From Ilumatobacter nonamiensis YM16-303 (GTDB taxonomy: Bacteria; Actinomycetota; Acidimicrobiia; Acidimicrobiales; Ilumatobacteraceae): 35,404 bases of DNA. Within the stretch, counting starts at the first letter, position 1. Every line of letters begins with the position of its first letter. The notes beneath the pieces are model-generated. The model saw only the letters and a program-made list of their open reading frames with translations, searched no databases and was not told the origin of the DNA. The stretch lies in NCBI RefSeq assembly GCF_000350145.1, contig NZ_BAOL01000130.1, forward strand, positions 1-35,404. The letters run 5' to 3'. Of this stretch, positions 1 to 35,404 are shown piece by piece. Position numbers and translations under genes: made by a program.

Positions 1-1
1 T

Positions 2-91
2 CGTGACTATGGGTTCCGTCGGGGGTGGACGAGCGTCACAGGTGTGGATCTCGACGGCGACCGCCGCGATGAGATCTTCTACTACCAGTGA
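2..91 (+). CDS. C-terminal end of an FG-GAP/VCBS-like repeat protein (partial)
   Basis: An open frame enters from the left edge and stops with TGA at 89-91. The 29 visible residues end in GVDLDGDRRDEIFYYQ. The D-x-D-G-D-x-x-D-E core followed by aromatic residues is the calcium-binding-loop style of FG-GAP/VCBS repeats, usually found in secreted or surface beta-propeller proteins. Only the last repeat is visible, so size, signal peptide and role are unknown. A very similar end (DGNGTDELFYYEA) is read on the opposite strand at the right edge of the window, so the locus lies between two such genes. Confidence 0.6.
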   Translation, partial: RDYGFRRGWTSVTGVDLDGDRRDEIFYYQ

Positions 92-195
92 CGCGCGACG
101 GCCACCGCCTGTCCGGTGCGATCCGCCCAACGGCAGGTACGATCCGCCACGATGAGCAAGCTGTGGACCCCTCTGTGTCTCCGGTGCCCGAGTCG

Positions 196-861
196 ATGAC
201 CGCACCGGACCTCGAGCAACGCGCCGACCACATCGTCGAACAGATCGATCGTTTCGTCGCCGACGGCAAGCGTGTGGTGCTGTCGTCGTCGTTCCAGACG
301 CAGAGCCTGCCGTTGCTCCACCTCGTGTCCCGATCGCGCGGAGTCACCGTCTATTTCCTCGACACCGGGTATCACTTCCCCGAAACGCTCGAGTTCCGAG
401 ACCAGGTCACGGAACAGCTCGGCCTGGACGTCGTGTCGCTCCATTCCGCAACGACCAAGGCGGCCCAGGTGGGGCCGCACGGGCACCTGTTGTTCGCCGA
501 GGATCCCGATTACTGCTGCTACCTGAACAAGACCGCGCCGATGGAGACGGTGGCTGCGGCGAGTGACATCTGGATCAGTGGTGTCCGACGGGACCAGAGC
601 GAAACCCGTCGGCAGCTGGATGAGTTCGTCGTCCGGAGCGACGGAACGACCCGCTATCACCCGATGCTCGACTGGACCGAACCGATGATCGCGGACTACC
701 AGGAGCGACACGATCTCCCCCGTCACCCGCTCGACGACCGAGGATACGTGTCCATCGGGTGTGCGCCGTGCACACGCAACATCCCCGGGAGCGATCGCGG
801 TGGCCGTTGGTTCGGGATGGAGAAGACCGAGTGCGGCCTGCACGTCGATCTCGTGCGCTGA
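196..861 (+). CDS. cysH: Adenylyl-sulfate / phosphoadenylyl-sulfate reductase, [4Fe-4S] type
   Basis: Reduces activated sulfate (APS or PAPS) to sulfite in the cytoplasm, using thioredoxin or glutaredoxin. Counting from ATG 196 (221 aa), the substrate-binding SSSFQ segment is at about 30-34. A Cys pair (CCYLNK, 107-108) and a C-x-x-C (CAPC, 189-192) together match the iron-sulfur ligand pattern of APS-type reductases. The catalytic Cys sits in the C-terminal TECGLH motif (Cys213). The frame is open back to 88 and GTG 163 is another possible start; I prefer ATG 196 because the family normally begins shortly before this helix, but no strong ribosome site decides it. The next gene starts 1 base after the stop, so the two are probably co-transcribed. 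It may be plain sulfur assimilation or may feed sulfite into the product of this locus. Confidence 0.87.
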   Translation: MTAPDLEQRADHIVEQIDRFVADGKRVVLSSSFQTQSLPLLHLVSRSRGVTVYFLDTGYHFPETLEFRDQVTEQLGLDVVSLHSATTKAAQVGPHGHLLFAEDPDYCCYLNKTAPMETVAAASDIWISGVRRDQSETRRQLDEFVVRSDGTTRYHPMLDWTEPMIADYQERHDLPRHPLDDRGYVSIGCAPCTRNIPGSDRGGRWFGMEKTECGLHVDLVR

Positions 862-862
862 C

Positions 863-1780
863 ATGAAGGTCTTGGTCACCGGCGCCGCCGGATACGTCGG
901 CGCGAGCGTCGTTCCCGAACTCCTGAGCCGGCCGTGGGTCGACGAAGTCGTGCTCTACGACAACCTCGCGCGCCGGGAGTACTCGATTTTCAGCGCAGGT
1001 ATCGCCGATGGTCGAGCGGAGTTCGTTCTCGGCGACATTCTCGACGGTCGACGCCTGTCGCGAGCGCTCGAGGGCGTCGACGCCGTCATTCACATGGCCG
1101 CTGCCGTGCACGCTCCGCGCGCCGACTCGGATGCACACTTCTTCGACCAGGTGAACAACTGGGGTTCCGGACAGGTCGCCCAGGCAGTCGAGACGTCCGA
1201 CAGCGTGACCCGACTGATCTATCTGTCGTCGGTCGCAGTCTACGGAGGCGGTGGAAGCGTCCATTCCACCGACGCCACGCCGCGCCCGAACACGTTCTAC
1301 GGAGTCACGAAGCTCCGCGGCGAAGGTCACTTCACGCGGCTGCGCACGAAGTCGAGAACCGTGCACATCGTCCGAGCCGGCAACGTGTTCGGCTTCAATC
1401 GCGCCGCACGGTTCGACGGGATGATCAACAAGCTGGCACTCGACGCGAAGATCAACCGTCGGATCCGGATCGAGGGTTCCGGGGAACAGACGCGGTCGGT
1501 CATCGAGGTCGACCGTCTCGCCACCGCTCTCGTGTCGCTCCTCGGTGAGGAGCGGGAATCGGAGTTGTTCAACTTCGTCGACGATGTCGTCTCGGTGGTG
1601 GAGGTCGCGGAGCTGTTGCGCGAAGCATGCCCGGGGATGGAGACCCTGTTCGTCGATCAGGACATGGCGATGCCGAGCCTCACCGCCCGACGTTCCGCAG
1701 CCATGCGTGAGCTTGTCGGTGCAGGAGCGGATCCGGTGAAGACCAGTATCGACCGCCTCCTCGACGCACTCCATCTCTGA
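863..1780 (+). CDS. NAD-dependent epimerase/dehydratase (extended SDR, sugar-nucleotide type)
   Basis: A 305-residue extended short-chain dehydrogenase. The Rossmann GAAGYVG motif lies at residues 7-13, the strand motif YLSSVAVYG ends in the middle of the protein, and the catalytic pair is Tyr-x-x-x-Lys in YGVTK. Enzymes of this group change the configuration or oxidation of nucleotide-linked sugars (UDP-glucose 4-epimerase, GDP or dTDP-sugar dehydratases); the exact substrate cannot be read from the sequence. It starts 1 base after cysH and is followed 14 bases later by the double ATP-grasp gene, so it belongs to the same short operon. Its presence beside two glycosyltransferases and a polysaccharide-type exporter suggests a supply of a modified sugar for the product of the locus (inference). 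Confidence 0.85.
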   Translation: MKVLVTGAAGYVGASVVPELLSRPWVDEVVLYDNLARREYSIFSAGIADGRAEFVLGDILDGRRLSRALEGVDAVIHMAAAVHAPRADSDAHFFDQVNNWGSGQVAQAVETSDSVTRLIYLSSVAVYGGGGSVHSTDATPRPNTFYGVTKLRGEGHFTRLRTKSRTVHIVRAGNVFGFNRAARFDGMINKLALDAKINRRIRIEGSGEQTRSVIEVDRLATALVSLLGEERESELFNFVDDVVSVVEVAELLREACPGMETLFVDQDMAMPSLTARRSAAMRELVGAGADPVKTSIDRLLDALHL

Positions 1781-1794
1781 CGGAGGCGTCGGCC

Positions 1795-3933
1795 GTGACC
1801 ACGGAACTGCCCCGCCCGACCTCGCCTCGAAACCCGCACGACGTCCGTGAGATGAGAGGATCCGCGGTGCTGGCAGCGTCGGCGGAGCGGCGGGGCCTGG
1901 AGGTGCGCCGGCTCGGCCCGATCACCATCGAGGTCGTCACGGATCGATCCGTCCTCGCGTTCGACGGACTCTCCGGACCGGCCGACAGCGTGGCGACGCT
2001 CCACGTCTGCAACCGATCCGATCAACTGCGATCGCTCCTTGCGGACGCCGGACTCCCGGTTCCGCACTACTCGGCGTTTCGGGTCGACGAGGTGGAGCGT
2101 GCCCGCTCATTCGCGACCGATCTCGGCCCGACGTGTGTCCTGCGTCCCCGGCTGTCGTCGTCGCCTGCGCGTCGAGTGGTGCTCGACGACGACATCGACC
2201 GGGCGTGGCGAGTCGTGGAGGCGAAGTACGTTCCGACGCCGCCTCGTCCGGTGAACCCGGTGGCGATCGTCGAGTCGTCACCGTTCCCGCAGATGGTCGC
2301 CGTGACGGTGGTGGACGGCAGCGTCGCCGCCGCCGCTCATGGGATTCCGGCGACGGTCGTCGGTGACGGAGCCGCCACCGTGCGCGATCTCATTCGTCGA
2401 GCGAACCGTCGGCGCAAGCGGATCGGCCTACCACCCATCCCGCTCCGGAGAAGCCGGTTGGCGGGGATGCGCCGAGCCGCGCTCGAGCTGGACTCGATTC
2501 CGTCCGACGGTGAGACGCTCGTGCTCCGAGGAGTCACCGAAGGCGCAGCCGGGCTGACCTGGACCGATATCGCGGGCCGATTGCACGGTGGCCTCGAGTT
2601 CCTCGCGCGCCGGGCCGTCGACGTCGTGCCGGGTCTCGGTCAGGGAATCGTGTACGTGTCCGTCGATGACCTGAGCCTCGAACCTCGAGCGCAGCGAGTC
2701 GCGATCCACGACATCGACTTCAGCGTGTCGCCACTGCCCGCTCCCGAACCACCGGACGAACACAGCGTCGTCGCCGACGCCGTTCTCGGCCGCGCCCTGC
2801 GCCACGCGGCTGGATCGGGCGCGTCCGTCCGCTCGGCAACCGGCATCCGGCGCCTGCAGACAGCACTTCGCCGGCGGTCCAACGCCGACCGCGGCTACGT
2901 TCTCGCCGAGGCTGAACGAATCGTTCAGAGTCGGGAGGTGGCGGACCTCGCGGGGGAGGGCGCGAATCTCAAGTCTGCGTTGCTCGAATGGGGCCTGCGT
3001 CGGCGTGCGATGCCGGTCGGTCGGATCGATCACCGGGTGGTCGCCACGGAACACGCCGGCCGACGGATTCTGTTCGACGAGATGAACGGGCCGAACACGG
3101 CCATCGTCGGTCGGCGCATCTGCGATCGCAAGGAGCAGGCGATCGAGGTTCTCCGGCGCGCCGGCCTCCCGGTCGCCCGCTCGCAGGCATTCGAACCGGA
3201 CCAGCTCGAGCTCGGGCAGCGATTCGCCGAAACGCTCGGCGGGCGTGTCGTCGTGAAGCCCACCTCGCTGTCGCACGGTCGAGGCATCACCCTCGGGATC
3301 GGGACCCCCGAACAGTTCACGCGGGCGTGGCAGGGCGCGGTGGAGGCAGCACGTGCTCTCGGTCGATCGCAGCGGCTGCTCGTCGAAGAGCACGTGGACG
3401 GGCTCGACGTGCGCGTCTTCGTCGTCGGGTCGAGGGCGATCTCGGCCACGTCCCGCCGACCTGCCAACGTGGTGGGCGACGGCCGAGCGACGATTCGCGA
3501 GTTGATCGACTACAAGAACGAGATCCGTCGACGCGACCCGTATCTGGGTCTGTCCCCGATTCCGAGCGCCCTCGAGTATCTGGAGGCGTTGGTCGCCACC
3601 GGTGGCTCGCTCGACGATGTTCCGGAAGACGGTGCGCGGGTCTCACTCCGCTCGGTGTCCAACGTGTCGGCCGGCGGTGAGAGCTTCGACGTGACCGACC
3701 AGGTCGATCCGGCGTTGATGGACGTGGCAGTGCGCGCCGTCGCTGCGATCCCGGGGTTGCGCTACGGCGGTGTGGATCTGCTCGTGGCTCCACGCCCCAG
3801 TGACGGGGCGGTCTTCGCGGGCTCGGCCGTCGTGACCGAGGTCAACTATGCCGCGGATCCCATGAGCACCTTTTCCTGGCGCGGCCCGTCGTACGACATG
3901 GCTGGCGCCGTGCTCGACGACTATGGCTTCTGA
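1795..3933 (+). CDS. Tandem ATP-grasp protein: degenerate N-half, intact C-half (GshAB/CphA-like)
   Basis: A 712-residue protein with two ATP-grasp units. GTG 1795 is chosen because CGGAGG lies 8 bases upstream. The C-terminal half (about 385-712) has the full set: nucleotide-binding VVVKP (Lys488) and a SHGRG loop, EEHVDG (531-536), NVVGDGRATIREL, GGVDLL (Asp661) and the metal ligands TEVN (Glu682, Asn684). This is the arrangement of the ligase domain in bifunctional glutathione synthetase and cyanophycin synthetase, so amide-bond formation via an acyl phosphate is expected. The N-terminal half (about 20-340) follows the same order, but has VLRP with Arg117 for the Lys, and IHDIDF instead of the E-x-N metal site. 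It is probably non-catalytic and could bind a substrate or a partner. The substrate is unknown. Confidence 0.85.
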   Translation: MTTELPRPTSPRNPHDVREMRGSAVLAASAERRGLEVRRLGPITIEVVTDRSVLAFDGLSGPADSVATLHVCNRSDQLRSLLADAGLPVPHYSAFRVDEVERARSFATDLGPTCVLRPRLSSSPARRVVLDDDIDRAWRVVEAKYVPTPPRPVNPVAIVESSPFPQMVAVTVVDGSVAAAAHGIPATVVGDGAATVRDLIRRANRRRKRIGLPPIPLRRSRLAGMRRAALELDSIPSDGETLVLRGVTEGAAGLTWTDIAGRLHGGLEFLARRAVDVVPGLGQGIVYVSVDDLSLEPRAQRVAIHDIDFSVSPLPAPEPPDEHSVVADAVLGRALRHAAGSGASVRSATGIRRLQTALRRRSNADRGYVLAEAERIVQSREVADLAGEGANLKSALLEWGLRRRAMPVGRIDHRVVATEHAGRRILFDEMNGPNTAIVGRRICDRKEQAIEVLRRAGLPVARSQAFEPDQLELGQRFAETLGGRVVVKPTSLSHGRGITLGIGTPEQFTRAWQGAVEAARALGRSQRLLVEEHVDGLDVRVFVVGSRAISATSRRPANVVGDGRATIRELIDYKNEIRRRDPYLGLSPIPSALEYLEALVATGGSLDDVPEDGARVSLRSVSNVSAGGESFDVTDQVDPALMDVAVRAVAAIPGLRYGGVDLLVAPRPSDGAVFAGSAVVTEVNYAADPMSTFSWRGPSYDMAGAVLDDYGF

Positions 3934-3952
3934 GGACTTCGACGTCGTCTCA
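3931..3952. terminator. Possible weak hairpin between convergent genes
   Basis: Between the stop of the double ATP-grasp gene and the stop of the facing - strand gene, TGAGGAC and GTCgtCTCA can pair around a 6-base loop with a 2-base bulge. There is no T-run. It is short and may be chance, but it is the only structure in the 16-base gap between the two stops. Confidence 0.22.
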
Positions 3953-5125
3953 AGATGATCGTTTGACCACGCCGCGCCGCTCGAAGTAGGCACGCGCCCG
4001 AGGGTCGGCGAGCAACGGCTTGTGCACCTGCAGCACGTTCATCCCGCTGTTGATGTTGGCTTCGAGCACGATGGGACCGGACTCGCCGAGGATCACGTCC
4101 CAGCCGACGTACTCGAGGAACGACAGCGTGCGCGCGGCACGGAGGATGACCTCCTTGGTCTCCTCCCAGAACGGTACGACCTGACCAGCGATCGGACTGC
4201 CCGTCTCCGGGTGGTCGTCGAACCAGCGGAGTTCATTGTCGTTGTCGCGCGGGAGCCAGGTCGCCCGGCTGAGCACACCGCTGTCGAGGTCGATGCTGGC
4301 GCTGAGTCCGCCCTGCGACCAGTTGTCGACGTGGCCGGAGCGTTCCGTGCCGATCCGTTGCACGCCGAGCACGATGAACGGCTGGCGTGTCTCGATGTCC
4401 AGCATCGTGAGGATGCGAATCGTGTTCGTCGTCTCGGCGAACAAGGCCCGTTGTGCGGGATGCTGTTCGACGCCTGCTTCGACGACCATCGGACGACGTT
4501 GCTGACGGATCATCTCGGCAGCGCCGTCGGCGTCGAGCATCTCACCGTCCACCTTGAACTTGTCGCCCATTCGACGAATCGAATGTACGCGTTTACCTTC
4601 GGCGCCCGTGAACGGCTTCACGAAGATGCGCCGGTCTTCCTCGAGGCCGAGCAGGTAGTCGTTCACCCGGGTGCGTTCCTCGCCCGGGAAGCTGTGGACC
4701 GCGCCCCGTGCGTAGACCCCGAGCAACTCCGAGGACGGAACGTCGATCGCTTTCAGCAGGAGGTGGGTGGTGAGCTTGTTGTTGATGACGTCCTGGAGGC
4801 GCGCGTGCACCATTCGCTTCGTGCTGCGGTACCGCTGGACATCGGAGATGTAGAGCTCCGGACCGTTCTCGTCGAGGCGGTAGAGGATCGACGAACGTGA
4901 CAGGAAGCCCTTGCGCCACCACTTGGGTCGGCGCATGCTCCACGGGGCGTCCCATTCGAGTTCTTTCTCCATCAGGCGCTTGTAGACGCGCCGTCGTACT
5001 CGCACCACCCGCTTCGCCCGCTGCCATTGACGGCCGAACTCGCGAGTCGCCTTGCCGGGAAGGTCGATCGGCCGTGCGGTTGTGACGGCTTGCTTCGCTC
5101 GGGCCGTGAAACCTCGTCGTGACAT
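3950..5125 (-). CDS. Sugar-transfer-associated ATP-grasp protein
   Basis: A 391-residue ATP-grasp enzyme of the kind often annotated as sugar-transfer associated (PF14397-like) in surface-polysaccharide loci. Visible features: a basic N-terminal segment (1-55), NNKLTTHLLLK (116-125), nucleotide-binding IFVKP (Lys170) with the glycine loop TGAEGKRV, a TTNTIRI segment (Arg238), and GWDVIL (Asp343) with LEANINSG (Glu355, Asn357) as metal ligands. All key positions are present, so it is probably active, joining an amino acid or similar carboxylate to an amine. The frame is open up to 5281, but ATG 5125 is chosen because GAGG stands 8 bases ahead of it. It is the only - strand gene in the left two-thirds of the locus and is divergent from the asparagine-synthetase-like gene. 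It is less similar to the A/B/P family than the double ATP-grasp protein is. Confidence 0.83.
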   Translation of the reverse strand: MSRRGFTARAKQAVTTARPIDLPGKATREFGRQWQRAKRVVRVRRRVYKRLMEKELEWDAPWSMRRPKWWRKGFLSRSSILYRLDENGPELYISDVQRYRSTKRMVHARLQDVINNKLTTHLLLKAIDVPSSELLGVYARGAVHSFPGEERTRVNDYLLGLEEDRRIFVKPFTGAEGKRVHSIRRMGDKFKVDGEMLDADGAAEMIRQQRRPMVVEAGVEQHPAQRALFAETTNTIRILTMLDIETRQPFIVLGVQRIGTERSGHVDNWSQGGLSASIDLDSGVLSRATWLPRDNDNELRWFDDHPETGSPIAGQVVPFWEETKEVILRAARTLSFLEYVGWDVILGESGPIVLEANINSGMNVLQVHKPLLADPRARAYFERRGVVKRSS

Positions 5126-5279
5126 TTTGGGGACCTCGATTTCGGGGACAGAACGCTCTGGACCGGCAGCAGACGCTGATCGGCGGGCCAGAACTGGCGT
5201 CGCCATGAGATGATCCACGAGACGCAGCGATGCTATCCGTCCGACCACGCTGTTGCTTTCCTCTCTAGCCTGAGCGTGC

Positions 5280-6974
5280 ATGCCGTCGGATCAGTCGCCA
5301 GGTCACCAGTGGAGAAATCTCGCTTGTGGCGTGGTGGGACGCGTGGGTACCCGCCCCGACCGGATGCGTTCGCTGCTGTCGATCACCGACTCGGTGGCAG
5401 CCGCGCCGTCGTTCGATCTCGTCATCGACGGGATTTCGGGCGAACTGAACGCCAGCGGGACATCCGACTCGATCCGCTCCCCGACCAGGCGCTGTTGGAC
5501 CGCGGGGGCCTTTCCTGGAACGAGCGAGGGCGAGACCTGGGCCGACGCATCGATCGGCCATGACGCCATCGGCGCTCGCGTCGAGGCCGGTGAGCGCGGC
5601 CTGGTGCATGCGGGGGTGTCCGGTTCGCGTCCGCTCTACGTCGACGTCGACCACGGAGCGGTCGCGTGGTCGACCTCGCTCGACGTCCTGGCGCGGAGCG
5701 CGTCAGGAGCGGGGATGCCGGACCTCACGGCATGGGCGGACATCTTCGTCTTCGGCGCGCCGTTGTTGGGGCGGACGCCATTCGAAGGGCTCCGACGTGT
5801 GCCGCCGATGGTCTCGGTCGCACCGGGCCAGCCCGTCGCGGAGATTCCGCCCGACGATTGGCCGTGGTTCACGGCCGACCCGGGTCGCACGAGCATCGAC
5901 GACGTCCTGGAATGCCTCGACATCGCAGTCCGACGATTCGTCGAGGCTGGTCCGACCGACACGCTGCTGAGCGGCGGATGGGATTCGCGCGTCCTGACGA
6001 CGCTCGCGGGTGCCGTTGGTACACGCGCTTCGACGGCCTGGACAACGTCGTCCGACATCGGCACCGCTCTTGACGAACTGGTCGCGGGCCAGGTCGCGTC
6101 GATGCTCGGCACACCGCATCGGATCGTGCGCGGTGACCCGGAACGCGTTGGCCATGACGTTGCGGCGTACGCAGCTGCGGTCGACTTCCAGACCGCGTTC
6201 CACGTCTGGCTCGTCCCCTTGGCCGAGTCGCTCTCGTCCGGGGGAGCAACGTGGGTGTTGGACGGCCTCGGTGGCGGCATCTTCCTCGATTCGGCGTTCG
6301 ACTCGGGCGATCGGGATGCGGGTTCACTCGGATGGTCGCTCACGGCGCGTTACGCGGACGGCGTCGAGTCGCTGCTCGTTCCGCGCGTCGCGGAAGCCGT
6401 GCTGGAGCGTTCGCGCGACTCGTGGGGCACGGTGGTGAACGCTCTGGATGGACGGATTCAACCGGGTGCTGAAGCAGTCGTGGCCTACCTGACCCGGACC
6501 CAACCGGGAATTGCGATGGGACCCCATGGTCTGCTCGCGCAGCACACGCGGGTCGGCACGCCTTTCCTCGAGAACGACGTGGTCCGCGCGAGCCTCGACC
6601 TCCCGGATTCCATGCGTCGAGGCGGTCGCGCATACGTGGAGTTGATGCAACGGCTCGACCCGCGGCTGGCGCGCCTGCCCACCGCGACGCAGCGCACCGG
6701 TCGACGCAGGTCGCATCCGCGCAGGATCTCCTCGCTGAGCGCCGCCACATGGTTTCGTCAGCGGCTCGGTCGTGGACCAGTCGCCGAGTTGATCGCCCCG
6801 GATCTGCGGGCTGCGGACGTCGGTCGCTGGCAGCAGGAACTGAACACGACGTCGGGTCAGCACGTACTGCGCAGTCTCGCGGTGCTCGCCTTGTGGCTCG
6901 ACGCGTACGGTGAGGTGCTCCAGCCCGACGCCGATGGTGTCGTCTCGACGTTCGGTGCCGGCCGTGTCGGCTGA
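5280..6974 (+). CDS. Asparagine-synthetase-like protein (PP-loop ATP pyrophosphatase)
   Basis: A 564-residue protein with the layout of class B asparagine synthetases and lasso-peptide cyclases. The N-terminal third resembles an amidotransferase-type fold and the C-terminal part carries the ATP-pyrophosphatase loop LLSGGWDSR (SGGWDS at 231-236). Further on, DGLGGGIFLDS resembles the second nucleotide-site loop of the family. The enzyme should adenylate a carboxylate and form an amide or lactam. ACGVVG at 15-20 resembles the M-C-G-I-x-G start of glutamine-dependent enzymes, but here the Cys is not the residue after Met, so glutaminase activity is doubtful. ATG 5280 has no clear ribosome site; in-frame GTG codons at 5331 and 5334 follow the Cys codon. 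It is the first gene of the long + strand run and overlaps the next gene by 11 bases. Confidence 0.8.
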   Translation: MPSDQSPGHQWRNLACGVVGRVGTRPDRMRSLLSITDSVAAAPSFDLVIDGISGELNASGTSDSIRSPTRRCWTAGAFPGTSEGETWADASIGHDAIGARVEAGERGLVHAGVSGSRPLYVDVDHGAVAWSTSLDVLARSASGAGMPDLTAWADIFVFGAPLLGRTPFEGLRRVPPMVSVAPGQPVAEIPPDDWPWFTADPGRTSIDDVLECLDIAVRRFVEAGPTDTLLSGGWDSRVLTTLAGAVGTRASTAWTTSSDIGTALDELVAGQVASMLGTPHRIVRGDPERVGHDVAAYAAAVDFQTAFHVWLVPLAESLSSGGATWVLDGLGGGIFLDSAFDSGDRDAGSLGWSLTARYADGVESLLVPRVAEAVLERSRDSWGTVVNALDGRIQPGAEAVVAYLTRTQPGIAMGPHGLLAQHTRVGTPFLENDVVRASLDLPDSMRRGGRAYVELMQRLDPRLARLPTATQRTGRRRSHPRRISSLSAATWFRQRLGRGPVAELIAPDLRAADVGRWQQELNTTSGQHVLRSLAVLALWLDAYGEVLQPDADGVVSTFGAGRVG

Positions 6975-7476
6975 GTTGTTCCGACGGCCCCGACAGGTGT
7001 TGCGCTCGCGGATCCCGAGGGCGTGGATCGTTCGGGTCTCGGGCGTCATCGCCCGGTTGCATCTCGTCCGCGCACGAGTCGATGCTCGCCGCTCACCGCA
7101 GATCGGACGGATCGGCACACCTTCCGGGTGGGTCCACGCTGGTGAGATGGTCGACGTGATCGGGGCGAGCGATCGCATCGTTCGCAAGCTCGACGTGGTC
7201 GTGGTCTCCGATGCCTTCTCCGGGACCGAGTCGATCGACGGACCGATCCGAGCCACGCTCGTGCGCTTGGAGGAACTCGGGATTCCGACGCTGCTCGTCG
7301 CCGCCGATGCTCTGGCGGTGAGCGGTGCGGTTCCCAAGCTCGTGTGCGGTGTCATCGCGCTCGACGACGGTGCGGCCGAAGCCGCGCGGCGGTTGCATGC
7401 CGCCGAGTACGTGTTCGACGGACCGGGGGCGATCGACCTGTCCGTGTTCCGGCCGACACCTCGGAGCTCGCGATGA
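6964..7476 (+). CDS. Small protein of unknown function
   Basis: A 170-residue protein that I do not recognise. GTG 6964 lies inside the end of the previous gene, which implies coupled translation; GTG 6955 is an alternative start. The N-terminal 40 residues are basic (many Arg). The middle holds a hydrophobic strand followed by a small-residue turn (DVVVVSDAFSG), then a helix and a second strand (IPTLLVAADAL), which looks like a Rossmann-type half-domain. Such a half-domain could come from a truncated glycosyltransferase, and the next gene is a glycosyltransferase, but there is no catalytic motif to confirm this. No signal peptide or membrane segment is visible. Confidence 0.65.
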   Translation: MSAELFRRPRQVLRSRIPRAWIVRVSGVIARLHLVRARVDARRSPQIGRIGTPSGWVHAGEMVDVIGASDRIVRKLDVVVVSDAFSGTESIDGPIRATLVRLEELGIPTLLVAADALAVSGAVPKLVCGVIALDDGAAEAARRLHAAEYVFDGPGAIDLSVFRPTPRSSR

Positions 7477-7572
7477 GGGTGGTGTCACGTACCGTGGGCG
7501 ACGGACGTATGGTCCGAGCCATGTCAGCGCACCGGAACGGCCGCCTCGAGCGGAGGAAGTCGGAGATCTCTC

Positions 7573-9738
7573 GTGACGGGTGATGGAGCGGGCGAGAGTC
7601 GCTTCGACGTCGTGATGATGACGGACTGCCGATTTCCCGGCGGGAACTCATCGAGCGTGGTCGAGGAGATCACAGCGCAGGCACGCGCGGGGTACCGGAC
7701 CGGCCTCGTCCATGTCCCCTCACCGATCCTCGGGCGGCCCCGTCGGTTCAGTTCCAAGATCGTCGAGGCGATCGAGAGCGGAGCGGTCGAGTTGATCATG
7801 GGCGACGTGGAGGTCGAGTCGGCGCTGCTCCTCGCCCGGCATCCGACGATCTTCTCCGACACGGTGTCGACGTCCGCCCAACCGGTTCCTCGGATCCGTG
7901 CCGACAAGGTCGTGCTGGCCGTCAATCAGGTCCCGACTGACGACCGCGCTCCGCGGCCCTACTACGACGTCGCGGAGGTGTCCGCCCGGGTGAATGCGAT
8001 GTTCGCCCAGGAGGCAGTGTGGGCACCGATCGGCCCCCGCGTGCGCGACGCGCTCGAGTCGTCGGGCGATGTCATCTCGTTGAGCCAAACCGACTGGGTC
8101 AACATCATCGATGTCGACGCGTGGCAGGTCGAACGTGAGGCGTTCTGCTCGGACCGGCCCGTGCTCGGCCGCCACAGTCGCGGGCACTGGAGCAAGTGGC
8201 CGTCGACGGTCGCGGAGACGCTCGCGGCGTACCCCGACGATCCTCGATACCGCGTACGTGTCCTCGGGGGAGCCGAAGCGCCGATCGATGTGCTCGGATA
8301 CACGCCACGCAACTGGACGAGCGAGGCGTTCGACTCCGTCCCCCCTCGGGACTTCCTCGCGGGCGTCGACTTCTTCGTGTACTTCCACCACCCGGGACTC
8401 GTCGAGGCGTTCGGACGTGTGGCGTTGGAGGCGATGGCGTCAGGAGCGGTGTGCATCGTGCCGCCCTACATGCGCCGCATCTTCGGCGACGGATGCCGGT
8501 ACGGCACCCCGAGCGATGTGCGTACCATCGTCGACGACCTCTACGGCGACCCGCAGAAGTACTGGGCCCAGTCCGAGCTCGGTGCACGAATCGCCGCGCG
8601 TGACTTCAGTTACGACACCCACCGCCGCCGGGTCGAAGCGCTGATCGGCGAACCCTCGAACGGTGGGGCCCCTCGGACGGTCGCTGCCCGATCTTCGCCT
8701 CGGCAGCGGGTCGGCGAGAGCGAGCTCGTGTTCGATGCTCGTTTCCCCCGAGCCCGGGGAGCGCGCGTCTCGACGGCGGAGGAAGACGTCGTCTCGGCGG
8801 CGCTCGGTGCAGACCGGGTGTTGTCCGTGCTCCCGGCAGGCGGGATCGACATCGCGTCGGTCGGTGGCGCCGTCGAGCTTCTGCCGCGAGCGCTCGACGG
8901 ACTCCCCATCGACCAGCGACGCGCCTACCTGCGTCGTCGTCTGACGACGAGCGTGGAGGTGCACCGCCCGCGCCGAGTGATCCTGCTCACCGACGACGCT
9001 GCGTCCGCGAACGTGTTCGTCGCTGCACTCGACCCCGCCGATCGGTCGATCGTACGGGTCCCATTGTCCGTGAACGATCTCGAACCGTCGACGATCGCCG
9101 ACGACGATCACCCGGCGTGGCTCGGTGTCGAGACGAAACTCGTCAGCTTCGATGAGCAGGTCGGCGTCCGTCCGACACGGGCCATCCCTGAGACAACTTC
9201 GCTGGGAGCGGGGTTTCGTCGCGTCGTCAGCCGCGCCGAGTCGGCCGTCAAGCGACGCCAGTTCTCGTGGGTGCGATCGGTGCGTCAGGGTCAGGAACGC
9301 GCATCCGCTGCCGCCGCGCGAGCGCTCGATCGTGCCCGGCCCAGCGGTGGGGGAGCAACCGTGACGTGGCCGGACGGTGGGGTGAGAACTCACTCCACAC
9401 CGGCGACGCTGCCACTCAACCTGGTGGTCATCACCGATCCGGGACGAGCATCGAAACTGATCGAGTCGGTCGCGCGGCGACAGTTGGTCTCGGGTGCCTT
9501 CGAGGCGGTGATGCTCGTACCGGCCTCGACCGAGCCGATCGCCAGCCGCTACGGGTTCACCACCGAGACCATGCTCGAGCATGACGAATGGAAGCGGTTG
9601 CACGGACCGGGTTGGGCCGCCTACGTGCGTCGGCGCACCTCTGACTTCCGTCGCGAGTTCGCACCGTCGGCACTGCTCTGCGCGGTGGCCGACGACGACG
9701 GCGCCCTGGTCGCGATCGGCGATCCGTTCGACTCCTGA
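7573..9738 (+). CDS. GT4-like glycosyltransferase with long C-terminal region of unknown function
   Basis: A 721-residue protein. GTG 7573 is preceded by GGAG 7 bases upstream. The first 360 residues look like a GT-B-fold retaining glycosyltransferase: an N-terminal strand and glycine turn (MMTDCRFPGGN, 15-25) and near the C-terminal end of this part the acidic pair motif, E278 in VEAFGRVALEAM with E286 eight residues later, followed by ASGAVCIVPP. Residues about 370-721 form an additional region with alternating hydrophobic strands and Asp turns (VILLTDDAAS, LNLVVITDPGR) that I cannot assign; it may be a second, degenerate nucleotide-sugar-binding unit. It probably transfers a sugar from a nucleotide donor in the cytoplasm. 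The gene lies between the asparagine-synthetase-like gene and the PLP-enzyme pair, apparently in the same transcription unit. Confidence 0.75.
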   Translation: MTGDGAGESRFDVVMMTDCRFPGGNSSSVVEEITAQARAGYRTGLVHVPSPILGRPRRFSSKIVEAIESGAVELIMGDVEVESALLLARHPTIFSDTVSTSAQPVPRIRADKVVLAVNQVPTDDRAPRPYYDVAEVSARVNAMFAQEAVWAPIGPRVRDALESSGDVISLSQTDWVNIIDVDAWQVEREAFCSDRPVLGRHSRGHWSKWPSTVAETLAAYPDDPRYRVRVLGGAEAPIDVLGYTPRNWTSEAFDSVPPRDFLAGVDFFVYFHHPGLVEAFGRVALEAMASGAVCIVPPYMRRIFGDGCRYGTPSDVRTIVDDLYGDPQKYWAQSELGARIAARDFSYDTHRRRVEALIGEPSNGGAPRTVAARSSPRQRVGESELVFDARFPRARGARVSTAEEDVVSAALGADRVLSVLPAGGIDIASVGGAVELLPRALDGLPIDQRRAYLRRRLTTSVEVHRPRRVILLTDDAASANVFVAALDPADRSIVRVPLSVNDLEPSTIADDDHPAWLGVETKLVSFDEQVGVRPTRAIPETTSLGAGFRRVVSRAESAVKRRQFSWVRSVRQGQERASAAAARALDRARPSGGGATVTWPDGGVRTHSTPATLPLNLVVITDPGRASKLIESVARRQLVSGAFEAVMLVPASTEPIASRYGFTTETMLEHDEWKRLHGPGWAAYVRRRTSDFRREFAPSALLCAVADDDGALVAIGDPFDS

Positions 9739-9802
9739 GTACTCCGATCGATGTGGAACGGTCCGCACGCCGTACCTGCGCGGAACACCGTGTACGGGAC
9801 TA

Positions 9803-11407
9803 GTGTCGGCGCCTATCGACGCTCACGACATCACCCTCGATCTCGACACCGGTGCCCTGCTGACCGAGGGCGGTGACGGGCGACAGATCCTCGACGCGCG
9901 CACCGGACAGAACCGATACGGCTGTTCGTTCGTTCCGGACGCGGATCTCATCGCGTTCGGTTCCTGCACGGGTTCGACGGTCGGGGAACGAGGATTCCGT
10001 GCTGCTGAGGTGTTGCATCGTCGGTTGGCCGGCCTTCCCACCGACGAACGGCGCGCCGTGGTCCGCCGGGAGTTCTCACGCCTGCGCCATCATGTGGGAA
10101 CGGTTCTCACGTCCGGCACGGAGTCCGATGTCGACGTGATGATCACGCCGTCGGGTACCGATGCCGAGCTGATTCCCCTCGCCCTGTTCGCTGCGGGTGA
10201 CGACGCATCGATCGTCAACGTCGTGATGGGACCCGCCGAAGTCGGAAGTGGCACCACCAATGCCGCAGCAGGACAGGCGTTCGACGAGATCACTCCGAAC
10301 GGCGCATCTGCATTGGTCGGCGGTGACGTCGACGAGTCGCTGGCCGAGCGAACGACGGTCCGCGAGGTGCTCTTGCGTCACGCCGATGGGGCGATCCGTT
10401 CGGACTCCGACATCGACGCCGAAGTCGTGGACATCGTCGCCGCTGCGATCGGTGCCGGAAGTCGTGTGTTGCTTCACGTCGTCGCGCACAGCAAGACCGG
10501 CGTCCACGCACCGACGCTCGCCACCGCCACCGAGTTGGAGGAACGGTACGGAGACCGGATCGGTGTCGTCGTCGATGCGGCCCAGGGCCGGGTGAGCAGA
10601 CGCGGGCTGAACATCTCGTTGGCACGCGGCCACATGGTGATCCTCACAGGTTCGAAGTTCTTCGGTGGTCCGCCCTTCTCCGGCGCGGTTCTCGTGCCGG
10701 GGGCGATGTCTCCGTCGAAGCGCGGTCTCTCGGCGTTTCCGCCCGGTTTCGGGCGGTATTTCTCGTCGGCGATGCTGCCGGAGGCATGGTCGGGCCTCGC
10801 CTCGTCGCTCCCGGACGAGGAAAACCTCGGTCTGCTCCTGCGCTGGGAGGCGGCACGAGCAGAGATCGACGCGTACTACGACGTCGATCAGCAGAGCCGG
10901 CTGCGGGTGCTGCGTGCGTTCGAGTCGATGGTGCCATCGATCATGGCCGACTTTTCGAGCTTGGCGCTCGACGAGGTCGCCCCGCCGTTGCTCGAGGACG
11001 GTGTCCAGCGTCTGCTCGAATCGAAGATGACGGTGTTCCCCTTTGCGTTGAGCACCGACGGTTCCGCCCGCCTCGGCCGCGAGGAGTTGGTCGACGTTCA
11101 TCGTTGGATGTTCGAAGACCGCAGCGATGCCGCGATCGAGCTGGCCGACAGCGAGCGCGCATTGCTCGGGCGTCGCATTCATCTGGGACAGCCCGTCTCG
11201 GTGGGCGTCGACCGACGTGGTCCCGCCGTGCTGCGCATCGCGATCGGCGCACCGAAGATCGTCGATCTCGCGACCGACGTCCGCCTCGGGGCTTCGCTTG
11301 CCGATCGCCTCGACCGCCTCGCCGACGAGATCACCACGACGGGCCGGGCACTGCAGCTCTGCGCACAGCGATATGCCGAGCTCGCGCAGCCGAGTTCGAC
11401 CGACTGA
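9803..11407 (+). CDS. Fold-type I PLP-dependent enzyme (aminotransferase class V-like)
   Basis: A 534-residue protein. GTG 9803 is the first sensible in-frame start after the upstream stop; the frame itself is open further back into the glycosyltransferase gene, where it is only a shadow. The PLP signature is clear: VVVDAAQG (Asp258, which pairs with the pyridine nitrogen) and TGSKFFGGPPFSG with Lys285 as the probable Schiff-base lysine. An upstream SGTDAE (117-122) resembles the phosphate-binding turn. The order fits class V aminotransferases, cysteine desulfurases and relatives; transaminase, lyase and decarboxylase activities cannot be separated by eye. It is followed 7 bases later by the second PLP enzyme, so the two probably act one after the other to make a non-standard building block for the ligases downstream. 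Confidence 0.8.
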   Translation: MSAPIDAHDITLDLDTGALLTEGGDGRQILDARTGQNRYGCSFVPDADLIAFGSCTGSTVGERGFRAAEVLHRRLAGLPTDERRAVVRREFSRLRHHVGTVLTSGTESDVDVMITPSGTDAELIPLALFAAGDDASIVNVVMGPAEVGSGTTNAAAGQAFDEITPNGASALVGGDVDESLAERTTVREVLLRHADGAIRSDSDIDAEVVDIVAAAIGAGSRVLLHVVAHSKTGVHAPTLATATELEERYGDRIGVVVDAAQGRVSRRGLNISLARGHMVILTGSKFFGGPPFSGAVLVPGAMSPSKRGLSAFPPGFGRYFSSAMLPEAWSGLASSLPDEENLGLLLRWEAARAEIDAYYDVDQQSRLRVLRAFESMVPSIMADFSSLALDEVAPPLLEDGVQRLLESKMTVFPFALSTDGSARLGREELVDVHRWMFEDRSDAAIELADSERALLGRRIHLGQPVSVGVDRRGPAVLRIAIGAPKIVDLATDVRLGASLADRLDRLADEITTTGRALQLCAQRYAELAQPSSTD

Positions 11408-11414
11408 GCAGATC

Positions 11415-12743
11415 ATGGTGAACTGGAGTCGCGGTCCGGAGACCGCTGAGTGCGCCGCCGTCGTTCGTGCGGCGATCGAGCAGCGGCATCTGGATGAGGA
11501 CGTGCAGTCGGTGGTCTTCCACGACATGGATCTGTTGTCCCAGCGCTTCGACGCGCTGCGTTCGGCGTTCCCCGTGTCGACCCTGCATGCTGTCGCGATC
11601 AAGGCGAACCCGCTCGTCGAGGTTCTCAAGCACGTCGTCGGGCGTGGCGCCGGGCTCGAGGCGGCGTCGATCGAGGAGGTCGAGATCGCTCTCGCCGCAG
11701 GATGCGACCCGTCTCGGATCGTGTTCGATTCGCCTGCCAAGACAGCGGCTGAGATCTGTCGCGCGCTCGACCTGGGCGTGATGATCAACGCCGACAACGT
11801 CGCCGAACTTCGGCGTTTGGCCGACCTTCGTCGCGCTGACCACCGGTCGGTCATCGGGGTTCGAGTCAATCCGATGGTCGGGGTCGGACGGATCGCGACG
11901 ACGAGCGTTGCCGGCACCGATTCGAAGTTCGGGATTCCTCTCGATCGAGCGCGGGCCGAGCTTCCGGCCCTGCTCGAGGAGATGCCGTGGATCACCGCAC
12001 TGCATGTCCACGTGGGCTCACAAGGATGCAGCCTCGACCAACTTCTCGATTCGGCTGTTGCGATCGAGGCGCTACGCGTGCAGCTCAACGGTGGCCTCGG
12101 AACCGACCGGATCGACGTCGTCGACCTGGGTGGGGGCCTCCCGTCCGTCTACACGTCGACCGACGACGTCATCGCTCCCGATGAGTACGCCAACGCGTTG
12201 CGTCGGCTCGTGCCGTCGTGGTTCGACGGCACGGTGCGTCTCGTCACCGAGTTCGGCCGTGTCCTGCAGGCCCACTGTGGGTGGGCGGTGTCGCGGGTCG
12301 AGTACGTCAAGCGGATCGGCGACGCGCGTCTTGCGGTGGTCCACCTCGGTGCCGACCTCTTGCTTCGCGCGGTGTATCGCCCGGAGGACTGGAGCCACCG
12401 GTTGGCGTCGCTCGATGCGTCCGGCGAGGTGCCGACTGGTGATCCGATCCCGTGGACGGTGGGTGGTCCACTGTGTTTCGCCGGCGACATCATCGGGCGC
12501 GATGTCCCACTCGTCGATGTCCGAGCGGGATCGCTGGTGCTCATCCGGGACATCGGCGCCTACACGATGAGCATGTGGTCACGGCACTGCAGTCGGGGTC
12601 TCCCGCTCGTTCTCGGCCACGCTGCGACCAGCTCCGGCTCGGACCTGAGCGTGATCCGGCGAGCCGAGTCCCCCGGTGATGTCGCTGCGTTCTGGTCGGT
12701 CGACGGTGGACGTGGAGCCTCAGGGCCCGGAGAAGACCACTGA
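11415..12743 (+). CDS. Diaminopimelate/ornithine decarboxylase-like PLP enzyme (fold type III)
   Basis: A 442-residue protein of the LysA family. Conserved points are visible in order: AIKANP with the PLP lysine (Lys63), HVHVGSQ (197-203), the phosphate-binding DLGGGLPS (237-244), TEFGR (278-282, where the family usually has E-P-G-R), C-x-x-x-D in CFAGD (Cys354, Asp358) and GAYTMSM (381-387) carrying the active-site tyrosine. It should decarboxylate a basic or diamino acid, or act on a conjugated derivative as in siderophore and polyamine pathways. The substrate is not readable. Its stop TGA shares one base with the ATG of the first epimerase-ligase (TGATG), so translation is coupled and the product is plausibly a substrate of that enzyme (inference). 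Confidence 0.87.
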   Translation: MVNWSRGPETAECAAVVRAAIEQRHLDEDVQSVVFHDMDLLSQRFDALRSAFPVSTLHAVAIKANPLVEVLKHVVGRGAGLEAASIEEVEIALAAGCDPSRIVFDSPAKTAAEICRALDLGVMINADNVAELRRLADLRRADHRSVIGVRVNPMVGVGRIATTSVAGTDSKFGIPLDRARAELPALLEEMPWITALHVHVGSQGCSLDQLLDSAVAIEALRVQLNGGLGTDRIDVVDLGGGLPSVYTSTDDVIAPDEYANALRRLVPSWFDGTVRLVTEFGRVLQAHCGWAVSRVEYVKRIGDARLAVVHLGADLLLRAVYRPEDWSHRLASLDASGEVPTGDPIPWTVGGPLCFAGDIIGRDVPLVDVRAGSLVLIRDIGAYTMSMWSRHCSRGLPLVLGHAATSSGSDLSVIRRAESPGDVAAFWSVDGGRGASGPGEDH

Positions 12744-15382
12744 TGCAAGGGTGGACTCGGTGGAGAGCGTCGCGGGCCGCCCGCGCGGCGCGAAGCCCGA
12801 GTTCGCAGGTCACGATCGCCGAGGCGCGCGTCCTCGCGTACCGGATGCCACTGAGGAAGGCGTTCGGCACAGCGCGTGGACTGACCAGCCGGAGTCAGAA
12901 CTTCCTGGTCTGGTTCGTGATCCGTGACGAGGCCGGCAACGAATACGAGGGTGTCGGTGAGGGCCAACCGCGCTGGACATTGACCGGTGATTCTCTCGAC
13001 CAGTCGTGGAGCTTTCTCGTGGCTGCCGCGGAGACTGTGGTCGACGACGTACTCGACATCTCCGGTCGAACCGAGGCGGTGGCCTCGGTCCGCCGGACGA
13101 TGCATCGGCTGCACGAACTCGCAGAAGCTCATGCGTCGGCCGAACTCGGTACCCGACCCTTCCGGGGGACCCTGCTCGGCCTCGAGGTTGCACTCCTTGA
13201 TGCGGTTGCGCGCGCGCTCGGGATCCCCCTGCACGAGCTCCTCGGCACTCGACGTCCGACGGTGATCATCACCGCTGACACTCTGAGCACGACCTCGGCG
13301 GTCAACCTCGACGACGAACTGCTCCAGAAGCTCCGCAGCAGAGCGCAGAAATTCGGAGCGGCGCGCCTCAAGGGATTCGGTGATGTCGAGCGGGACGTGG
13401 AGTTGATGCGCACGATCGGTCAGCTGGTGCGGGAGGCCGGACCGGACAACCTGCTGTGGATCGACGAGAACGGTGAACTGGCCGATGACGAAGCAGTCGA
13501 GTTCACCGATCGACTCGTCGACCTCATCCGCGCGGGAGTTCTGCCGCGACGGGTGGTCGTCGAGCAACCGGTCAGTTCGACGTCGGAGCTGCTTCCCGTT
13601 CTCCAGCGTCGAGCCGACAACGCGCTGGACGGTGGCGGGGATCTTCGGATCATGGCGGACGAGCGCATCTGGGATATCGCCGACTTCGGTCCGGTCGTCG
13701 AAGACCATGGCTGTCGTGCGATCAACATCAAGATTCCGAAGGCCGGTGGGTTGCTGGCGGCGCTCGATCTTGCCGAGGCGGCGTCTGCGTCCGACGATGT
13801 GGAGGTCTACATCGGCGGAATGTTGGGCACGAGTGATGTCACCACGTGGACTCTGGTCCATTTGGGGATGGCGATGGCGAGGGTGGACTACATGACGGCG
13901 GTCCCTCCCGCCCAGGTCGAGGCGCGGATCGCGACACCGTTGGCGCGTTACGAGGAGAGGTCGAAGCAGCTTGCGCGACCGGTGGGGGCCGGGTTGGGGA
14001 CGATCGTGGATCGGGTTGCGTTGTTTCCGTATGTGACTCGTGAGCGGTCGTTTCCGTCGCCTCCGTCGCTGGTGTTGCGTGGTGTTCCCGCGAATGACTT
14101 CTCGGCCGAGGCCGATGTGCTGCGGCGCTTCGGTCGAGTGGAACTCGATAGTCATGTGCTCGAGCGGGAGGGGTTGATGCGCGGCCTGGGGTCGCATCGT
14201 CGCTCGCCGATCGATGTGGCGGTGAACGATCGGTCGGGGTTGGAGACGACCTTCAGTTGGTCGAAGTCGTCGATCACGTCTCGGTCGGCGGTGGCGATCA
14301 CGGGGGACAAGGAGTCGACCAGGACGTTCCTGTCGCTGGCGGGGGTACCCACGCCGGTTGGTCGGGTGTTCGCGGTGGGTGACGCGACTTCAGCGGCAGG
14401 GTTCGCGTCGGCGATCGGTTTTCCGGTGGTGGTGAAGCCGGTGGCGGGGACCGGTGGGGTGGGTGTGGTCACGAATCTGAGGAGTGGGGCCGAGGTTCGT
14501 GGTGCGTTCTCTGCGGCGACCGGATCGAAGGCGGCCGCGGACGGGCTGATCGTGGAGCGTCATGTCTCCGGTGGGTCGTTTCGTCTCTTTGTGATCGGTG
14601 GGGAAGTGGTGTCGGCGATCCGTTGGCGGGGCTCGGAGTTGATCGGCGATGGTCGGTCGTCGGTTGTCGAGCTTGCGGGAGTTCGCAACGAGTTCCGGCG
14701 TTCGAATCCGCATCTGATGAATCGGCTGATCAAGTTCGATGCAGTTGCTCGTGGGGTGCTCGATCGCCAGGGTTTGGGTCTTGACTCGGTTCCGGCTGCG
14801 GGACGATCCGTTCCGCTGACGATCCATCCGCAGGGCGGTGAGACCGAGGAGGTCGTCCACGAGTTGCATCCCTCGATTCGTGACACAGCGGTGCGCGCGG
14901 TCGAAGCGGTTCCGGGTTTGGCGTTCTCCGGCATCGACATGATCATCGAGGACCATCGTCGCCCGATTGATTCCCAGAGTTCGGCGGTGGTCGAGGTCAA
15001 CGGCCATCCGGCGCTGACGTCGGCCGAGTATCCGGTTCATGGACCGCGGCACGCGATCGTGGGACGGATCGTCGAGGAGACCGTCGCGCGTGGCGGACTC
15101 GACGCGGCTCCGCGCAGCGACGGCGACATCGCGATGTCGGTGACGGTGCGCGGCTTCTTCGTCGGGCAGCGCTACGAGCGGTGGTTCAGTGAACGCGCTT
15201 CCGAACTCGGGTTGGGTGTTCGGAATCTCCGCGTGCGAGATGGGCGTCTCCGTGCGACGGTCGAGGGGCTGTGCAGTCGGGTGGCGGTTCTGTCGTCGCT
15301 TGCGATCGTCGGACCGTCGGGGGCGACGCCGACGCGGGTGTCCACGCAGCCGCTTGCACGCTCGGCGGGTGGTGTGTCGTGA
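12743..15382 (+). CDS. A1: dipeptide-epimerase-like enolase domain + ATP-grasp ligase + acylphosphatase-like domain
   Basis: An 879-residue fusion. Residues 22-435 are a muconate-lactonizing/dipeptide-epimerase type enolase-superfamily domain with the cap motif MPLRKAFGTARG. All catalytic positions are present: RLK (Lys210), WIDEN (Asp241), VEQP (Glu274), MADE (Asp306) and NIKIPKAGG (Lys330). Residues 455-785 form a GshAB/cyanophycin-synthetase-type ATP-grasp with DKEST (522-526), VVVKP (Lys565), VERH (Glu605), GIDMI (Asp732) and VEVN (Glu751, Asn753). Residues 797-870 match the acylphosphatase fold (VRG...ELGL...RNL), but the position of the catalytic Arg is Glu in FVGQRYER. The expected role is to join amino acids through an acyl phosphate and epimerise the dipeptide. 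The ATG overlaps the decarboxylase stop by one base. From about 13,850 codons become G/T-rich. Confidence 0.86.
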   Translation: MQGWTRWRASRAARAARSPSSQVTIAEARVLAYRMPLRKAFGTARGLTSRSQNFLVWFVIRDEAGNEYEGVGEGQPRWTLTGDSLDQSWSFLVAAAETVVDDVLDISGRTEAVASVRRTMHRLHELAEAHASAELGTRPFRGTLLGLEVALLDAVARALGIPLHELLGTRRPTVIITADTLSTTSAVNLDDELLQKLRSRAQKFGAARLKGFGDVERDVELMRTIGQLVREAGPDNLLWIDENGELADDEAVEFTDRLVDLIRAGVLPRRVVVEQPVSSTSELLPVLQRRADNALDGGGDLRIMADERIWDIADFGPVVEDHGCRAINIKIPKAGGLLAALDLAEAASASDDVEVYIGGMLGTSDVTTWTLVHLGMAMARVDYMTAVPPAQVEARIATPLARYEERSKQLARPVGAGLGTIVDRVALFPYVTRERSFPSPPSLVLRGVPANDFSAEADVLRRFGRVELDSHVLEREGLMRGLGSHRRSPIDVAVNDRSGLETTFSWSKSSITSRSAVAITGDKESTRTFLSLAGVPTPVGRVFAVGDATSAAGFASAIGFPVVVKPVAGTGGVGVVTNLRSGAEVRGAFSAATGSKAAADGLIVERHVSGGSFRLFVIGGEVVSAIRWRGSELIGDGRSSVVELAGVRNEFRRSNPHLMNRLIKFDAVARGVLDRQGLGLDSVPAAGRSVPLTIHPQGGETEEVVHELHPSIRDTAVRAVEAVPGLAFSGIDMIIEDHRRPIDSQSSAVVEVNGHPALTSAEYPVHGPRHAIVGRIVEETVARGGLDAAPRSDGDIAMSVTVRGFFVGQRYERWFSERASELGLGVRNLRVRDGRLRATVEGLCSRVAVLSSLAIVGPSGATPTRVSTQPLARSAGGVS

Positions 15383-16392
15383 GCGCGTTGGACGATGCGG
15401 CCGTCGGGCGGGTTCGATCGGTATGGCCTGGTGCGGTCGGCCCGGTCGGCCGGACTGTCGATTCGATTCTCGTGCACGCAGAATTGGGTGCTCGTGGCGG
15501 GTCGGTGGTGCGTGTCTCGCGCGATGTCGTGGTCGCGTGTCCAGCGGACTCGGAGCCGTTGGCGTTTCAGGGTGCGACGCCGCCGACGACATCGGTGGCA
15601 GGTGACACGGTTTCACGATCGTTGGGGTTGACGTCCCAGACGTGGCGTGATCATGGAGTTGCGACGCCACGGGGTCGCGTTGTCAGGCGTTCGGCACGAC
15701 GAGCCGCCGACCGGTTTCTGCGTCTCACGGACGGCCGGATCGACGTCATCGATGACCGGCTCGGTCAACTGCGGCCACGCGTGCAGATCGAGGCGGTCGA
15801 TGCCGACGCGCTGGACCGGGTATGGGGGTCGTTTCCGGCGAGGAGCATCTATCTCCGGGAACACCACGACGGCAAGCATGTCCATTGCCTCGTGTTCGGT
15901 GGTCGGGCGGTATCGGTGGTGTCTGAGGACGTCGAGCAGTTCGCAGTGTCTGCACTTGGCGCGCTTCCCGCGATCGGGCTGGGATTGGTCGAGGTGCTGC
16001 TCCGGTCCGATGGTGAGGCGATGGCGCTCGCTGTGGATCCGACCCCGGTGATTCACGACGTCCCGCAGTGTGGTGACCTGGTCCGCTCCATCGTCGACGC
16101 AACGGTGGGCGCGGACGGTGCGCACGCGGGTGAGCAGCGCTGTTCCAGTTTCGAGGTCGAGTTGGCGGGAGTCGCGGACGTCGGTGGACTCGTCGACTCG
16201 CTGGTGACCGAGGGCAAGGATCGGTTCGGACTCGGTGTCACGGTCCTGGAGTCGGATCCGATCATGGGGTTCGTTCGTTTCGCGGTGAGCGGCGATTCGC
16301 TCTCCGTCGCGATCCTCGCCGCTGCAGCGACCCACGGGGCGCGGGGCGACGGCCAGCGAGCTGCCTCGGTGCGAACGATCGCGAACGGCTGA
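15379..16392 (+). CDS. P1: ATP-grasp-derived partner protein lacking the ligase core
   Basis: A 337-residue protein. GTG 15379 is inside a GTGA overlap with the stop of A1. Residues 26-110 align by eye with the pre-ATP-grasp part of A1: D-S-I-L-V near 28-32, RVSRDVVVA, then WRDHGVATPRGR, which matches the G-V-P-T-P-x-G-R segment of the ligases. The nucleotide lysine strand (VVVKP) and the metal-binding E-x-N are absent; YLREHHDG (158-165) and ALAVDPTPV (217-224) are relics of the VExHV and EVNxxPA segments. The C-terminal 80 residues (258-334) keep the acylphosphatase-like domain. It is therefore expected not to ligate and more likely to bind the upstream ligase or the growing product. Translational coupling to A1 suggests a fixed stoichiometry. 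Confidence 0.82.
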   Translation: MSALDDAAVGRVRSVWPGAVGPVGRTVDSILVHAELGARGGSVVRVSRDVVVACPADSEPLAFQGATPPTTSVAGDTVSRSLGLTSQTWRDHGVATPRGRVVRRSARRAADRFLRLTDGRIDVIDDRLGQLRPRVQIEAVDADALDRVWGSFPARSIYLREHHDGKHVHCLVFGGRAVSVVSEDVEQFAVSALGALPAIGLGLVEVLLRSDGEAMALAVDPTPVIHDVPQCGDLVRSIVDATVGADGAHAGEQRCSSFEVELAGVADVGGLVDSLVTEGKDRFGLGVTVLESDPIMGFVRFAVSGDSLSVAILAAAATHGARGDGQRAASVRTIANG

Positions 16393-16598
16393 TCCCGTCG
16401 CGTGAGTTCGGTCGTGGAGATGACGACGAGATTCGCGGTGTCGGCGCGTACCCTGCGTGGGCGTGGCCCGACGTTACAGTCTCAGAATTCGCTCGTACTC
16501 GGACCGTCGGTCATGACAGCGATGTCACCGAGTGGTGCCGTTGGCGTCTCGGGTTCTCGAGATCATGTCGTGTCCGATGAGCGAGAGGAGTTCGAGCG

Positions 16599-19445
16599 AT
16601 GAAGTCGCACACGTGGAGTCGGGCGCTGGCGTATGCGCGGAGGGTGCGCTCGAAAGCGACGCGTCTGATTCGATCGCGCGTTCCCGCCCAGACGATGCAC
16701 CATGCGCGCCGGGTGCGTTCGAAGGTGGCACGTTCGATGAGGACACCGTTGCCGGCTCGGGCGTCGAGGTTCGCTCGCCGGGTGCGTTCGAAAGTGGCGC
16801 GTTCGATGATCGGCGTGCGTCGGCGCTGGACGGTGTTCCGCAACGAACGTTCCGAGCGTGCTGCCCGGGCGCGACGCACACAGCTCACGATCGTTCGTAC
16901 GCATGTCGCGTGGTATCGAATGCCGTTGAAGTGGGCTTTCGGAACGGCGCGGGGCATGACGCGTCGAAGTCAGAACTTCCTGGTGTGGGTGCATCTGCAT
17001 GACGCCGCGGGGATCGAGTTCGTCGGTGTCGGTGAGGGCCAACCGCGTGGAGCTCTGACGGGCGACTCGATGGCCGCGTCCTGGGACTTCCTGGGCACAG
17101 CCGCCGACTCGTTGGTCGACGTGGTTCTGGACACCGCTGATCCCACTGCGGCGGTCGAATCGGTGCGGGACACGATGAGCATGCTGCGGACGCTGGCCGA
17201 TGATCACGCCGAGCCCGGCCTGGGCGCTCAGCCCTATCGCGGCACGTTGCTGGGGATCGAAGTCGCCCTTCTCGATGCGGTGTCGCAGGCTCTGGGCCTC
17301 GCGCTCCACGAGTTGTTGGGAACTCACCGATCCGAGGTGTTCGTCTCCTCGGACACGTTGAGCACGGTCTCGGGTGCGAACCTCGATGATGAGTTCCGTC
17401 GGAAGGTTCGCAACCGTGCGGAGCGTTTCGGTGCGGTGCGCATCAAGGGCTTCGGAGACGTCGAGCGCGATCTTCGTCTGCTACGAGCGGTCGGCGACCA
17501 GTTGGGCGAGATGAGTCGCGACAACATTCTGTGGATCGATCAGAACTGTGGTTTGTCCGATGGCGAGGCCGACCACTTCGTCGACGAGGTGGCGAAATCG
17601 ATGTGCGATGGAGCGTTGCCACGAAAGGTGATCATCGAACAGCCCGTCGGTGCTTCGTCGGATCGATTGCCCGATCTCCAACGACGGGCGGATCGAGCGG
17701 TCGCGGAGCACGGTGATCTTCGAATCATGCCCGACGAGAGCATCGCGAGCGCGGCGGACTTCGACCGAGTCGTCGGGGCCGATGGCTGTCGTGCGATCAA
17801 CATCAAGGCGCCCAAGGCCGGTGGGTTGCTGGCGTCGCTCGAACTCGCGAAGACGGCGGCCGGCAAGAGTGATGTCGAGGTCTACATCGGAGGAATGCTG
17901 GGCACGAGCGACATCACGTCGTGGACTCTGGTCCATCTGGGGATGGCACTCGAGCGACTCGACTACCTGAGTGCGGTACTACCGGCACAGGTCGAACGTC
18001 GCATCGCATCCCCGCGCGCAGGGTATGAGCCGGGGACGCGACAGCTGCGTTCCCCTCGTGGAACGGGCCTCGGCGCGGTGGTCGATCGTGCGGCGATCCT
18101 CCCGTACATCGCACACGAGGTCTGGTCGCCGAGGGGGCCAGCGTTCACGCTCCGTGGCGAGCTTCCGAACGACTACTCCGATGCAGCGGACAAGCTCCGT
18201 GGATTCGATCCGATCGCCATGGACAGTCACGTCCTGGAGAGGGAGGCGCTGCTCCGTGGGCTCGGGAGTCGTCGCTACTCGATCAAGGACGTCACGTTCA
18301 ACGACCCTGCGGACCGGTCCGCTGCCTTCTGCTGGTCGAGGTCTCCGCTGACCTCGCGAGCGGCCGCGGCGATGACGATCGACAAGGAGGCCTCACGGAG
18401 GCTCCTGTCGCGCGCCGGCGTTCCCACGCCACGAGGTCGGGTCTTCCCGCTCGGCAGCGCTCCGGAAGCCGCTGAGTACGCAGCGACGATCGGTTTCCCG
18501 GTGGTGGTCAAACCGGTGGCCGGAACCGCTGGCATCGGCGTCATGACCGATCTCCGGAACAGGGCCGAAGTCGAAGAAGCGTTCGCGACGATCAGACCCG
18601 GCCCAGCCACCGCTCAAGGTCTGATCGTCGAGTCCCATGTCCGCGGAGACTCCTATCGCATCTTCGTTCTCGACGACGAGGTCATCTCCGCGATCCGTTG
18701 GCGAGGAGCGGAACTCACCGGTGACGGTCAGCTCACGGTGGGCGAACTCGCAGCGCTCCGGAACGACGTACGACGAACCAATCCGCATCTCCTGAATCGA
18801 TTGGTCAAGCTCAACCGTGCCGCGCGCCGGGCCCTCGAACGTCAGGGTCTCGACATCGAATCTGTTCCCCGCGCGGGCGAGGTGGTGCAGCTTGCCCCCA
18901 ACCCTCAGGGCGGCGATACCGAAGAAGTTCTCGATCAGTTGCACCCCTCGATCCACCAGGCCGCAGTTCGCGCAGTCGCCGCGATCCCCGGGCTCGGGTA
19001 CTCCGGGTTGGACGTGATCCTGGAGGACCCCCGTGTTGCCATCGACGATCAGAGTGCAGCGGTCCTGGAACTCAACGCCTCGCCGGCACTGACATCGGCG
19101 GAGTATCCGGTCCACGGCCCTCGTCATCCGACCGTGGGACGGATCGTCGAGGCTGCGATCGCGCATGGTGGGCTCGTTGCCCGACCACGGTCGGAGGACT
19201 CGATCACGGCGTCGCTCGAGGTTCACGGCTACCTCAACGGTGATGCCTATGGGCGATGGTTGAGCAGGCGGGCCGACGAGCTCGGCGTCACCGTGAGCCT
19301 GGAGGAGTGCAGCGGGCGGCTCGTCCGCTCCAGGATCGCGGGGGCTGCTGTCGACCTTGCCATCGTCGCCTCCGAGGCCATCGTCGGGCCGAATGGTTCG
19401 TCGCCGACGCGGGTGTCGACCCAGCCGATCGGGGCCCAGCGATGA
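16599..19445 (+). CDS. A2: epimerase-ligase with basic repeated N-terminus
   Basis: A 948-residue relative of A1. The start is clear: GAGAGGAG lies a few bases ahead of ATG 16599. Residues 13-70 hold three basic 23-residue repeats, and the enolase domain starts near 95. Catalytic set: RIK (Lys283), WIDQN (Asp314), IEQP (Glu347), PDES (Asp379), NIKAPKAGG (Lys403). ATP-grasp set: VVVKP (Lys638), VESH (Glu678), GLDVI (Asp805), LELN (Glu824, Asn826). The acylphosphatase-like tail runs from about 870 to 943 with Gly at the catalytic Arg position (GDAYGRW). A 206-base gap separates it from P1, the largest in the array, and holds no convincing promoter, though one may be needed there. The ATGA overlap at its end couples it to the P2/B1 fusion. 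Confidence 0.86.
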   Translation: MKSHTWSRALAYARRVRSKATRLIRSRVPAQTMHHARRVRSKVARSMRTPLPARASRFARRVRSKVARSMIGVRRRWTVFRNERSERAARARRTQLTIVRTHVAWYRMPLKWAFGTARGMTRRSQNFLVWVHLHDAAGIEFVGVGEGQPRGALTGDSMAASWDFLGTAADSLVDVVLDTADPTAAVESVRDTMSMLRTLADDHAEPGLGAQPYRGTLLGIEVALLDAVSQALGLALHELLGTHRSEVFVSSDTLSTVSGANLDDEFRRKVRNRAERFGAVRIKGFGDVERDLRLLRAVGDQLGEMSRDNILWIDQNCGLSDGEADHFVDEVAKSMCDGALPRKVIIEQPVGASSDRLPDLQRRADRAVAEHGDLRIMPDESIASAADFDRVVGADGCRAINIKAPKAGGLLASLELAKTAAGKSDVEVYIGGMLGTSDITSWTLVHLGMALERLDYLSAVLPAQVERRIASPRAGYEPGTRQLRSPRGTGLGAVVDRAAILPYIAHEVWSPRGPAFTLRGELPNDYSDAADKLRGFDPIAMDSHVLEREALLRGLGSRRYSIKDVTFNDPADRSAAFCWSRSPLTSRAAAAMTIDKEASRRLLSRAGVPTPRGRVFPLGSAPEAAEYAATIGFPVVVKPVAGTAGIGVMTDLRNRAEVEEAFATIRPGPATAQGLIVESHVRGDSYRIFVLDDEVISAIRWRGAELTGDGQLTVGELAALRNDVRRTNPHLLNRLVKLNRAARRALERQGLDIESVPRAGEVVQLAPNPQGGDTEEVLDQLHPSIHQAAVRAVAAIPGLGYSGLDVILEDPRVAIDDQSAAVLELNASPALTSAEYPVHGPRHPTVGRIVEAAIAHGGLVARPRSEDSITASLEVHGYLNGDAYGRWLSRRADELGVTVSLEECSGRLVRSRIAGAAVDLAIVASEAIVGPNGSSPTRVSTQPIGAQR
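16635..16808 (+). repeat. Three in-frame 69-bp (23-residue) basic repeats at the A2 N-terminus
   Basis: Units start at 16635, 16704 and 16773, exactly 69 bases apart, each opening with ARRVRSK. The second and third share ARRVRSKVARSM. The third unit diverges after 12 residues. The repeats are rich in Arg and Lys spaced as in an amphipathic helix. They could bind membrane phospholipid, an acidic polymer or a partner protein. None of the other A or B proteins has this extension. Confidence 0.8.
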
Positions 19446-22400
19446 CCGAGGAACGAACAGTTGCAGACCAAGACGACCGCCTGGCGCTCGCGCTGGCGAT
19501 GTGGCCGACGGCTCGCCGGCCGAACGGCCGGATCGTCGACTCGGTACTCGTCGCCTCCGCGCTGCTGCGACGCAGCCGATCCTTGATGTGGATGTCCCGT
19601 GGCGTCGTCGTCGCCGAGGGTTCCGACGAGACCTCGGTGGCGTTCCAGGGCGCGGTTCCCCATTCGACGTCCTTGTCGGGTTCCCGGGTGGGACGTACGT
19701 TGTCGGTGTCGACGGCAACATGGCGCGACCACGGGATCGACACGCCGGCAGGACGGCTGCTTTCGAAGGATTCTCCGCAGATCGCAGGTCGCTTCTTCCG
19801 CTCCACCGAGCGCGGTGTCGAACTGGTGGCGGACGAGCTTCCTGAGCTCCGGGAGCGCTCGACTCGCACGGTTCTCGACGAGGCGGAGTTGTCCGCAGAG
19901 TTGAGTTCGTTCCCCGTTCGGCCGATCTATGTCCGGGAGTATCTCGACGGGGTGCGGTGTCGTGGTGTCGTCCTGGCCGGTCGCGTCGTCGACTTCGCGG
20001 GACCGGAGGACCTGCCGCCGGACGCGCGAGAGGAGGCGTGCGACCTCGCGATCGCGGCGCTCGCGGCGCTTCCCCCGATTCAGATCGCGCGGATCGATCT
20101 CGTACAGCGAACAAATGGATCCTGGGCGGTACTCGCAGCCGACCCGCGGCCCGTTCTGTACGGACTCTCGGCCGCACCCCAGATCGTCGATCAGCTCATC
20201 GATGGGGAGATCGGCGCTGGATCGTCGGTCTCTGATGAGGGGCCATTCGACATCGAGTTCGCGGGAATGTCAGATCCGGTCGGCCTCGCCAATGCGTTGC
20301 AGGAGGGTCACATCGCTCTCGGCGGTGCCGACGTGACCGTTTCCGAGGTCGACTCGATCGATGCGATCGTCCGCCTGAGGACGACGTCGGATGTCGTGTC
20401 GGTCGCGACTCTGTCCGCATCGGCGATCGAGGGCGTTCACGGCGACCGGTATCGATGTGCGTCGGTTCGAGCGCGACGTGCCACGGGTCCGCGTCCGATA
20501 CCGATCACCGACCTCGGGATCGAGCCGGATCGGCAGCCTGAGCGCGGGGCTTCGAGGGGAAGTGAGTCGGTGGGCGACCTGACGGTCGTCGCGTCACACG
20601 TCGTCGAATATGCGGTGCCCGGATCCGGGAGCGCGAGCGCGTCGAAACGCGCTCCCGACAGCACGAACGTGATTGTCTGGATCCGACTCCGTGATCGTGA
20701 GGGAAGCGAGTTCGTCGGCGTGGGCGAGGGTCATCCGCGCGGCGCATCGACCGGCGACTCCCCCGAGCCGACCTGGAACTATCTGCAAGCGGCGACGAAG
20801 GCGCTCGTCGACCGCAGCATCGACGCCTCCGCCGACGATGCCGCGCTCGCTTCTGTGCGCAGCGTGCTCCGGGACCTCGGATCGGTCGCACACACGGACG
20901 TATCGCTCGACCTGGGCGCGCAGCCGTTTTGCGGGGCAACGCTCGCGATCGAAGCCGCAGTTCTGGACGCGGTCGCACGAGCTCTGGGCCGCCCGCTGTG
21001 TGAACTGTTGGGCAAGCGGCGCGACGGCGTGACTCCTGCGGTCTCGGTCGGCTCGGGCGACATCGATGCGCCACCGGATGAACTCGAGCAACAGATTCGC
21101 GGTTTGGCTCCCAGGCTCGACGCGATTCGCGTCGATGCCTCCGGCGACCTCGAGTCGGATCTCGTGCTGATCCGCCGCGTGGGAGAGGAGGTGTGTGCCG
21201 CCGGTCGTGACCTCCTCCTCTGGATCGACGAGCACCGTGGACTGTCCAGCGACGATGCGAGGACGTTGATCGATCGGGTGGCCGCCATGATGAGCACCCG
21301 CTCGATCCCGAACCGAGCGGTGTTGCAGTTCGGCACGGATCTGAGCGCATCGGCAACGGCGCGCCTGCAACGCCGCGCCGATCGAGCTGTCGGCGCTCAC
21401 GGGGATCTGCGCGTTGTGGCGCTCGTCGGGCGCGCCGCGGACGTCCATCGGAAGCGAGGCCGACGACGTCGGAGGCATCAGGCGATCAGCATCGCTCCAC
21501 ACATGACCGGGGGGCTGCTCGCGTCGATGGAGCTTGCGGCGTCCGTCGCAGGTCAGTACGGCACCGCGATCAACGTGGTCGGAGCGGTGGGGGCGAGTGA
21601 CGTTGCCACATCGATGCTGAACCATCTGGGAATGTCGGTCCCGCGCCTCGATCACATGATCATCGGTGCCACCGACGAGGATCGAACGAGCATTGCCGTT
21701 CCGCCTCCGAGGTTCGATCCCGACAACCGGACACTCGTGGTTTCGGGTGAGCCGGGGCTGGGGACGGAGGTCGACAGGTGGATCCTGTTCCCGTCCATCC
21801 TCCGAGAGGCCCGGTTCCCTCCGGCTCCACCACCCGCGATGGGTGGTCGGATGCCCAACGATTTCTCGGTCGAAGCCGACCTCCTCCGTCGTTTTCCCGC
21901 GGACCCACTCGACAGTTACGTTCTGGAGCGCGAGGCACTCGCGAGGGGTCTCGAGACCCGACGCCTCTCACCGACGTTCGTCTCCGTCGTCGACCGGTTC
22001 GATCGAGAGGCGAGCTTCCACCTGACGGAGTCGACGCTCATGGCGCGCTCCGCGGCGGCGATCAGTGGTCACAAGGAATCGACCCGGTTCCTCCTCGCCC
22101 GAGCCGGCGTGCCGACCCCGGAAGGCAGGACGTTCGACGTCGGCGAGGGGGCGCTCGCTGAATCGTATGCAGCGGCGATCGGCTTTCCTGTCGTCGTCAA
22201 GCCGGCGGCGGGTTGGGGCGGAAAGGGCGTGACGACTGATCTTCGTCTTCCGGCCGCTGTGTCCAAGGCGTTCGAAGCAGCGGCGACGAGTCGCGGCAGC
22301 GAAGCGGGTCTGATCGTCGAGAAGCATGTGAGCGGCGGCTCATATCGCGTGTTCGTCCTCGGAGACCAGGTCATCTCCGCCATTCACCGACAGGGTTCGG

Positions 22401-23134
22401 TGCTGTACGGCGACGGTCGGCATGACATCGCTGAGCTTGCTGGAATCAGAAACGCGTTCCGGCGCTCGAATCCATACCTGTTGAATCGACTCATCCGCCT
22501 CGACGACGCGGCTGCTGAGGCGCTCGAGACCCAGGGCCTCCGCCGCGACTCGGTCCTCGACGAAGGTCAGCGCGCATGGTTGACGCTTCATCAACAGGAT
22601 GGCGAGACGGTGGAGGTGCTCGACGAACTCCATCCGACGATTCGCGAGGTCGCGGTGCGCGCTGTGGCAGCAGTCCCGGGGCTCGTGTTCTCCGGGCTGG
22701 ACATGATCATCGAGGACCATCGCACCGACCTCGAATCGCAGAGCGCGGCGGTCATCGAGGTCAACAGCCGGCCGGCAGTCGCATCGTCCGAGTTCCCTGC
22801 GTTCGGCCCGGTCCGCCCGATCGCCGGCGACTACCTCGATCGTTGCCTCGCCGATCGTCAAGTTGTCGCGCGGGAGCGGAGTGACGCGGTGATGACGTAC
22901 ATGTTGACGGTTCGCGGAGACTTTCAGGCTGAGCGCTACGAGCAGTGGCTCGCCAATCGCTGTCGCGAGCTCGAGGTCGAGCTGACGAGGAACCAATCGC
23001 GACCCGGCCACTTCGAAGGCTCGGTACGCGGGCTGCCGTCCCGGGTGGCGGCCATTTCGTCGCTCGCCGTCGTCGGCCCGTCGGGAGCGGCGCCATCGAG
23101 AGTTTCGACGCGACCGATCGGGGGCTCGCAATGA
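19442..23134 (+). CDS. P2-B1 fusion: partner domain joined to pseudo-epimerase, ATP-grasp and acylphosphatase-like domain
   Basis: A 1230-residue protein whose ATG overlaps the A2 stop (ATGA). Residues 1-345 equal the free-standing P proteins (IVDSVLV, WRDHGIDTPAGR, acylphosphatase-like part ending near 343). A linker of about 35 residues follows, then a B module. The enolase-like domain (380-790) keeps the fold (GVGEGHPRG, AVLDAVARALG, GGLLASMEL) but not the chemistry: Lys is Asp565 (RVD), Glu is Leu628 (AVLQF), Asp is Leu661 (VALV) and the last Lys is Ala685 (SIAPHM); only Asp596 remains. The ATP-grasp is intact: VVVKP (Lys920), VEKH (Glu960), GLDMI (Asp1087), IEVN (Glu1106, Asn1108). The final acylphosphatase-like domain has Glu at the Arg position. 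It is probably a ligase without epimerisation, with its partner built in. Confidence 0.85.
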   Translation: MTEERTVADQDDRLALALAMWPTARRPNGRIVDSVLVASALLRRSRSLMWMSRGVVVAEGSDETSVAFQGAVPHSTSLSGSRVGRTLSVSTATWRDHGIDTPAGRLLSKDSPQIAGRFFRSTERGVELVADELPELRERSTRTVLDEAELSAELSSFPVRPIYVREYLDGVRCRGVVLAGRVVDFAGPEDLPPDAREEACDLAIAALAALPPIQIARIDLVQRTNGSWAVLAADPRPVLYGLSAAPQIVDQLIDGEIGAGSSVSDEGPFDIEFAGMSDPVGLANALQEGHIALGGADVTVSEVDSIDAIVRLRTTSDVVSVATLSASAIEGVHGDRYRCASVRARRATGPRPIPITDLGIEPDRQPERGASRGSESVGDLTVVASHVVEYAVPGSGSASASKRAPDSTNVIVWIRLRDREGSEFVGVGEGHPRGASTGDSPEPTWNYLQAATKALVDRSIDASADDAALASVRSVLRDLGSVAHTDVSLDLGAQPFCGATLAIEAAVLDAVARALGRPLCELLGKRRDGVTPAVSVGSGDIDAPPDELEQQIRGLAPRLDAIRVDASGDLESDLVLIRRVGEEVCAAGRDLLLWIDEHRGLSSDDARTLIDRVAAMMSTRSIPNRAVLQFGTDLSASATARLQRRADRAVGAHGDLRVVALVGRAADVHRKRGRRRRRHQAISIAPHMTGGLLASMELAASVAGQYGTAINVVGAVGASDVATSMLNHLGMSVPRLDHMIIGATDEDRTSIAVPPPRFDPDNRTLVVSGEPGLGTEVDRWILFPSILREARFPPAPPPAMGGRMPNDFSVEADLLRRFPADPLDSYVLEREALARGLETRRLSPTFVSVVDRFDREASFHLTESTLMARSAAAISGHKESTRFLLARAGVPTPEGRTFDVGEGALAESYAAAIGFPVVVKPAAGWGGKGVTTDLRLPAAVSKAFEAAATSRGSEAGLIVEKHVSGGSYRVFVLGDQVISAIHRQGSVLYGDGRHDIAELAGIRNAFRRSNPYLLNRLIRLDDAAAEALETQGLRRDSVLDEGQRAWLTLHQQDGETVEVLDELHPTIREVAVRAVAAVPGLVFSGLDMIIEDHRTDLESQSAAVIEVNSRPAVASSEFPAFGPVRPIAGDYLDRCLADRQVVARERSDAVMTYMLTVRGDFQAERYEQWLANRCRELEVELTRNQSRPGHFEGSVRGLPSRVAAISSLAVVGPSGAAPSRVSTRPIGGSQ

Positions 23135-24156
23135 GTGTGACGACCGACCCGCTCGTGCAGCACGCGCGTTCCGTGTGGCCGGGCGACCGTGGCCCGTCGG
23201 GTCGCACGCTCGACTCGATTCTGGCCCATGGCGACCTGGCCGGGCGTGGCCTCGAGGTGCATCGAATTGCGCGCGACGTCGTTGTCACCACAACGCTGAG
23301 CGGCGCGCCCGTCGCCTTTCAGGGGACGGTTCCGCCTGCGGTCTCCCTCGCCGGAAACTCCGTGTCGCGATCACTTGCCTTGACGACGTCGATGTGGCGT
23401 GATCGAGGGGTTGCGACGCCACACGGGCGAGCGCTCCAGGCGTCGGCGCTTCCGGTCGCGCTGCGCTTCTTTCGTGCGACCGATCGAGGGGTCGAACTGG
23501 TGGACGATCGCCTCGGCTACGGGTCGGGTCGCCGATCGGTCACGGTCCTCGAACAGGATCGCTTGGAAGCGGCGATGACCGAGCGTCCGACTTCGCCGCT
23601 GTTCATCCGGGAGCATCTGGACGGGAACCGCTTCGGGTGCGTCGTGCACGGTGATCGCGTCGTGGGCACCACCGGCTCGTCCGCGCTGGTCGATGCGACC
23701 GTCGCAACCCTGGCAGCCGAAGCGCTCGCAGCGTTGCCCGCCATGAACCTGGGTCGTATCGAGGTGCTCGTGCGCCCGACCGGCGAGGTCCTGGCCCTCT
23801 CGGCCGACCCCGCCCCGGTGGTCAGTCGGCTCGCTGATGCATCCGGCATCGCGCGTCACATCATCGACGAGGTCCTGGGATCCCGAGCTGCGGATCACCT
23901 CGTCGATCAGCCATTCGATGCCGAGTTCGTCGGGATGTCCGACGCCGTCGGTTTCGCGGAGTGTCTGGAGACCGCGGCATCCGAATCGTTTGCGGTGGAT
24001 GTGTCGATCGCGGCGGTCGACCCGGTCCATGGCAGCGTCCGCTTGGCGGCGTCGGCCGAACCCGGACATCTCGCGGTGCTCGCAGCCGCGGCGACGGCCG
24101 GAGTCCTCGGTCGCCATCATCGCTGTACCGCCGTGAGTACCAGGCGAGCGACCTGA
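23131..24156 (+). CDS. P3: ATP-grasp-derived partner protein lacking the ligase core
   Basis: A 341-residue protein whose ATG 23131 sits in an ATGA overlap with the stop of P2-B1. The layout is that of P1: SVWPG at 14-18, LDSILAH, IARDVVV, WRDRGVATPHGR, FIREHLDG and a C-terminal acylphosphatase-like part from about 260 that ends in CTAVSTRRA. There is no nucleotide-binding lysine strand and no E-x-N metal site. The N-terminus before W-P is the same length as in P1, which supports the chosen start. Like the other P proteins it is expected to be a non-catalytic subunit or product-binding protein. About 115 bases follow before the secreted-protein gene. Confidence 0.82.
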   Translation: MSVTTDPLVQHARSVWPGDRGPSGRTLDSILAHGDLAGRGLEVHRIARDVVVTTTLSGAPVAFQGTVPPAVSLAGNSVSRSLALTTSMWRDRGVATPHGRALQASALPVALRFFRATDRGVELVDDRLGYGSGRRSVTVLEQDRLEAAMTERPTSPLFIREHLDGNRFGCVVHGDRVVGTTGSSALVDATVATLAAEALAALPAMNLGRIEVLVRPTGEVLALSADPAPVVSRLADASGIARHIIDEVLGSRAADHLVDQPFDAEFVGMSDAVGFAECLETAASESFAVDVSIAAVDPVHGSVRLAASAEPGHLAVLAAAATAGVLGRHHRCTAVSTRRAT

Positions 24157-24191
24157 CGCTCGACGATCGATTCGACGCCGCAGCGCAGATT

Positions 24192-24220
24192 TTGTGAGCA
24201 CGGTCGCGATCGGTCATTCT
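24192..24220 (+). promoter_or_regulatory. Candidate promoter ahead of the secreted-protein gene
   Basis: TTGTGA (24192-24197) and CATTCT (24215-24220) are separated by 17 bases and stand about 50 bases before ATG 24272. The match to the -35/-10 consensus is only partial. It lies in one of the few real gaps of the array, where an internal promoter would make sense. Confidence 0.25.
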
Positions 24221-24271
24221 GTGACGGTCGCCACGACGAGAAGTCCGTCGGGCCACCCGAGAAGGACGACC

Positions 24272-24730
24272 ATGGGATTTCGATTCACCACGCGACTGCG
24301 ACGATGGACTGCCGCCGCGATCGCCGTCGCGACGGTCGGTGGCCTCTCGATGTCGTCCGACGTGGCCGCTGCCTCGTGGTCCAACCGCGCCTACGGGTAC
24401 TCGCTGACGCCTGGAGCCACACCGTCGTTCGTCGCCATCGACGGGTCGACGCGCTCGAACGCACAGAAAATCCGCTACGAAGTGCGCTGGAATGCGCCGA
24501 GCGGCCGATCCGCGCCGGTCGCGATCTCGTGGTATCTGACTTGCTGGGACGGTGACTTCACCAATGTCTACGAGGCCAGCAACGAGTGGAACCCGACGAT
24601 GCGGAGCGGTGGTGTGGCCGGACGGACGTGGAACATGGGACGCGACAACTGCTATATCCAGGTGGTCGCAGAGAAGAGTGACAACACCGTTCCCGGCAAC
24701 CTGCGGGTGTACGTCAAGGAGTACCGCTGA
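24272..24730 (+). CDS. Small secreted protein of unknown function
   Basis: A 152-residue protein unrelated to its neighbours. ATG 24272 has AAGGA in front at good spacing; the frame is open from GTG 24194, but that start would bury the signal peptide. The N-terminus is a typical Sec signal: basic RLRRW, hydrophobic AAAIAVATVGG, and a likely cut near VAAAS (about residue 34). The mature part of roughly 118 residues is rich in Trp, Tyr, Ser and Asn, with alternating strand-like segments (IRYEVRW, VAISWYLT, RVYVKEY) and two cysteines (91 and 127) that could form a disulfide. This suggests a small beta-sandwich. It could be an extracellular acceptor, binding protein or immunity-type partner for the exported product; nothing in the sequence decides this. 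Confidence 0.8.
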   Translation: MGFRFTTRLRRWTAAAIAVATVGGLSMSSDVAAASWSNRAYGYSLTPGATPSFVAIDGSTRSNAQKIRYEVRWNAPSGRSAPVAISWYLTCWDGDFTNVYEASNEWNPTMRSGGVAGRTWNMGRDNCYIQVVAEKSDNTVPGNLRVYVKEYR

Positions 24731-24767
24731 CATCGGCCCCGTCGGTGTTCGCGAGGGCCACGTACCG

Positions 24768-27410
24768 GTGAAGACACGTCTCTCATTGATCGACGGCGTG
24801 CTGGGCATCGGTTCGCGCGACCGCACGGTCCTGACCGTCGTCGCAACGAAGATCGTCTGGTACCAGATGCCGTTCACGAAGGCGTTCGGCACATCTCGAG
24901 GCGTTGTTCGTGGGAGTCGGAACTTCCTGGTGTGGGTGCGCGCCTGCGATGGGGACGGGAACGAGTTTGAGGGCATTGGGGAGGGCCAACCCCGTGGAGC
25001 TCTGACCGGGGATGCCATGGAGGTTTCGTGGAGGTTCCTCGAGGCTGCCACCGAGCGGTTGGTCGGTACTCGCCTCGATGCGACGAACCCGTCCAGCGCA
25101 ATCCGGTCGGTGCGGCGGGCCATGGGTGGACTCGAGAGCGTCCGATCAGACCATGCGGTGCCTGATCTGGGACACCGTCCGTTCTGCGGCACGGTGCTCG
25201 GCATCGAGGTCGCGTTGCTCGATCTCGTGTCGCGTGCGCAGGGTCGTGCGCTCCACGAAGTACTCGGCACGCAGCGCCCGGTCGTGCCCATCGTGACCCA
25301 GACGCTCAGCACGGTCACCGTGCGCCAACTCTCTGATCGTTTCCTTCGACGGGTGCGACGCCACGCCGAGAAATACGGCGCGATTCGGCTCAAGGGTTTC
25401 GGCGACGTCGAACGAGATCTGAAACTGCTCGCGGCCGTCGGGCAGGAACTGGAGGACCTCGGCCGCGACACGGTGGTGTGGATCGATCAGAACGGTGGGC
25501 TGTCCGACGAACAGGCGGGCGTGTTCATCGACCGTCTTGCTGCACTCATGCGTGACGGTTCACTCCCGCATCGCCTGATCCTGGAACAGCCGGTCAGTTC
25601 GAGTTCGTCGATGCTCCCGACCCTGCAGCGGCAGGCCGATGCGGTCGTCGCCGCCCCCGGCGATCTGCGAGTGATGGCGGACGAGAGCCTCTGGGAGGTC
25701 GCCGACTACAAGCAGGTCGCAGGTCGGCGCGGGTGTCGGGCGATCAACATCAAGACACCGAAGACCGGCGGACTGCTCGCAGCACTCGACCTCGTGAATC
25801 TGGCCGCGAAGTCCGGCGATGTGCAGGTGTACATCGGAGGGATGTTGGGCGCGAGTGACATCACGACCTGGACACACATCCATCTCGCGATGGCGGCTCG
25901 GCGAATCGACTACTCCACCGCCGTTCCACCCGTTCAGGTCGAGCAGAGGTTCGTCCGACCGCTCGCCAGGTTCGAAGCGGAGGCCACGAGGTTGTCGGTT
26001 CCCGAAGGACATGGGCTGGGCGCCGTTGTCGATGCCGCGCAACTGTTGCCGTACATCGTCCGGCAGGCCATGTCTCCGCCCGCCGAACCCCTGCTGCTGG
26101 CCGGACGGACCCCGAACGACTACTCCGACATCGTCGCGGGCGTGCGGAGGTTCGGTCGCTACAGCCTCGACAGCCACGTGCTCGAACGCGAAGCGATCCA
26201 ACGCGGGCTCGGAACCCACCGGATCTCGCCGATCGAGCTGTCGGTCGACGACGCTGCGGGTCGTTGTGCAGGCTTCAGTTGGTCGAAGTCCGTCCTGACA
26301 TCGCGTTCTGCTGGAGCGATGACCGTCGACAAGGAATCCACCCGTACGTTGTTGAGCCGTGCCGGAGTACCGACACCCGCAGGGAGGTCGTTCTCGCTCG
26401 ACGACTCGAGTGGAGCGGAGGAGTATGCGGACTCGATCGGATTCCCGGTCGTCGTGAAGCCGGTTGCCGGTACCGGGGGCCGAGGCGTGTTCACCGAGCT
26501 CCGAAGTCGCGAGGATGTGCGCGAAGCTTTCGCCAAGGCGGCCGCGTCGGCCGACGTGCGCCACGGCCTGATCGTCGAGACGCACGTCGCCGGCGACTCG
26601 TATCGCGTCTTCGTGATCGGCGATGAGGTCATCTCCGCGATTCGTTGGCACGGGACTGTGCTCGTCGGCGACGGGCGATCGACCGTCGCCGAACTCGCGA
26701 GCGCCCGAAATTCCTTTCGCCGAACCAGTCCCTATCTCTCGCACCGGTTGGCGAAGTTCGACGTGGCGGGTCTGGAGGCGCTCGCCCGGCAGGGCATCGG
26801 CCCGGACTCGGTTCCCGCACAGGCGCAGCGCGTCGAGTTGACACTCCACCCACAGGGTGGCGAGAACGAGGAAGTCGTCCACGAAATGCATCCGTCGATC
26901 AAACGGATCGCGGTCAACGCACTCAGGGCGATCCCGGGACTGGCCTACTCCGGAATCGACATCATCGCGCAGGATCATCGTGAACCCGCGCAATCCCAGA
27001 ACGTGTCCGTCATCGAACTGAACTCCAGCCCAGCGCTCACCTCCGCGGAATACCCGGCGCTCGGTCCCCGTCACCCGGTGGCAGGTCGCATCATCGAAGA
27101 GTGCATCGAGCGCGTCGGGCTCGATGCCACTCCGCTCGACAGCGGATCGATTGAGGTCGTGCTGACCGTCAACGGATTCTTTGTCGGCGGCGAATATCGA
27201 GCGTGGGTTGCGGATCGCGCGACCGAGCTCGAGATCGAGGTGTGCGACGTGCGCTCCGCGCACGGATCGTATGCGGCAACGGTCGCCGGTCGTTCGAGCG
27301 ACCTCGCGATCCTGGCATCTCACGCGATCATCGGCCCGCCCGACGCACGGCCCACGCGAGTGTCGACCGTGCCGGTTCGATGGATGACTGCGAAGGATCA
27401 GCAGTGCTGA
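24768..27410 (+). CDS. A3: dipeptide-epimerase-like enolase domain + ATP-grasp ligase + acylphosphatase-like domain
   Basis: An 880-residue A-type protein. The frame runs back into the secreted-protein gene, so GTG 24768, in the 37-base gap after that gene, is taken as start; GAGGG lies about 11 bases upstream. Enolase set: RLK (Lys209), WIDQN (Asp240), LEQP (Glu273), MADES (Asp305), NIKTPKTGG (Lys329) and YIGGML, all complete. The ATP-grasp keeps DKEST, VVVKP with TGGRG, VETHV, GIDII and IELNSSPALTSAEYP. In the C-terminal acylphosphatase-like domain the position of the catalytic Arg is Arg (FFVGGEYRAW), unlike A1 and A2, but the partner Asn is not seen. It is predicted active for both ligation and epimerisation. 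B2 starts 13 bases after its stop. Confidence 0.85.
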   Translation: MKTRLSLIDGVLGIGSRDRTVLTVVATKIVWYQMPFTKAFGTSRGVVRGSRNFLVWVRACDGDGNEFEGIGEGQPRGALTGDAMEVSWRFLEAATERLVGTRLDATNPSSAIRSVRRAMGGLESVRSDHAVPDLGHRPFCGTVLGIEVALLDLVSRAQGRALHEVLGTQRPVVPIVTQTLSTVTVRQLSDRFLRRVRRHAEKYGAIRLKGFGDVERDLKLLAAVGQELEDLGRDTVVWIDQNGGLSDEQAGVFIDRLAALMRDGSLPHRLILEQPVSSSSSMLPTLQRQADAVVAAPGDLRVMADESLWEVADYKQVAGRRGCRAINIKTPKTGGLLAALDLVNLAAKSGDVQVYIGGMLGASDITTWTHIHLAMAARRIDYSTAVPPVQVEQRFVRPLARFEAEATRLSVPEGHGLGAVVDAAQLLPYIVRQAMSPPAEPLLLAGRTPNDYSDIVAGVRRFGRYSLDSHVLEREAIQRGLGTHRISPIELSVDDAAGRCAGFSWSKSVLTSRSAGAMTVDKESTRTLLSRAGVPTPAGRSFSLDDSSGAEEYADSIGFPVVVKPVAGTGGRGVFTELRSREDVREAFAKAAASADVRHGLIVETHVAGDSYRVFVIGDEVISAIRWHGTVLVGDGRSTVAELASARNSFRRTSPYLSHRLAKFDVAGLEALARQGIGPDSVPAQAQRVELTLHPQGGENEEVVHEMHPSIKRIAVNALRAIPGLAYSGIDIIAQDHREPAQSQNVSVIELNSSPALTSAEYPALGPRHPVAGRIIEECIERVGLDATPLDSGSIEVVLTVNGFFVGGEYRAWVADRATELEIEVCDVRSAHGSYAATVAGRSSDLAILASHAIIGPPDARPTRVSTVPVRWMTAKDQQC

Positions 27411-27423
27411 CCGAGCACAACGC

Positions 27424-30069
27424 GTGCAGGCGTTGAGCGCGATGGCCTTCGGACGACGCAGGAGCAAGGCGGTGGCGCAAGGTGCTTCGATACCGCGATC
27501 TGGCTCCGATACGACCACGCGAGTTTCGGCCATCGTGGAGATTCATGTCGTCGAGTACGCAGCGCACGGCGGACCCGCCGCGCGCGGTTCGTCGATCTCA
27601 TCCAACGTGCTCGTCTGGGTCCGGATCCGAGATGACGCCGGCGCGGAGTACGTCGGCGTCGGTGAAGGTCTGCCGAGTTTGGATCTCCCGGGCACCGGGC
27701 CCGGCGCGGCGTGGAGATTTCTGGAGGCTGCAGCCGACGCCCTCCTTGGACGGGTGGTCGATCTGACCGGCCCGACCCTTGCGGTCGAGTCGGTACGCGA
27801 GGTACTGGCCGCTCTCGATCTGGTGGCGGCGGCTCATGCACCGGCCGGGGTCGGACCGGGCGCATTCCGGGGTTCCAGACTCGGCGTCGAGGCGGCGCTG
27901 CTCGACGTTGCCGCTCGGGGCCTCGATCGTCCGCTGTGCGCCCTGCTCGGCCAGCGGCGTTCCACCGTGACGGTCCCGGCGGTCCGGGTCGACGGAGCGG
28001 ACCCGTCGAGCGCGTGGGGGGAGCGGATCGAGAATTGCTCGTCCGATACCGGGGTGATCCGCATCGAGGGAGTCGGCGAACCGGAGTCGGACGCGGCGCT
28101 CGTTCGGGATGTCGGCGGACGAATACGGTCTGCGGGTCTCGCTCACGCCCTCCATGTCGTCGAAGGCGGTCGCTTGTCCGACGCCGACGCGTGCGTGTTC
28201 ATCGATCTCATCGCTGCACTGATTCGCGATGGGTCGATTCCGGCCGCCGTCGTGGTCCATGAGCCGGTCGGTGCCGAGTCGACGGTTCTGCCGGATCTCC
28301 AGCGTCGGGCTGATCGGGCGCTCGGCGGCCACGGCGACCTGCGGATCGCGACCACCGCGTCGACTCCGCCGGACGCTGGATCGAAGTGGTCCCACCGCCG
28401 TCGTCGTGGTTGCCGTGCCATCAGCATCGCGCCCCACCTGGTGGGCGGATACATGGCGGCGCTGAACCTGGCATCGGAGGATGCAGCCGGGAACGACCGT
28501 GAGGTCAGTTTGGCGTTCCCGACAGCGGGAGGCGACATCGCGTTCCGGATGCACCTTCACCTCGGTGTGTCGATGCCGCGCCTCGATCTGTTGTCCACGG
28601 CGCGCAGTGGAGGTGACGACCAGGGGATCGCGAGGCCTGGTCCCGAGCACCGGGCCGACTCGCAACACCTCGCGCCTCCATCGGGAGTCGGGTTGGGCGC
28701 CCACGTCGACTGGGCGACTCTGCTGCCGCGCGTGATTCGTGAGATGCGATTCCCGGCCGCCGAACCGCTGATCGTGAACGGCTTCGCGCCGAACGACTAT
28801 TCCGCCGAATCCGACGGACTCCGTCGTTTCGGTCGGGACGGTCTCGACAGCCACATTCTCGAACGTGAAGCGCTGGCGCGCGGTCTGCGAACAATACGCC
28901 TCTCGCGGATCGCACTGACGATCGACGACGCTTCGGGACGGAGCGTGACCTTTCACCGGGCCGAGTCGACGTCGAGCGCCAAGTCCGCTGCTGCGATCAG
29001 CGGGCACAAAGAGAGCACGCGGGTGCTTCTCGAACGAGCCGGTGTTCCGACTCCCGCAGGAAGGACCTTCGGGAGAGACAGCGCCGCCGAAGCCCAGGAG
29101 TACGCCGCAGAGATCGGCTTCCCGGTCGTGGTCAAGCCGGTCGCCGGGTGGGGCGGCCGGGGCGTTGCCACCAACCTGCGCGATCGAGCGGCCGTCGCCG
29201 AGGCATTCGTGTCTGCCGCCGGTAGTGCGGGGAGCGAGGCAGGACTGATCGTCGAAAAGCACATCGAAGGCGGGTCGTATCGAGTCTTCGTCCTCGGCGG
29301 TCGGGTCGTGTCGGCGCTGCGCAGACAGGGCTCGGTCCTGTACGGCGACGGACGACGAACGGTGGCCGAACTCGCCGGGATCCGCAACTCGTTCCGGCGG
29401 ACGAATCCGTATCTCCTGAATCGCCTCGTCAAGTTCGACGACGCCCTCGCGGATCTCCTTGATCGACAGGGTTTCGATGCCCACTCGATCCCCGATCGAG
29501 ACGTACCCGTGCACCTCACGCTCCATCAGCAATCCGGTGAAACCGAAGAGATGCTCGAACGATTCCACCCCTCGCTCCGCGAGATTGCGGAGCGAGCAGG
29601 TTCGGCAATCCCCGGACTCGAGTTCTCGGGGTTGGACATGATCATCGAGGACCCGTGCGCCGCCATCGAGACACAGAGCGCGGCGATCATCGAGGTGAAC
29701 AGCCGGCCGACGCTGACGTCTGCCGAGTTCGTTGCCTACGGGCCGCGTCATCCGATCGTGGGCAGGTACCTCGATTGGTGCCTCTCCGGCCGGGGGATCG
29801 ACCCGGGCGTACCGAGTGATGCGGCCATGACTGCCTCCCTGACGGTCCACGGGTTCTTCAGGGCAGTCGGCTACCGCGACTGGATCACGCACCAGTGCCG
29901 TGAACTCGACATCGAACTCACCGTGACGGACTCCGGTCCTGGCTACTTTCGCGCGACGATCGGTGGCCCCGTCGATCAGATTGCGATCATCGCATCCATT
30001 GCGATCGTGGGTCCGCCCGGAGCGGTACCCTCGCGTGTTTCCACCGAGCCGATCGGAGGCCGATTCTGA
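27424..30069 (+). CDS. B2: pseudo-epimerase domain + intact ATP-grasp ligase + acylphosphatase-like domain
   Basis: An 881-residue protein from GTG 27424; ATG 27442 is an alternative and neither has a strong ribosome site. The enolase-like domain (about 34-440) has lost most of its active site: Lys is Glu215 (RIEG), Asp is Val246, the DE pair is Thr-Ala (IATTAS, 308-313) and the last Lys is Ala336 (SIAPHL). Glu280 in HEPV is kept. YIGGML of the A proteins is replaced by LAFPTAGG. The ATP-grasp is complete: VVVKP (Lys571), VEKH (Glu611), GLDMI (Asp738), IEVNSRP (Glu757, Asn759). It shares with B1 the segments KPxAGWGGxG and RQGSVLYGDG, where the A proteins have KPVAGTxGxG and RWxGxxL, so A and B differ in ligase substrate pocket too. 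The acylphosphatase-like tail keeps Arg (AVGYRDW). Confidence 0.84.
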   Translation: MQALSAMAFGRRRSKAVAQGASIPRSGSDTTTRVSAIVEIHVVEYAAHGGPAARGSSISSNVLVWVRIRDDAGAEYVGVGEGLPSLDLPGTGPGAAWRFLEAAADALLGRVVDLTGPTLAVESVREVLAALDLVAAAHAPAGVGPGAFRGSRLGVEAALLDVAARGLDRPLCALLGQRRSTVTVPAVRVDGADPSSAWGERIENCSSDTGVIRIEGVGEPESDAALVRDVGGRIRSAGLAHALHVVEGGRLSDADACVFIDLIAALIRDGSIPAAVVVHEPVGAESTVLPDLQRRADRALGGHGDLRIATTASTPPDAGSKWSHRRRRGCRAISIAPHLVGGYMAALNLASEDAAGNDREVSLAFPTAGGDIAFRMHLHLGVSMPRLDLLSTARSGGDDQGIARPGPEHRADSQHLAPPSGVGLGAHVDWATLLPRVIREMRFPAAEPLIVNGFAPNDYSAESDGLRRFGRDGLDSHILEREALARGLRTIRLSRIALTIDDASGRSVTFHRAESTSSAKSAAAISGHKESTRVLLERAGVPTPAGRTFGRDSAAEAQEYAAEIGFPVVVKPVAGWGGRGVATNLRDRAAVAEAFVSAAGSAGSEAGLIVEKHIEGGSYRVFVLGGRVVSALRRQGSVLYGDGRRTVAELAGIRNSFRRTNPYLLNRLVKFDDALADLLDRQGFDAHSIPDRDVPVHLTLHQQSGETEEMLERFHPSLREIAERAGSAIPGLEFSGLDMIIEDPCAAIETQSAAIIEVNSRPTLTSAEFVAYGPRHPIVGRYLDWCLSGRGIDPGVPSDAAMTASLTVHGFFRAVGYRDWITHQCRELDIELTVTDSGPGYFRATIGGPVDQIAIIASIAIVGPPGAVPSRVSTEPIGGRF

Positions 30070-31100
30070 GTTCGCCAGAAGACAACCGGGTGCGACATGT
30101 GCCCTCCACCTGGCCATCCGCCGGATCGCCGACCGGACGGGCCGCCGACTCGGTTCTGGTCCATGCCGAGTTGACACGACGTGGCTTCGAGGCATTGCGC
30201 CTCTCGAGAGACGTGGTCGTTGCCGGCGCCGCAGACCGTTCGTCCGTCGCATTTCAAGGTGCAGTGCCGCCGACCGTCTCGCTCGCGGGGATGTCGATCG
30301 CACAATCGATCACCTTGACATCGTCGATGTGGCGCGATCGCGGAATCGCAACACCGCGTGGCCGCGTCCTGCGGACGTCGGCGGGGCTTGCCGCTCGCCG
30401 GTTCTTGGGGTCGACCGATCACGGGGTGGACCTCGTGGACGAGGTGACCACCGGACATCGCCCCCGCGGAGTGACGACGGTCGAGACCGAAACGGCCTTG
30501 GCCGATGCGCTCGGGTCATGCTCTGCAGCCCGGGTGTACGTTCGTGAACACCTCGACGGTGCCCTCGCCGCATGTCTCGTGGATCGCGACCGAGTCGTCC
30601 ACGCGATCGCCATCGACGGCACGGTGACGAGCGTCGGAGCGAAGGGAGCGGCCGTCGCTGTCGCCGCACTCGAGGCGCTCCCCGCGATGGAACTCGGGCA
30701 AATCGACCTCCTGATCCTCCCCGACGGCGAGGCGATGGCCCTTGCGGCCGAACCGGCCCCTGTCGTCAGCCGTGGGCCAGGAGGGATCGACCTGGTCGGA
30801 CGGCTCGTCGATCGCGCGGTCGGCGGCTCGACGTCGGATCGGGTGGCGGAGACTCCGTTCGCGATCGAACTCGCCGGGCTGTCGGATTCTGTCGGCCTGG
30901 CGGAGTCGATCGACGAGGATGACGCCGATCGGTTCGGACTCGGAATCTCGGTGACGTCCGTGGACCCCGTTCGTGGCGTCCTGCGAGTGGTGGCGACGGG
31001 CAGCTCCGATGGCATCGCCCTCCTCGCGCACGCTGCGACCGCCGGAGCGTTTGGTGACCGGCGGCGATGTTCCTCGGTGAGGACCAGTCCGGTTTCCTGA
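30066..31100 (+). CDS. P4: ATP-grasp-derived partner protein lacking the ligase core, probable CTG start
   Basis: A 344-residue protein of P type (ADSVLVH, LSRDVVVA, WRDRGIATPRGR, YVREHLDG, acylphosphatase-like end at about 262-340). The first standard start is GTG 30090, but reading from CTG 30066 gives a 4-base CTGA overlap with the stop of B2. It also gives exactly the same distance to the W-P motif (Trp16) as in P1 (GTGA) and P3 (ATGA), and Ser at position 2 as in both. I therefore annotate the CTG; if it is wrong the protein is 8 residues shorter. The nucleotide lysine and E-x-N metal ligands are absent. It is the last gene of the + strand run, and its stop lies inside a hairpin. Confidence 0.78.
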   Translation: MSSPEDNRVRHVPSTWPSAGSPTGRAADSVLVHAELTRRGFEALRLSRDVVVAGAADRSSVAFQGAVPPTVSLAGMSIAQSITLTSSMWRDRGIATPRGRVLRTSAGLAARRFLGSTDHGVDLVDEVTTGHRPRGVTTVETETALADALGSCSAARVYVREHLDGALAACLVDRDRVVHAIAIDGTVTSVGAKGAAVAVAALEALPAMELGQIDLLILPDGEAMALAAEPAPVVSRGPGGIDLVGRLVDRAVGGSTSDRVAETPFAIELAGLSDSVGLAESIDEDDADRFGLGISVTSVDPVRGVLRVVATGSSDGIALLAHAATAGAFGDRRRCSSVRTSPVS

Positions 31101-31130
31101 TCGACGGCGGTCTCTCCTACGTCGATCAGG
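31096..31130. terminator. Perfect inverted repeat between convergent genes, likely bidirectional terminator
   Basis: CCTGATCGACG (31096-31106) and its exact reverse complement CGTCGATCAGG (31120-31130) form an 11-bp stem with a 13-base loop. The stop codon of P4 (31098-31100) and the stop of the facing ABC gene (31126-31128) both lie inside the stem. No T-run follows on either side, as is common in GC-rich actinobacteria. Confidence 0.6.
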
Positions 31131-33327
31131 TGCGATGAGCGGATCGCACCTCGAAGCCGCCGATCTCGGAGGATGCCGCGCGCGGCTCGGTCAACTCGAC
31201 CTGCTGTGGAACGATTCCGGTCGGACCGCCAATGGCCCGGGTGGCGATCGCGCTCACGTCCATGATCGCGCCGGTGAGCTGTCCTTGATAGCCGGGCACA
31301 TCGGCAGCGTTGCCGATCCAACCCACGACGTTGCGTTCCTCGCAGAACTCTGCCAGCCAGGAGGCGTATCGTTCGTCGGGTTGCACAGCAATGCTCAGGT
31401 CGACCGTGATCGAACCGGTCAGCTTCGAGGGAAGCGCCGTCTCGGTCCCGGCAACGGCGTCGATCACGATGTCGGCAATCGAATGGCACGCGTCGTCACC
31501 GGCGTACTCGTGCATGGTCAGGCGTGGTGACACGGTGGCTCCGAGCACCGACCATTCCTGGTCGTGGATCGAGAGTCGATGGTCCTCGGCGATGAGGTGC
31601 ACCTCGGTGATGGGCCACTCGGGCAGCGCCTTGGCAGCGGTATCCATCACAGCGTGGATCGAGGAATGGGTCTCGTCTGTCACATCGACGATGTCGCCGC
31701 CGTGTCGTAGGTGTCCATTCGCGCCCAGGTCGACGATCTCCCCCACAGGGACGATGGCGTCTGCTTCGACCGGTGAGCCGTCGCTCACGAGGACCGGGTC
31801 CGCATCGAGGCGGACGCGTCTCATCGCCATGAACGGGTGTTCCGCTCGCCGATCGTTCTTGAGTTGGACCAACTCGCCCAGGGTCGACCGGCCGTCACCT
31901 CGGACGTGCGCCGGAACGGTCTCGACGACCGATACCACGCGACCGTCCACGACGAGGACTCGATAGTCGCGGCCCTGCACCTGCTGCTCGATCACGGCCT
32001 GTGCGCCACCGGAACGGCGCGACACCCGCTGAGCTGCGGACTCGACGTCATCGATCGACCTGAGGTCGATCGAGACACGCCTCCCGCTCGTCGAAACCAC
32101 AGGCCGGACCACGACAGGTCCAGATCCGCCGGCCAGGAAGTCCTCCGCGACCTGGCCTTCGCGTGTCGAGAAGACGGTTCGCCTCGGCGTCGGGAGACCT
32201 GAGCGATCGAGAAGCAGCCTGATGCGCTCCACGAAGTCACTCAAGTGGTCGGCGTAGCTCGAAGTGCCCGGTGCCGTGTTCGCAACGAACGGATACTCCT
32301 GCTCTCCCAGCGAGGCGATGAACGTCGTCGGTCCCAATCGCACGACGTTCATTCCCCGAGCGAGTGTCTTCGCTTGAAGCAGAGCGCTCTCCGCCTGTCG
32401 CGTGTTCAGCCTGTCGAACGAGACGCCCGGACGGGCGAGGATCGGCGGCGAGGCTTCTCGTGCGAGCAGGCGGATGCTGGTCAGCGGAGTCGCCGGCCTT
32501 TCGTCGTCGCCCAAGGGTTTGGTCGGCGCTGTCGCCCAGCGTTGGTGCGGTTGTTGCGCCCATTCGTAGGTTTCGATCACCTCGTCGGTGTCGCCATCCG
32601 CTCGGATCACTCCCTTGTCGAGCCAGATCGCCCGATTGCACGAGGCGCTGATCTCGCTGAGGTGGTGACTGACGAGAATCACCGTGCCGGCACTGTCGCG
32701 GATGTCGTCGATGCGCTCCTTCGAGCGCTCCCGGAACTCCATGTCTCCCACCGCGAGCGCCTCGTCGACGAGCAGAATGTCGGGTGTTCGCACGGTGGCG
32801 ATCGAGAACGTCAAGCGCGCCCGCATGCCCGAGGAATACGCCTTCATGGGGAGATCGATGTACTCGCTCAGACCACTGAACTCGATGATCGGCTCGACCT
32901 GCTCGAGCGCCTCCGCTTTGGACATGCCAGCGGCGAGACAACCCAGCACGATGTTGCGACGGCCCGACAGACCAAGCCGTAGCGCGGCGCCGACGCTCAG
33001 CAGTGTCGGGCGGCTTCGAACGTGGATACCACCGGCACGCAGGGGAAGCAGTCCGGTCAGAGCGGAGAGCAGCGTGCTCTTGCCGGAGCCGTTCGAGCCG
33101 ATGATTCCGAGCGAGTCGCCCTCGCGGAGTTCGAACGACACACCGCGGACAGCTTCGACCTCCCGGTAGCGACGCCGCAGTTCGCCGGTCTTCACTCGAT
33201 CGGCGAGTCCGCGCGGACGATCTTCGTACACCCGGTAGGTGACGTGGACGTCCTCGGCCAGCACGGTCGTGCTGGCGGGGGTGCTCGCGTCGATCGAGTC
33301 GTTCGCGTCGGTCACCAGATCGGTCAC
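31126..33327 (-). CDS. ABC exporter ATPase (Wzt/TagH type) fused to pseudo-ATP-grasp and acylphosphatase-like domain
   Basis: A 733-residue fusion starting at GTG 33327, 1 base after the permease stop. Residues 20-260 are an export ATPase: Walker A GSNGSGKS (77-84), signature YSSGMRARL (164-172), Walker B ILLVDEALAVGD (184-195), H-loop SHH (220-222). The VEDR...LKxG-like preface and GGxH...ALL region fit polysaccharide or teichoic-acid exporters. Residues 310-630 follow the ATP-grasp family of this locus (RLLLDRSGLPTP, QGRDYRVLVV, HVRGDGRSTLGEL), but the nucleotide Lys is Arg408 (VVVRP), the metal Asp is His577 and E-x-N is G-x-T (596-598). Residues 640-715 are acylphosphatase-like (VQPDERYASW, VVGWIGN). 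The C-terminal part should bind rather than ligate, in the place where Wzt has a glycan-binding domain. Confidence 0.88.
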   Translation of the reverse strand: MTDLVTDANDSIDASTPASTTVLAEDVHVTYRVYEDRPRGLADRVKTGELRRRYREVEAVRGVSFELREGDSLGIIGSNGSGKSTLLSALTGLLPLRAGGIHVRSRPTLLSVGAALRLGLSGRRNIVLGCLAAGMSKAEALEQVEPIIEFSGLSEYIDLPMKAYSSGMRARLTFSIATVRTPDILLVDEALAVGDMEFRERSKERIDDIRDSAGTVILVSHHLSEISASCNRAIWLDKGVIRADGDTDEVIETYEWAQQPHQRWATAPTKPLGDDERPATPLTSIRLLAREASPPILARPGVSFDRLNTRQAESALLQAKTLARGMNVVRLGPTTFIASLGEQEYPFVANTAPGTSSYADHLSDFVERIRLLLDRSGLPTPRRTVFSTREGQVAEDFLAGGSGPVVVRPVVSTSGRRVSIDLRSIDDVESAAQRVSRRSGGAQAVIEQQVQGRDYRVLVVDGRVVSVVETVPAHVRGDGRSTLGELVQLKNDRRAEHPFMAMRRVRLDADPVLVSDGSPVEADAIVPVGEIVDLGANGHLRHGGDIVDVTDETHSSIHAVMDTAAKALPEWPITEVHLIAEDHRLSIHDQEWSVLGATVSPRLTMHEYAGDDACHSIADIVIDAVAGTETALPSKLTGSITVDLSIAVQPDERYASWLAEFCEERNVVGWIGNAADVPGYQGQLTGAIMDVSAIATRAIGGPTGIVPQQVELTEPRAASSEIGGFEVRSAHRT

Positions 33328-33328
33328 G

Positions 33329-34171
33329 TCACGCCCCGAACTGGTGTTCCGCGCGACGGAAGTACCACAATCCGACGACCGGTGCGATCAACGCCCAGCA
33401 CAGGAACGATCCGACGACGAGTGGTTCGAGTGGCTGCGCCATGATCGACCATCGCACGGTGCTGACGAAGCCGTAGAACGGATTGAGCTGGAAGATGGTG
33501 AGGATCAGTTGGTTGCTGACGGACCGTTGGAGGCTGAACAGCACGCCCGACGTGTACAGCAGGATCCTGAAGGCGTGTGGGAGTACCTGGCTGAGATCCG
33601 TGAGCGAAGCACCGATCCGAGCGCCGAAGAACCCGAGCCCGAGAGCGAATGACGCGCCGGCACCGATCACCGCCGGCAGGAGGAGGATCCGCCAGGTGAT
33701 CGGGGCCCCGTCCACCGCCGCGACCACGAACACGAGGAGGAGCCCTGGAAGCAGCGCCAGCGTCTGCTCGATGGTGACCGCGCCGGGGACCAGTGCGCGC
33801 GGGAACTGAACCGATCGGATCAGCCCGATGTTGGCGGGCACACTGCGTGTGCACTGGATGATGACGGCCTGCACGTAGCGGAACGAGATCACACCGGCGA
33901 CGAGAAACGCCACGTAGTTGTCGATTCCGTCTCTCGCTCCGAGGAACACTCCGAAGATGAAGTAGTAGACGAGGATCATCAACGCCGGATTGAGCAGATG
34001 CCACATCTGGCCCAACACGGAGTTCATGTGTTTGACGCGGAGATCGCCATCGGCGAGCGCGTAGGCGAAGTGGCGACGGGCCCACATCTCGCCGAGGTAC
34101 GTGTGCAGTGGGGCGACCGTTCCGAGCACGATCAGGTCGTGTTCAGAAGCCACTGCGACCTGCTTCGACAT
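33329..34171 (-). CDS. ABC-2 type exporter permease (Wzm/TagG type)
   Basis: A 280-residue membrane protein; ATG 34171 is the start that matches family length, preceded by a G-rich stretch, and the longer open frame is antisense to the glycosyltransferase. It begins with a cytoplasmic amphipathic part (30-58, typical RRDLRVKH...LGQMWHLLNP style), followed by about six hydrophobic segments near 62-80, 87-107, 137-153, 163-182, 200-214 and 250-270. The late motif FQLNPFYGFVSTVRW is characteristic of polysaccharide and teichoic-acid exporters. It forms the channel partner of the adjacent ATPase and moves a lipid-linked or peptide-bearing polymer across the cytoplasmic membrane. It is divergent from the last glycosyltransferase, with only 36 bases between the two starts, so promoters must lie within or overlap these genes. 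Confidence 0.87.
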   Translation of the reverse strand: MSKQVAVASEHDLIVLGTVAPLHTYLGEMWARRHFAYALADGDLRVKHMNSVLGQMWHLLNPALMILVYYFIFGVFLGARDGIDNYVAFLVAGVISFRYVQAVIIQCTRSVPANIGLIRSVQFPRALVPGAVTIEQTLALLPGLLLVFVVAAVDGAPITWRILLLPAVIGAGASFALGLGFFGARIGASLTDLSQVLPHAFRILLYTSGVLFSLQRSVSNQLILTIFQLNPFYGFVSTVRWSIMAQPLEPLVVGSFLCWALIAPVVGLWYFRRAEHQFGA

Positions 34172-34207
34172 TCCCCCGAGGCTATCCACGGCAGTAGATT
34201 CGGGAAC

Positions 34208-35374
34208 GTGCAATCGTCGAACGACCGTCCGTCGGTGCGCGTCCTGGTCGTGACCGTTGCCCATCGGGGCGACGACGCGCGGATCGCGTTTCGACAGATC
34301 GGAGCACTCCGCGACGCCGGGATCGACGTGATCTACGCCGCACCCGAACCCGCGCTGGACCATGGTTCGGTCGAACGGCACGTTCTCCCGCGCGCCACCG
34401 GGCGCCGGCGGCTCGCGGCTTGGGCTGCAGCCGTTCGCATCGTCCGGCGCCACCGCGGACGTTTCGATCTCGTCCTCGTCCACGATCTCGAACTCGTCCT
34501 CCCGATACGCCTGGCGCGACCCGGTGTGCCGATCGTGTGGGACGTCCACGAGGACGTCATCGCCAGTGTCGCCGACCGGGACTGGATTCCGCGCCGCTGC
34601 CGACGAGCAGTGCGGACGTTGGTGACCGGACTCGAGTGGCTCGCTCGTCGCGGCATCGACCTGATCCTCGCGGAGTGGTCCTACCGTGACCGCCTGGGGA
34701 AGTGGCCGGTGGTGCCGAACTCCACCACGGTGCCCGAGCAGCCCCGGTCCGACCGCGATCCTCGGTCGGTCGTGTACGTCGGTCGGCTGTCACGAGGACG
34801 GGGCACCATCGAGATGATCGCCGCGGCACGCGAACTCGGCGATGCGGCTGACGTGGTACTCGTCGGCGCCGCCGACGCCGACGTCGCCGACGAACTGCGA
34901 CGGGCTCATCGTGACGGCGTGATCGACTGGCGCGGACCGCTCCCGAACCCGGAGGCGCTCGAGTTGGTGCAACGGGCGTCGGTGGGCCTCTGTCTACTCC
35001 ACCCGCTTCCCAATTACGTCGGCTCGATGCCGACGAAGATCTACGAGTACTTCGCCCACGGAACTCCGGTGGTGGCCACCGCCCTGCCCCGCGCAGCCGA
35101 GGCCGTCGATGCTGCCGGAGCCGGTCTGATCGTTCCCTTCCGCGACGCGAGCGCAACCGCCGATGCGGTACGGACCTATCTTCGCGACCCCGAGCTCGCG
35201 CGCCGCGACGGTTCCCTCGGCCACCGGTGGGTCTCGGAGAACCACAATTGGGCGGTCGATGGGCGAGTATTCGCTCGACAGATCGAGCGATGGGCGACCG
35301 ACGTTCCGGGGGCGAGCGGAGCGGACATTGCCCGATCCGACAGCGACCACGACGTCGGCCGTCACGCCTCGTAG
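34208..35374 (+). CDS. GT4-like glycosyltransferase
   Basis: A 388-residue GT-B glycosyltransferase. GTG 34208 is chosen because the family begins right at VRVLVVTVAHRGDDARI (residues 10-26); the frame is open upstream but would run antisense through the permease. Later motifs are VVYVGRLSRGRGTIEMI (start of the C-terminal Rossmann half), LVGAAD, the region VGLCLLHPLPNY and the nucleotide-sugar motif PTKIYEYFAHGTPVVAT. It should transfer a hexose-type residue from a nucleotide donor to a growing glycan or lipid acceptor on the cytoplasmic face. Its 3' end overlaps by 13 bases the end of the facing FG-GAP-like gene at the window edge. Confidence 0.86.
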   Translation: MQSSNDRPSVRVLVVTVAHRGDDARIAFRQIGALRDAGIDVIYAAPEPALDHGSVERHVLPRATGRRRLAAWAAAVRIVRRHRGRFDLVLVHDLELVLPIRLARPGVPIVWDVHEDVIASVADRDWIPRRCRRAVRTLVTGLEWLARRGIDLILAEWSYRDRLGKWPVVPNSTTVPEQPRSDRDPRSVVYVGRLSRGRGTIEMIAAARELGDAADVVLVGAADADVADELRRAHRDGVIDWRGPLPNPEALELVQRASVGLCLLHPLPNYVGSMPTKIYEYFAHGTPVVATALPRAAEAVDAAGAGLIVPFRDASATADAVRTYLRDPELARRDGSLGHRWVSENHNWAVDGRVFARQIERWATDVPGASGADIARSDSDHDVGRHAS

Positions 35375-35404
35375 TAGAAGAGTTCGTCGGTGCCGTTGCC
35401 GTCG
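35362..35404 (-). CDS. C-terminal end of an FG-GAP/VCBS-like repeat protein (partial)
   Basis: Read on the - strand, the window edge codes for DGNGTDELFYYEA and a TGA stop (35362-35364). The Asp/Gly loop followed by D-E-L-F-Y-Y is very close to the end of the partial gene at the left edge. Only 13 residues are visible, so the assignment rests on this resemblance. Confidence 0.5.
   Translation of the reverse strand, partial: DGNGTDELFYYEA

Follow-up and report, generated by a model that had tools for sequence, protein, structure and literature searches.

D-amino acids enter peptides by way of free racemases, the epimerisation domains of NRPS and RiPP epimerases. Cyanophycin synthetase (CphA), an ATP-grasp ligase, extends the C-terminal end of its chain. 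Part of a review of poly-gamma-glutamate states that amide ligases of either type, Mur-type or ATP-grasp, have no isomerisation activity, so that D-residues must be drawn from free D-amino acids, and that ATP-grasp enzymes generally phosphorylate the carboxyl group of the donor and that Mur-type ligases activate the chain end (PMC3815933). In portions of two further reports, a TupA-like ATP-grasp enzyme amidates glucuronic acid of the C. jejuni capsule (PMC11800379), and the teichuronopeptide of an alkaliphile consists of poly-gamma-glutamate and polyglucuronate (PMC8153356).

Here we describe a locus of Ilumatobacter nonamiensis YM16-303 in which CphA-like ligase domains are fused to enolase-type domains. 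The window, that is, the whole stretch of DNA analysed (35,404 nucleotides), lies on contig NZ_BAOL01000130.1, which ends at 35404. We propose, with a probability of roughly 0.45, that the fusion proteins act as ligase-epimerases and build the D/L-peptide portion of an anionic surface polymer, exported and probably linked to sugar. No report of an enolase-ligase fusion was found in the open-access literature searched, and an earlier prediction is possible.

Gene content of the window

The initial annotation had described five fusions of an enolase-type, a CphA-like ATP-grasp and an acylphosphatase-like domain (here A1 to A5), and all five are present as long open reading frames between 12743 and 30069 (Table 1). 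The four partner proteins that it placed between them were likewise recovered as four copies (B1 to B4), but B2 and A3 share a single open reading frame (19442–23134), B2 forming the N-terminal part of the protein. Because the other A copies are only 45–57% identical to A1, they are not assembly duplicates, and such an artefact was ruled out as their origin; GC content at codon position 3 is 0.75–0.77 in all five A genes. All five A proteins group as a single set (100/100), having multiplied within this lineage; dosage or substrate variants would explain this as readily as a fixed order would. Given this single set, and with carrier domains absent from the proteins scanned, the ordered assembly line suggested at the outset, likened here to an NRPS, is not supported. 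No Pfam family for NRPS adenylation, carrier or condensation domains was found in the window proteins scanned, and an NRPS identity of the locus was set aside. A tRNA-Arg called by ARAGORN inside A4, on the opposite strand, was taken as chance.

Table 1. Features of the window (for the core loci, see below).
Feature	Position	Strand	Evidence and remarks
PAPS-reductase-like protein	88–861	+	PF01507 E 5.9e-38; NCBIfam phosphoadenylyl-sulfate reductase 212 bits, cut-off 154
SDR-type nucleotide-sugar epimerase/dehydratase-like	863–1780	+	PF01370 E 1.5e-29; no listed NCBIfam model over cut-off
CphA-like double ATP-grasp protein	1795–3933	+	C-terminal copy keeps 12/14 checked positions; N-terminal copy degenerate
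ATPgrasp_ST (sugar-transfer-associated ATP-grasp)	3950–5218	-	PF14397 E 5.5e-36; homologues in 7/7 core loci
Asparagine-synthase-like (AsnS-like) enzyme, predicted amide-forming	5331–6974	+	PF00733 E 1.6e-6; homologues in 7/7 core loci
Probable glycosyltransferase	7573–9738	+	E-x7-E, presumably a GT4-like glycosyltransferase motif; homologues in 6/7 core loci; no Pfam family over cut-off
PLP-enzyme-like protein	9803–11407	+	Presumed PLP fold type I motifs alone (TGSKFFGGPPF and VVVDAAQ, conserved in 3 homologues); no Pfam match
LysA-like PLP decarboxylase	11127–12743	+	PF02784 E 1.4e-37; lysA model 203.5 bits, cut-off 297.9; true start probably downstream of 11127
A1: epimerase domain with intact residues, ATP-grasp ligase, acylphosphatase-like	12743–15382	+	
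B1: degenerate ATP-grasp and acylphosphatase-like partner	15379–16392	+	GTGA overlap with A1 stop
A2: epimerase domain with intact residues, ATP-grasp ligase, acylphosphatase-like	16599–19445	+	
B2-A3 fusion: B-type domain, then dead epimerase domain, intact ATP-grasp, acylphosphatase-like	19442–23134	+	
B3: degenerate ATP-grasp partner	23131–24156	+	ATGA overlap with A3 stop
A4: epimerase domain with intact residues, ATP-grasp ligase, acylphosphatase-like	24768–27410	+	Start probably near 24768, not 24552
A5: dead epimerase domain, intact ATP-grasp ligase, acylphosphatase-like	27424–30069	+	
B4: degenerate ATP-grasp partner	30090–31100	+	Model pLDDT 86.1, ATP-grasp fold, ligase residues lost
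TagH/Wzt-like ABC ATPase fused to degenerate ATP-grasp and acylphosphatase-like domain	31126–33327	-	
ABC-2 (Wzm-like) permease	33329–34549	-	PF01061 E 1.2e-5, just below its cut-off
GT4-type glycosyltransferase	33998–35374	+	PF13692 E 2.1e-15; true start probably near 34207

Ligase, epimerase-like and partner domains

An ATP-grasp domain follows the enolase domain in each A protein (Pfam), and all 14 of the ATP- and Mg-binding active-site positions checked are kept in A1–A5. The closest NCBIfam models for the three proteins scanned (A1, B2-A3 and A4) are cyanophycin synthetase, NAGGN synthetase and GshAB; of the full CphA architecture the ATP-grasp part alone matches, at 160.8 bits against the cya_phycin_syn cut-off of 850. 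Judged by sequence, the A proteins are predicted amide ligases.

The AlphaFold model of A1 (pLDDT 89.3, pTM 0.85) matches the enolase fold over residues 23–438, and also CphA; the VIA-align rows for A1 cover residues 21–439, the remaining domains being assigned from Foldseek and sequence. The fold of residues 23–438 is that of the MLE subgroup of the enolase superfamily (Z about 43), with matches to the dipeptide epimerase 3q45 (E 4.3e-23; Z 42.8, rmsd 2.3, 366 residues) and to the N-succinyl-Arg/Lys racemase 2p88 (Z 43.2, rmsd 2.2, 365 residues). The Pfam domain MR_MLE_C scores over its 29.4-bit cut-off in A1, A2 and A4 and below it in A3 (25.9 bits) and A5 (20.8). Counterparts of K162, D191, E219, D244 and K268 of B. 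subtilis AEE are kept in A1, A2 and A4, which thus have the Asp/Glu/Asp ligands and the lysine on both sides that mark the MLE subgroup; A3 and A5 have lost the catalytic lysines and most of the metal ligands. K162 and K268 of YkfB lie on either side of the epimerised carbon, as described in part of one report (PMC5808125). Catalytic residues had initially been ascribed to all five proteins, which stands for the ligase set, whereas the epimerase set is confined to A1, A2 and A4.

The A proteins do not have the combination of DxD and K160-x-K162 that marks dipeptide epimerases (AEE): K160 is Arg and the second Asp of DxD is absent in all 12 full-length rows with an intact set, the register of the DxD column being uncertain, and A1 has DYMTAV near the position where 3q45 has DFDTP. 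DxD, missing from the A enolase domain, is the motif that we take to bind the N-terminus of the dipeptide in AEE. The L-Ala-D/L-Glu epimerase model NF041118 gives A1 39.1 bits (cut-off 500), less than the models for the N-acetyl-D-Glu racemase DgcA (54.0) and muconate cycloisomerase (66.4). The dipeptide-epimerase-like identity first assigned is borne out in the enolase fold; the domain is equally close to N-acylamino-acid racemases and is without the DxD motif.

Acylphosphatase PF00708 is reached in the relatives only (E 1.6e-11 in L047), the A proteins of the window giving no Pfam match to it. The Arg and Asn that we take to be the catalytic pair of acylphosphatases occur together in none of the five A proteins; A4 and A5 keep the Arg alone, and many relatives keep both. 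The B proteins are degenerate ATP-grasp and acylphosphatase-like paralogues in which the ATP site is absent: B3 and B4 have lost the ligase residues, there is hardly any alignment of B1 and B2 with the profile, and the KP and ExN elements are missing from the alignments of all four. An unknown fold for B was set aside, the B4 model having an ATP-grasp fold.

Relatives and neighbouring genes

Among 99 genomes (at most nine candidates scored in each), the source genome alone matched in both the enolase and ATP-grasp parts at E 1e-20, and three others matched in the ATP-grasp part only. At E 1e-25, 26 of 396 genomes of the phylum matched, and only the source genome, G426 and G459 did so beyond the ATP-grasp part (two candidates were scored per genome, and others may be missed). 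Plasmid matches numbered 41 in 72,556 records, none over 80% of the query; of these 41, the 15 listed all lie around the ATP-grasp part, 13 being annotated as cyanophycin synthetase. No relative was found in the viral contigs scanned, nor in genome contigs queried with A2. In the source genome and 59 relatives, four of 137 MR_MLE_C matches (counted by eye) fall in open frames of at least 850 residues: A1, A2, A4 and one in G019, a genome with no match to A1 at E 1e-20.

Scanning genome contigs with a 79-residue enolase sub-alignment gave 12 loci, of which one was dropped, and the same enolase clade is found at eleven loci of named genomes, several with halophile or alkaliphile names. L058 (Desulfarculaceae; 37% over 51 residues, in a 353-residue protein without the ATP-grasp part) was classed as an ordinary enolase. 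In the relatives the clade is fused to ATP-grasp, to a MurF-like ligase, to PGA_cap plus ATP-grasp or, as a degenerate member in Haloechinothrix, to a TupA-like ATP-grasp domain. Since it recurs with the last three of these partners, ligation and epimerisation look functionally linked. One related PGA_cap domain has structures of the lasso-peptide epimerase MslH as its sole PDB matches. Epimerisation is not essential to the ligase, however, because the enolase domain is dead in 15 of 20 A-type proteins (the five of the source included). The suggestion that each bond is made and its residue inverted on the same protein thus survives in part: ligase and epimerase-like domains share a chain, but in two of the five A proteins the latter is dead.

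Seven core loci, six of the eleven relative loci and one more, were compared. Genes for a UDP-sugar dehydrogenase, an Asp/Glu-type racemase, ATPgrasp_ST and an AsnS-like protein are present in all seven; an ABC exporter (permease and ATPase) occurs in six, with homologues of the window's permease (33329–34549) adjoining the ABC ATPase; and homologues of the double ATP-grasp protein occur in five (not found in Plim_C2 and Nitr459). Homologues of the PAPS-reductase-like gene (88–861) adjoin A/B genes in Phal_C65 and Palk_C1. It counts against the polymer reading that UDP-sugar dehydrogenase, Asp/Glu racemase, PGA_cap and TupA domains are all absent from the window proteins scanned; the locus may be cut by the contig end. 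Glucuronate is not established, because the UDP-sugar dehydrogenase L071 scores higher as UDP-ManNAc dehydrogenase (265.9 bits) than as TuaD (114.9), both below cut-off. For the ABC pair of the window (31126–34549), the TagH- and Wzt-type models give 154–159 bits (cut-offs 320–538) and the permease falls just below its Pfam cut-off; the ATPase is fused to a pseudo-ligase domain. These neighbours point to an exported surface polymer over a free peptide product.

In all seven core loci the racemase gene adjoins an A gene with a dead enolase domain, as if free D-residues replaced that domain. It counts against this idea that, for 8 of the 15 dead-domain proteins, the stretch read contains no adjacent racemase gene.

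Candidate product and comparison with known systems

Domains, residues, neighbours and homologues were read from the sequences and the model; from these we infer all activities, the order and direction of the steps, the substrate and the product. The ATP-grasp domain of A would phosphorylate a carboxylate, which would then be joined to an amine, and the chain would probably be extended at its C-terminal end, a direction borrowed from CphA. The free carboxylate of the added residue could chelate Mg2+ in the enolase-type domain, and in A1, A2 and A4 this domain would remove and return the alpha-proton of that residue between its two lysines, interconverting L and D. A3 and A5 would be ligases with the mere shell of an epimerase domain, and the B proteins would be non-catalytic, probably scaffolding or regulating the ligases or holding substrate. 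The CphA-like, ATPgrasp_ST and AsnS-like enzymes, the glycosyltransferases and the ABC exporter may act with A and B in producing the D/L-peptide portion of a sugar-linked anionic polymer, which would be exported to the cell surface and be similar in kind to teichuronopeptide. If A phosphorylates the carboxyl of the donor, the added residue would no longer have its carboxylate free, and epimerisation would be confined to the time before ligation or to a residue linked through its side chain; we are less confident of epimerisation after ligation because the direction that the review gives for ATP-grasp enzymes does not favour it. We hold more tentatively still to a generalisation, in which one enolase clade, having combined with amide ligases whose two catalytic folds are unrelated (CphA-like ATP-grasp and MurF-like), would make D-residues after incorporation, on the nascent chain of surface polyamides; where the domain is dead, its part may fall to an Asp/Glu-type racemase (7/7 core loci) or to a PGA_cap domain resembling MslH.

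It is conceivable, though rather unlikely, that the enolase domain racemises N-acylamino acids or catalyses another MLE-subgroup reaction (cycloisomerisation or beta-elimination), supplying or trimming a monomer. The ranking of the DgcA and muconate cycloisomerase models over the epimerase model in A1, the tie of NSAR structures with dipeptide epimerase in fold and the absent DxD motif agree with this, but the fusion to two unrelated ligase folds (ATP-grasp and Mur) suits a substrate residue held in an amide bond, and both lysines of the alpha-proton transfer set are in place. Unlikely, too, is a secreted small peptide (a metallophore or antibiotic) made by ordered ligase-epimerases and exported by the ABC transporter. 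In its favour, the ligases are several and differ from one another, and in three of them the epimerase domain is intact; the AsnS-like protein weakly resembles macrolactam cyclases (37.8 bits, cut-off 300), and the LysA-like decarboxylase is a possible building-block enzyme. Yet the A copies, as one set (100/100), could equally be dosage or substrate variants, genes for UDP-sugar dehydrogenase, glycosyltransferases, ATPgrasp_ST and an ABC exporter occur in the core loci, the source ATPase is of the TagH/Wzt-like kind typical of surface polymers, and no NRPS-type carrier, thioesterase or condensation domain occurs in the proteins scanned. An intracellular or periplasmic oligopeptide osmolyte for salt stress, of the sort made by NAGGN synthetase, would accord with the NAGGN-synthetase-like ATP-grasp domain, the AsnS-like neighbour and the halophile or alkaliphile names of several relatives; it would have no need of the exporter, glycosyltransferase and UDP-sugar dehydrogenase genes of the core loci, and we consider it very improbable.

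If the surface-polymer reading is correct, the locus would represent a new way of putting mirror-image amino acids into surface polymers, and the ligase-epimerase fusions would break the rule on free D-amino acids given in that part of the review (PMC3815933), both ligase types being fused here to an epimerase-like domain that retains its catalytic residues. Active fusions would add another general way of introducing D-amino acids into peptides, and single A proteins, each about 880 residues long, could be put to use in peptide synthesis by ligases. The loci also provide concrete candidates for the genes behind peptide-containing surface polymers in Actinomycetota, several of these genes coming from organisms named as halophiles or alkaliphiles.

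Of the described systems, CphA, NAGGN synthetase and GshAB share the ATP-grasp subfamily of A with its active-site set, but the A proteins are without the other parts of CphA, are fused to enolase and acylphosphatase-like domains and score far below the equivalog cut-offs. With the N-succinylamino-acid racemases of the MLE subgroup A1 shares the fold, and A1, A2 and A4 share the Asp/Glu/Asp ligands and both lysines; unlike them, the A proteins have Arg for K160, have no DxD and are fused to ligases, A3 and A5 being dead. PgsBCA and CapBCA have a PGA_cap domain in common with related loci, although the fused Mur ligase of the relatives is MurF-like, with no PgsB or CapB model listed; the window proteins scanned hold neither a Mur-type ligase nor PGA_cap, which separates the locus from PgsBCA/CapBCA, and a canonical PGA synthase was set aside. 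Teichuronopeptide (TupA) and capsule amidases such as Cj1438 share with the A loci amide ligation beside sugar-polymer genes; the TupA domain is found in the Haloechinothrix relatives but not in the window proteins scanned, and teichuronopeptide is described as poly-gamma-L-glutamate and polyglucuronate, no epimerase fusion being mentioned in that part of the report (PMC8153356). Closest in chemistry to the proposed reaction is a penicillin cascade in which the ATP-grasp ligase TabS and then an enolase-type dipeptide epimerase of T. maritima yield an L,D-dipeptide; as presented in part of its report, it is a man-made mix of stand-alone enzymes (PMC13338154), whereas in the A proteins the corresponding domains are naturally fused.

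Fusion proteins and their partners in the window

The observation that five proteins (A1 to A5) are fusions stands with corrections: all have the identical order of an enolase-type domain, a CphA-like ATP-grasp domain and an acylphosphatase-like domain, on a stretch that is the whole of contig G000:C270 in a genome of 4.28 Mb and 399 contigs. The phylum is probably Actinomycetota, since G426 belongs to the same phylum and its contig L036 is L051, a contig named Nitriliruptoraceae, in reverse complement. Four partner copies (B1 to B4) lie between or after the A reading frames; B2 is not a separate protein, being joined to the front of A3. The starts of B1, B2 and B3 overlap the stop of the preceding A as GTGA or ATGA. 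In profile comparison a single alignment carried B across both the ATP-grasp and the acylphosphatase-like regions of A (E 4e-6, probability 87), and the B4 model (pLDDT 86.1) matched ATP-grasp enzymes, among them CphA (7wac, E 1.6e-10) and D-Ala-D-Ala ligase (3r5f, Z 17.8, rmsd 3.4, 222 residues). KP and E..R elements are still visible in relatives' B proteins; ATP-site residues are lost in B3 and B4, and B1 and B2 barely align to the ATP-grasp profile, neither element being seen in them in a four-way B alignment. We infer that B is a scaffold or regulatory partner.

Coordinates of features in the window and at related loci (L and G numbers, contigs and genomes of relatives)
Feature	Location	Remarks
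B2-A3	window 19442-23134	one reading frame
Exporter ATPase	window 31126-33327	ends in degenerate ATP-grasp plus acylphosphatase-like tail
Small ORF	window 24194-24730	between B3 and A4; N-terminus signal-peptide-like by eye; no Pfam match
tRNA-Arg (ccg)	window 26166-26244, minus strand	ARAGORN; inside the reading frame of A4, likely a spurious prediction
PAPS reductase, PLP-enzyme-like protein, PLP decarboxylase	window 88-861, 9803-11407, 11127-12743; L070:4837-9040; G497:C1:482706-486861
PGA_cap domains	L047:9083-12733; L051:4398-5483; L038:7942-10275	fused to or adjoining ligases; two resemble MslH weakly
A protein in Plim_C2	219431-222010	dead enolase domain, no adjoining racemase
Further A protein	G495:C12:729104-731674	outside core loci; enolase domain dead
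Second enolase-TupA fusion	G503:C33:29396-31822	outside core loci; enolase domain dead

Epimerase and ligase domains

Alignment of A1 with B. subtilis AEE (1jpm) shows K162, D191, E219, D244 and K268 conserved and Arg in place of K160. In YkfB, K162 and K268 stand on either side of the epimerised carbon (PMC5808125). The initial annotation placed ligase and epimerase, with catalytic residues, on one protein; the fusion is strengthened, and A1, A2 and A4 keep the catalytic set, but A3 and A5 have lost it and their enolase domains look dead. Among 30 related enolase domains (29 full-length, and one partial that was left out of the tree), the set is kept in 12 of the 29 and not in the other 17. 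The AlphaFold model of A1 (20 sequences, pLDDT 89.3, pTM 0.85) matched dipeptide epimerase 3q45 (E 4.3e-23) and CphA2 7ta5 (E 8.2e-22) in Foldseek. Under VIA-align, residues 23-438 were tied between the N-succinyl-Arg/Lys racemase 2p88 (Z 43.2, rmsd 2.2, 365 residues) and 3q45 (Z 42.8, rmsd 2.3, 366 residues), and the modelled fold leaves peptide epimerase versus N-acylamino-acid racemase undecided.

All 14 ATP-grasp positions checked, which were picked from the A alignment itself, are kept in A1 to A5. They are likewise complete in 13 of 15 proteins in which a dead enolase domain precedes a CphA-like ATP-grasp, one position differing in the other two. Identity between A1 and A2 is 60% in both domains; between A1 and A3 it is 57% in the ATP-grasp and 38% in the enolase domain. 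Because the ligase positions persist behind dead enolases and A1 and A3 diverge in this way, constraint on the ligase looks, from sequence, stronger than that on the epimerase. The catalytic Arg/Asn pair of acylphosphatase was not found in the acylphosphatase-like domains of A1 to A5, and is kept by many relatives.

Neighbourhood and distribution

Seven core loci, six from named genomes and one from G459, were compared. ATPgrasp_ST, AsnS-like, Asp/Glu-type racemase and UDP-sugar dehydrogenase genes occur in all seven, the G459 dehydrogenase being a weak match (E 1.4e-33) about 6 kb past the exporter genes. ABC permease and ATPase genes are found in six, missing from Palk_C2, where the contig begins there; the probable glycosyltransferase o7573 in six; and a double CphA-like protein and a GT4 protein in five each. 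In every core locus the racemase gene directly adjoins a dead-enolase A gene. Counter-examples, dead-enolase A genes that lack such a neighbour, are A3 and A5 of the window, three genes in Phal_C65, and a single gene in each of Palk_C1, Plim_C12 and Plim_C2. A second Phytoactinopolyspora halotolerans locus has A-B-A-B-A-B beside a PAPS reductase, an o9581-like protein and a PLP decarboxylase, and the window combines both locus types. PAPS reductase, a Pfam-negative PLP-enzyme-like protein and PLP decarboxylase (two unrelated families) co-travel beside A/B genes. The L047 racemase, from one relative, scores 229 bits, above the NCBI cysteate-racemase cut-off of 190.

A second genome scan gave 12 loci, of which 11 were kept: three each in Phytoactinopolyspora and Ruania, two in Haloechinothrix, and one each in MAGs named Nitriliruptoraceae, Micromonosporaceae and Rhodobacteraceae. 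The locus was found in none of nine same-genus genomes searched, so its distribution is patchy. One enolase clade has several fusion partners: besides CphA-like ATP-grasp, these are a MurF-like ligase (Ruania), PGA_cap plus ATP-grasp (Phytoactinopolyspora, 'Rhodobacteraceae' MAG) and a TupA-like ATP-grasp (Haloechinothrix, where the enolase domain is degenerate). MurF and PGA_cap/TupA fusions form one group (99/96), A3 and A5 are sisters (100/100), and at least three intact/dead switches are required in a tree where two rows with very long branches are unsurely placed. That A1 to A5 form one set (100/100) weakens the ordered 'assembly line' first proposed.

MslH epimerises the C-terminal Trp of a lasso peptide in a metal-dependent reaction that relies on His/Asp pairs (PMC10406935). 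The sole PDB matches of the L072 PGA_cap domain were MslH structures (8gq9, E 4.6e-7), and the NCBIfam MslH model gave weak hits to two PGA_cap proteins, at 43 and 64 bits against a cut-off of 700. As a lead, PGA_cap at related loci could be an epimerase too; given these two weak resemblances, the ligases may draw on another, unrelated kind of epimerase as well.

Proposed mechanism and known parallels

CphA extends its chain at the C-terminus. Under the proposed scheme, the A ligase would add a residue to the chain; C-terminal growth, as in CphA, would leave on it a free alpha-carboxylate, the group that an enolase-type epimerase chelates with Mg2+; the fusion would bring ligation and epimerisation onto a single chain; and the completed peptide-sugar unit would exit via the ABC exporter. 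Tails like that of the window ATPase were not seen in the permease-adjacent ATPases of six other loci (254-291 aa). Since the C-terminal domain of Wzt proteins reads the polymer, this tail may by analogy read the peptide product. The one UDP-sugar dehydrogenase identified by model scored higher as UDP-ManNAc dehydrogenase (265.9 bits) than as TuaD (114.9), both below cut-off, which leaves room for a sugar other than glucuronate. More speculatively, the monomer might be sulfonated (cysteate, taurine). Counting against C-terminal growth, one review states that in ATP-grasp enzymes it is generally the carboxyl of the donor that becomes phosphorylated; Mur-type ligases, it adds, activate the chain end (PMC3815933).

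On the boldest reading, nature would couple epimerisation with amide-bond formation when surface polyamides are made, which, if true, would contradict the rule, stated in that review, that amide ligases take their D-residues from free D-amino acids (PMC3815933). Parallels for the proposed peptide-sugar product are teichuronopeptide, an alkaliphile's wall polymer of poly-gamma-L-glutamate/polyglucuronate (PMC8153356), and the C. jejuni capsule, whose glucuronamides are made by a TupA-like ATP-grasp (PMC11800379). A cascade of TabS ligase and T. maritima epimerase yields an L,D-dipeptide, as PMC13338154 reports; it is man-made from stand-alone enzymes, whereas the A proteins carry both domains on one chain.
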